A stretch of DNA of 64,000 bases from Strigamia acuminata. Lineage: Eukaryota; Arthropoda; Chilopoda; Geophilomorpha; Linotaeniidae. This document shows, piece after piece, positions 1 to 64,000 of the stretch. A program made the translations under genes and the position numbers. Every line of letters begins with the position of its first letter. The stretch's first letter is position 1. The DNA is taken from the NCBI GenBank assembly GCA_949358305.1, contig OX442318.1:854501-918500 (forward strand), given 5' to 3'. The notes beneath the pieces are model-generated. The model searched no databases. It was not told the DNA's origin and saw nothing but the letters and a program-made list of their open reading frames with translations.

Positions 1-723
1 CGTTTTATTAGACTTTCTAAACAGAGTTTAGAAGTCTAAAATAGTAATTTTTAGAACTCACGATTTTTAGGACACCAGCGTTTAATCAGGCCCAGGGCTA
101 ATTGCTGCATAAAAATAGCTGCTGGCCCCACTCCCTCCTGGCGTTTAAACAGGCCCCAACACCTATCAGAACCCGGCGCCAATTTGAAGCGTTATGGTGT
201 GTGCTGATGATACACTAAGTCAAGCCATAGCAACAAACCCACTACACACTGAGCTGAGGAACACAAGCTCACAAGTCAGTGTGGTTGGTGGTTATCTCTT
301 CTGCAGGTCTTATGTATACGGTCGATTATCGTTATAACGAACCACAATACAACAAATTTTTTGTTGTAACGAACACTTCAAACTGGCTTGGTTGGTTGGC
401 CATAGAATACCATGTTAATAATTTTTTATATAACAAACTTTCATTATAACGATTAACAAACCGATTTTTCAGGTTTTTTGTGATTCATTATAACGAAGCA
501 AAACTGTAGTCAGGGCCCTCCTAACACATTTAAGTACCCTGGGCTAAAAACATCAGGTGCCCCTTGCCCCTTGTGATTCTGTCACAAGACGGTGATCTCT
601 TGGCACCTCTGGTCTGCAGCCCTTTTAGCCCAATGGGTAAGGTGGCCCTGTGTATGGTTCATGTGCTAGCTAATGGAGCCTGTAACTGGGTCTTTATTGA
701 AATTCTAATTTCTAACAGACACA
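1..723. other. Upstream flank of copy 1, repeat debris
   Basis: No gene is visible. Positions 1-45 repeat a motif also found near 33880. A GC-richer stretch around 80-160 with the theme gcgtttaaacaggccc resembles the small element at 59222-59342. Positions about 305-512 contain several copies of cgttataacgaa and end in a ctgta motif, matching the pogo-like MITE at 14427-14927. Just before the start codon of copy 1, ttctaacag at 712-720 looks like a 3' splice site, so a non-coding 5' exon probably lies further upstream. Confidence 0.5.
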
Positions 724-1857
724 ATGAATGGACGCAATTCATTTCAAGCAGAAGCACTTGGCCGAACTCAACAACTGCGAAAAAGAAAGATGCAGAAAAT
801 TATTGGCAAAGTTATGACAGACCAATCAGAAACACCAGCATTCATCAAATCGCTGAAAAATATTACAAAAAAGAAAAAAATTATTTCACATCTATTTATC
901 ATCTTACTCGTTGTCAATTTGGCAATGTGTGTATACCAAACTGTAGATCGGATATTGTATTACATGGATGAACCAACAACAGTCAATGCACACTTAATTG
1001 AAACAACACATGGGCCTTTTCCATACGTTTACATCTTCCCACGAACGACCAAGGAATTTGTCGATTATGATAAAAAAATGAGCGGCAAAGATAACAGCAA
1101 AGCTTGGTGTTTGGGTATACCATACACCTTGGTCGTCAGCAATTATACTCTAACTGATATTTTAAAACACATGAATGAACCTAGTTACATAACTGATGCA
1201 CACTTTGCAATGGTACGGCTCAAATTCTCTATTTCTTCTTTTGTTTTAAAAATCAGCTAATCTTTACAGAAAAAATCAAAGACTAACCTCACGATTCAAA
1301 GTTCCAATGCACTTGTTAAGCCGACTGCTGAAGTTTCAAGTTGTAAGTCAGGAAACCGATTTATTATTTCTAAATACAGAATATTTTTCTTTAGCTTTGC
1401 AACTTCCATATGGAAATTCTAATTACAAGATGGCAATCAAATTAAAATTTCCAGGCTGCAGCAATGCTTATGTATGTTCTTATTGGTCCTAAACTTTAAC
1501 TAATAGAGAACAGTAAATGTTGCACTTGATCGTTCAATTGTCAGGTTCGATTCGAATCTGCATCAGTCAACTTTAATGAACGCCTTTCTGATGATGCAGT
1601 TTTGAAATTACCAGCAACTAGAAGTATTGGTAAAATGGAAGTAAAAAAGGTAAGGCAAACAACAAATTTTGAATATAATATTGATCTCTCGAGAGATAAC
1701 GAAAGAGATAGTATGGCACAATACAAATGGTAGATATAAAGTATTGCAGGGTTTGACCAAACCCATAATTAACCTATACCAACTGATACCGATATTGTCC
1801 TCCTAAATATGTCAAAGTGGACAGACGTCATTCGAGCACGTCACGTTAATAGAAATG

Positions 1858-2345
1858 AGCCCAAGATACTGTATGTAATGGCTTATAGCCTTTATTCAGG
1901 GTCTAGGGGTCAGAATCTCATGCTTCTCCTACTGCTAACGCTGCATTGCAGCAGCAAAGCCCTAACTGCACGCGGCACATCTGATTAGGGTTAACCGGGA
2001 GTGCCCCATGGTCAGAAAGCTGTTCATTCGGCCCATGAATCACTCACGGTATCAAGGACTGGCAGACCAGCCAAGTCCCTAAGCATCTCCATGGTAAACA
2101 AGAGTGGAGAAGAGCAGGGTGTGGACCAGAGCTGTTCCTGTGTAACTCTGGGGTCTCAACAGGATGTTGGCCCTTATATAGCCCACTCTTGCACCATGAG
2201 TACGAGTACCTTTTCCCATTGATTGTGGGATTAGTGAGCTGATGTGATGTCATATAGATTACTACTCCTCAACTGTCAACTCCACCTGGCAGGGTTGTGT
2301 TGAACTGGCCATGTGGGTCACAGTGGCCGGTATTGGTCATATTGA
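1858..2345. repeat. Diverged copy of the GC-rich LTR-like repeat family
   Basis: Lies in intron 4 of copy 1. It shares the block gcctttattcagggtctaggg with the elements at 4617-10698 and 27224-27788 (gcctttaatcattgtctaggg). Boundaries and target duplication are not clear here, so the coordinates are approximate. Confidence 0.4.
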
Positions 2346-2492
2346 TTGATACCAACACACATTTTTTTTATGCAACAGGTGCAATAAACTGAAATAAACT
2401 GTTTTATTTAAGAAATGTTTTTTTAAAAATTATTTAGCTAAGTAAATGTTCCAGATACATTTTAAATTTACATTATCAAAATGTTGGTTATA

Positions 2493-2890
2493 CCGTATTA
2501 CCTCACATTAAGTGCGAGTTATACCGGCATGCCGGTGTGAGTGAGTACAAATTTTTCTAATGAGAATTCAGCCAAAACAAGCATAAAATCCTTTTTAGAT
2601 CTTCAAAATGAAAGAAATTGCCTTAAATTTCTATAAATTTACCCACATTTTAGTAAAAATCTGCTGAAAATAAGGAAAACTTTAATTTTAGGCCCAAAAA
2701 CCAACATAATTATTTATCCGGGCTCTTTAAAGTAAAAAAAAACAAAAAGCCCAATTTTTCACTTATACCGGCATATTTCCGAGCATATGTCGCTTTATAC
2801 CGGCATGCCGGTATAAACTTTTTGCACGCAATTTTAAAAACCTGGTAAACCCATGCTCAAGGGCATGCCGCTTTATGTGAGGTAATACGG
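2493..2890. mobile_element. TA-target MITE with ccgtattacctcacat ends
   Basis: Inverted termini ccgtattacctcacat and atgtgaggtaatacgg bound about 398 bp, with TA on the left flank. It contains internal palindromes of the form taccggcatgccggta. Its right end was later hit by the hAT element starting at 2892. Confidence 0.7.
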
Positions 2891-2891
2891 T

Positions 2892-3504
2892 CAGTGTTGT
2901 ATCGAACGAGAACTAATAGTTCGCGTTCGCGAACTTAGTTCGTAGTTCGCGAACTACGAACGCGAACTAGTTCCCCGTTTTGAAAGAACTTGAAAAACGA
3001 ACAAAGTTCGTTTTTTTGACGCAAACTACGTTCTAGTTCAGTTCTAGTTCGTTCACCGGACGTTTTATGTCACAGCCAATCATTGACGATTTCTTTAATA
3101 TTAAGGGAGTGTAATTTAATTTAATAAAAGAACTTGTGATATCCTAACCTGACAACCTGTTGCGTGTTTTATTGTTTTGGCGGATTTGCAACAATAGTTT
3201 TCCATTCAATTCCCTTTGAATTTGATTCTTTCAATGATAAATTTATTAATTTAAGTGTTTGTATATTTTTTTACAGTAAATAAATGTGTTATTACAGTAT
3301 AAAATGGTGTAAATAAAAATTTGAATTCGTAAAAAAATATTTGTAAAATGAACTGAACTAGAACTGAACTAGAACTGAACTAGAACTTAGTTCACTTGGA
3401 GTTTTTGGGGGTGAACGGGAACTAGAACTAGTTCCCTAAATTGAAAACGGTGATGAACGCAAACTAGAACTAGTTCGCGATTTAGTGAACGAGATACAAC
3501 ACTG
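2892..3504. mobile_element. Non-autonomous hAT-type element, 613 bp
   Basis: Ends cagtgttgtatcgaac and gagatacaacactg are inverted repeats. It is flanked by an exact 8-bp duplication aatacggt at 2884-2891 and 3505-3512, the length produced by hAT transposases. The body is rich in gaactagaactagttc palindromes, and no transposase ORF is present. Confidence 0.85.
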
Positions 3505-3589
3505 AATACGGTGCAAACAATCCCTTATCCGAACAGCAATTTTTCGATTCTTTATTGAATTTCAATTAATTTTTAACAACTTTTATTCA

Positions 3590-3845
3590 ATTTTTAGAGT
3601 TTTTAACAATTTTTAATCAATTTTTTAACAACTTTTAACAGATTTTTAACGACTTTTAATAGATATTTAACAACTTTTCATAGATTTTTAACTATCTTTA
3701 ATATATTTTTAACAACTTTTAATATATTTTTAACAACTTTTAATAGATTTTTAACAACTTTTAATAGATATTTAACTACTTTTAATAGATTTTTAATTAC
3801 TTTTAATAGATTTTTAACTACTTTTAATAGATTTCTAACAATTTT
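3590..3845. repeat. Minisatellite, ~21-bp unit ttttaatagatttttaacaa
   Basis: About a dozen imperfect tandem copies of an AT-rich unit of about 21 bp in intron 4 of copy 1. Confidence 0.75.
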
Positions 3846-4829
3846 GAAACAATTTTTCTATATATTGTACAGATGTACGTAAAACCTAATATCCAATTAC
3901 ACGAACAAATCGGTTTTATGAACACCCATATCCCCCGATTAGTTCGGATAATCGACGCTCCACTGTAATTCTAAAAATTAGTGACTGTACAGAACCCAGC
4001 AATGTTAAATTTCTTTTCCAGTCTGTTAGTCCCATCTGTTAGCCTGTTAGTCTAGACAACTTTCTGGAACCCATCCTAAATCCAGGCTACATACATAAGC
4101 TTAAACTGATTCCTGTTCCAGAAGAATTCCATCAACTCCATTCCATCTAGCCTGCATTAATTACTGATGTTCCACAAGTGCTTGAAATCAAATATGACTT
4201 AGACTAAAATTGTCCAGTTTAAACTTAACCAAATCATGTTTCAGTATCACTTCATCAAGACGAAGAAAAATCCTTGCAATAATAACTATTATCAGGACTG
4301 TTTATATCCTTGCATCATGAAGAATTTTACTTGCAGGTACATTTGTTTTGATTAAATTATTGTAAATATAGCATAATCCAACATTCTTTCATTTGACACA
4401 ACTTTGCCGCATAAATTTGATCATTTAATAATTAGCAATTTACTCATTAAAAGCATCGGACGGTGTTACAGCAAAATTAAATACAGATACAGCTGTATAC
4501 TGGAAGATATGCATGATTACACATTAAGGATTTTCACGTGTATAGGCAATTTTGTAATTTTCAGTAAAACTAGGAGCTGTCAAAATAAAATTAAAAAATT
4601 TAATTAAATTTACAATTGTGACGGGTCATGACTCTCATAGTAATCTGGGGATTGACTACCATGAGATCGACTCTCAATGGAGACAAGGACTCCAGATTGT
4701 TGGGTTGTTGGCCTTTAATCCATTGTCTACCGTCTTCACCCGAAAATAACACCATGGTGTTGTATTCGAGTTTTGTTGAAAACTATCATTTTTGAAACAT
4801 CCCAGGTAGCACAGATGATCGAATCTACA

Positions 4830-6010
4830 TAGAATCTGTATAGACCGCTCTGTGTTGAATCTGCATAGACCTGTTGATATAGATGCGATGTTAAATCTAT
4901 GTCAATGTTCTATCCCAATTTAATTTAACATAGATTTAACATAGACTGCTCTATGCAGAATCAACAGAGAGCGATTGATGTTGAATCTGTGTAGACCGCT
5001 CTGTGTTGAATCTGCATAGGCCTGTTGATATAGATGCTATGTTAAATCTATGTCACAGTTCTATCCCAATTTAATTTTAACATAGATTTAACATAGACTG
5101 CTCTATGTTGAATCAACATAGACGGATTTATGTTGAATTAACATAGAAGGCTCTGTGTTGAATCTACGTAGACCGTTAATGTCAATGCGATGCTAAATCT
5201 ACGTCACTGTTCTATCCCAAAATAAATTTAACATAGATTTAACATAGACCGCTCTATGTTGAATCAACATAGACCGATTTATGTTGAATTAACATAGAAG
5301 GCTCTGTGTTGAATCTACGTAGACCGTTAATGTCAATGCGATGCTAAATCTACGTCACTGTTCTATCCCAAAATAAATTTAACATAGATTTAACATAGAC
5401 CGCTCTATGTTGAATCAACATAGACCGATTTATGTTGAATTAACATAGAAGGCTCTGTGTTGAATCTACGTAGACCGTTAATGTTGATGCTATGCTAAAT
5501 CTATGTGATAATTCTATCCCAATTTAATTTTAACATGGATTTAACATAGACCGCTCTATGCTGAATCAACATAGACCGATTTATGTTGAATTAACATAGA
5601 AGGCTCTGTGTTGAATCTACGTAGACCGTTAATGTTGATGCTATGCTAAATCTATGTGATAATTCTATCCCAATTTAATTTTAACATGGATTTAACATAG
5701 ACCGCTCTATGCTGAATCAACATAGACCGATTTATGTTGAATTAACATAGAAGGCTCTGTGTTGAATCTACGTAGACCGTTAATGTCGATGCTATGCTAA
5801 ATCTATGTCATAATTCTATCCCAATTTAATTTTAACATGGATTTAACATAGACCGCTCTATGCTGAATTAACAGAGAGCGATTGATGTTGAATCTGTGTA
5901 GACCGCTCCGTGTTGAATCTGTGTAGACCGTTAATGTCGATGCGATGTTAAATCTATGTCAACATTCTATCCCAAAATAAATTTAACATGAATTCAACAC
6001 TGTGTTGAAT
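4830..6010. repeat. Tandem array of aacatagac/tctatgttgaatc units
   Basis: Arm of the inner nested element. A unit of roughly 120-180 bp, built from short palindromic blocks such as gaatcaacatagac and aatctatgt, is repeated about seven times. Related blocks recur in the right arm at about 9490-10140, partly in inverted orientation, so the element could fold back on itself. Confidence 0.7.
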
Positions 6011-9000
6011 CAATAGAGACCGACGGTGACTTTGAGTTGATGTAATTGTTTATTCAAGAAATGCTCGTTTGAATTTGTATATTTTCCAGAAATGAATCAC
6101 TACAAATAAAGAAATAAAGAAATAATGTCCTACCGTCAACAATGTATACAAATCTATAAGCACGACTTCGGCGATTGTAGAGAAGAAATTTGAATGCGCT
6201 CGTGAATAAAAAATAACAATGATTTGGTAAAAAGGGCTGAAATATCAAGAGGAACGACCAAACACGATGAAATATTTATATATTACATAACGAGTTAATG
6301 TAATAACAAAAAAAAACATAAAACGATGATTTTAAAAACTTAATTTAAATTTCGGAGTAAACACAAGTCGAGGTGCTTGTTCATGTGATTTTCTTCAATC
6401 TTAAGCGAGCACACGGGCAGGGACTGGGATGAAGACCGATCGAACGATTATTATGAGAATTTCTGCATTACGAAGACACAAAGAATGCGCTAAAAGTTGG
6501 ACAATTCGAAGTTCCGACCGCACAAGGTGGGTTGTTGTTTGTATTAATTTTAATGCGTTATTTCGTGTTTTTATTGATTTTATTTGGGTTTTTTTCCTAG
6601 TTGCAGCAGTTTACCTCCGTTAAGGAGATTCTGCTCAAAACGAAAAGCGGGTGGCCGAAAGAAGTGAAGAGAGGAACGCCACAAGCGAAACGAGCCAAGG
6701 CGAGGACTGCAACGACGAGAAAGAGGAGAAATTGAGGAGAACGACTAGAACTCAACGAACAACCATTTCATCTAAACCAACGCACCAAAACGCGATATTT
6801 CTGCTTGTGGATCGAAACACTGTTGGTTGATAATGCAGACGAAACAACATCGTCGCACATTCCGACGTCCGAAAAGATTGAAACGAGCGTCGTTTGATGA
6901 TGTTACAGCATTCGACACACACACGTGGCAAAGGTTTTGAAGATTTGCATCGGCAGTGCACACAGGTTTCAATCGTTAAAATATTTATGATTGTAATTGT
7001 AATTCAATTTTTATACTTATTTTTATTTTTTTTCAAATATTTTTTTTGATTTTGCTAGGATTTTTGCAGTTAGGCCTAAATTTTAGCAACGCTTGATTAA
7101 AAATTAGGCCTAACTGCAAAAACTGACTCGTACGTCAAATACACATTCATGTCGAATCCGAATCACCACGAAAACGAATTTAAATCCGAAATCCAGCTTC
7201 GAAAGCTTCAACTTAAACGAGTTTCATCCGTTGATCAGCGTTCTCAGCGACGGAATCGTTCTCGGAGGACGGAAAGACTTTCAAAGCGGCGAATTACAAG
7301 ATTACGAAAACGGTAAAACGATAAAACAATACAACGGAACGTTTTGATTTCGATTGATTTCGATTTTCTAGGTTGTTTGGACGACGTGCGCTTCGATCGC
7401 ATTACGAAGCACCTGCCGATGCCACTGGTCCGATTATCCCGAAGTGTTCAACTTTTTGCACGTCGAGTCCGGCTGCGATCCGACGGCGTGTCTGCTGGCC
7501 AACTGACCGGACGTATACTGCAAACAACTCTTCTTAAACCACGATTGCAGGAGCAACGCGGGCTTCGTGACGGGGCTGTGCGGTAGATTTAACATAGACC
7601 GCTCTGTTGATATAATTGTTTATTCTAGAAATGCTCGTTTGAATTTTTTTCGATATAAAATTTATAGTTTTCTGTGTTTGGCGACATGGTTTTGACGTTG
7701 GATTTTGGAAAAAATAATTTAAATAAAAAATGCAAATTTTTTGTCTGATTTTTAATGTTTTATTCAGTTTTGTGAACGTAGGGACAGTGTTGTGCGCGGT
7801 ACAGCTAACGTGTACCGCGGTCCCGGCGCGCGGTACACGGCACTCCCACGTAAAGTACCGCGGTCCTGGTACAGTACTGGGACCGGGATTTGCGGTACGT
7901 CTCGCGGACCATGAGAAAACGCGAGAACACTCCAGAATCTCGTGTTTTCTCGCTTTCTCCACTTCCCATTTAAAAAAACCATAAAAAACCATTAAAAAAA
8001 CCGACTAAAAGTGAAAAATAATATTAAAAACCATAATAACACTTTTAATCAGTTTTTTTTTTATGATTCTTTACTTTTTTTTAAAATAGGAAGTGGAAAA
8101 CGCAAGAAAACACGAGATTCTCGTGTTTTCTCGTGTTTTCTCGGGGACCGCGAGATGTACCGCAAGTTCGGTCCGCGGTACACGAATTTTTAAAAGTACC
8201 GGCTTCCGGTTTGTGTGCTCTAAGCGACCGCGTGGTTAGGTTAATGGTTTTAATGGTTTTAATCAAACATCTTGTTGCTGGAATTAAACCATACAACCAT
8301 GTAAGCCATGTGTATGGAAAGTACCGGTAGGTGTTTTGATTTTTACAGGTAGATCGATCAACGATCGATACATGCCGAAGCGATGACAAAAACGCAGTGT
8401 ATAAAATTAACCTCGGAAATCGGAAAATGATAGGAAATAAACGACCCGACTGCCCGAATAACGTAATTCGAATATAAAGTAAATAAATTTCACTTATTAC
8501 GATCTTTTATGCCGACGTAAAACTAAACTAAAAATTAATACGAATTTATTTTTAACAGACGAAACGAATCAATACGAACTAGCGGACAGGTCTTTCGCGA
8601 TAAGGAGCGAACCCGCGAACAGACCACAACTCAACAATTAAACAAGGTAGTTTGACTTTACATTTTTCTTAATACTGATTAACCAAACCAAAAACACTAA
8701 TTTGTAGATGAAAAAACGCGCGTGGTCTACAGATCCATTTGCGAACCTACCGTAGTCGGATATGTGAGTTACACGTTAAAATTGATTATTTTTAGGGAAA
8801 GTTTTAATTTTTTGGGGGTTTTTATTGAATTTTTTGGGTTTATATTGAACATTTTGGGTTTACATTGAATTTTTTCATTTAAAATTGAATTTCTGAAATT
8901 AAATAAAACCTCTTGCTTAAAACGAATAAACAAAAATGACAATTTACTCTCATTCCTTTTAGTTCAATTCGACGTCCCCGATTTATCCAGTTCCACAACA

Positions 9001-9405
9001 AACAAACTAACCGAAAACGAGCGCCGAACCAAAGACAAATTCGACCGTGCAACAGTCTAACAGGTTCTAGACGTGCGCACTAGAATGATCGTCTTCAAAA
9101 TAGTTAATTCGCAATTTGAAGAAATCAACGGCTGCGTCGGCACGGGAAAAGAAGCAAACTTTCACCACGCACTCGGCAAAAACGACGAAGAATACGCAAT
9201 CAAAGTCTACAAAACCTCCATTTTGGTCTTCAACGACCGAGATCGATACGTGACCGGCGAATTTCGGCTCCGACACGATTACAACCGGAAAAACAACGGG
9301 AAAATGGTGCAAACCTGGGCCGAATAGAGATGAGAAATTTAATGAGAATGCACAACAATGGCCTCAACTCTCAAAACCGTTGTTGCTAAGAAGTCACGCG
9401 TGAAA
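9001..9405 (+). pseudogene. RIOK1: RIOK1-like kinase fragment carried by a transposon
   Basis: The reading frame around the ATG at 9073 matches the N-lobe of the atypical protein kinase RIO1: [12 protein letters not shown] (ATP-binding loop), [12 protein letters not shown] (catalytic-lobe lysine region) and [14 protein letters not shown]. The upstream in-frame part has a premature stop at about 9058, and the frame closes right after KMVQTWAE. A homologous EMRNLMR continuation lies in another frame. Only about 120 codons remain, so this is a broken fragment. It sits between the arms of the nested element at 4800-10143, as expected for gene capture. Other exon-like coding debris at about 6430-7590 in the same element was not identified. 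Confidence 0.85.
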
Positions 9406-10817
9406 AAACTCGTTCTTTTTGTAAAATATTGTTATTTTTTGAAAAATAAAATTTTTTAAAATTTTAATATTTTGTTTTTTTTATACAAAAAAAGTACATA
9501 GAACTATAAGTCGATTTTAATATCAGATCTACTTCAAATTGATGTAGAAGTCTCGATCGAATCTACGTCGATTTGAAGTAGAATCGATCTACAGCTCTAT
9601 GTCGATGCTATGTTAAAATCGCGACCGGGCGACGCTAATTCCATGTCAATGCTATGTTGTTTCGGCATAGTTTCATCCTTATTCTACGTTAAATAGACGT
9701 AGAATTTGACGTTGAGTTTGACGTAGAATTCTATGCAGAGTTTGACGTAGAATTCTATGCAGAGTTTGACGTAGAATTCTACATAGATTTAACATAAAAT
9801 AAGGATGAAACTATGCCGAAACAGCGTAGCATTGACATGGAATTAGCGCATTTTGGTCACGATTTTGACATTGAATCTACATAAAGCGGTAGATCGATTC
9901 TATGTTGAATCGACATAGAACTCTACGTAGAATTCGACGTCGATTTGACGTTGTATTGATGTAGCATCGATCTACAGCTCTATGTAGATGCTATGTCAAA
10001 ATCGTGACAGAAATGCGCTTATTCCATGTCAATGCTATGTAGTTTCGGCATAGTTTCTACCTTATTCTATGTTAAATCTATGTACCAAGATAGACGGTTT
10101 GCATAGATTCTATCTAGATTTAACATAGTTTTGTTACTTGGGATTGTTGAAAAATTCGAATATAACACCACTTCAGCTTTAACACCATGGTGTTATATTC
10201 GAATACAACACCATGGTCTTATTTTCGGGTGAAGACGGTAGGGGTCGGAGTACCCATCACTCGTGTCGGGGCCATTAGGCTCGCCACACCTACAACCGAC
10301 CCGTCATCCACAAGGCAGCTAGCCCATGAATGACGTGGTCGGTCGGCATAACTCATTCTGCTGCAGTAATACTTACCGCAGCTCATGTAGCCACTCAAGG
10401 AGGCTGCAACAGGGTCATCTCCCTGTCACTGAGCGTAACAGTGGTGAATGGGAGAAGAGCAGAGTCAACTGGGGCACTGCACTGCCCAGGCTGGCTAAGG
10501 GAACTCTCTAGCACACATCCTCACCCTGTGCTGTCCAAACTCTCTCTCTCGACTCAATGCTCCTGCTCCCACACCACTCAGCTCCCTCCTCCCCCAGTGG
10601 GTCAGCCTCACTCACTAAAGGGGGTGACCAGGAGCCAGAGAGCACTGTGTGGAGTGACGTGAGTCACCGTGGGCAACCACGGTGGCAAAACAGTCACACA
10701 ATTCTTTAGTTAAAGTAACTACAGAATTGTACATTTAATGAGTGTAACTTGCTCTGTGTGTCCACGTCATTGATTTTCTGAACAATATCTACATAAACTA
10801 ATTAAACTTAGTCTTAA

Positions 10818-11016
10818 GCTTGGTTCACACTTGCGGATATGCTGCAGAATTGTTGCATCCGGGTTTGCTACAATGAGCTGTGATTGGCTGCGGGAAAGAA
10901 ATCGCGCTGAAAAATAGAAATATTTCCTATTTTTCCGAGCGAGTTTTTTCCGCAGCCACTCACAGCTCATTTGCAGCAAACCCCGAATGCAACGTATCCG
11001 CAAGTGTGAACCAAGC
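10818..11016. mobile_element. TTAA-target MITE next to the exon 6 acceptor
   Basis: Near-palindromic 199-bp element with ends gcttggttcacacttgcgga and tccgcaagtgtgaaccaagc, flanked by TTAA (10814-10817 and 11017-11020). TTAA duplication is typical of piggyBac-like elements. A related copy lies at about 33476-33645. It ends only 12-16 bp before the exon 6 start of copy 1. Confidence 0.75.
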
Positions 11017-12177
11017 TTAACTTCTGCTTCAGATATCCATTTTACGATGCAAGAAACCTATCAGACTGCAACGACACACAACAGAGAGAACAATACTTCA
11101 TTTGGACAAATTTTAAACCTGGTCATCACATACATCAGTGTAAATGTGTCCACTTATGTGACCTAACACAACTCAGCATGTACATGGATAAAGAACCTAA
11201 TTCCGAGAATACTCTCGACATTTCAGTTCTGAATAATTACATTCGCACATTGCAAGAACAATTTTCGTACGACATTATCTCTTTACTGTGCGACATTGGC
11301 GGAAACATTGGACTCTACTTCGGAATGTCTTGTTTAACGCTCATTGAAATATTCGTTCACTGCTGCAAAATTCCAGTTTCAAAGTTCAGAATAACAACAA
11401 AAGAAAATTTAGAGTTGAAAAAAAAAATTCAAACTGTACTAGAAACAAAGAAGAAACGACCAAAAAAAAATAAACTGAAAACCATCGTGTTACTCTGCCT
11501 AATTTTCCTATCGATGTACCAAGTTTACAACAACATTCATTCTTATTTTGATTATCCACTCCTCAAATCGGTTATTCTGGTTAGAGACAAAATCATTCAT
11601 TTTCCACATGTTGTGAATTGTCGAGACACTGAAGAAATTGCAAGAGCCAAACAAGATTTATCTAACCGACTAAAAAATGATATTTATCGTTACCAGCTAT
11701 TTGATTTACTTCACCCATCATCTTCATTTGCAAACAATCCACTCAAATTATGGAACGCCACTTCAAATCTTAAATTCCTTTATAAATGTTTGAAAGTAAG
11801 TAAACAAATTGTAGTTTTTAGCTCTATAAGGTCGGGAATACAATGATACAACACGTGATTAGATTTTACAACTAATGATAACTTTATTTAAATTCAATAC
11901 ACTTAAATATCTATGTGCTTGATCCTGATGGGTCAGCACAATACGCAGGTGACGTTTTTCACCTGACGATATTGTCACGTTTAAACATAATGCAAAACAA
12001 ACATTCAATTCTAACACTAATTAAATGTAAAATGTTCTGTATTTATTCCATAATTGTGTGACAAATTTAATAACCTTCATATGTCCGTATGTTCATATGC
12101 AAATTACATGCCCTGGCGTTAATTCGAGGCAGTACGGAAGGTTTATCTCCACACAAACAATTCATTAGGCATTAGTA

Positions 12178-12477
12178 CAGGGGTTCCCAAACTTTTTAGC
12201 ATAGCGCCCCACTTTTTAAGCAAGGCGATCTTCTGCGCCCCACTTCATCTACCAGTGCATTAAAATTTTAAAAAATATACTACTAAAAAGAAAAAAAAGA
12301 AATTTTAATATAAATTTGCATAAAACTTTGTATAATTTTTTATATAATTTTGGTTAAGAATTTACAAAAGTTTCCAAAATAAGCTTGCTTTATTTAGGCA
12401 TGTATGATGGGTGCGCCCCACCAATAATCAGCTCGCGCCCCACCAGTGAGGCGCGCCTCACCGTTTGGGAAACCCTG
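12178..12477. mobile_element. hAT-type MITE, caggggttcccaaac family
   Basis: 300 bp with ends caggggttcccaaac and gtttgggaaaccctg, flanked by an exact 8-bp duplication cattagta (12170-12177 and 12478-12485). A 166-bp relative is at 57053-57218. Confidence 0.85.
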
Positions 12478-12909
12478 CATTAGTACATTATTACATGAAA
12501 TAAATACGCTGACACCATCTCTGGTTGTTCTCACAAACTTGTGCAAACTGTTACAACAATTCTTCTTTGCTGTTAAGTTGAGTATTGACAGTGTTGTGCG
12601 CGGTCCCGTTCCCGGACCGGCGATCCAGGACTGCCGGTTCGCGGTCCTGGACTGGGACCGCGTTCCTTTTGCGGCAGGTACGGACCGGGACCGCGGTACT
12701 TTTAAAATTCCGTGGACCGCGGACCGCTTTTGCGGTACATCTCGCGGTCCACAAGAAAACACGAGATTCTCTTTTTTTTTTTAGTTTTTTTTCTCATTTT
12801 CAACTGCCATCTGCCAATCTCAATCGTGAAAAAAAAAATGAATGGTATCAAATTGAAATTTTTAGTAGAAAACGCGATAAAACTACAAGATTCTCGTATT
12901 TTGCGGTAT

Positions 12910-13047
12910 AATAAAATATTCAATAAGAGCAAATATTGAGAGACCGGTCAAAATACCAAAAATTGAACCGACTTGACAGAATAATTTGACCACGGAAATT
13001 AATTGCTGTTCTTCTATTACTTCTCGGATGTTGTTCTCAATACTGTA
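12910..13047 (-). pseudogene. 138-bp captured 3' end of channel copy 2
   Basis: By eye identical over 138 bp to 16824-16961, which encodes the last 46 residues before the stop of copy 2 (from YSIENNIREVIEEQ through the second TM2, GILTGLSIFALIEYF). It lies inside a hAT-type element with its own 8-bp TSD and lacks the stop codon, so it is a transduplicated gene fragment, not an exon. Confidence 0.9.
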
Positions 13048-13159
13048 TAATCCACGAGAAAACACGAGATCTCGTATTTTCTCGTGGACCGCAAGACGTA
13101 ACGCAAAAACGCGGTCCCGGTCCTGGACCGGGACCGCGGTTCTTTTTAGCTGCCGGAAC

Positions 13160-13379
13160 CAGGGGCAGATCTAGCTTTTCGGGGGCCCGGGGCTTGAGGT
13201 TATTTCGGGGCCCCTTTTTCGAAATTTTTAATAGCAACCTTTCACTTTTTTTGTTTTTTAGCGACCTTTTTTTTTTTTTTTTTTTTTTTTTTAGTACATG
13301 GTCCTGCGTCTTGGGGGCCCCCTAAAATTTGGGGGCCCGGGGCTCAAGCCCCATTAGCCCCTATGTAGATCCGCCCCTG
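13160..13379. mobile_element. Nested hAT-type MITE, caggggcagatcta ends
   Basis: 220 bp inside the element at 12589-13413. Ends caggggcagatctag and gtagatccgcccctg, with 8-bp duplication gccggaac (13152-13159 and 13380-13387). Contains a run of T and the palindromic gggggcccgggg motif. Confidence 0.85.
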
Positions 13380-14031
13380 GCCGGAACAGTACCGTGGACC
13401 ACGCACAACACTGAGTATTGATATCAATATTAATGTAATATAATATCAATACTAATATGGACGCACTTAAGCCGAAAAATAAGCCATCCTTGATCATGGC
13501 GTCGAGAGCTCTCGGAAGCACTTATCTGATTCGAAATCCGTTCACCAGTTTCGGAGGAGATAGAGTTCGCAAACAGACTTCTCACGATTAACATAATACT
13601 CCGAAATTAATATGTTTCTATTTCTAAGTGCTTTCAGCCGTCCCTTATTTCAGCCGAGTCAACAGTCTTTGGCATCTGCACTCAGTTCAAAAAATGTAAA
13701 AATAATTACAAAACACAAGAACTATTTTCCTCTCACGGTTAAATATTTACAGTTGATATGGTGTATTCTCCAAGGAACACTTATTTAAGAGTTGTATATC
13801 CAGTATCGAAATATAAATGGAATGTGAATCAAGCAGTGAGATCTTCTGACGTTCTTACTTTTTATTCAGTTGGTTATTTTGATTGCGTTCATTTCAGAAT
13901 TTTATTCTACCGCAGAATCAACCTTTTCACCCGAAATATATTCTTTTCATTCCCAGAGTGGGTGTCATTGAAGTTGATATTTCTCGTCAAACGGTAACCA
14001 GTTTTAGTCACAAATCCCGCACGTCTTATTA

Positions 14032-14265
14032 CCGTATTTTATCGATTAAGAGCTGCGGCTCTTATTCAAAACTGCCATTTTTGTCAGCAATTACAAATTC
14101 AGTTTTTCGTTTCTTACATTTGTTTAATGTAACAAACAAAGTCTGAACGTCACGAACGAAGCATACGTTAATCATTCGTGAGATTAAATACGGAAACAAT
14201 ACGGTATTCTTGATGTCTCAGCCGCGGCTACAATTCGAGAGCGACTCTTGATCGGTAAAATACGG
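14032..14265. mobile_element. TA-target MITE, ccgtattttatcg ends
   Basis: 234 bp with inverted termini ccgtattttatcgattaaga and tcttgatcggtaaaatacgg, TA at both flanks. Located in intron 9 of copy 1. Confidence 0.75.
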
Positions 14266-14426
14266 TATGTTCATTCTTTTTAGCTTACTCGAGTAAACAC
14301 TCCAAAAGGCCCTTGCGCAGCAAATGATCAAGTTTCAGAATGTGAAAAAAGATGTTATGTAGCCAGGCTGCATCTACAGACATGGAAATGCAGGTACTGT
14401 AGGTTATGTATGTTGTTTTAGGAATA

Positions 14427-14927
14427 CAGTCAAACCGCTATAAAGTATAACGGATTTCTGGTTATAACGAATAGTAAAAAATGGCTCGCTTAGTTGGTTA
14501 GCCATAGTACGCAAGGTTTAAAAAATTTGATATACCATATTTTCGCAAATAAGAGCCGTGGCTCTTATTCAAAACGGGCATCCTAAGCCACGGCTCTTAA
14601 TCGAGGGCGGCTCTTATTACAATTGTTTACCATATTTTGATTGAAATTTCAATTTTTTCCATTTTAAATTTCCATTTTTTGATTGAAATTTCACTTTTTT
14701 TTAAAATTTTCTATCTAATTAACCATCCTCATCGACGAATGTTTCATTAATCGTTTCCTGTTTGGATACAAATGTAGCTATGGCTACTATTCGAGGGCGG
14801 CTCTTATTTCAAACCACCTCTCTCTCAGGCGTGACTACTATTCAAGGGCGGCTACACGGTAACCAACTTTTGTTATAACGAACCGATTTCTCGGGTGGCT
14901 TGCAATTCGTTATAACCGGCTAGACTG
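14427..14927. mobile_element. pogo/Tigger-like MITE with a nested MITE
   Basis: Ends cagtcaaaccgctataa and ttataaccggctagactg, TA flanks (14425-14426, 14928-14929). Another TA element (14535-14859, ends ccatattttcgcaaataaga and gggcggctacacgg) is nested within it. Related sequence occurs at about 305-512. Confidence 0.7.
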
Positions 14928-14996
14928 TATTACAAGCACAGTTTTCAACAAATTTGTCCTACTATTAGATTGCCATTTATGGAAAAGTGGAAACTA

Positions 14997-15206
14997 TACT
15001 CAAAACCACCACAACGTTGATCTATTGTTCGAGCCGTATCACTGGTGTAGTGGCACAAAAAGTAGCTCATAACACCATATTTGTAAAAACAGTCCAGACA
15101 TGTGATCGATTACCAACATTGTCAAAGGTACAGAACTACTTTTCCACGTAGCAGAACACATGGCGTAAACAGGCTAAATACATCAACGTTGTGGTGGTTT
15201 TGAGTA
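14997..15206. mobile_element. 210-bp TA-target MITE inserted in exon 11 of copy 1
   Basis: A 25-bp perfect inverted repeat starts tactcaaaaccaccac and ends gtggtggttttgagta. TA is duplicated at 14995-14996 and 15207-15208. Internal motif cgagccgtatcactggtgtagtg is shared with the elements at 54065-54508 and 59457-59879, so it belongs to a local family. Removing the element plus one TA restores the reading frame KLPLCTTQESAK of exon 11. Confidence 0.9.
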
Positions 15207-15520
15207 TACCTCTCTGCACGACTCAAGAATCAGCTAAACAAAGTGTCAAAATTTATTTGGAGTCTCTATTTAAAATAGATGTCCAAAGAGACTGTTCCTG
15301 CGTAGCACGCTGTGAAGAAACAATGTTCATACCTTTGGTAAAAAGAGATTATCCCAACGATCATACAAACATAATTTCGTTTCGTTTTGACAACAACATT
15401 CGAGAAATAATTGCAGAAGAGAAAGCAATTTCCGTCGTAAAATTGCTGTGTCAAATTGGATCGATAATTGGTATTTTAACCGGTCTCTCTACCTTTGCTC
15501 TCATTGAATATTATGTTTGA

Positions 15521-16820
15521 TTGCAAATTAAACGGAATCACTTGTCATAATAATAACAAAACTTTCTTTTCACGCATTAAGCCCATTATAAATATGCATT
15601 TTTTAAAAATATAAAACCACTTACTTTTCACTACTTCCTGTTGAACCACATGTCACCATATTTGTATTCCACTTGGAAATTATCTAGTTTTATGCACTGC
15701 AAATATAAATCAATGGAAAACTAATCATTAAAACAAAATGCTACTTGTACCAGTCACAAATATAAGACCTGTATTAACAAATTCAATAAATACACTGAGC
15801 AGACATTTTATCTTTGTATCTGACTCATCTTACAGCGCCATTAAATGAACCGTTTCATTCGTGCTACGACCAGGACGATGCTCGCTTCGGTTTTAGTCTG
15901 CAACTAGAAAATCGAAGAAAAATATGGGAATATTAGATAACAATATGGTTACACATGAATAATTAACATTATTAAATATTAGAAATATTAAAAGTTGCGA
16001 TTTTAAGGTAAAAATAGGGAATTATATGGGAAAAATTGGAATCGTGAGTGGAATATTAAATTTCTACCTCATCCTCGTCCAGATTCACCTCCACATGAGT
16101 GAGATACTTAATACCGAGCAGTTTATAAATCTCAAAATTCGGTTATTTGTACGGCCAGCCGTAGTTTTCTACTTCCATGGCCCGATTTTATTCTTGGTGA
16201 GACTGAAACCAACAAATTCCGAGTCAAACAGTAAAATGGCGTGTTTGGGTCGCGCTGAGGATGGTGGGAAGACCGCACGGCGGGAAAATGCTTGCCATCA
16301 GTTGAGTCGTCATCCTCGTGAATCAGCCACATTTTTAAGTTTCACGTGCAATTTTAAAGTCATAAAAATAAATAAAATGTTACAGAAATGATTTTAGATT
16401 GGATTAACCGCAATGACGCTTTCCAGAAATACCCTCAAAACGGCTCCCTATTAAAAATTTAATACAGAGCCGTATTGTGGTTATCCGCCAGGTTCAATAC
16501 AGTCATCTAGTGATAAAAAATAGAACCAAATTAAAAATAACGACTTTGACGCACTTGACGAAGACAAACATGACATTACGGTAAATAGATTGAATTTTCA
16601 TCAAAATAATCACGTGAACAAACTTTCCAGATTTTTATAGAAAAAAATTCCCAAAAAGATAATTTTTCTTATATCGAGCAAATTTAATGAGAAATAAGTC
16701 ATAAAATATACAGAGTTACCCGTACGTTTACATTTTACTTTTTAGTTGCAAATGAAAAGTGAAGTAATAAAATTACACAAAAGATTGAAAAGTTTAAGAG
16801 TGAGTTCGTTAAAGCTTGAA
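15521..16820. other. Gap between copies 1 and 2
   Basis: Contains the 3' flank of copy 1 (a caataaat motif near 15784), no convincing ORF, and the PARS2 exon 1 relic described separately. I see nothing else supportable between 15800 and 16490. Confidence 0.5.
16500..16690 (+). pseudogene. Decayed copy of PARS2 promoter and exon 1
   Basis: 16503-16690 aligns with 28678-28915: catctagtgataaaaaatag versus catctagtgacaaaaactag just before the PARS2 start, then agattgaattttcatc and cacgtgaacaaactttccag versus agattgaatttccgtc and cacgtaaacaaactctccca inside PARS2 exon 1. The PARS2 ATG is ATA here and frames are broken. It follows copy 1 in the same order and strand as PARS2 follows copy 3. Confidence 0.75.
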
Positions 16821-19800
16821 TCAAATAAAATATTCAATAAGAGCAAATATTGAGAGACCGGTCAAAATACCAAAAATTGAACCGACTTGACAGAATAATT
16901 TGACCACGGAAATTAATTGCTGTTCTTCTATTACTTCTCGGATGTTGTTCTCAATACTGTACTTAATCTTAAAGGTGTCCGTGGTGTCTGTAATTACTGA
17001 AGGTATGAATATTGTTTCTTCACAGGGTGCTGCACAGGCACAGTCATTTTGCGGATTTGTCTTGAATTGAATCTCCAAATATTGATTAGTAGTTGCCTTA
17101 GCCGTTGTGTAATCTTTGCAATCAGGTAACGAACTGTTTTCCATAAATGGTAATCTTGTAGAATAATATAAATAATATCAACGCAATTTCATTATTGAAA
17201 AATCTTTAAGCAATATGTTAAATTAATAGAAACTCACTTGCATTTGAATGACTGCTGGTCAAGCTTCGTTTTATAACATTTCTCTGCACATTCAATACCA
17301 ACTTCATTTGACACACAAGAACTTTTGGGAGTATTTAGTCGAATGAGCTGAAAATAACAAATTCAGCTTATAGCCATGAGTTAACCATGTGCAGAAATTT
17401 TACTGTTTGACGCCAAAGATTGATCTGAATGTTGTCGCCCTGATGTCTGTAAAAAATGTGTTTTGGATGAACAATTTGATTTTGTGGCAGAATAAAGTTC
17501 TGCAATGAATATAAGAAATAAACATCTGAATTCTATGTAAATTCACAAAACATGTCACCGGTTGATGTAAATTGCATGGTTCTGTGCGGACAAAAGGCCT
17601 AAATCCATGCGTAAACATTAGACTGTTTCTTTGGGGAAAATATGGCTCGTCAACTGTAAACATTTAAAAGGCGAGCATAAAGTACTCGAGTTTTGGCAAT
17701 TATTTGTACCTTTCTTGAACACGGTGCACATTCCAAATACTGTTGGCAAGTATGATATGTTCACCACTTTTGGGTCCGCTTTGTCGTACTGGTAAAGAAA
17801 TTAATTGTAAAAGCAATTGCCAAGCTTTGACCAAATTGTGCATATATGTTTGTACGTGTGATTAACTGATTACTGTGTATGGTAATCTCCAGGAAATTGT
17901 TCGGTATAAAATTTTAATTGTGTGAGTGTGATTTAAAATTTCAATTGCTTACTTTGCTCCACTTCATCTTTACGCCTGTAACCTGCATGTAATATCCCTC
18001 AGTACTTTTAGAGTCCTTCCATAATTGAAGTGAATTGTTTACGAATGGAGATGGCGGGTGGAGTAAATCTAAGAGTTGGTAATTAGTGCAAACTGTACCA
18101 AGTTGTCTAGCCAACTTCAACTTAGCATTGAATATTGTTTTACTATCTGCACAACTGACAATGAGTGGAAAATGAATAAAGTCATCTTTTACGAGACTAA
18201 CAGTTTTGACGAGTGGAAAATCTAAATAAGTAATGATTTGATTACAAACATTATAAACTGACGTGAGGATCAGAATTAGGAAAACTGCGTTTTTCATTTT
18301 CTGCTGGATGAAGACATTTTTTCGTGTTTTCTCATTTTTGTCAAGAATTGTCTGAATTTTGTGTTTCAACTCAGAATTTGCATTTGTAATTTTTCTGAAC
18401 TTCTTAAAGAGCATTTTGCAGCAGTGAATAAATATTTCAATGAGCATTAAACAAGACATTCCAAAATAGAGTCCTATGTTTCCACCAATGTCGCATAGTA
18501 AAGTGATTATGTCATATGAAAAACGTTCTTGCAGTACTCGAACATAATTGCTGACAATAAAAATATCGACAGTAGGTTCAGAACTAGGCAATTCTTCGTA
18601 GATTATGTTTAGTCTTCTCACTTCGCATACATCGAGACATTCGCAATGTTTCATTAGATTGGTTGTACGTATAAAATCTGTCAACTTCTCGAATTGCTGT
18701 CTTAGGTAAGTGTCATTACATTTCGGAAGGTCTCTTGTTTTGTAAAACGAATATCTGAAAAATAAGTTCAGTTAAGTTTCGCTGTTAAATAAATGTTGAC
18801 GGTCAAAGTTTTCGTAAAAATTCTCAAAAAAATTGTAATCTTTCCCATTGGTTAGTGAAGGTGACCTCCTGGCATGGTGGAGTTGTACTAAGTGGGTCTT
18901 TTTGGCCACAGGTCTTAAATGTACCTCGGAGTAATCTTATGGAATAATGTTCTAAAATACAAGTACCTGCACTTAATTTCTTTCAGGAGACAAGGATGCA
19001 AGCAGCCAATTAAATTCTCATTGCAAGGATTATGTTTTCTGTTGATGAAGTTATACTAAAACATGAATGTAGATTGTGTACATTACTAAAATTAAAATAA
19101 TTATCAGGAGAATTGACAGATGGAAAAAGTAACTACAGGGAGAAAGAGTTTAAGGGAGAAGATTTGAACTGGTCAATTGTTTAACCTGTGACACTTATTC
19201 ACCGTGTGACGATGATCAAAAACTAGTCAAACTTCCATCTGTGAGATAAGTTTAACAGGAGAAAAAGTGAACTATAAATTAGAGATAAAATGAAAAGGAG
19301 GCGTTTATTGGTTGAATCCTCATCCATCATCACGTCCAGCGGCGTCACCTAGCCTCGCGAGTACTCAATGCTCGTCCAAGCCTGATTCCTCGCAATTCTG
19401 GGCGGCATAACCACGAGAAAACATTGGGGTCTACTTGCTCGGGGTTGTATTCAACCAAACATTAATATTGGCAACTTCAGTCTCAGGAAAAGATCCGGTG
19501 ATGCACTATCGTTTCGATAGCACCCTAGAGCTGTCTTTCAACAGCCTGCATACCACCACAAACAATAGAAAGATCCACCATCATCGGCTGGAAATTGTAC
19601 ATAAAAATGTACAAGGCTCAAATAAGTACAGGGTTTAACAAATATCATGACAAGAGCAAGTTATTTCCGGTTGCAAGGGAATATACGTCGTATGCTTTAG
19701 CAGAATTACTGGATTAACCACTGCCGCAATAGGGACATTGGTCTCCAGAATCCCTCCAATCCCTAAACATAGGAGTTAGATACTCAGGACACTTTTCTCA

Positions 19801-21683
19801 TTAGTGGAGTTCCAGGTGGTCAACAGGAACTGAATACACAGGACCTAGCTCTCTTTTGGGGAATTTTTTTATTTAATCCGAATCGGGTCTGAACTCTCTG
19901 CAGGTATGCTCAGTCGTCTTAATCCTTTGCTCTAGTGTTATAAGTTCTTGAAATTTATCGTAAGCAGTTAAAATAAATCTTACTTTTGTAAATGTATTAT
20001 AAAAGCAAGTTCTGGCTTTAAATCCACATAAAACATGATTTTATGTGATTTAACTTCAAATTGTATTTATCTGGTTGAATTTACCACTAAATTCTAACAG
20101 CGCCATCTATTGCAAAATTAGGCATTGAATCAGATAAAACAGCATGATTGTCACAACCTTGATTTTGGTATAAACCTTGATTTTTTTAAAATATTAAACT
20201 ATATGTTTAAAACATAAATATTTGCCTTACATTTAGCACAGTAGTTGTAGCAACGGTTTTAATTGGCTGCCGTTTTATAGTTTGCAATCGAATTGGCACT
20301 GTTGTCTCATATCTAAGATGCGCTACTGGCGATGGATCTATTAATCCCTTTAAATTTAAATTTAAATAAGAAAAAAAAAACACTAGGTGCATTCAATAAG
20401 TCTAAAACGTATGCAAAACTCGTTTCATGTTTGTACGTGACGTCATTCCCATTTCCATTGAATAACATGTTATTCAATGGGAATGACGTCACGTGCAAAC
20501 ACGAAACGAGTTTTGCATACGTTTTAGACTTATTGAATGCACCTACTTTAAATTGAATAAGAAAATTTGAATTATTTACAGCTTGTGACAGCTCACAAGA
20601 AATGCTATTAACTTTCATTTATTTGTGCAAATGAAAATTAAAAAAAAAAAATTGGTGACCAAAATTCAAATTGTTCTGATTGGCCCTAACCAGTGTATCA
20701 ATCAGAGGTTTGTTGGCCCAAGAGGTTTGTTAGTTACTAATATGCAACAAGTGTTAGAAGTTTCGAACCAAAAACAGTAATTGTCGGTAATCTTTATGAT
20801 GTAACGTGTAGAACAGTCGTTGACAAAAATTAATAATCCCTAAATTGATGTATCAGTAATTGATGAAATAAGCGGAAATAATTTTAGAATTTAAGCTAAT
20901 TTAAAGACTTACATCAACCTGATTACAATTTTTAGGAAATTTTAGTTTGATAACCATCTTGTTATTCACATTACCAAATTCAATTTGCAAAGCTGTACAA
21001 AAAGAACTTTATAATGAATGTGGGTTTATTTTTTATTTTTTAACTTACGGCTTGAAACTTGACCAAACGGCCGTATAAGTGTAACGTCGTATTTAATTGT
21101 AAGATTACTGCGTAATTTTCCCTGCAAAGATATTTGGCTATTTGTTGGTGAAATAAATGAAGAATTGAGAATTTACCATTAAAAAATATGCATCAGTTAT
21201 GTAACTACCAATACGCAAATAGTTTAGAATTTTTTCTATCGTATGTTTATATTTTCTTATACGGAGGTCATAAAATCCCTCACACAAGTCTTTACTTTGT
21301 ATCTTGCCCTTCTTGCTTGAGCTTTCAGAATCGAAGTTTGAATATTCTTGCGTTGTTTCTGGGAAAAAATAAACATTTGGAAAAGCGCCATGTCTGGTTT
21401 CAATTAAATATGCATCAACTATTGTTGGTTCGATCAAGTATTGCCAAATTCGTTCACCAGTTTGCAAAACACACACTGCCAAATTCACAATGATCAATGT
21501 AAAAAATAAAGTTTTTAGACATTTAGACATCTTTTTTTTCTTTGCTGCAATTTTCATAAAAGTTTTCATAAATGCTGGTATCAGCAAATCCTCTGCCATC
21601 ACATTGCCAACGAAGTGTTGCATTTTTCTTTTTCGATGTTGTTGGGTTCTTTCAAATGGTCGATTCAGTTTGCGTTCACCCAT
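16821..21683 (-). CDS. DEG/ENaC-type channel, two fused units (copy 2), intact
   Basis: Exons on the minus strand, 5' to 3': 21177-21683, 21049-21121, 20913-20992, 20231-20347, 18967-19055, 17953-18754, 17710-17788, 17559-17653, 17404-17499, 17238-17347, 16821-17154. They join in frame to 793 residues. Unit A: TM1 about 55-75, ectodomain, Cys-rich exon 5, TM2 about 374-398 with CDIGGNIGLYFGMS (GMS 387-389). A basic linker follows, then unit B: TM1 about 443-464, YLDFP and FPLIVSC, the GMCTVFKK motif in exon 7, Cys-rich exon 10, and TM2 about 770-793 with GLS 782-784. The protein ends at the end of TM2. GxS filters and the GG..GL/GS..G glycines match the family, whose usual subunit has only two TM helices. 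Start chosen at MGERK to match the other copies; an in-frame ATG lies 60 nt upstream. The exon 4 acceptor (aaag) is the weakest splice site. Likely a cation channel; ligand unknown. Confidence 0.9.
20386..20543. mobile_element. Palindromic TA-target MITE in intron 3 of copy 2
   Basis: 158 bp, almost perfectly self-complementary: ggtgcattcaataagtctaa at the left and ttagacttattgaatgcacc at the right, flanked by TA. It sits about 40 bp upstream of the exon 4 acceptor of copy 2. Confidence 0.85.
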
Positions 21684-22841
21684 TACTTTTACTTTTCTCA
21701 CCATATTGTGTAAAAATAGAAGTGTAATAGAGCTGAAAATCAAAATTCATAATAAATTGCTGGATACAAGCAAGAGGAAAACACGGAGCAAAAAAATTAC
21801 ACGACAACTTACTCAAATCAGTAATCAAAAAAATCTAATTTCAATATAAATTATTCCAGTGAATGCTTAATGTTCCTCTTAAATGACTACTGCAGTTAAA
21901 TTTTTGAATTATTCTCCTCAATTTAATTTTTCTCAAATTTCTTGTACCGGTACCTTATTTGCCTCAATTTGTTAGCAGAAACAGTGAATTGGGCTCTTAG
22001 CCTTTGTTCTTAGTTTCTATAGCAGGAATTTAAGTAAAAACAGTGTTTCTTTAAGACAAGTGGAAAGTGAGAACATAGAACAGAGAAGGCAGAATAACAA
22101 GTGTAACAAAGCAGTTGTTGACAAGCAACATCAATAATGCCAAACAAACACAATGGCCCAGTAATAGTCAGTCAATAAAAGATTAACACGTTACAATTAG
22201 CCCGTTGGAGGGCTATTTTGGTGCAATATCATTTATTAGATTAGGATTTACTTACCAATGTTGCAACAGCTTGCTTGTCGTGGAGTGGAGTGAGTTGTTT
22301 CAATTCCAATCTATACATTTATCTTCTCAATTTTTATCAAGTTATTTACTTTTTCCAATGAATGTAAACAGAGATTTTGTTTAAACACACGACTTATTTA
22401 AACATTTAAAAATACTAGTCGATAGTTTGTTTAGCATGAAATGAGCAATGGCAAACATAAATAGTAGTTGCTTTTTACAAGGTGGAGCAAATGAGCAATG
22501 TCAATGTTTATGATTTGTGAAATAAGATTTATTTGCTTGAATTAAAAGTCAACATGTTAGGAATATTTTCTTCAAAGATTTATCACGGTATTTACTTTTC
22601 AATAAAACTTTCTCTAAGAATTTATCACGGTATTTACTTCTCAATAAAAATTTCTAAGTTCAAAGATAGTAGCTGCATTCAAAAAGTCGTGTTTTAAATT
22701 TTGTGTTGTAGAATTGTGTTTTGAGTTGTGTGTTTTGAAGCAAACTTTTTGAGTGCTGGAGTTTTTGTTGTATTTTGCAAGGGTTTTGCAAGTGTTTTGA
22801 AGTTTGCTGTGGTTACCTTTTCAAAATGGTTACCCATATGG

Positions 22842-23040
22842 TGGATACCCACATGGATACCCACATGGATACCCACATGGATACCCACATGGATACCCAC
22901 ATGGATACCCACATGGATACCCACATGGATACCCACATGGATACCCACATGGATACCCACATGGATACCCACATGGATACCCACATGGATACCCACATGG
23001 ATACCCACATGGATACCCACATGGATACCCACATGGATAT
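22842..23040. repeat. 12-bp minisatellite (tggatacccaca)
   Basis: About 16 nearly perfect head-to-tail copies of a 12-bp unit. Because 12 is a multiple of 3, five of six frames stay open, which creates false ORFs of up to 121 codons. Confidence 0.95.
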
Positions 23041-23539
23041 ACACACATGGAAGGACCAATCAGTAAAAGGCAGATTCTCCATAAGTTTGGTGTCATAACT
23101 ATTCAAATATTATACACACACAACAAGTTGAGAATTATAATTTAAGTTAAATTAAATTATAATTTAAAAATAGAAAAATCAATTTTCAAATCAATTTTAA
23201 ATTAGAAAAATAAATATTAAAATTCAATCCAAAAATAAAAACAATATTCAGACAAAGTGGCAGAAATTGCCAAATAGAAGAAATTCATATCGTTTGTGGG
23301 CCATACACGCCCAATACATCATTGCAATCTAGGTTTCTCCATGTTGCGTTGCATTACCACAAAACGTAATAAAAATAAAAACTACTTCTCCTAATGGTAG
23401 TAATACAAACTTGAGGTAGGAGTAATGCGGCTCGGCCAAAGGGAGAAGGACACCCTCTTGAGTCGAACAAGAGGATATCACATTTCCAACAGTTATAAAT
23501 TGCGAGTTAAACGTAGAGGCCAGTTTAACTATTTTGTGG

Positions 23540-23744
23540 GGTCGTCCAGGATCGTCCAGAGGTCGTCTAGGGGTCGTCCAGGGGTCGTCCAGGGGTCGTC
23601 CAGGGGTCGTCCAAGGGGTCGTCCAGGGGTCGTCCAGGGGTCGTCCAGGGGTTGTTCAGGGGTCGTCCAGGGGTCGTCCAGGGGTCGTCCAGGGGTCGTC
23701 CAGTGGTCGTCCAGGGGTCGTCCAGGAATCGTCCAGGGGTCGTC
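23540..23744. repeat. 12-bp minisatellite (ggtcgtccaggg)
   Basis: About 17 copies of a G-rich 12-bp unit with a few variants. Different sequence from, but same unit length as, the array 500 bp upstream. Confidence 0.95.
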
Positions 23745-24612
23745 ATTTCTCTGAAATTAGCACTTCCCTCAAAAAAGACCCAATATCAGCCTTTTCACAT
23801 GCAACAAGATTGTGAATGACAACCATAAAGCGGAAAGGCTGTGAGTCCAGAGGGGTACCAGAGCCTCTTATTATGTGGCTGACAATGTAGCTGACAATGT
23901 GGGTGACAATTCATCGCGTCACAGTTCATCGCATCAAATTCATCGGTCGGACAATTCATCTCATCGTTCACCAATTCATCGTGTAAGTTTTTTTTTAAAG
24001 TTTTTATTGCGATGTGATGCAACATTCGTTATTAAAAAAAGTCTAAATGTCAAACCAACGCAATAAAAAAAACATTTCTCACGCTACCAGTATTCATCAT
24101 TCTATTTCGTACCAGTAGTTGATTTGATAAACAAATTAACTTGAGTAATCAAAAGCAAATAAATCTGAGTTACCAAATGCAAATAAACATATAAGTAATC
24201 AAAAGCAAATAAACATACAAGTAATCAAAAGCAAATAAATGATTTTCACATCTCACACGAGCGAGCACAAGCGCAATGAATGAATGAATTAATCGATATC
24301 GACATGTCAACTAGAAATGGAAGAAAACACGCAGAGGTTTACAAATGCTGTTGACAGACATCACTTTTTGTGAGAGAACATTTGTCACATAGTTGGTAAA
24401 CACGGCTGCAGCATTCAAAAGCGTCGTAATCAGGCCAGAAAGCAGAATAGTTGACAGTTGACACATAATAAATTTCTTAGAGAAATATTTTACTCGATAC
24501 TCCGCTCTTGGTGAGGTAAGTGTGTTCAAAATCAATTCGTTTGGCTGCCTAGCAAAAGGATTTCTTTTCGTAATTTTTTGAAAAATAGGAAATTAGCTAG
24601 AAATTATAGACA

Positions 24613-27600
24613 ATGAACGGGCAAATTTCACGTCAACCATTTAGCCTAATTCAACAACTAAGAAGAAGAAGACTGCAACACATTGTTGGCACTGTCATGG
24701 CGGAGCAATTAGAGATGCCAGCATTTATCAAATCTCTGAAAAACATTTCAAAAAAGAAAAGAATTACTTGTTATTTATTATTCATGTTACTGGTTATAAA
24801 TTTGGGAATGTGTGTTTACCAAACTGCAGAAAGAATATTGCATTACATGGATGAACCCACAGCGGTAGATGCGTATTTAGTTGAAACGACGCACGGTCTT
24901 TTTCCGTACGTTTACATTTTTCCAAAAGAAACAGAAGATTATGACAAGAGAATTGATAGAGCCAGAGACATGGATGAATATACGTGTTCAGCATTAGAAC
25001 AGCTACCAGGCAAAGATATCTATAACTTTACTGATATTATGAAATATTTGAGTAATTTCAGTTACATAACCGATGCTTACTTCACTATGGTAAATTTCAA
25101 TATATTAAAATTTATTTTTTTGCAAAATATAAATTTTTGCAGGGAAAATCACGCATTAATCTTACAATAAAAAAATTACGATTCCGTCATGCAACCAACA
25201 GCTCAAATTTCAAGTGGTAAGTCAATTTGTGGAGAAAAGCAAGCCCACCTATCTATTGACATTCATTTTGGTTTAGAGTTGCGGCTTCCGTATGGAAATG
25301 TTAATTACCAGATGGTAATCAAATTCAATTTTCTGAAGAAATGCTATCGATACTACGTAAGTTTTTAATACAGGCAAATTTCTACTAGTCTTTTGGCTTT
25401 TCAGATACTCACAAACTGTACAGTAACCAAAACTATTTTTTTTTTCTTTTTAAATAAATTGTGACAAATGTCAATTGTGACCAGATGAATTGGAATTTAT
25501 GTGATTACTTTGTATAAATTAGAAATATTTTTTTTCTTCTAAAAAAATAAGAAAAAAGCAATTTTTCTAGTCCAGTAGTAACTGTTGAATTTCTTACTTT
25601 TTCAGGGGCTAATAGACCCATCACCAATCAAATTTCACACATCTTTTGAAGAAGCTCTACATATGGAAATCAAGAATAGACTTAAACCTCGTAGTAAAAA
25701 GAAACCAGAAACTAAGAAATACCGTGCAACAAGTTCTCTACAAAAAGTTAAAAAAATAAAAAAAATATTTGTTGTTTCAACACAAAACAATTGAACCAAT
25801 TAATATATTTCAGTATCACTTCACCAACACGAAGCGAATTCCTTGTGATAGCAATTTAGATGAATGTTTGCGTCTTTGCCTCTTGAAAAACATTACTTGC
25901 AGGTAAATAAACTCATGTTTTTATTAGTTTGCACGAAACTAGTATAACTGATGCGCTGTTACATATCATAAATAATAATTTTAGATACCCATTTTATGAA
26001 GCAAGAAACCAACCAAAATGCAATGACACTTATCTAAAAGGAGAATTCATTAGGTGGAGAACATTTATCCGTGCAACTGCAGATCTAATAGAACACTGCA
26101 AATGTCGCAATTTATGAAGGAAGCCATTGAAATTTTTGTCAGCAACAACCACGTTCGAACATTAGAAGAAAATCTTTCGTACGACATAATCTCTTTGATG
26201 TGCGACATTGGTGGCAACATCGGACTCTATTTCGGAATGTCTTGCTTAACACTCGTCGAAATCTTTGTCCATTGTTGCAAATACAATCCTTTTCTCACCG
26301 AGAACAGAAGAGCAAATTTTAAAATGAAGAACAAAATCCAGACAATGCTGGTTAAAGCGAAGAAATCGCAGGAACAACAAATTCGCAAAAACAAACTGAA
26401 AATTTTGGTTTTCCTACGTCTGGGTGTCATCTCGGTTTCTCAAGTTTACAACTACGTTCATTCTTATTTTGATTATCGAGTCACCAAAACCATTTCTCTT
26501 GTTCGGGACAAAACCATCCAATTGCCACTTATAATAGACTGTTTAAACATTGGTCGGTCAAATTACTTTATGCCAGTCTTAGCTCGTCAACTGAACATCG
26601 ACTGTAGTCGTCTCCAATTACTCGATTTCCTCCATCCGTCATCAAAATATGCCCACGAACCACTGAGATTGTGGAGAGAATCCATAGATTTTGAAGGCTT
26701 CTTCAGACTTTTGAATGGCAAATGGCAAAGAGTAAGAAATTGTAATTTACACCATTTCCATTTAGGGTTGTGTATAATCAATGTTTGCAGTATAACCGAG
26801 ACCTTCGAGTATTTGAATCTGCTAACGTATCAAAATTGTCGACACCATTTGGAATGTGCACGGTGTTTAGGAAAGGTGAGAATGAGTACATCGCAAATAT
26901 TTTGCCTTCACTTTCAATTTCAAATGTATTCAGGCGACATGCCCTATTCTCCAGGCAAAAATAGTATCGAGTTTAAAAGTGAAAATAGATTATTTCGACA
27001 TGAATGCGCTGTCTATCGCATAGTAAGATATTGCCAGCATCCTTCTAAACAATTTGCTAATTTGATTGTCATTCATTACAGAACTTCATCCTGCCTCAAA
27101 ATCGATTGTTTCACCCTAAACATATCTTTCACATTTTATACAACTACAAAATACACATAGATTTGATGCGTCAAACGGTAATGGCTGTATTTAAGAGCAA
27201 AATCGTAATTACCATATTTGCATTGTGACTGCGATATGGTCTTACCCGCCATGGTATGGAGATTTGCCACAGCGGGAGGGATGCGTACATCACGTAATAA
27301 CAAGACAGGGACTCAGATTGTTGGGTTTTGGCCTTTAATCATTGTCTAGGGGTTGGGTCACCTATCTTACTGTGTGGCTGTGCTGTTAGGCACGCTACAC
27401 CGGCGTCCGACTCGTCACACACGGAACTTAAGTCCCATGGGTGATGTTGTCGGTCACGTCAGACGAACATTCTGCTGTACTTACCCACACAACCCATGTA
27501 GCCGCTCATGGAGGCTGCAGCAGGCACATCTTCCTGCTCCTGAGCGTCACAGTGGTGAATGGTGAGAGGAGCAGAGTCAGAAGTTGTCTCTGCTGGTGTT

Positions 27601-28410
27601 AGGACCGTGGCAGCTCACCCTAGCACGTCTTCACCCTCGGCTCTCTCAGCAACGTCTCTCGTCTCACCACACCACTCAGCTCCCTCCTCCCCAGCTAGGC
27701 CGGTCCACTCCTCCAAGATGGGGACAGCTTGGAGCCACCAGGCTGTGTGTGGAGTGATGTAGGCTACTAGGGTGGCCAAACAGTCACAGCATTCCCGCAT
27801 GTTCTTAAATATTCGGGACGCTTCTATTGTGGCTTGTAACCTTAAGTAATACAGTACCGGTATTTGAAAATTTGTCCTCTTTCAGTTGATTCGAGTAAAT
27901 ACTCCGAAAAAACCTTGTCAAGCAAACGATCTAGTTACGAAATGTGAAGAAAAATGTTATCAAGACAAACTGAAAAAGGTGTCATTTAATTGCAGGTATC
28001 TAAACTCTTTCTTTCAGCTCCACATACAATTGTGTAGCATAAATATAGATTCAAAATTGTATCGAATCTTATGCCATTCTGTTAGGTTACCTTTTATGGA
28101 AAAATTCAATCTAACTCTTTGCATGACTCGGAAAACGGCTAAAATAACTCAGAAAATCTACCTTGAGACTCTATTCAAAACCTGCTCCTGTGTAGCACGC
28201 TGTGAAGAAACTATATTACTACCCTCAATAGTTGAGCAGGAATATCTTAAAAATCACAACGAAATAAAATACAGCATTGACAGCAACATCCGAGAAGTAA
28301 TCGAAGAACAGAAAGAAATGACCATCGTCAAATTATTGTGTCAAATTGGATCGATTATTGGCATTCTGACCGGTCTCTCGATATACGCTGTTGTCGAATT
28401 TTTCATTTGA
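24613..28410 (+). pseudogene. DEG/ENaC-type channel, two fused units (copy 3), two frameshifts
   Basis: Exons: 24613-25089, 25143-25216, 25277-25356, 25606-25746, 25814-25902, 25985-26731, 26791-26875, 26934-27022, 27082-27177, 27886-27995, 28086-28410. Same exon layout as the other copies, with both pore regions preserved (CDIGGNIGLYFGMS and IGILTGLS). Exon 2 has a run of seven A at 25169-25175 where six would keep frame: after it the frame encoding MQPTAQISS is offset by one from the frame encoding GKSRINLTIK. Exon 6 has a small deletion at about 26115: CKCRNL runs into a stop while the frame for KEAIEIFVSNNHVRT resumes one base off. Exon 4's donor (gttaaa) is unusual. All other exons are open and splice sites are good, so inactivation looks recent, or one lesion could be a homopolymer sequencing error. 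Confidence 0.8.
27224..27788. mobile_element. TG...CA element (solo-LTR-like), 565 bp, intron 9 of copy 3
   Basis: Starts tgtgactg, ends cagtcaca, with 4-bp duplication gcat (27220-27223, 27789-27792). GC-richer than its surroundings. It is the uninterrupted relative of 4617-10698. Confidence 0.65.
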
Positions 28411-28710
28411 TTACAAATTAAACAAAAATTTAAAAAATATGCACATCAACTAAGAATTTAAATTTTATCAAAATATATTTCTAAATAAGCTTTAGTAAAT
28501 AATAATCATTCTCTGGACTACTTCTAATTAAATCACACTGCGGTACGATTAACTGGCTGTAATATTGATGCACCAAATAAAACCTTTTTGCAAATGCAAA
28601 TAATATTTTCTTCATGTCATCACCACCAGTCCAAGTGGCCATAGTGTTGAGGTTATCTGCTACATTAATCAACCCCCATCTAGTGACAAAAACTAGAAAC
28701 AAAACCAAAA

Positions 28711-31572
28711 ATGGCGACCTCGCTGTGCAAGATGAAGCTAAACTCAGCATTAATCAGATTGAATTTCCGTCGAAATCACCACGTAAACAAACTCTCCCAA
28801 CTTTTCCCTTCACCGGCAATGAGCCTAGACGACAACAAAAACGACAAAACAACATCGGTACGAAAAAAAACCAAAAAAAAAAAAAAATTATAAGAAAAAA
28901 TAATTTTTCTTAACTAATTCCGCCAATTTTTGCAGCTAATGTTGAATTACGGACTAATTCGTGCGTCCAGTCCAGGCATGTACCATTTGATGCCACTAGC
29001 GGTGAGATCCATGGAGAAATTGACCGCGATAGTGGACAAAACGATGCGCTCGATCGGGTGCCAGAAAATCGAAATGGCGGCGGTTTTTCCGCGCGAATTG
29101 CTCGAAATTAGCGGTAAAATTGGATTTAAAAACTGAGATTAAACGAAAATTGGATTTAAAAAGTGAGATTAAACCGTCTTGATTGCTTTTTGTTTTGTTT
29201 TAGGTCGATGGAGTTCGTTGAAATCGGATTTATTTAAGTTCGAGGACAGGAATGGTCACGAGTTTGTGTTGGCGCCGGTATTGAAGTTGGTTGGGGTTCG
29301 CGAGTGGATTTTTGATTTTTGATTTAGTTTTTTGCATTTTAGACGCACGAAGAGGCTGCGATGCATTTGGTGAAGTCTGCCGGGAATTTCGTGCAGTATT
29401 TGCCTTTGAGGATTTATCAGGTTTTTGTTCTGTGGGTTTTTTTTTAATTTTTTTTAATTTTTAATTTTTATTTTTTAGATTACGAATAAATTTCGGGATG
29501 AAATGAGCCCTGAGAAGGGGTTGATAAGGGGCAGGCAGTTTTTGATGAAAGGTAGAGTGGGAGTTGGTGGAAAATTGGATTTTTAATTGAGAAATTGGAT
29601 TTTTGTGGTGGAAGATGATGGAGATTTTAGAAAGTTTATTTTTTGCTTAATTTGTGCAAAGAATTGAATTTTAGTCAAGGATAATACAAATTTGTCATGA
29701 ATTTTTACAATTTTCGCTTTGAAAATTCAATTTTGTGGTTAATTTTGATATTTTTCCATTTAAAAATTCAATTCTGTGATTAATTTATGTAATCACCGAT
29801 TTTATCAAAAAATTTAACACTTTTCACAATTTTTATCAAAAAATTCACAATTTTACCATTTTTATCAAAAAAATTCACAATTTTCACCATTTTTATCAAA
29901 AAAATTCACAATTTCCACAATTTTATCAAAAATTTCACAATTTTCACCATTTCTATCAAAAAAATTCACAATTTCCACAATTTTCACCATTTCTATCAAA
30001 AAAATTCACAATTTCCACAATTTTTATCAAAAAATCCACAATTTTCACCATTTTTAACAAAAAAAATCACAATTTCCACAATTTTCACCATTTTTATCAA
30101 AAAAATTCACAATTTTCACAATTTTCACAATTTTTATCAAAAAAATCCACAATTTTCACAATTTTTATCAAAAAATCCACAATTTCCACAATTTTTATCA
30201 AAAAATTCACAATTTCCACAATTTTTATCAAAAAAATTCACAATTTCCACAATTTTTATCAAAAAAATCCACAATTTTCACCAATTTTACCCTAAACTTT
30301 AACAATTTCAATTTTAACATTTCACATTTCAAAAACAAATCCAACTTGCACCCCAAAACTTAATTTCCAACCTTTGACACGTTTCCCTAATTCCCCAGAT
30401 CTCTATTCCTTCGACGAGACCGAACAACTCGCTTTACACACCTACGACCTCGTCAACGAAGCCTACAAAACATTTTTCTCAAACCTAGGCCTAAACGTCA
30501 TCAAAGGTAACTAAACCCCAACAAACTCAATCCCATTCACAACATTCAATCAAGTCAAGGCCGACAACGCCACAATGGGCGGAACACTCTCCCACGAATA
30601 CCACGTCATCAGCGAAGCCGGTGACGACCGCCTCCTCATTTGTCCCGAGTAAACTCGCTAAAATCCATCAAATTTCCCCTTTCTAATGCGCTCCAACCTT
30701 ACAGCGGCCATTTTGCAGCCAACGCCGAAACACTAGGTCCGTAACAACCCCAAAAAACCAATAAAAATTGACAAAATCCCCAAAAAATTAACAGAAAACG
30801 ACGATCCAACCTGCGCCATCTGCGGCCGACAATTGGAAAAGAAAAATGGCGTCGAGTTGGGCCACACTTTTCTATTGGGCACGCGATACAGCGAACCGTT
30901 CCAAGCGATCTACAAAAAAGACAACCAAGCACGGTAAACCCAACAATTTAATCAAAAACAAAACATTTTTAATTCGATTTAACCTAGACCGCTGCATATG
31001 GCGTCGTACGGGTTAGGCCTAACCCGAATTTTAGCGACGGCCATTGCTGTTTTCTCATTGGACAACCAGATCAGGTGGCCGGAACAGATCGCGCCATACC
31101 GGATGTGCATAATAGCGCCAAAAGTGAGCGAAAAACGTAAAAAACTAAACAATTCAACCGATTTTTCTCATTTTTCGCATCGTTTCGTTCGATTCCGGCG
31201 CAGAAAGGAAGCAGAGAGGAAAAAGCGGCGCCGAATTTGGTCCAATCGCTCTACGACAAGCAAACTCGATGTCCCGGATGGGCGGACGATGTTGTCGTCG
31301 ACGACCGCACGACGCAAACGATCGGAAAACGTCTCGTGGAAGCTCGAAAACTGGGAATCCCCTACGTCGTCGTCGTCGGAAAAAACGTAAAAACCCCCAA
31401 AAAACCCCCAAAAAAACCCAAAAAACGTCATTTTTCGTCATTTTAGGTGCTGGATGCGCAACCCAAGGTCGAAGTCCACCACGTCGCGACCGGAAACACG
31501 TGTCTGTCGGCTCCGGACGACTTTCTTTACTGCGCAAACGATGTTGAAATGCCGATAAAAATTGCTCGTTGA
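28711..31572 (+). CDS. PARS2: Mitochondrial prolyl-tRNA synthetase
   Basis: Charges mitochondrial tRNA-Pro with proline using ATP in the matrix. Twelve exons: 28711-28857, 28936-29113, 29204-29277, 29343-29420, 29479-29551, 30399-30506, 30555-30648, 30705-30736, 30795-30933, 30988-31123, 31204-31386, 31447-31572; 455 residues, close to the family length. Exon 1 encodes a basic, Ser-rich presequence (start MATSLCKMKLNSALIRLNF) typical of import signals. Class II motifs are all visible: motif 1 SPGMYHLMPLAVRSME, motif 2 FRDEMSP...GLIRGRQFLMKD, motif 3 YGLGLTRILA. PTHEEA, DNATMGG and the C-terminal anticodon-binding domain from WPEQIAPY follow. Splices are canonical GT-AG, though donors at 29421 (gttttt) and 30737 (gtccgt) are weak. 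It starts 300 bp after the end of copy 3 and converges on SPTLC1. Confidence 0.95.
29780..30290. repeat. Intronic AT-rich minisatellite in PARS2
   Basis: Intron 5 holds some 15 imperfect copies of a unit of about 30 bp, of the form atcaaaaaaattcacaattt plus ccacaattttt. Unit length varies. Confidence 0.85.
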
Positions 31573-31583
31573 GATTTGGTTTA

Positions 31584-31589
31584 AATAAA
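31584..31589 (+). promoter_or_regulatory. PARS2 polyadenylation signal AATAAA
   Basis: Canonical hexamer 12 bp after the PARS2 stop codon. Cleavage 10-30 bp downstream would put the mRNA end inside or beyond the SPTLC1 3' end. Confidence 0.7.
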
Positions 31590-31603
31590 TGTGTGGAAAA
31601 CGG

Positions 31604-31609
31604 TTTATT
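31604..31609 (-). promoter_or_regulatory. SPTLC1 polyadenylation signal AATAAA
   Basis: tttatt on the plus strand, 17 bp after the SPTLC1 stop and 15 bp from the PARS2 signal on the other strand. Confidence 0.7.
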
Positions 31610-31625
31610 TGCGTTTTAATTGGTG

Positions 31626-34600
31626 TTACAAAAGCTTGGTGGCGCTGTGGAGCGTGCGCACTACGGCGGCGATGTCTTCGTCCGTGAGTAGCGCGTTGAC
31701 GGTGAGGCGGATGCTGGGCCTCGGTAGATGCACTTCGTCCTGTTCCAGGTAGCTGGCTATGGTGAGCGCGACGCCATTTTCCCACGCCTGAGATTGAAAT
31801 AGAATTAGTTTACGTTTTTTTAAATTTTTTGTTTTGATTTTTGTTACGTGTTGGACGATTTTCTCGAGTTTTGCCGTTTCGGCGTCGCGGGAGTCGGAGG
31901 TGGCGGCGAGGTGGAGGTGTTTGATGGGGGATATGGGGATGCCGGCCACTTCGAGTCCGTTGAGTTGTTTGAGTTTGGAATGGATCGATTGCGCGTTTTG
32001 TGATAGTGTTTCTATAATGGCTGCAATGGGAAATTTGAATGGGAATTAGAGTTTTTTGGTTGACTGGGTTCGTTTGTTTTGTGCTTGTTGGCAGGTTAGT
32101 TTTCGTTTGAATCGCTTATTTCTTCGTTTTAATCAACAAAAATTCGGTATAATCGATTAAAATATCGAGTATAATCGATTAATTTTCGTTAAAATCGATT
32201 AATTTTTATTAAAATCGATTAAAACATGAAGTGTAATCGATTGATTTTCACTTTAATCGATGAATAATCGTTAAAATCAATTAAAACATCAATTGTAATC
32301 GATTAATTTTCATTAAAACCGATTAAAACATGAAGTGAAATCGATTAATTTTCACTTTAATCGATAAATAATCGTTAGAATCAATTAAAACATCAATTAT
32401 AATCGATTAATTTTCACTTTAATCGATTAATTTTCACTTTAATCGATTAATTTTCACTTTAATCGATTAATTTTCACTTTAATCGATTAATTTTCACTTT
32501 AATCGATTAATTTTCACTTTAATCGATTAATTTTCACTTTAATCGATTAATTTTCACTTTAATCGATTAATTTTCACTTTAATCGATTAATTTTCACTTT
32601 AATCAATTAATTTTCACTTTAATCGATTAATTTTCACTTTAATTGATTAATTTTCACCTTAATCGATAAATAATCGTTAAAATCAATTAAACATCAATTG
32701 TAAATATGTAATCGTTAATTTTCATAAAAACCAATTAAATAATTAAGTATAATCGATTAATGTTCATTTTAATCGTTAACTAATTGTTAAAAGCGATTAA
32801 AAGCCCAATGCTAACCGACCAAGCGAAGCAAACAAATTACATGGATCTTCCTCGATGATGCTAACAGCCGCGGTGGCCGCCGAAGCCAACATCGGGGGCA
32901 GCGACGCCGAAAAACAATAGCCCAACCCCGACAACCTCTGATGGTCCACAACGTACGTAGAGCCCGTGCAGAACCCTCCGGACGAGCCAAACGCGAACTC
33001 CAGCGACGCCATAATCAAATCCACCTCCTCCACCGGCACCGCGAAGTGTTCCGTCACCCCGCGTCCGCTGCCGCCCAGCACGCCCAACGAAACGCTCTCG
33101 TCGATGAACAAACGCACTTTGTAGCGGTTCTTCAACACCACCAGCTCCGGCAACGGACACAGATCCCCGTGGTTCATGTAAATGCCCTCGACGACCAGGA
33201 AGCGCCGCGTCACTTTGGCCTTTTTCTGATTCTAGACAAAAATCGCTTTGAGTACAAATCAAACACAATCCGAATACTACAAATGTCAGCTGCCCCTTGC
33301 CCCGCATAAAAATGACCCTTTTGGCCGAAAAATGGATCATTTCAGACCAAACAAGCTGGGATTTGTAATGCAGGGAAGCATTACACATTAGACTTCTAAA
33401 CCCTGTCCTTTTGTCCCTAAATAAAACACCGAAATTTTGTCAATATAAAGCAACGACAAACAAAATCCGACCAAAATTTGATATGATATGCTGCGGAATT
33501 GTTGCTTCCGGGGTTTGCTACAATCGGGAAATAAATCGCGCGGAAAACTAGAAAATATTTCTAGTTCGATTTTATTTCGCAGCCAATCACAGCTCATTTG
33601 CGGCAAACCCCGGATGCAACGTATCCGCAAGTGTGAACCGTCTTCCATGAAAATTACGGAAATGACGTCGTCATGATGACGTCATTTCCGTAATTTTCAT
33701 GGAATACACCGCTAAAAATGCACTAAAACCGGTTTATTAATTCAACCGGAGGTCGGAGAAATCTGAAAATACCTTAGGATACTAATATAAGTATGCTCGA
33801 TTTAATGCCGTTGTCCGTTTCGCTCTATCTTTTATAGTTTTTGCGGAATCGTTGTCGACAGACGGACATGACTGTTTCATAAGACTTTCTAAACATAGAG
33901 TTTAGAAGTCTAAAATCAACGTTTTAGCCCAAAAATGGATCATTTTAGACAAAAAAATCAACATCTTAGCCCAATTTTTTTTATACACTCAATAATCGTT
34001 ATTGGGGGATCCACCCCGGAATGTCTAATGCCAAAATGTCTAAGCCGAAATGTCTAATGACAAAATCAAATAATGTCTAATGCCAAAATGTCAAATAATT
34101 TTATTTTTTAAGAATCTCGAAATTTGAAATAAAATTTTTTTTTCCATTTTTATTCCGCAGAAGAAAAAGAATAAAATACAATTTTTTATAATTAATTCGT
34201 TGATTATTTTAAGATTACAAAAGAAAACACAAAATACAATTATAATTTCACATTGTGAAACAAACGCAGATAATCTAAAGTAAGAAATAACAAGTTCACA
34301 ACACCATTGATTCGATACAACACATGTGTTATCGTTATACAACACAACAAAAGACGTGAGTACAAGGACATTGAAGAAATTCAAATAAAATACTAAAGAA
34401 GAATGGTTGGTTTAATTAAAATATGAAATATGAAATTATAATTGTATTTCGTGTTTTCTTTTGTAATCTTAAAATAATAAACGAATAAACGAATCTTCTG
34501 CGGAATAAAATGAAAAAAAAAATTTTTATATCAAATTTTGAGATTCTTAAAAAAAAAATTATTAGACATTTTGGATTAGACATTTTGTCATTAGACATTT

Positions 34601-37193
34601 CGGCTTAGACATTTTAGCTTAGGCATTCTGGGATTAGACATTTTGGCATTAGACATTCTGGGATTAGACATTCTGGGATTAAACATTTTGGCATTAGACA
34701 TTCTGGGGGCCACCATTATTGCAATATTACATTGGTCTAAAATGTCGATTTTTGGTCTAAAATGTCGATTTTTGGTCTGAAATGTCGATTTTTGGTCTGA
34801 AATGTCGATTTTTGGTCTGAAATGTCGATTTTTGGTCTGAAATGTCGATTTTTTGTCTGAAATGTCGATTTTTGGTCTGAAATGTCGATTTTTGGTCTGA
34901 AGTGTCGATTTTTGGTCTGAAGTGTCGATTTTTGGTCTGAAATGTTTGATTTTTGATCTAAAATGTCGATTTTAGGTCTGAAATGTCGATTTTTGGTCTG
35001 AAATGTTTGATTTTTGGTCTAAAATGTCGATTTTTGGTCTGAAATGTCTGATTTTTGGTCTAAAATGTCAATTTTTGGTCTGAAATGTCGACTTTTATTT
35101 ACGTCGCAATGACTAAGTTGAATTTTCTACTTTCACCCCTGTTTAAGCTCAATGGTTAAGATGGCCCAGCGCACGCCCAACCTTTTTGTCGTCTTCCTCC
35201 TGGATTTTGAGCAAGCGTTCAAGGTCCTGCGTGTTGTTGTGTTTGAAGAAGCGAATCACGCTTCGTGACGCGGAGAGACCCTTCTGGATGGCGAAATTCA
35301 CCCCTTCGTCACTGAAATGTTCATTTTTTCCAATTAGTTTGCATTTCTTTATCATTTTTGCGTTTTTTTTGTTTAGTTACACCTAGGACGATCAACCACA
35401 GGACTTCACATCCGCCATTTTTTTAAAAACCAAACTTGTCCCCTACAAACGCGCAAAATGGCGGTCAACCGACATCCCGGATTTACATTTTTGGCGGACG
35501 TTACAACGTAGTTCAATTTTATTTAACGTTTGATTTAAAAATAATATCGTAAAATAAAATAAATAATTTTCACACATTATTTTTAACTGCGGGATGTCAG
35601 TTGTCCGCCATTTTGCAAGACAGAATCGCATTAGAGTAAAAAATTGTGCTAGATGTGAAGTCCTGTAGTTGATGGTCCTAGTTACACGAAGATGATGTCG
35701 CCGCGTTTGGAATAGGCCGGGATGGCGCTGGCGATGGTGGCGAAGCCGTAGGAATATAGAACCGATTCTTCGGTGCCTAGGAATTTGGCTATTTTCGCTT
35801 CTAGCTCGAGGTGGACGTCTGCAAACAGATTGGTTCGAGTTATTTGGTTTGACAACGGTGTTGGGACGAGTGCTTGGCGATTCTGGGCCTGTTTTGGGTC
35901 GGAAAGGAAGGGCTCTATGGAAAATGCTACTTTTCATTTATTTACATCAAAATAAACAGTTTTTAGACTAAATAGATGCAATTTTAAGCCAAAATAAGCA
36001 TTTTTAGACCAAAATAAGCAATTTTAGACCAAAATAAGCAATTTTAGACCAAAATAAGCAATTTTAGACCAAAATAAGCAATTCTAGGCCAAAATAAGCA
36101 ATTCTAGGCCAAAATAAGCAATTCTAGGCCAAATAAACGCAATTTTTTTAATTTATTTCAATCAATAGTTTATTTATAAACCAAAAAAATGCGAAATTTA
36201 AGCACAATTAGCAACGTTAGGCCAAAATTAGCAATTTAAGCCCAAAATTAGCAATTTACCGTAAGCCCAAAATTAGCAATTTAAGCCCAAAATTAGCAAT
36301 TTAAGCCCAAAATTAGCAATTTAAGCCCAAAATTAGCCTTTTAAGCCCAGAATTAGCAATTTAAGCCCAAGATTAGCAATTTAAGGTCAAAATTAGCAAT
36401 TTTTCATCAAGTTGCACCAAAAATACAATTTTTACAGCCCGTAAAAATGCAATTTTAAACCAAAAAATGTATTTTTCCATAATCCAATCCCTTTCCTTGC
36501 ATAATTAACCGGCCAAAAATCCAGAAAATGTCGTCCCAACTCAATCGACAACATCTTTACCAACTGTTCCGTAAAACCCTCTCGGCCCGCACGAACCAAC
36601 GCCGTATTTCCTCAACGATTTCAACGCCGATTCCTTCAAAATAAACAAACTATCGAAATAAAAATGCAAACAAATCAAAATATCGCCAAATTCCACCTCC
36701 ACTTGTAAATTCTCAACCATCCCCAGGTAATTATGCGTCGCCATGTTGATGCACTGACGTCCATTCACGGTCACGTGTTTGCCCACTTTACTCGACACGA
36801 CCCTGGGCCGCAGCGCCGCGTGATTCTCGTCGACATCCGGGACTAACGGCTCGGGTTGCCATTCCGCGATTAATTCTTCTTTTTCCTTCAAAAAAATAAA
36901 AATTTCAATAAAATAAAAATTTAACTCATCCGTGACGCTCTCACCTTCAGCGTGAGTATTGTTTTCTCGTGTGGGTCGTAGCTTTTCCGGAATAAAAGCC
37001 ACAAAACCCACAACATCAAGAGTCCTTCGAGTATCAAATGGTAGGCGGGCGCCTGGTGACGGAAAATTGAATTAGAATTAATTTAATTTGATTTTAATTT
37101 TAATTTAGTTTGATTTCGAGTGATCGGGTTAGATTGATGTTTTACCTGGATTAAGGCTTGGACCATTTCATACATTTCCCAAGTTTCGGACAT
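31626..37193 (-). CDS. SPTLC1: Serine palmitoyltransferase long-chain base subunit 1
   Basis: Regulatory/structural partner of the catalytic SPTLC2 in the ER enzyme that condenses serine with palmitoyl-CoA, first step of sphingolipid synthesis. Exons 5' to 3': 37146-37193, 36945-37052, 36697-36885, 36561-36633, 35686-35818, 35182-35311, 32841-33231, 31848-32020, 31626-31787; 468 residues, near the family length. Visible: N-terminal [16 protein letters not shown], a hydrophobic helix around 21-40, [61 protein letters not shown] and [12 protein letters not shown]. The PLP lysine of catalytic subunits is absent, as expected for subunit 1 ([15 protein letters not shown]). The cysteine before GPRGFYGT, mutated in human neuropathy, is conserved. 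Introns carry several 20-bp minisatellites and MITEs. Confidence 0.96.
32110..32810. repeat. 20-bp minisatellite aatcgattaattttcacttt, SPTLC1 intron 7
   Basis: Core at 32395-32660 has about 13 nearly perfect 20-bp units. Flanks to 32110 and 32810 contain degenerate versions. Each unit has the palindrome atcgat or aatcgatt. Confidence 0.95.
33232..34737. other. SPTLC1 intron 6, repeat-filled part
   Basis: Holds a relative of the TTAA MITE (about 33476-33645), a short palindrome around 33645-33705 centred on cgtcatgatgacg, a copy of the motif that opens the window (about 33880-33915), and an element from about 34010 to 34710 whose ends repeat the theme gtctaatgccaaaatgtcta in inverted orientation. 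No coding sequence seen. Confidence 0.55.
34738..35092. repeat. 20-bp minisatellite tttttggtctgaaatgtcga, SPTLC1 intron 6
   Basis: About 17 head-to-tail copies of a 20-bp unit with few changes. Confidence 0.95.
35985..36400. repeat. Two adjacent 20-bp minisatellites, SPTLC1 intron 4
   Basis: 35985-36130 repeats aaaataagcaattttagacc, and 36200-36400 repeats aatttaagcccaaaattagc. The units differ in sequence but both are 20 bp. Confidence 0.92.
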
Positions 37194-38266
37194 TATTTTT
37201 AGTGAATTAATGGAGAGAATGAGGAAAAGGAGAGCGGCACACGAAACATCATCCCATCAAGGCGGAGATTTCCTTGTATGACGTCATAACTCCGTTGTTA
37301 AAGTTTCATAATAAAGAAACTAGTTAAATTTATATTCGAGTGTTAATTATTTTAATTTCTTTGAATTTATTACAGTTGGATTCAATTTATTTGTATAATT
37401 CACAAGTTAAAATCGTAATTTTGTTTTCTCGCCACCTCGTGAGTAAATTGCTAGATGGTAAAAAAAAAATAGAATATATAATCAAATAATTAATTAAATT
37501 ACCAGCTTAAATTTATGATTTTTATTCATTTTAAATTCATTTTAAAACACATAAATTATAAAATCAAATAATATCTAAATAACTCTCTTTTTTACGCCAC
37601 CTCCCGACAATCGATCGCCCCAAAGATTAATAAACAAACACCGTTTCCAACCGTAACCTCGCCCACAATTCCCCCAAACATGTAATTAATCACTCGAAAC
37701 GATAAAATCAAACATTCCAAATAAAAAACAAAAAATAAAAAACCCCAAAAAAAATCCCAAAACCGAATTCCCCATCGCCACGAACACAAACTCGATTTAT
37801 TTGACAGCTCATCTTAGGCCTAAACCGAACCCGCCTCGCACCGCGGTTGTTGACTGCAACTGCCAACTAGGTAAACGGAGCGAATATCATGGAATTTGGG
37901 TCAAAACAAACGAGATTTAATAATTCCAAGGAAGCAAACTAGCAAAAGTATACAACCGACCTTGGAAAACACAAAAAAAACAAATCTTCCGACGTTTTTA
38001 AATCAATTTTAATGCTTTTTCGTTCGTTTTCAGGCGTTTTTGATTGATTGCTCGATAAAATGAAAAGGAAACTCGGTGCGAAATACAAGTGCAGTTATCT
38101 GGACGCAAGAGATAAAAGATTATAAAGAGTTCAGTAGAGGTGTGCGGCGCTAAAGGTCGTCGAGACGAGTCGTAAGTGGCACACAGCGATAACCTTGGTG
38201 CGTTTGGCGACCTAAAACGGAAGAGAAATTGCTTTGGTTTCTTTATTTCTCGGGTAAAGAATCGCG
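37194..38266. other. Divergent SPTLC1/UAP1 upstream interval
   Basis: About 1.07 kb between two oppositely oriented start codons, so it must contain both promoters. A minus-strand ORF at 37592-37789 would encode a 65-residue hydrophobic peptide with no family I recognise and T-rich composition; I do not call it a gene. No TATA box stands out. Confidence 0.5.
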
Positions 38267-39883
38267 ATGGATGTGGACGAAGTGCGGGCGCATTTGGCGC
38301 GGTTCGGTCAGGCGCATTTGGTGGATTCGTGGAGCGTTTTGACGGACGGGGAGAAGGAGGAACTGCGGCGGGATTTGAGGAGCGTGCGGTTCGAGCAGGT
38401 GGTGGAGTATTTCCGGGAGTGTTTTGTGGAGAGTAATGAGGAGGAGTTGAAGTTGGACGAGAAGTTGCAGCCGATTCCGGCCGAGTTGCATCAAAGTGTG
38501 ACGAGGAGCTCGGAAGACAAGTTGAGGGAGTATGAGAATGAAGGTAATATTATTATAAATACAAATTGGTGCAAATTCAAATTGGTTTTTTATTAATTAT
38601 TTTTTTTTTTATTTTGCTTATTTTTTTTTTTTTTTTAGGTTAAATGGTGAATAATTTTTGAGAAATTTTGAGGAATTTTGAGAAATTTTGAGGAATTTTG
38701 AGAAATTTTGAAAAATTTTGAGAAATTTAATTTGTCAATTTTTGTGTTTTTTTTTTGTGTTTTTTTTTGTGTTTTTTGAGGTTTTGGGTATGAAAGAATT
38801 GGATTTGATTGGAAATTGTGGAAAATTGGGTTGGAAATCGGGAGGAGTCGTTGGGGAAATGGAATTGAGGGTTTTAGAACTATGGGTGGTTGTGTAAAGT
38901 TCTATAAATTTATTTTATTTTGCCTAAATTTGAATGGGATGGAAGAAATTTGTTTGGAAAGGAAGAGAAATAATTAGAAAGTGTGGAGATTCGGGTTAAA
39001 ATCAACGGGGAAAATGAGGAATTTGAGCAAAAATATCAATAAATATCAAAATGAATCATAAAATATCAAAATATCTAAATGATGTCAAAAAACAAATATC
39101 AAAATATCAAAATATCAAAAATAAAAACAAATAAATTAATAAATAAATTAAATAAATAAATAAAATAAAATTAATTAATTAATTAATTAATAAAAAATTA
39201 GCATTAAATGTCCAAAAATATCAAAATTAATCAAAACTCATCAAGAAATGTCCAAAAATATCAAAATTAATGATAAATTATCAAGAAATGTCCAAAAATA
39301 TCATAATTAATCAAAAATAATCAAAATAAATCAAAAATTATCAATATAAATAAAATATTACAAAAAATTATCAAAGAATGTCCAAAAATATCAAAATTAA
39401 TGAAAAATACCAAAATAAAAAAATGGAATTTATCTTTATTTTTTAATATCTCCATACAGCAAATCAGAATGTTAAAATTCCCACCAAAAAAATAAATAAA
39501 ACACCATAACAGCAACCTAAAAACATTTCCAAAAAACCAAAAAAAAACCTAATAAATTTTTATTTTCCCAAAATAACACAAAAATAACTCAACAAAACCA
39601 AAAACCTAATTTTCCAAAAATCCCTTTGCCAGGTCTCCAGCGCATCTCGAACGGCCAAGTGGCAGCTCTCTTACTCGCGGGCGGTCAAGGCACCCGCCTC
39701 GGCGTCTCCTACCCAAAAGGAATGTACAGCGTCAATCTTCCTTCGCGCAAAACCCTCTACCAGCTCCAAGCCGAACGACTGCGCAAACTCCAGCAACTAG
39801 CTTACAAAGCCACTGACAAAAACGCATCAATCCCCTGGTACAAAACCCACAAATAACCCTAAAACTATCAAAATTAATTAATT

Positions 39884-39933
<50 letters not shown>

Positions 39934-42900
39934 TTAATCAATCAATCATTCAGGTACATAATGACCAGCGAACACACGAAGGAACCAACGCTCGAATTCT
40001 TTGCCAAACACGATTACTTCGGCCTGGACAAGGACAACTTGATCGTTTTCGAGCAACAAATGCTGCCCTGTTTCACCTTCGACGGCAAAATCATCCGCGA
40101 AAAGCCGCACAAGTTGGCCATGGCGCCGGGTAAACAAAAAATAATAAATAATAAACAAAACGGCCTCTGAACAAAACGCTGGGTACACCCAAAAAATATT
40201 ATTACGTCATCAATTTTAAAAATTAAGTATTAGATTACGAATAGTAAGTAGAAAAATAATGAAGATTGTCACAGATCATAAATTAAGCGCCGCGTGTCAC
40301 CAATATACCACGAATCCTTGCACATAAGCACGTCTTTTTTCCTGTTTTTTTTTCTTTCTCGACCCCTTGACCACCCGCGAACCTCGGCTTATCATTTTTT
40401 AAAAATGTAATGCCTTGATGCTTGATTCGTGGTAAATTGTTGCCTTGTCGTGTTAGATTGTGTCGCGACAGGTATGCGCCCCCAATTGAGCATATGACAG
40501 TTTTGAGAGATTTTAGGTGATTTTAGGTGATTTATTTTAATCCGAACGATGTGAAATACTGAAATGACACGTTTCGACCAAAAATCATGTCAAATCCGTA
40601 AATATTGACATTTTTCGACTAAAAATCATGTCAAATCACTAAAAATTGACATTTTTTGAGCCAAAATCATGTCAAATCACTAAATGTTGACATTTTTCGA
40701 GCCAAAATCATGTCAAATCACTACATTTTGATATTTTTCGAGCCAAAATCATATCAAAACACTAAAAATTGACATTTTTCGAGCCAAAATCATGTGAAAT
40801 TACTAAATGTTGACATTTTTCGAGCCAAAATCATGTCAAATCACTAAATTTTGATATTTTTCGAGCCAAAATCATGTCAAATCACTAAATTTTGATATTT
40901 TTCGAGCCAAAATCATATCAAAACACTAAAAATTGACATTTTTCGAGCCAAAATCATGTCAAATCACTAAATTTTGATATTTTTCGAGCCAAAATTATGT
41001 CAAATGACTAAAAATTGACATTTTTCGAGCCAAAATCATGAGAAATAACATTGTGATGTTTCCGATTGATCTAGTAACTCTTCCTGATTTTGTAAAACCA
41101 AAAAGGAGAAATGATTTACCTAAAAACAAACGAAATAGTTATATTTGTGAAACAATTAATTCACAATCAATGTTATCTCGGGGAAATACATTATCAACGA
41201 CGTCAAATAATAATACAAATTAACGAAAAGTAAAACTTTGTTTGATTTTGCGATTTTTGTGATTTTTCAGACGGAAACGGCGGACTGTACCGCGCCCTGG
41301 CCGAACAGAACATCCTAGCCGACATGGAGCGACGGGGAATCAAATACATCCACGTCTACTGCGTCGACAACATTCTCGTCAAGATGGCCGACCCGGTTTT
41401 CATCGGGTATTGCGTGCTCAAAGGCGCCGAGTGTGGCGCGAAGGTCTCCGATAAGATTTTGTTCATTTATTTATTTGTTTTAATTGATTTATTCTTTTTT
41501 TTAGGTGGTTGAGAAGGCGTTTCCGACGGAGGCGGTGGGGGTGGTTTGTAAGGTGGACGGCAAGTTCCAGGTGGCGGAGTACAGCGAGATTTCGTTGAAG
41601 ACGGCGCAGAAACGCAATGCGGACGGGCGCTTGACGTTCAGCGCGGGCAGCATCTGCAATCATTTTTTTACGCTGGATTTTTTGAAGATTGTGGCCAAGT
41701 ATGGGATAAGTTGGTTTTGGGGATTGGAAAAAGTGTTTTTCTGCAAGAAATTGACGTTTTAGACCAGAAAGACACGTTTTTGTACATAAGATTGATATTT
41801 ATGGACTAAATGGTCTATTTATGTGCATAAAAAGTATGTTTTTGGACTAAAAGGTCTAGTTTTGTGCATAAAAAGTATGTTTTTGGACTAAAAGGTCTAG
41901 TTTTGTACATAAAAAGTATGTTTTTGGACTAAAAGGTCTAGTTTTTGCATAAAAAGTATGTTTTTGGACTAAAAAGTGGAGTTTTGTGCATAAAAAGTAT
42001 TATTTTGGACCAAAAGGTCTAGTTTTGTGCATAAAAAGTATGTTTTTGGACTAAAAAGTGGAGTTTTGTGCATAAAAAGTATTATTTTGGACTAAAAGGT
42101 CTAGTTTTGTGCATAAAAAGTATGTTTTAGGACTAAAAGGTCTATTTATGTGCATAAAAAGTATGTTTTTGGACTAAAAGGTCTAGTTTTGTGCATAAAA
42201 AGTATTATTTTGGTCTAAAAGGTCTAGTTTTGTGCATAAAAAGTATGTTTTTGGACTAAAAGGTCTAGTTTTTGCATAAAAAGTATGTTTTTGGACTAAA
42301 AAGTGTAGTTTTGTGCATAAAAAGTATTATTTTGGACCAAAAGGTCTAGTTTTGTGCATAAAAAGTATGTTTTTGGACTAAAAAGTGTAGTTTTGTGCAT
42401 AAAAAGTATTATTTTGGACTAAAAGGTCTAGTTTTGTGCATAAAAAGTATGTTTTTGGACTAAAAAGTGGAGTTTTGTGCATAAAAAGTATTATTTTGGA
42501 CTAAAAGGTCTATTTTTGTGCATAAAAATTATGTTTTTGGACTAAAAGGTCTAGTTTTGTGCATAAAAAGTATGTTTTAGGACTAAAAGGTCTATTTATG
42601 TGCATAAAAAGTATGTTTTTGGACTAAAAGGTCTAGTTTTGTGCATAAAAAGTATTTTTTTGGACTAAAAGGTCTATTTCTGGTGCCTAAACATTGGGTT
42701 TTTTATTTCTATAAAAACCAAAAACCAAAACTAAATTTGAACTATAAAAATGCATAAAATGGCTAAAATCTGCAGATTTCTATATAGTTTAATTTGTTTT
42801 GACAGCGAATACGAGAGCGGATTAAAATACCACATTGCCAAGAAGAAGATTCCATTCGTGGACAAAGACGGGCGCTGCGTCACCCCGGACAAACCCAACG

Positions 42901-44329
42901 GAATCAAAATGGAGAAATTCGTGTTTGACGTGTTCGAGTTCACGCAGTAAAATGAAATTAAAAAAAACAAACATAAAAACTTAAATTTCTTTCTTTCCCC
43001 CTAGAAAATTCGTCGTTTGGGAAGTTCTGCGCGAAGATGAATTCTCGCCGCTGAAAAACGCGGATGGCGCCGAAAAAGACACTCCGTCCACGGCCCGCCA
43101 CGCACTCTACTCGCTGCACCAGCGACAAATCCTGCAGGCCGGCGGCAAGTTCGTCGACGACGAGGGCGTGCTCATACCCCTCATTCCCAGGTTATTCTTG
43201 TGGTGGTTATTGAATGCAAATAAATGCCAATATTAACACCAGAGTGCGCTGTTGCGCAACAGCGCACTATGGTGGCGATATTGACATTTATTTGCATACT
43301 GTAAGCCTATTTTTCTGCTTTTGTCGCTTTTTTCCTCGGTTTTGTTCGGTTTTTGGTTTTGGTTTTGGTTTTTAGGTTTTGGCCTCGCTCTTTGTTAGTT
43401 TGAACGAATATTTTTGATTTCGTTTTGAGTTATTTGCATGTCAACGTAGTTGTTTTATCTCAGTAGTGCGACCGGAAACGGTAACCATGCTAGTTCCAAT
43501 GGGAACGGTGAGGCGTGCGACACACACTTGAAAAGGTGAGATTCGAGGCGGAGCGAGCGATGCAATTCAGTCGTTCTGCTCTCGAATTACGGAATGTTTA
43601 TTTACTGCTTCTTTTAATTTTTTTTTATTTCTTTATTTTTTTTTATTGGTTTATTGATTGTATTTTGTTTGTTTTTTTTGCAGTCAAAAGTCGTACCTCA
43701 AGTATGAGGATCCTTTTATATGCGAGATTTCGCCGCTCGTTTCCTACGCTGGAGAGGTAATGCGGGCAAATTATAATGAGTTTTAGCTAAATAATTCGAT
43801 TTTTAGCTAAATAATTCGATTTTTAGCTAAATAATTCGATTTTTAGCTAAATAATTCGATTTTTAGCTAAATAATTCGATTTTTAGCTAAATAATTCGAT
43901 TTTTAGCTAAATAATTCGATTTTCAGCTAAATAATTCGATTTTTAGCTAAATAATTCGATTTTTAGCTAAATAATTCGATTTGTAGCTAAAAAATTCGAT
44001 TTTTAGCTAAATAATTCGATTTTTAACTAAATAATTCGATTTGTAGCTAAATAATTCGATTTTTAGCTAAATAATTCGATTTTTAGCTGAAATATTAATT
44101 TTTATTCCAAAAAAAATTAATTTTAAGCAAAATAATTCGATTTTGAGCCAAAAATTTCCGACTTATAACCAAAAAAATGCAAATTTTGATATTAATATTT
44201 TAGTTTGACTTTTCGATTATTTAGGGTTTGGAAGAACTCGCTAAAGGGAAGAAATTCTGTCCGCCGCTTTTGTTGCGCAGCAAACAAGAAATGGCCGCCG
44301 ATAACGACGCAGACGCCAATTTCGCATAA
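38267..44329 (+). CDS. UAP1: UDP-N-acetylhexosamine pyrophosphorylase
   Basis: Cytosolic enzyme that makes UDP-GlcNAc from UTP and GlcNAc-1-phosphate, the precursor for chitin, N-glycans and GPI anchors. Nine exons: 38267-38543, 39633-39837, 39954-40129, 41271-41443, 41505-41698, 42806-42946, 43005-43190, 43684-43756, 44225-44329; 509 residues, near the usual length. The nucleotide-binding signature [19 protein letters not shown] is complete. [67 protein letters not shown] and [15 protein letters not shown] follow in order. The N-terminus ([20 protein letters not shown]) fits the family's helical start. Splice junctions all keep frame. Three introns hold long minisatellites. Confidence 0.97.
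40560..41045. repeat. 41-bp minisatellite, UAP1 intron 3
   Basis: About 11 copies of a 41-bp unit of the form tttttcgagccaaaatcatg followed by tcaaatcactaaaaattgaca, with point differences. Confidence 0.93.
41775..42690. repeat. 41-bp minisatellite, UAP1 intron 5
   Basis: About 22 copies of a unit of about 41 bp, gtttttggactaaaaggtct followed by agttttgtgcataaaaagtat, with higher-order variants (for example tattattttgg and aagtggag types alternate). Confidence 0.95.
43780..44095. repeat. 20-bp minisatellite agctaaataattcgattttt, UAP1 intron 8
   Basis: About 16 nearly perfect copies of a 20-bp unit, beginning 25 bp after the exon 8 donor. Confidence 0.95.
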
Positions 44330-45601
44330 GAGACTATATAAAAATGAATTCAATGAACTTTACGGAGCATGTGAGAAGACTTAACACGTTTCACTGCAAT
44401 TCTTGTACATTTTTCTTGGGTTTGCTCACCTCAGTGCCTCGTCTCGTCGTTGAGCCGTTTCGTTTCCTTTCTTTTCTTTTGTTCGTCTTTTTGAGGTTTA
44501 TACACAGGCAGTTTATATTCCATAATTATAATGGTATTATTTTGTTGATAAATTTGTGGGAACTTTATTCTTTATTGATTAAAAAAACAAATTAAAAAAT
44601 ATATATACGTATGGCAATTTATGAAATGAAATCTCCTTATGGTGATTATTAATTTTACTTGTTCCAGTACAGTTGTGTATCAGTCTTTCGTCAGTCATTC
44701 ATAACCATAGCGCAACTTTAATAGAATTAGAAACTTACGCCATTTGCATTCATGGCTGTGTGTTTGAAGCATCGTGGTTTAAAGTGAGACGAGTTCAGGC
44801 TTGGAAAACTAAAAAATGGACATGAATCGATTCCGGAATAGAAACCATTAGGACACACTCGATTTCCAGTTGGCCAGTGGAGTGAAAATTGAAATGCGAT
44901 CAATCTGCCGTCCTCAATCAAATCGGGTAGGACTCACGTTCATTTGGCGGGAAATTTGAAAGGTAAATTGATGGGTGTTGTGAAATGAAATAATAGACAC
45001 TAAGAATCGTTTTTGACATTTTATTGGACATTCATAGACCAGAATACAACACTCTAAAGATAAAGTTGTTTTTATTCATTTAGTAGTTGTTTGTAGTTAG
45101 ATGAAAACAACATTTAGAATACGTAAATGAATTAGAACAGATAATTGTGATATCTTTACCACATACAGATTTAATCAATACTTTATAAACTTATTTTAAA
45201 CTTTAAACTTTAAACTTACCGTATATATAACTTAAACAATTAATTAATATTGGGTTAGTGAAAACTGCAAATTGAAATTGTATTAACAAGGAGATTGAGC
45301 CCAAAACCAGGGAACGTATATTACAATTGATTAAAACCAGAATTAATACTAGTGGTACAAAAAATGTTAATAACAATTAGTATTTATTATTATTATAATG
45401 ATGATCACATTTCCGTGTACAGTTGTGTACCAGTTTCTCGTCACACATTCATAACCGTAGCGCAACTGTAATAGAATTAGTAACTTATGCCATTTGCACT
45501 CATGGTGGATGTGTGACAAAATTCATAATTTTCTTGGGGGGGGGGGGGCACTGCTTAAGGATGTGGGATCATGAAAAGAATAACATGTGGGAACTTTGCA
45601 G
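44330..45601. other. Gap between UAP1 and copy 4
   Basis: 3' flanks of two convergent genes. A roughly 90-bp block is present twice in direct orientation, at 44671-44760 and 45421-45510 (cattcataaccatagcgcaa versus cattcataaccgtagcgcaa). A minus-strand ORF at 44727-44921, ending in NANG before a gtaagt, looks exon-like but has no recognised homology. A run of about 14 G lies at about 45535-45548. Confidence 0.45.
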
Positions 45602-48600
45602 TCATATGAAATATTCAACGAGTGCAAATATTGACAGACCGGTGAATAGCCCAACGATTGATCCAATCTGACAAAGCAATTTCACAATGTCAAGTTTTTC
45701 CGCCTCCTTAATTATTTCTCGAATGTTGCTCTCAATAATAAATGTCTTTTTGGGATAACTGGCCGCGTACAATCCTTGTTGTACCGAAGATAGTAAAATT
45801 GTTTCTTCGCAGCGTGCTGGGCATTTACAGTCTTTGTCTTTTTGAGGATCTGTTTTGAATTGAGCTTCCAAATACATATTAACCGTCTTTTCGGCCGTTT
45901 CTTTAGTCTGGCAATAAGATTTATTACTCGTTTCCATAAATGGCAATCTAATAGCAGGAAAAATTTTGCATGTGATCTATAAACCAATGTATTGAAAACA
46001 CATACTTGCAAGTGAATGGTTGGATATGTAGTTTGGCTTTGTAACATTTCTCTTCACACTCCGACACTCGATCATTTGCTGCGCAAGTTTTTTTCCTAGT
46101 GTTTATTCGAACAAACTGAAAACAATAAACTTGCAAATACCGTCGTGAGTTTTCGAATACAAACATTTACCGTTTGACGAGAAATAGAAATTTTAGTGAT
46201 ACCCAAAATGGGTGTGTAAACAATGTATTTCGGGTGAAGATATTGATTCTGTGGTAGAATGAAGTTCTAGAATGAATGCAATCAAAATAACCAACTGGAC
46301 AAAAATAAAAAACATCATGACAATATCTCACTGCGTGATTCAAATTCCATTTGATATTGGTGGAGTGAGGATATGTCAGACTTATATGTTTGTTGTGAGA
46401 TGCATATGGCAGCTCAACTGTAAGCATTTAAAAGTCATAAAGTAAATTGTTTATTTGTATTTACTTTTACCTTTCTTAAATTGAGTGCAGATTCCAAATA
46501 CTGTTGACACAGCCGATACATTACCGTAGTAGGCGTCGACGTAACCATGTATACTGTCCTGTAAAAAAACAGCTGTTTGTAATTGGAAGTTTAGTACATT
46601 GTAGTTTTCTGGTAATTGCAATTTTTGAAAACTGCAATTTTTTGGCTTTCAAAAATGGAGATGTCGGTTAACCGCGGTTTTCTATTTTTCCTGATTGAGT
46701 GTTACAAAATTAAGCTTTTTAACCCTCAGATGGGCAGGGTATGAAGACCACAGAATTTAGTGCACTCAATGTACCTATTTGAGCACATAAAATTGAATTG
46801 AAATTCGTAGAAGGACCGAAGTAAAAGCGCTTTCGGACAATCTTCAGATTCATCATTTATCAGATATTTTGGGTAAATGTTCTTCTTTTTTTGAAAGTTT
46901 ATTACCTGCAAAAATTATCTACTATACTCTGGCCGAGTATAGAAGTGCGCTATTTCTTATTGGCCCAGCCTGATTACTTCTAACTGTGGACTGTGTACTT
47001 CCACCAGGAAAAGTAGTCTTGTTCTATTTTTAATTTGTATGATAATTTTAATGTTTGAAATGATGTAAGTTTATTTCTTTTCTGTAATAAAATGGTTTTT
47101 AAAATCATAAATTATTGTGTTATGCTGGTTTTATTTCTAAATACATGTTTATTCAGATTGGTTTATTGGTTGTTTTGTCAGGAAAGCAAGCAGTTTTTAA
47201 ATTTTCTTATCGGTTTCATTGTCTGGAAAGTATTTTGGTCTATTTCTAAATACATGTTTATTCAGATTGGTTTATTGGTTGTTTTGTCAGGAAAGCAAGC
47301 AGTTTTTAAATTTTCTTATCGGTTTCATTGTCTGGAAAGTATTTTGGTCTATTTTTTGGGATCACTGCATTAGTAAAAAGGCTGGGCCAATAGGAAATAG
47401 CGCACTCTTATACTCGGCCAGAGTATACTGCATACAGCGTATAAAAAAGCAGTGTGTGTGTGCGTGTGCGCGTGATCAATTAAACATTTGATCGGCTGGA
47501 GTTGGTCATGTGCTGGTATGACGTCAAAATCATTAATGGCACCGTAGTTCAAAAATTCTAACTGCACAATGGGTTTGGTTGAGAAAAACTTTGTTAGTGG
47601 TCATGTCAAGTGTGGGCTAGTTGGAAAATAGAAATAAAGAAATAAATGAATAAATAAATGTCAATGATTTGTCTTTGTGTTCTGATTGGTTCGGGCAATT
47701 TCAATTTCAATGAGAAAAAATCAGACAAAAATAAATTTCAATGCGGGTCAAACCTTATTATTACAAACCCCGTTATAAGTTATAACGAATTAATGATTTC
47801 AACTGCCCAATTTTCCCACTATCTGTTCGTAATAGTGAGGTTCGACGCTGCTAATTTTGTTGCTTACGTGGACAAACTTATAATGGTGTTCAAAATTCGA
47901 AGAGGCTTTCCATAATTGAGTTGAATTGTTTGCGAATTTAGATGACGGATGGAGGAAATCGGTAAGCTTGTAATGACGAACATCGTAGTGCAGTTGTTGA
48001 GCTAAATTTTTCATGGTTTTTACTATTTCTTCAGACTCTCGGCAATCGACAACGAGTGGAAAAAGAACGTTTTTGTCTCTCACCAGAACAACTGTTGTGA
48101 CGACTGGATAATCCAAATATTGATCAATCGAAGTGTAAATTAAGTAAACTGATATGAAAATCAGAAATAGTAACACAATTTTTCCCAGTTTATTTTCTTT
48201 TTGCATTTTCCGCCGTGCTTCTAAAATTGCTTGAATTTTGCCTTTTAACTTGGAATTTGATTTATTTTTTTTCCTGAACATTAAAAGAGGCATTTTGCAG
48301 CAGTGAAGAAATGTTTGGACCAGTGTCAAACAAGACATTCCGAAGTAGAGTCCGATGTTTCCACCAATGTCGCACAGCAAAGAGATTATGTCGTAAGAAA
48401 ACTTTTCTTGCAATGTACGAACATTACTGTTCACGACGGAAACATCAAGGTTATTCTCAGAATCGGGTATTGTATCAAATGATGTGGTGTGGTGTGTCAC
48501 ATCACATAAGTCAGGACATTTGCACAGTTTCCAGATACACACGAATTGCAACACGTTGTTTTGATACCTAAGATCCTTGTCCTCGCATTCTGGTAGGTTT

Positions 48601-50102
48601 CTTGCATCATAAAATGGATATCTGTAATATATTTTTATCATGTGTCTTTAGATTTGTTAGAAAAGTGATGCAGTGCACACATTTGAGCAAGTTGTGCTAA
48701 AGAAACTAACGTCAATTAAATGACTTTAGGGTTAAAGGTTTTTATCAATAAAAATTGTAGCTATGGTAGTAGTTTCATGTTGCTCAATTTTGAAATTAAT
48801 GTGTTTAATTTTTGACTTCCAGACGGACTAAACAGCTGGTCAATGAATATCTCTAATGTGAAAATATTATGCACTTGTCCAGTCTTTTTGGTGGTAAAAA
48901 AACATTACTTTCAAAACTGAATAAAGCACAATCTATATGGACCGCAATTTGTGGTTTTACAAAAATACCAATGATAATTTGATGAATATAAAAAAAGTAC
49001 CTGCAAGTAAAATTTTTCATGAGGCATGAATACAAACAGTCGTGTAAATTGTTATCGCAAGGATTTCTCTTTGTCTTGAGGAAGTGAAACTGAAAGACAA
49101 TTTGTCGTTTGAAATTGACCATTTTGTGTTACTCGTCTTATTTTCTTACTTTTTCCAAATTAGTTTTAGCAATGTGTTTGGTTGCTTTTAAATGTATTCC
49201 ATCTTTATGCGTAGTTTTAAGAAGTGTAGCTTTCAGCAACAACATCACCCCTTCAGATAACGCAAACACATCATACTTTACTGGTGAAGGATCTATTAAT
49301 GCCTGAAAATTTTAAGAACAAGTCTCAGTTTTGTAACTTTAGCAACATTAAAAACGTACATGAACTATCACGCATTCTTCGGGGAATTTTAGTTTGATCA
49401 CCATCTTGTGATCAGCATTTCCATATGGGAGCCGCAACGCTAAACAAAATGTAATTCAGAAATAATGAATATAGGTTTCTTAATTTTTTGTTTTTACTTA
49501 CGACTTGAAACTTGAGCAGTAGGCTGGATAATGCTATCATAACTTTTAATTGTGAGATTAATGCGGGATTTTCCCTGAAAAGAAATTGCTCAGTTATTGA
49601 TAAAAGGAAGAAAAGAGAAATGGAGCCTTACCAGTTCAAAGTGCGCATCAGTTATGTAACTTGGAATACTCATATATTTTGATACATCAAGTAAATTATA
49701 AGTTTTATAATTGAAATGTGTTGTACCTGTGCACGCTTTAAGGTAGTCATTTGTGCCACGCATTTTTGCATCGAAATCATTAAATTCCTGTGTTGTTTGT
49801 GGGAAAATATAAACATATGGGAAAATACCATGCGTTGTTTCAATGAAGTACGCGTCGACTGTAGTCGGTTCATCCATGTAATGCAGTATTCGATCTGCAG
49901 TTTGGTAAACACACACTGCCAAATTGACAACAAGTAAGATGAAAAACAGATGGCGAGTAATTCTTTTTCTTTTGGAAATGTTTTTCAATAATTTGACGAA
50001 GGCTGGCATCTCCGATTGCTCCGCCATGACAGTACCAACAATGTGTTGCAGTCGTCTCCTTCTTAGTTGTTGAATTCGGCCAAACTGTTGAAAGACAGGC
50101 AT
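45602..50102 (-). CDS. DEG/ENaC-type channel, two fused units (copy 4), intact
   Basis: Exons 5' to 3': 49632-50102, 49502-49574, 49360-49439, 49150-49302, 49001-49089, 47868-48621, 46471-46558, 46332-46417, 46171-46266, 46006-46115, 45602-45947. They join in frame to 781 residues. Unit A: N-terminal RIQQLRRRRLQHIVGTVMAE, TM1 about 46-66, FPYVYIFP, exon 3 LRLPYGNADHKMVIKLKFP, Cys-rich exon 5 (NPCDDN...CMKNFTC type), TM2 with CDIGGNIGLYFGMS. Unit B: second TM1 ending YLDYP, FPLVVDC, exon 7 STVFGICTQFKK, exon 9 NFILPQN..HPKYI, Cys-rich exon 10, TM2 with GLFTGLS and four or five residues after it. Second fully intact member; the best model with copy 2. Function inferred only from family: sodium-permeable or mixed cation channel. 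Confidence 0.92.
46925..47425. mobile_element. TACTC-family MITE with internal duplication, intron 6 of copy 4
   Basis: Termini tactctggccgagtatagaa and actcggccagagta are inverted, with TA at 46923-46924 and 47426-47427. Inside, a roughly 120-bp block (aaatacatgtttattcagat onward) occurs twice in tandem at about 47140-47350. Confidence 0.8.
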
Positions 50103-50483
50103 ATTTTTGCCTTCGGTTTGTCCTGTTTAAAGAAACACACAAAACTCAATGAATATAAACAACCATGTAGTGGGTGTTACCCAGAATGTCATTTACGATC
50201 AGTTTGTTTTAATTGATCGCTTTCTTCGTAAACAAACCGTAAAATATATTTTTACGTTCAGCGAGTTGAGTCAGTCTTTTTTTTTTATTGATTGACAATA
50301 AGCGCACAACAGCCTTGACCTCGTGCAATGAATTTTTAAGAGAAAGAAAACAAAATATTCAGAAATTTAATTTCAATATTTCTTATGTATTTATCAAGTT
50401 CATTACCATTAGTGGCTATGCAAATGCAAATTACAATACAATACTGTGAGGTTTTGGAAGTTTTGGCTTATCTAAACTTCTGG

Positions 50484-51687
50484 GGGATGGACTAAACGTC
50501 AGGTGTCAGGTGTCAGGCGTCAGGCGTCAGGTCCCTATTTATTCGGGACTAACCCTCAGGCGTCAGGCGTCAGGCGTCTGATCTCTTTTTTCACTAAAAC
50601 TAAACGTCAGGTGTCAGGCGTCGGGTGTCAGGTGTCAGGTCCCTGACTATTCCGGACTGTCAGGCGTCAGGTGCCTGACTATTCCGGACTGTCAGGTGTC
50701 AGGTGTCAGGTCCCTGACTATTCCGGACTGTCAGGCGTCAGGTGCTTGACTATTCCGGACTGTCAGGTGTCAGGTGTCAGGCCCCTGACTATTCCGGGCT
50801 GTCAGGTGTCAGGCGTCAGGCGTCTGAATCTCCATTTTCACCAAAACTAAACGTCAGGTGTCGTGTGTCAGGTGTCAGGCCCCTGACTATTACAAACTTT
50901 AAACTTTAAACAAATTTCTGATAAATTTTCTCGAATAATTTTTATATTCTGTCACAATTGGTCAAAACTGTTGCTAAATTCATCACAATTGATAAAAAAC
51001 GTAATAAAAAATTGATCCAAATTATTTCAATTATTTTTTTTACTTATTTTAATTTTTTTTTTACTAAATTTGAAATAATTTGGATCAATTTTTTATTACG
51101 TTTTTTATCAATTGTGATGAATTTAGCAACAGTTTTGACCAATTGTGACAGAATATAAAAATTATTCGAGAAAATTTATCAGAAATTTGTTTAAAGTTTA
51201 AAGTTTGTAATAGTCAGGGGCCTGACACCTGACACCCGACACCTGACGTTTAGTTTTGGTGAAAATGGAGATTCAGACGCCTGACGCCTGACACCTGACA
51301 GCCCGGAATAGTCAGGGGCCTGACACCTGACACCTGACAGTCCGGAATAGTCAGGCACCTGACGCCTGACAGTCCGGAATAGTCAGGGGCCTGACACCTG
51401 ACACCTGACAGTCCGGAATAGTCAGGCACCTGACGCCTGACAGTCCGGAATAGTCAGGGACCTGACACCTGACACCTGACAGTCCGGAATAGTCAGGCAC
51501 CTGACGCCTGACAGTCCGGAATAGTCAGGGACCTGACACCTGACACCCGACGCCTGACACCTGACGTTTAGTTTTAGTGAAAAAAGAGATCAGACGCCTG
51601 ACGCCTGACGCCTGAGGGTTAGTCCCGAATAAATAGGGACCTGACGCCTGACGCCTGACACCTGACACCTGACGTTTAGTCCATCCC
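50484..51687. mobile_element. 1.2-kb foldback element with 9-bp target duplication
   Basis: Two arms of about 540-600 bp are near-perfect reverse complements around a short AT-rich centre near 51045. Arms consist of tandem caggtgtcaggcgtcagg and cctgactattccggactgtc blocks. The element starts gggatggactaaacgtcagg and ends its complement, and is flanked by aacttctgg at 50475-50483 and 51688-51696. A 9-bp duplication fits Mutator-like elements. Confidence 0.85.
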
Positions 51688-52267
51688 AACTTCTGGATCT
51701 TGGTTGGTTGGTTGCAACTCCCTTAATGGATGATCAGCGATTAACACAACGAACGATTAGGAGCAAAAAAAGAAGCAGGGGTTCAGTTATTAATTTGCCG
51801 CAACGTAGAAGAACTACATCCCGGATGGAGCGGAGCTACGAGTAGTTGGTGTGTTGTTTTTGCCATCGTGTTTCAGCGCCATCTCTTGATGGGAATTGTT
51901 TCCTATCGTGGGCATACAGAATTTCTAACAAAGCAAATTTTTGAATTTCCATTGTGTTTTTACACTTTGTCTCCAAAAGGGAATCCAACATCACATCCAT
52001 TGCTCATTTTGTGCTATCAGCACATAGGTTAGGGCTCAATTAATCGGAGTTGGGGCGAGAGTAGCCCGGATGGACGCGTTGCGCTTGCGCAGTACTTTGA
52101 ACAATGGCGGCGGCGGGGAAGTACGTTACGCTTTTTGTTTCTCATTTGCGACGATTATAAGCTGTTAATTTGATTGATTTTTCTTATTTAGGATTTGAAG
52201 AAACCTTTAGTGTACGATCGTAACTGACTGGCGATATCTCAACGTCGAAGGTAAGGAAAATACTTGC

Positions 52268-52582
52268 TTAAAATTCACTCGTGTCGCACATTTTGTGTTT
52301 AAGTTCGGTCCCATGTCGTGGTTTTATGTGAAATTTTTCACCTTGAATTAATTCGAGTGCTATTGCCGCGTTGGTCGTGTGTGCTAATTCAATGGCAAAG
52401 TCTCGGATCAGGGAGAGTTCTGGAATTTTTACGGGAAATTGGATTTTTAATTGTTTAAAATTCGGGAGGCGAAATAACTCAGATGAATTTGATTGATTCA
52501 GTTTGAATATTTTGTGGTCCATTTCGTTAACACTTTTGCTATTTTGTTGCATGACATGAGGGATTACATTTAAACGTGCCAT
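52268..52582 (-). other. Orphan ORF, 104 codons, unrecognised
   Basis: Codes for a peptide starting MARLNVIPHVMQQNSKS and containing RDFAIELAHTTNAAIALELI. Composition looks protein-like rather than repeat-derived, but I recognise no family, and no splice partners are obvious. Confidence 0.2.
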
Positions 52583-52926
52583 CTCATGGTCGAGGTCACA
52601 ATTTGTCTTGATTACCGTACATTTAGAGTCAAAGGAATGAATTTGAACTCATTTCCTTGACAAAAACAAGCAAGTGTGGGTTAAAGTTTATTAACAATTC
52701 GAATTTAATGGAAATCACATTTGCATGTAGTGGAAGAAGTGTGTGTTTGCAGTGAAAAAAACTAAATCATTTTTGTGCGTACAAAAATGTATTTGATGTG
52801 GTAAATACGAGTTAGAATAGGAAGTGGGAAATGACTAAAACGACCGAGTGAGTGCTGCGTTTATATTTTCGTAAACACGGATTGAACAAATAGGGTTAAA
52901 TTGTTTCGTTTGCTTTGCAAACAGAT

Positions 52927-52995
52927 GAAGTGTTCAACGAGAGCAAATATTGAGAGACCGGTCCAAATAGCAATAATCGATCTGATTTTGGCAAC
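52927..52995 (-). pseudogene. Relic of a sixth channel copy (second TM2)
   Basis: Read on the minus strand it gives SIIAIWTGLSIFALVEHF, matching the second TM2 with GLS of copy 5 (SIISIWTGLSIFALIQHL). Upstream sequence has decayed. Orientation matches copies 4 and 5 on either side. Confidence 0.8.
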
Positions 52996-54064
52996 TAAAA
53001 AGGCCGCTTTCATCATTTTCATTACGGATGTAAATATTTATGCCTCAGACGTCTGAGCTTATGCCATATCTCACAACTTGTGTTGATTGATTTCTGAATT
53101 GAAATGGTCCAGTGTGTTTTCCTCTGTGGGCTTGTGTAATCAATATTTAGAATATGATAATGAATTTTAGATCATTAAATTTTTATTCGTGAATTAATTA
53201 CCTACATACAGAATTTGTGTGCATTACAAACATCAATGATTTTTTAAACTTAAGTAATAATTATACATAAAAATAATTTGAAGTTGGAATGACATGTTTT
53301 CAGCAAGGATTAAAGTGTGTTTCTACCAATTTACAAGAATTTTTTAAATTTATTAGTTTATGTTAGTGTCAAATTTAAAATACATTTCGATAAGAAGGAA
53401 TAATTTGAATAAATTTGCTTGAGAAAAACAAGTGTGGGGAATAAGTAGTTTTAAACACGAGATTATTAAATGAGCAATACAACGCTGGTTTTTAATTATT
53501 TGCAAAAATGATTGTGCCATTTAGCAACTCCAATGTGTTTAATGTGCCATACATTTTTTTCCCAACGATTTCTCGTAAATTAATTGAGCGTTTTGTAAGT
53601 GCATTACCACAAATAGAATTTTCTGTGCATTAGGAACATGAATAATTTGAATGCATAATTTCAAAAAATTTAAATAATTTTGTTTACATTGATGTGCATA
53701 TTCCTCAAAAATCTATTTAGAATAGAAGGAATTCATTTGAACTCATTTACTTGACCAAAAGAAGCAAGTACGAGCTAAAGTGAGTTTAAAAATTAAATGA
53801 TAGGTACATTGTCACACAATTTATTTGATTAAGAAACCTCAATAATTTTTTAACTTGTTGGTGATTAATCGTAACAATAACTTGAATGCATGTTTTCAAT
53901 AAGAACTGAACTGTTTCAATCATTTTTTTTTAAATATCTTAGTTTACAATGGGTGAAATCTATGTTGACATTGCTCACACAAAACCATTTAGAGATAAAG
54001 AAACAATAACAATTTTTCTTGAGCAAAACACAGTATGTGCGAAAGATGGTTTAAATAGTATATA

Positions 54065-54508
54065 TACTCTAGCTCACTACCAGTGTTGTATCGAACGCGA
54101 ACTAAGTTCGTTAGTTCGGTGAACGAGATACAACACTGCTCACTACAAGGTTGTCCCCACTCGCATTGGCCGAGCTACTTCACCTGTGTAGTGCTACAAA
54201 AAAGTAATCCAAAGCACCAGAATTGCATCGATAAAACAACCAATAAACAATTCAAAGATTATTTGGTTTCCTGACTAAACAACCAATAAACTGAACACAC
54301 ATAAAACAACCTAAAACTGTATCTTACAAATGGAAAAAAACCTTTTACTATAAAATAAATATAAAATTAAATCATTTTAATAATTAGACTAATCAAAACA
54401 ATTAAATCTAAACAAAACTACTTTTCTTTGTGGTAGTACACAGTCTGTAGTTAGGAGTAATAAAGCTCGGCCAATGGGAGTGGGGACAATCTTGTAGCGC
54501 GTTAGAAT
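54065..54508. mobile_element. TACTC-family MITE
   Basis: Inverted ends containing ttgtccccactcgcattggc on the left and its relative gccaatgggagtggggacaa on the right. It shares ctggtgtagtg-like and ggtagtac motifs with 59457-59879. Right boundary approximate. A 58-bp hAT element is inserted near its left end. Confidence 0.65.
54081..54138. mobile_element. 58-bp minimal hAT-type element
   Basis: Consists of little more than its inverted ends (cagtgttgtatcgaacgcga and tgaacgagatacaacactg), with an exact 8-bp duplication ctcactac at 54073-54080 and 54139-54146. Termini match the 613-bp element at 2892-3504. Confidence 0.9.
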
Positions 54509-54637
54509 TTAGGTTAATCAAGTTGGCAATACAAAATGAGAGAATTTACAAAAAAGTTTTTACCCACGTACATTTTTTCTAACGATCGTTTATTTAGCCA
54601 GAATTTGCATTTTTAGTAATTTTAAAAACACGAACTA

Positions 54638-54892
54638 TTGCATCATCGCATTATTTTGTTCTCCATAGCCGTGAGAATTCACTTTGTGAATACTGGTAGT
54701 ACAAGAGATGAAATTGATGCATTTTGTCGCCTCAGTCGACAGATTTCTAAGAATGCAGGTGGACTAATCTCTCGCTCGGTTTGCGCTTACTACGCCTTAA
54801 CCCTGGGGCACTTGAAAGTAAACAAGAGTGATTTTAATTACATTCATGAGCAAAAACTGTGGACAAATGGGAAAAAATGGCCACGAAATTGA
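54638..54892 (+). other. Orphan ORF, 84 codons, unrecognised
   Basis: Preceded by a possible acceptor (tctccatag at 54660-54668). From about 54672 the frame reads VRIHFVNTGSTRDEIDAFCR and later YYALTLGHLKVNK. The VRI.F...T..EIDAF pattern faintly recalls the C-terminal end of PLP-dependent aminotransferases, but this is weak. It could be a lone exon or a retained fragment. Confidence 0.25.
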
Positions 54893-55137
54893 CGGCGACG
54901 AAATAGTAGGTCACAATTAGAATGTCTGGAATTCGGGTGATGAGTTTGCAGTGAAAGAACTACCGGTAGATCATTTTTGAGGTCTACAAGAATGCATTTA
55001 GATATCGTAGTACATTTGAGTTACAAAGTGGAAAATGTAAAACTCTCTACAAGAGTGCTTTTGTTAGAACAAACAGGTTTAAAAAGTAAAAAGAAAAGTA
55101 TTTTTTTTAAATAGTAATTCTGCGGTTTATTTTGTAA

Positions 55138-58100
55138 TCAATTGAGATGTTGAATGAGAGCAAAAATTGAGAGACCGGTCCAAATGGAAATAATTGATCC
55201 AATTTGACACAGCAATTTGACAATGCTAATTGTCTCTTCCTCTGTAATTATTTCTCGAATGTCGCTTTCAACTTTAAAATCATATAAGTAGTCATCATCA
55301 CGATTATCCTGTTTTTTTACTGAAGGTATGAATATTGTCTCTTGACAGCGTTTCGAACAGGAACAGTGTGTGTGTGGATTCGTCTTGAATAGTGTCTCCA
55401 AATACATCGTGTGAGTGAGTTTAGCGGTTTCTTGAGTCATGCAGAGTGGTAGATTACTTTTTTCCATAAATGGCAATCTAACAATACGACAGATTTTGGA
55501 CAAGTCAATGTTTTTGCGCTAAGCCTAAGCTTACCATTTCCTCCCGAATATAACAGCATACAACACCAACACATATGAAGTGCTGTTCTAATCGAATTAT
55601 TTCAAACTTCGGGGGAAAATGGTAGTATGCATAAGCTGATTGCAGGCTAACGTTCGAATCCTGTTGGGCTACAGAGAAACGCTATATCGCAAAACACTGG
55701 CTGCCCTTGTTAATCAAGTTTGAAATAAAAGAATATTTTTGTCACTCCAAAGCCAAGGGGAAATATTTAAGGGTTTACAAGTGCAGAAAGATGGCAATTG
55801 TATCTCATAACTAGCGGTACCGAATTTCTTGCATTCTAAGACATCATCTATTGTAAAACGCATATCCCGTTTTTAGAGATGTTTACATGGAAAAAAAAGA
55901 ATGTTTACTAAGCTGCTAGCCACATGTTTGACATCTCGTTCGGAATAATGTCTTCTACATTCTAAAGCTGAGTTCAAGTGCAACATTTACTTAGGCAGGG
56001 AAAAAATTGATAGAAAATAAAGAAAAGCTAACAAATAAAGGGAATTTTTAAAAATAGAAAATACAAAATAAATAAATAAATAAATAAATAAACTAATATT
56101 TTTTTTAATTGCCTTTGTTTGAATCAAAGGATTACGGTATGTCAACTAGACAATCAGTCGAAGCCAATTGAGTATACTTCAGTTGAATGGGCTGGGGGGA
56201 TAGTTGAACTGCAGACGCCAGTTATTCCCATATCTCCTGTCCACATGTCACAACTTCACAACTTTGTTTGGTGATGCTCGTTCAATTAGTGCCGATGAAT
56301 TGTCCTCAAACCACCCAGACTGCTCAGCTGTGAGTACCACGCACATTTTGTTACTTTCTTCTCTTTGTGGTGAATTCAACTCACAGATGGAAACCAATGC
56401 GTTGAGATTGAAAACATACGTACTGGCATTTGAATGGTTGCTCCTGCAGTTTGTCCGCATAACATTTGGCTTCGCACGCTGAAACTCGCTCGTTTGTTGC
56501 ACAAGGGCTTTTTGGAGTATTCACTCGAACCAACTAGAAAGAATTAATCAATGTTTCAATATCAGTCCGCTTTGTGTAAGCACACTCTACTCTGTGTAGC
56601 CCAGAAATATTGTGCAGTCTATAAACTGTCTGGACAAATTGCGTATGTCCGGACTAGAGACGTAGAGAGAGTTAAAAAAGTAATCTTCCCTACATTAAAA
56701 CAATTGGAAAATATAGGCTAAAATCAGTTTGGATGCAAGAAGCAATACAAATGAATATAAACACCAGGACAAACGCCAGATTCACAAAGGTTGAAAACCG
56801 AATTTTCCGCTGAGGGATAATGTGCACGTACGTCATGTACGTGCGCATTACGTGACGAACGTGCACATTACGTGACATATGCGCACATTAGGTAATGGTA
56901 CTTTTATGCAAATTTTGGTTTTCAACTCTTGTGAACCCGGCAATTAATTAATTAGTGTGTTTTTTATAACTTTTTTCATTATAAAATCGATACGCTATTG
57001 TTTTTTGTCCGGACTATTCAGTGAGTTTTCTCTATACAGCATTCCTGTATAGCAGGGGTTCTCAAACTTTTCAGCATCGCGCCCCATTTTTAAGCAAGGC
57101 GATAGTTTGATTGTTAAAATTTAAAAAAAAAAATTTTTTTGTGAGCGATGCGTCACCCCCACCAAAAATCAGCTCGCGCCTCTCCAGTGAGGCTCGCCTC
57201 ACCGTTTGGGAAACGCTGCTGTATAGCATTGCTGTACTCAGTAGTATGTTCTTACTAATTAATTATCATATTGTAGGAGGTCGGAAATAACGGTCAGTCA
57301 GACTGGACTTAAGACTAACAAGTGGTTTATTCTTGGTTACGAAAATACATAGGTGGCGCTGGGGGTACAGCGCCCAAAGAGAACATGGCGGTCACTACAC
57401 AAACATGCAGTGAAGCCGAACACAGCACTCACCACTCAGCATTGCTGAGTCCGGAATCTGGAACAGAGAGCTGTCTGGACTGCAAAGCAAATGGCTAACT
57501 TTTGTTTGGGACCGGGTGGGTTCCTGCCAACTAGTCCGGACGGCGCTAGGTCTGGGCTACACAGAATACATATTACTATAAACATAACCGATTGACGAGA
57601 AATATCGATAAGAATAAAATTCAAGTTGGATAGGTAGAAAATATATTTTGGGTGAAAGATTTGATTCTGGGGTAGAATGAAGCTCTGGAATAAATTAAAT
57701 TAAATTAAATTAACCCAGTGGAATGGAAATTGAAAACACAAACGATCTTACTGCTCGATCCACTTGCAATTTGGGATTGACATAAGTTTTATCATCTTCC
57801 CTCTGGAATAAATTAAATTAAATTAACCCAGTGGAATGGAAACTGAGAACACAAACGATCTCACTGCTCGACTCACTTTCCAGAATTCAGTTAAATTTGG
57901 AACCGATAAAAACGTTTTCTTTGAAATGTATGGTTCATCAACTGTAAAAATTTAGAACTGAGTGAAAAATACTAGTTGTGTTTGTAATGTTTGTAACAGA
58001 CTCGATTCAGTTTAAATTCGTTGATTGCAATGTTTATTTTGTTCCAATTGCTCCGTTACGTGCACACGTTCTACAGCATTAATTTCGTTAGTTTTCTACA

Positions 58101-61100
58101 TGACTTCGATATGTGTATCTCGACTTTACATAATGTCGTCTGCTCTTATTATTGTTACATCGAGATGCAATTGTTATATTGTTTACATGCACGGGTCACA
58201 TTATCTATTATTTATATATATTTATGTTTATCGTGTCGATCACGACAGTGTTTTGTACACATTATAAACCCAATTCTATTTTTAAAGGCTTTTATTTAAC
58301 TTGACATGACTGTGTGTTCTGAAAGGTACGGCATAGGGTGGAATCTCATACATAGCTGGAATCTGGAATCTGGAATCTCATGGAATCTGTTTGAATCTAC
58401 ATTGATTCCAATTTAACTGGCCAGGGTTTGTACGTGGAGAACTGAGTCCAACTGAATTTGCAAGTTTTTTTTATTCGAAAATACAAAATACAAAAGTGCA
58501 CTGACGAGTGAGCGGGTTTTCATCAAATTCTCAAAGGAAATAATATAAAAAGCTAAAGTAAATTGATGAAAAACTAAATTGTTGTTTTTATCTTATTCGA
58601 ATTGTTATTACATGCTCTCTCTGCTTTCCTGTTGCATGTCATCAGTTCCAATTTTCTCCCCTTTTCACATTTCCTACCGTTGTCTTACGTGTTTAATCCA
58701 AGTTTCAGCTTAAACCTGCTAACTTGGCAACTGATGACGTCATGCTTTGGATTTTGGGCAACTGGTTTTGTCGCGCGTATTGTGATTGTTGTTACATATC
58801 ATAACTATTAACTACAACAATTTAGTTTATCATCAATAAAGATGGGTTACGAATCTGAATCGCTATAGATGGTTTCCATCTTTGGAGTAGGGATTTTAGA
58901 GATCAAATCTCAGCACAGAATAAAGAATGTTCACTCCCAAGATTTTGTCAAAAGTACATTGTTAAGTTTTCACCAAGATGGCGGGACACTACACGTTTTT
59001 AACCCACTCAGTGCACTTGACCTTTAAATTTGAAGGAAAATTATTTCCAATAACTGTAATTCTCTATGAAATTCTAGAAAATTCGCATTTTTTGGTGTCT
59101 AGGAAATATTTAACGATTTATTTTTCCTATTCACCTATTTTTCCAGGTACACAGCCTTTTTTTTTTTACATTTTTTACAAGGTTTTTTTTGCAACTTATC
59201 TACCACGTTAAAACAGAATTACCGTACTGCCTCATTTAAACGCCCGGGCGTTTAATTCTTTTTTTGGGCCGACCCCCTCCCGGTAAAGTCAGTTCGGGCC
59301 CGGCGTCTAAATGAACCCGGGCGTTTAAATGAGGCAGTACGGTAGGTCTACTGTATTTGTTTCTACCTGTTTTATGCTTTCTGCAGACTCCAAATACTGT
59401 TGAAACACATGTGCTGTTGAACTACAAACAAATCTTGTAAGTGAAAAGCAATACTATACTCTTGTTCGACTCAAAAGGGTGGCCTTCTCCCATTGGCCGA
59501 GCCATATCACTGGTGTAGTGATCCAAAAATATAAAACCAAACACCAGAAATGCATTACAATGTGCAGACATTGTAATCGATTGCCTAGGTAACGGCCAAA
59601 ATTTCAAAATTAACTTATGTGCTTTCCAGACAAAGCAACCGATCAACAGAACAAACATGAGTTTTGCATTTGTATGTTTACAGAACTGAATTTCATAAAA
59701 GGAAGTAACATTTTTTAATAATAATAATCAAAGTCATATCAACTTAAATGGTAATAGCAATCACAAAACATAATAAAAATAAAAACTACTTCTCCTAAAG
59801 GTAGTAATACAGACTGGAGTTAGGAGTAATGCGGCTCGGCCAATGGGAGAAGGCCACCCTTTTGAGTCGAACAAAAGTATACAATCAATCTGCAGCATAT
59901 TGTTGTGTAACAATAGAAAAAACATGGTCAAGGGCTTTGCAAAATTAAAAAAAAGTAGACTAAAATTAAATCAGGATTTGATTTGATTTGTTATCATACA
60001 ATAAAAAAACTTTTTTGAATTTTTTGAAAAAAGTCCATTAATTTACAGAATACTCTGTTTCCTAATAAATCTGTTTATCAATATATTAATCGTAAGGAGT
60101 CTCTGTGTATGTGTTTGTGTCTGTCTGACCTCTACAAGTATCTCCTCGAAACCAGTGGACAGATTTTGGCCAAAATTTGGCCAAAATCTAAAATGACTTA
60201 TTCATGTGGTTCCCTTGTGAGTCAAAAGTCTGATCCTCTCATATATTTCCTGAGCAATTGCATCTAGGCCAACGTTGATGAAGCGATCGTAAAGGAAGTT
60301 GGGTGAGAGCAATCCAATGATGATGTCATCAATTTTGACCTTGAAAGCTATTTTTAAGGTCATTCACTCGCTAACTTCTAAACCAATCGGGTTAGAGCAA
60401 AAAGGTCAATTACAAAGTTGTAGAGCACTATCAAATTAGTACTATCCAACAACTTATCTTAGGCATCTTAAGTTAAATGTTTTCATTTTAAAATGAAAAC
60501 AAATTAGCTGAAATAAAGCCTGCCATTGTGGCAAAAATTAAATTTCTACGGCAAAAGTACTGAATTTCTCAAATAAATGTATTTAAATGTGCATTATCAT
60601 GCAAGTCCACAAGAAAAATCACTACCGTTTTTTAATGCCTCAATAATTTTTTTTTCACAAGAATAAAAAATTCCATTTTGCTGATTTTTTTCTGATTTGT
60701 TTCCTTTTTAAAAAGAAAACATTTAACTTAAGATGACTAAGATAAGTTGGATAGTACTAATTTGATGGTGCTCTATAACTTTGTAATTGACTTTTTTGCT
60801 CTAACTCGATTGGTTTAGAAGTTAACGAGTGAATGATCTTGAAAATGGCCTTCAAGGACAAATTTGATGATATCATTGGATTTCTCTCACCCAACTTCCT
60901 ATACGATCGCTTCATCAAAGTTGGCCTAGATGCCATTGCTCAGGAAATATTTGAGGGAGTCAGACTTTTGACTCACCCTGTTTTTTTTTCGCTAATACTA
61001 CCAAAACGACAACATATTTCACCCTTACGCACCGAAGGGTTTAATTGCACGAAATGCTATACATTTTGGAATGCATTAATTGGGCAAATTTAAAAATATT

Positions 61101-63342
61101 TTAAAAATATATTTTTGAACCAAATGGGCTGTTTGAATTTATACTTTCAGATCTCGGGATCTCGGGATCTCGGTCTCGGCAATCTCGGGCTTTTTTTTTT
61201 GGGAAATCTCGGTCTCGTTAAACCGAGATTTCGTCCCGAGATATGTACGAGATACGTACAAAAGTTCAAAACCAATTTTGAACGGGCCAAAACGGTTTTG
61301 ATTGGTTTTGAACGGGCCAAAACGGTTTTGATTGGTTTTGAACGGGCCAAAACGGCATTGTTACGTTTTTAGCACTATTTTCGCCCGCATTTGTTCCATC
61401 TATTGCGGCCGAAGCTCGGCTGCAGTTGTACGATCAAATGCAGCCGATTTTCGCCCGCATTTGTTCCATCTAATGCGGCCGAAGCTCGGCTGCAGTTGTA
61501 CGATCAAATGCAGCCGATTTTCGGCCGCATTTGTTCCATCTAATGCGGCCGAAGCTCGGCTGCAGTTGTACGATCAAATGCAGCCAATTTTCGCCCGCAT
61601 TTGTTCCATCTAATGCGGCCGAAGCTCGGCTGCAGTTGTACGATCAAATGCAGCCGATTTTCGCCCGCTTTTGTTCCATCTAATGCGGCCGAAGCTCGAC
61701 TGCAATTGTACGATCAAATGCAGCCGATTTTCGGCCGCATTTGTTCCATCTAATGCGGCCGAAGCTCGGCTGCAATTGTACGATCAAAAAAGATTAAAAT
61801 CGTGGTAAAAACAATAAAATATAAACAAAACCGTGCTAAAAAATATCAAAAAAAATTTAAAACGTCCTAAGAAATGTCGAAAATTGATTAAAATCGCGTA
61901 AAAATGTGTTTTTGATCAATTTTGAACTTTTTCGATAAAATCTCGTTTTTGATCTCGGTCTCGTACGAGATCTCGTCTCGGGACGAGTGCATCTCGTCTC
62001 GGAAATACGAGATTTTGAAATGACCGAGAATCTGAAAGTATAGTTTGAATTACAATTGACATGTTAAGGTGTCCACAGGAGAATCACAAGAATGAGTTCA
62101 AAACCAGGAAAAATATATTGCACGTCATGAAACATACGGATAAAATATATTTGATTTCCAAATTTCACTTACATTGGCTGCTAAAATATTACACTCTGCG
62201 GCGGCTTTCCATAATTTGAGTGGATCGTTTGCGAATTTAGTTGACGGATGAAGTAAGTCAAAGAGCTGGAAACGACGAGCATCCATTTTCTGTCGTTCAA
62301 CAAAATCCTCTTTAGCTTTTAATATTTCCTGAGTTTCTGTACAAATGATGACGAGTGGATGATGAATTATTTTGTCTCTGACGAGAGTCATCGTTTTGAC
62401 GAGTGGATAATCAAAGTAAGAATTAATTGAAATGTAAATTTGGTGAATGGAGATAAAAATTAGAAATAGCAGCACGACATTTTTCAATTTATTTTTTTTG
62501 TCGGGCGTTTTCTGCTTTTCTTTTAGTATTTCTTGAATTTTATCTCGCAACTGGCGATCTTTGCTTTTCCTTTTTTTGTACACAATTAGAAGCATTTTGC
62601 AGCAGTGAACAAATATTTCAACGAGCATTAAACATGACATTCCAAAATATAGTCCGATGTTTCCGCCAATGTCGCATAGTAAAGTGATTATGTCGTAAGA
62701 ATGTCGTTCTTGCAATGTCCGAACGTAATTATTCACAGCAAAGACTTCGATAATAGTATCATTATTCTCAGAATGAGGTGATTGATAACGGTTCATGCTG
62801 AGCTGTGTCACTTTACATACACCAAGACATTTGCACCTGTAGTAAGCATTAGCCCACACGTCTTGTTGTTTTCTTAGATAAGTGTTATTGCATTCTGGTA
62901 GGTTTCGTGCATCATGAAACGGATATCTGAAATCGAAATTAGTGTTCCTTTAGTGTGTTGAGTAACTATTGTGATCAAAGAAGTTAATGAACAACACACG
63001 GCTTTAGTATTTGTGAGTCTCGAGCGAACGTTTGTTTGTTAAACTAAATAGACTGCCTTATTCTTTTTACAACCTGGGTTATACACCCAGATAACCCCTA
63101 GTCGTCGTACCGACGTAATATGTGGACGAGGGCGAGACGTGGAGCTGAGTGAAAGGTCCTTAGTTGGCCGTCCCGAGGCTCACAGTATTATTAATTACAA
63201 CGTTTAAATAAACAGCCTATCTGGATATTGTTTGATTAGAACTAAAATTATACCTGCAAGTCATAACTCTCATGACACAATGCAGCAAACATCCTTGTAA
63301 ATTGTCATCGCAAGGATTTCGCTTAGTGTTGATGAAGTGATA
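55138..63342 (-). CDS. DEG/ENaC-type channel, two fused units (copy 5), 5' end outside window
   Basis: Visible exons 5' to 3': 63254-63342 (exon 5), 62173-62926 (6), 59367-59421 (7), 57865-57941 (8), 57589-57684 (9), 56424-56533 (10), 55138-55477 (11); all join in frame. Exons 1-4 with the first TM1 lie beyond 64000. Exon 6 encodes YPFHDARNLPECNNTY, Cys-rich CKCLGVCKV, TM2 with CDIGGNIGLYFGMS, a Lys-rich linker, the second TM1 and SYFDYP, then HPLVIIC where the other copies have FP. Exon 7 is the shortest of the set and its core is GVCRKHKT, diverged from GICTQFKK. Exon 11 ends with IWTGLSIFALIQHLN. Introns 6-9 are expanded by transposons. A possible duplicated exon lies between exons 8 and 9. 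Exon 9's donor (gttatg) is atypical. Probably functional, but the missing 5' part prevents a firm call. Confidence 0.85.
57053..57218. mobile_element. hAT-type MITE, caggggttctcaaac family, 166 bp
   Basis: Ends caggggttctcaaac and gtttgggaaacgctg, with 8-bp duplication ctgtatag at 57045-57052 and 57219-57226. Shorter relative of 12178-12477. Confidence 0.85.
57752..57802 (-). other. Possible 51-nt cassette exon in copy 5
   Basis: A local tandem duplication (about 57683-57756 and 57800-57869) copied the exon 9 acceptor and the exon 8 donor. Between the copied sites lies an open 51-nt segment, phase 0 at both ends, coding for a 17-residue peptide ending YVNPKLQVDRA, parallel to exon 8's end KVSRA. 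Both sites are canonical (ccag, gtaaga). Confidence 0.35.
59222..59342. mobile_element. 121-bp TA-target MITE
   Basis: Ends ccgtactgcctcatttaaac and gtttaaatgaggcagtacgg, flanked by TA. It ends 24 bp from the exon 7 donor of copy 5. Related sequence occurs at about 80-160. Confidence 0.85.
59457..59879. mobile_element. TACTC-family MITE, 423 bp
   Basis: Inverted ends tactcttgttcgactcaaaa and ttttgagtcgaacaaaagta, TA at 59455-59456 and 59880-59881. Contains ggccgagccatatcactggt, shared with the element inside exon 11 of copy 1. Confidence 0.85.
60217..60977. repeat. Imperfect inverted repeat, arms about 270 bp
   Basis: gtgagtcaaaagtctgatcc at the left and its relative gtcagacttttgactcac at the right. 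The arms match over much of 60217-60490 and 60710-60977. The right arm keeps a reading frame starting MAFKDKFDDIIGFLSPNF. No target duplication identified; probably an old foldback element. Confidence 0.65.
61140..62042. mobile_element. 903-bp element with 9-bp target duplication
   Basis: Termini tatactttcagat and atctgaaagtata are inverted, followed by ctcggg/gagatctcg palindromic blocks. Flanked by gtttgaatt at 61131-61139 and 62043-62051. The interior holds a 30-bp repeat (61262-61355) and a 70-bp minisatellite (61381-61790). Confidence 0.8.
61381..61790. repeat. 70-bp minisatellite inside the 903-bp element
   Basis: Six copies at an exact 70-bp spacing, each beginning tcgcccgcatttgttccatc or tcggccgcat and containing gaagctcggctgca. 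Confidence 0.95.
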
Positions 63343-64000
63343 CTGAAAAAAACATGCTCCAGTTAAATTCAGATGCAACAACTTCAAGAACACGTGAAAT
63401 AAGAGAAATTATTTTCCTAAACAGCACTGAAGCATACACAGTAAGAAAGTATCTTTGATGTGATTTGCAATTCAGATACCCAAGTAACATCCGAAGGAAT
63501 ATTTGGGGCCTAATACTGCATGAATATGACAAAGATTTGAATCTGGTTCACTTTAACGACCACATTTTAGCGACACCGCAATAGCTAAAATGACCCGAGC
63601 GCTAAAGTGAACGTCGATTAAAATCTTATATAAAAATCTTATAAATTTAATCAAAATTATTCCAAAATCTAATAAATTAAATTAAAAATATCCCAAAATC
63701 TAATAAATTTAAGCAAAACTATTCCAAAATATGTCAAAGTGCATACATTTTTTTCAACACTAATCACAAAATTCTGAAATTTATCCAAATCCACTTCCTT
63801 GTTAGTCAACCTGTCACCAACAACACCGCTCCTTTCACCTCAACCCTCAAACGCATCCAACGAGCAATTAGAAAATAAATGATTGACATAAAATGCAAAT
63901 CCCAAAAAATTCCTCCATATTTGACTATGACAGCTTAATCTTGGCTGACAACACAATACCCCAAATATCATAACCAGAAATTCCTGTCCCTTTCCCACAA
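63343..64000. other. Intron 4 of copy 5, partial
   Basis: AT-rich with no exon-like homology to exon 4 of the other copies. A cccaagtaacatccg motif at 63480 resembles the terminus of the nested element at 4800-10143, so a related insertion may begin here. Confidence 0.4.

Follow-up and report, generated by a model that had tools for sequence, protein, structure and literature searches.

The closest described relatives of the genes reported here come from another centipede, Scolopendra subspinipes mutilans. BRTNaC1 (broad-range thermal receptor 1; PDB 8ymw) is the best solved relative of both units discussed below, and has been termed trimeric (PMC12804983). PDPNaC1 (PDB 9jf7), described as a homotrimer, matches the first of these units and is reported to have neither an HG motif nor a knuckle domain (PMC12714832). 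Both are short chains (431 and 421 aa, respectively) with one unit each, in contrast to the two described here, and each of the two PDB entries contains three chains. The expanded pickpocket (PPK) families of arthropods, so far as is known, also consist of single-unit subunits. Chemoreceptor roles have been shown or suggested for these expansions (PMC7738191), and Drosophila has 31 PPKs (PMC12304301). Chains with more than one unit have been made in the laboratory: two ASIC1a subunits engineered into one chain through an 8-residue linker give functional channels (PMC4529235), as do ASIC concatemers of at least two subunits per chain (PMC4529235, PMC10329638), whereas the chains described here are encoded by a natural gene family.

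The window, a 64,000-nt stretch of the Strigamia acuminata genome, contains five paralogues (g1 to g5). The spliced models encode chains of 724-793 aa with the layout TM1-ectodomain-TM2-linker-TM1-ectodomain-TM2 (TM2a and TM1b denote the first TM2 and the second TM1, TM2b the second TM2). At the DNA level they are natural tandem concatemers belonging to the DEG/ENaC family, with two complete myriapod-type subunits per chain; four TM segments and two ectodomains are joined by a basic linker that is coded within a single exon. The features are as follows.

724..15520, + strand: g1, two-unit DEG/ENaC gene; 724 aa model, exon 4 not found, last exon interrupted at 14987-15204
11033..11795, + strand: g1 exon 6; ectodomain 1 end, TM2a, linker, TM1b and ectodomain 2 start in a single open frame
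16821..21683, - strand: g2, two-unit gene; start ATG at 21683, 793 aa, 11 exons, intron phases 0,1,0,0,2,0,1,0,0,2
17953..18754, - strand: g2 exon 6 (TM2a-linker-TM1b)
24613..28410, + strand: g3, same gene type, frameshifted; exon 6 frame disrupted ahead of TM2a
45602..50102, - strand: g4, the clearest two-unit gene; 783 aa in 11 exons
50102-49632, 49574-49502, 49439-49360, 49302-49150, 49089-49001, 48621-47868, 46558-46465, 46417-46332, 46266-46171, 46115-46006, 45947-45602, - strand: g4 exons
49887..49955, - strand: g4 TM1 of unit 1 (hydropathy)
48303..48392, - strand: g4 TM2 of unit 1, filter CDIGGNIGLYFGMS (motif and alignment; hydropathy below the threshold used)
48189..48302, - strand: g4 basic linker between units, predicted cytosolic
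48120..48188, - strand: g4 TM1 of unit 2
47868..48621, - strand: g4 exon 6, used as a query against the genome
45605..45691, - strand: g4 TM2 of unit 2, filter CQIGSIVGLFTGLS; stop 9 residues past the filter
55138..63342, - strand: g5, two-unit gene; exons 5-11 in the window, exon 4 not found
62173..62926, - strand: g5 exon 6 (TM2a-linker-TM1b)

The original prediction placed a two-unit chain in all five paralogues. This holds for g1, g2, g4 and g5. In g3 a stop directly follows position 26114, in ectodomain 1, and TM2a-linker-TM1b is open in another frame (26054-27157); the present g3 sequence therefore does not code for an entire chain. Of the protein lengths given earlier, 781 and 793 residues, the latter is that of g2, and the g4 model has 783. 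The interruption in the last exon of the g1 model spans 218 bases and has weak splice sites. Exons 1-3 of g5 lie past the right end of the window and were located in the adjacent stretch (L049). The tRNA and Rfam scans gave no matches.

Scored singly against the Pfam ASC model (PF00858; cut-off 23.6 bits), units 1 and 2 of g4 reach 47.9 and 51.4 bits, and two stretches each pass the cut-off in g1, g2, g4 and the portion of g5 inside the window. By hydropathy, a pair of TM helices flanks a large ectodomain twice per chain, with not all four peaks above threshold in every model (TM2a of g4 and TM1b of L040, for example, are below it). DIGG-type glycines are present, and the G-x-S filter occurs in both units of all 13 models, confirming the earlier descriptions of the first and second TM2. 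The unit 1 filter is CDIGGNIGLYFGMS; TM2b is of a GS type that ends in TGLS, with GS in place of GG and with loss of both the DIGG aspartate and the second glycine. Outside the 13 models, one locus (L016) has E instead of G in its unit 1 filter. PDPNaC1 differs in having G-A-S where the present family has G-M-S or G-L-S. The same 8-cysteine thumb ladder is found in both units and is kept in no fewer than 10 of the 11 models compared. Script-based estimates over the 13 models put ectodomain 1 at 240-306 residues and ectodomain 2 at 279-304; the short ectodomains predicted earlier are thus present, but they are not peculiar to the two-unit family, those of BRTNaC1 and PDPNaC1 being short as well (PMC12714832). 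The HG motif before TM1 is absent from both units in 13/13 models, some of which begin a few residues late; as PDPNaC1 also lacks it, HG is not defining for the myriapod branch. The unit 1 profile recovers BRTNaC1 (E 3.3e-13) and PDPNaC1 (E 7.3e-13), with FaNaC1 the next family (8.7e-5), and the unit 2 profile recovers BRTNaC1 (E 1.5e-15), followed by ASIC5 (0.047), with PDPNaC1 not recovered at E <= 0.1. Both units are accordingly closer to the BRTNaC1/PDPNaC1 type than to ASIC, FaNaC or PPK; what departs from the one unit per chain of the DEG/ENaC family is the presence of two.

TM2a, the linker and TM1b all lie inside one uninterrupted exon (exon 6), and this segment is open in all five window copies. 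Three protein-query searches of the genome together yielded 171 exon-6 loci, a count that excludes 8 further candidate sites identified by a TM2 motif. With exon 6 of g4 as the query, all 150 scored matches cover the first TM2 through the second TM1 and 148 are stop-free; with the two other exon-6 queries, 137/144 and 141/146 matches are stop-free. One of the 171 loci (C1:52253692) begins past TM2a. As controls, eight ordinary DEG/ENaC loci (L001-L008, the best ASC loci of the genome) all end 17-29 residues past the filter. Six of 19 modelled genes are missing a complete chain, namely the frameshifted g3 and five (L043, L044, L047, L051, and L053) judged within the 10 kb fetched per locus; some of the incomplete loci may be dead genes. 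Among the other models, exon 6 of L039 and L046 can be modelled only with gaps (40 and 48 bases), and L048 has a single stop at an exon edge. A search of g4 against 5.8 billion protein sequences returned 3391 candidates, none at E <= 0.01, and ordinary DEG/ENaC proteins were likewise absent from the results, so this outcome is no evidence on how widely the family is distributed. Viral contigs searched with a three-protein alignment gave 355 pattern matches and no relatives.

The intron phases of g2 and g4 are 0,1,0,0,2 in unit 1 and again 0,1,0,0,2 in unit 2, a repeat also present in L040, L045, L048 and L050; such repeated phases are a mark of internal duplication. At the corresponding position ahead of the last exon, three of the eight single-unit controls (L003, L004, and L006) have an AG|A signal compatible with a phase-2 acceptor. 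Units 1 and 2 of g4 match each other by BLASTP (E 7e-14) and their profiles align with an hhalign probability of 98%, so their likeness is not due to chance. In a tree of 13 genes, units 1 form one group (99/98) and units 2 a separate group (100/100), which fits one fusion preceding the expansion. The fused form very probably had a single origin, judging from these sequence comparisons. Two neighboring single-subunit genes would have fused once, when the last exon of the first gene lost its stop and ran on into the first exon of the second, and the fused gene would then have expanded to considerably more than 150 loci in S. acuminata. The single-unit gene L004 groups with unit 1 at weak support (84/78), and the fusion partners may therefore have come from different subfamilies.

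The fused two-unit protein is very probably the real product, as far as sequence can indicate. This reading, which was also that of the original prediction, is supported by the single open exon 6, the 171 loci, the matched intron phases and purifying selection. Whole-chain dN/dS is 0.39-0.48 (six pairs among g1, g2, g4, and g5). The earlier counter-case, two ordinary subunits from separate transcripts, here extended to cleavage of the linker, is very unlikely. With 148/150 exon-6 matches free of stops, a unit 1 transcript ending after the first TM2 would be stopless, and overlapping separate genes were rejected because exon 6 has no stop. A start within exon 6 is harder to discount: among 42 distinct genes, counted from 11 residues past the filter, 32 contain a methionine in the interval from the TM2a end to TM1b and 10 contain none, so that a separate start of unit 2 is possible on sequence. 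Against it, besides the 10 methionine-free linkers, the linker (~30-40 residues) keeps its length and charge across genes, and its dN/dS over ~35 codons is 0.45-0.97, with five of six pairs at or below 0.62. Its net charge of +4 to +14 (42 genes) is consistent with a position on the cytosolic side. AlphaFold models built for four exon 6 sequences by themselves (mean pLDDT 36, pTM 0.25) were too poor to use, with helices at the expected TM2a, linker and TM1b positions. An assembly or gene-prediction artefact has a negligible probability, given that the assembly is based on HiFi reads with QV 59.6 (PMC10556566) and that the identical exon type recurs at 171 loci; a fusion located within one exon could not have been created by any prediction step.

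The stoichiometry question raised with the original prediction, two units per chain in a trimeric family, is real. Two-pore-domain K+ channels and two-pore channels are natural two-pore-unit fusions in which two units fit a fourfold pore, whereas the DEG/ENaC pore is threefold and two is not a divisor of three. In the natural channel fusions known to us, unit multiplication always fits pore symmetry. The design is kept in >150 copies and the copies tested are under purifying selection; therefore some assembly must occur. We tentatively favor a 2+1 arrangement, at somewhat less than even odds, in which a single three-unit pore would hold both units of one chain side by side and be completed by a unit from a different DEG/ENaC chain, perhaps one of the ordinary single-unit subunits. 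The near-invariant pore helix would come from unit 1, and unit 2 would form a second, faster-changing wall. An unlikely, though not negligible, arrangement is one in which three chains form a homotrimeric unit 1 pore and a homotrimeric unit 2 pore, tied together or linked into a sheet. It would leave no unit over and would match the homotrimeric PDPNaC1 and BRTNaC1, which is called trimeric; the separate grouping of units 1 and 2 and their strongly different TM2 segments are what might be expected if each unit packs with its own kind. On geometric reasoning only, however, linkers of ~30-40 residues spanning two pores would be strained in at least one of the three chains. The difference between the TM2 segments could also mean that unit 1 alone forms the trimeric pore and unit 2 is a lateral regulatory or sensory module. 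TM2a is conserved far beyond TM2b (pairwise identity 0.83 versus 0.61 in 11 genes, each ectodomain being at 0.45; dN/dS 0.06-0.14 versus 0.14-0.48 over six pairs), and unit 2 lacks the aspartate of DIGG as well as the second glycine. Yet unit 2 keeps its filter in every model, and purifying selection on ectodomain 2 (0.43-0.60) is similar to that on ectodomain 1 (0.33-0.57), making such a module improbable. Two chains would divide evenly into a four-unit pore like that of two-pore-domain potassium channels, and it has been argued that ASIC1a has a tetrameric form at the surface (PMC4529235); since the closest relatives with structures are trimers, with three chains per entry, such a pore is highly improbable. 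Non-canonical assembly as a whole, comprising paired unit 1 and unit 2 trimers or a four-unit pore from two chains, is doubtful. By analogy with their relatives, the chains are probably sensory cation channels, likely chemo- or proton-sensing. To the complete proposal, a concatemer arising by a single fusion and acting as a sensory cation channel with a 2+1 pore, we assign a probability of about 0.5.

In line with the original prediction, which knew of none, no natural two-unit DEG/ENaC member was found described in searches of the accessible literature, subscription journals being mostly outside reach. Nor was a description found of this large receptor-like family of centipedes, which exceeds in number the 31 PPKs of Drosophila; the main text of the Strigamia maritima genome paper contains none of six terms tried for channels of this kind. 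The nearest solved members of the family are trimers; here two units are fused, and this layout has been retained in >150 copies. It offers a natural test case for DEG/ENaC subunit order and stoichiometry, which have so far been probed by engineered concatemers. If assembly is non-canonical, these chains would be, to our knowledge, the first known natural case of two units per chain in a channel family with threefold pores and would represent a new quaternary design, and one of the largest receptor repertoires of the centipede lineage would be made from natural channel concatemers.

The original prediction held that all five DEG/ENaC paralogues of the window join two complete channel units, each a TM1-ectodomain-TM2, in one polypeptide. 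The architecture is borne out: four window proteins contain two stretches of the ASC family (PF00858) by Pfam, and exon 6, which spans the first TM2 (TM2a), the linker and the second TM1 (TM1b), is open without a stop after TM2a. The clean models are g2 and g4 (11 exons, GT-AG introns); of the five copies, g3 is an exception, being frame-broken in exon 6. The gene models were built with our own small splice-aware aligner after an all-open-frame comparison across the five regions. Features of the window are as follows.

724-15520, forward strand: g1, chain of 724 residues without exon 4; interruption in last exon doubtful
21683-16821, reverse strand: g2, chain of 793 residues counted from the ATG at 21683
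24613-28410, forward strand: g3, frame break in exon 6 (25984-26731), within ectodomain 1 and upstream of TM2a
50102-45602, reverse strand: g4, chain of 783 residues
63342-55138, reverse strand: g5, extending past the window edge, remainder supplied by an adjacent stretch (L049)
50484-51687, beside g4: large, near-perfect palindrome whose arms (411 and 330 bases) are 99% complementary
32800-33231, reverse strand: exons of a class I/II aminotransferase-fold enzyme (Pfam)
39521-39856, forward strand: exons of a UDPGP-family enzyme (Pfam)
4840-5989, 40483-41131, 41656-42814, 61307-61858 and others: numerous tandem arrays, with repeat units between 11 and 151 bases long

The palindrome holds repeated CCTGAC/GTCAGG units. 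The two enzymes are presumably serine palmitoyltransferase subunit 1 and UDP-N-acetylglucosamine pyrophosphorylase, respectively; Pfam gave no match for four of the six window frames searched. The last exon of g1 carries a 218-base interruption (14987-15204) with weak splice signals that is absent from g2, g3, g4, and g5 and is either a new intron or an insertion.

Both halves of g4 exceed the ASC family cut-off when scored alone, and they match each other by BLASTP (E 7e-14, query residues 30-394). Unit 1 and unit 2 of one gene share 20% to 24% identity, and the same unit shares 45% to 62% between different window genes; a comparison of the two unit profiles gives 98% probability. Eight thumb cysteines recur as one ladder in both units (g4 residues 270-328 and 643-715), a pattern shared by at least 10 of 11 models.

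Exon 6 encodes, in order, the end of ectodomain 1, TM2a, a basic linker, TM1b, and the start of ectodomain 2, with neither an intron nor a stop at the junction. The TM2a motif fits 42 of 44 loci read, all 42 of which stay open for at least 156 residues beyond the G-x-S filter; reading also continues past the filter in the other two (L016 and L033). By comparison, all eight of the best ordinary ASC loci of the same genome end 17 to 29 residues after it. Two genes were read twice, leaving 42 distinct genes, in which the linker has a net charge of +4 to +14. Since only 10 of these have no methionine from the end of TM2a up to TM1b, a separate start of unit 2 within exon 6 is possible in the other 32. 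At the DNA level, the two units lie in one reading frame per gene.

The 237.5-Mb assembly contains many such genes. Among the 150 matches scored with g4 exon 6, the best of 1437 candidates, all span TM2a to TM1b and 148 lack a stop; two further exon 6 queries gave at least 144 matches (seven with a stop) and at least 146 (five with a stop). The union comprises at least 171 loci (77 on C6, which bears the window at C6:854501-918500, 63 on C1, 23 on C8, and 8 elsewhere), counts that are lower bounds because scoring was limited to the best candidates. At one of them, C1:52253692, the match begins only behind TM2a. Six are on small contigs (C30, C68, C76, and C95), where they may represent second versions of loci placed on other contigs. 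The pattern CDIGGNIG occurs at 139 genome sites (reversed control, 0). Nine of 100 listed sites fall outside the union; one adjoins C1:52253692, and the remaining eight include g3 and seven that count as unit 1 TM2 sites only. Groups with identical scores in the searches listing them (C1:52.77/52.78 Mb; C1:54.14/54.20 Mb; C6:1.77/1.78/1.80 Mb; C95:63 kb with C1:58.35 Mb; C68:76 kb with C6:0.94 Mb) may be very recent duplicates, and the members on C95 and C68 may instead be haplotype copies left unplaced. Other DEG/ENaC genes abound as well, with at least 93 ASC exon matches scored as the best of 2094 candidates (C1, C3, C4, C8, C9, and C11). These are often clustered (e.g., C4:7358317-7376957), and all eight read are single-unit.

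Nineteen genes were modelled, the five of the window and fourteen fetched loci, ten of which make up the low-scoring end of a sample spaced evenly along the g4 exon 6 match list and four of which were hand-picked. Thirteen models reach from the first to the last TM (g1, g2, g4, g5, L039, L040, L041, L042, L045, L046, L048, L050, and L052), four with an irregularity (g1, L039, L046, and L048). L043, L044, L047, L051, and L053 are incomplete inside 10 kb, and some adjoin transposon-like sequence. The exon 6 match of L039 contains a stop, and both L039 and L046 were modelled with a gap in a part of exon 6 similar to that of the g3 break.

Among the six pairs of g1, g2, g4, and g5, dN/dS is 0.39 to 0.48 over the whole chain, 0.06 to 0.14 in TM2a versus 0.14 to 0.48 in the second TM2 (TM2b), and 0.45 to 0.97 in the linker (about 35 codons), values that are rough because dS is high (0.68 to 1.01 over whole chains). 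Pairwise identity among 11 genes is 83% in TM2a, 61% in TM2b, and 45% in both ectodomains. The most guarded pore helix is that of unit 1.

In g2 and g4, the intron phases of unit 1 (0,1,0,0,2) are repeated in unit 2, and the identical ten phases were computed for L040, L045, L048, and L050. L042 and L052 agree except that exon 4 is absent, as it is in g1, which has one extra phase; the models of L039, L041, and L046 contain extra pieces, those of L041 being two, tiny and in the variable exon 4 region. An AG|A signal fitting a phase-2 acceptor occupies the equivalent position ahead of the last exon in three of eight single-unit controls (L003, L004, and L006), while in the other five the motif used is missing or located elsewhere. 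Given the repeated phases and this acceptor position, exon 6 is best explained as the last exon of one ancestral gene that became continuous with the first exon of another. In a tree built from the last-exon region (13 two-unit genes and ten single-unit sequences; bootstrap not fully settled), unit 1 and unit 2 each form one group with high support, which fits a single fusion after which the fused gene multiplied. The single-unit genes L003 (C9:11.55 Mb) and L004 (C5:5.19 Mb) have a TM2, CD[IV]GGNLGLYLGLS, that resembles unit 1, making them candidate third-subunit partners or relatives of the fusion ancestor.

No natural two-unit DEG/ENaC member was found in the literature searched, which was covered in part, so that one may be described elsewhere; the main text of the S. 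maritima genome paper mentions none of six related terms. Engineered ASIC concatemers are functional with linkers of 8 residues (PMC4529235) and 19 residues (PMC10329638), so the natural linker has the length needed to join adjacent positions of a single pore. We favour an assembly in which two units of one chain would be joined by a third unit from another chain (probability about 0.4). Ranked below it, twin pores are unlikely, one idle unit in each chain is more doubtful still, and a four-unit pore is highly improbable.

The best solved-structure match of both unit profiles is the short centipede channel BRTNaC1 (431 residues), and the unit 1 profile also matches PDPNaC1 (421 residues); ASIC, FaNaC, and PPK26 match far more weakly, and a single-sequence search with whole g4 finds ASIC1 at 3.7e-5. 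PDPNaC1 is a homotrimer of antennal neurons. It lacks the HG motif and the knuckle (PMC12714832), and the HG motif before TM1 is likewise absent from both units in all 13 models. From their DEG/ENaC family membership and these relatives, the two-unit chains are probably sensory cation channels.
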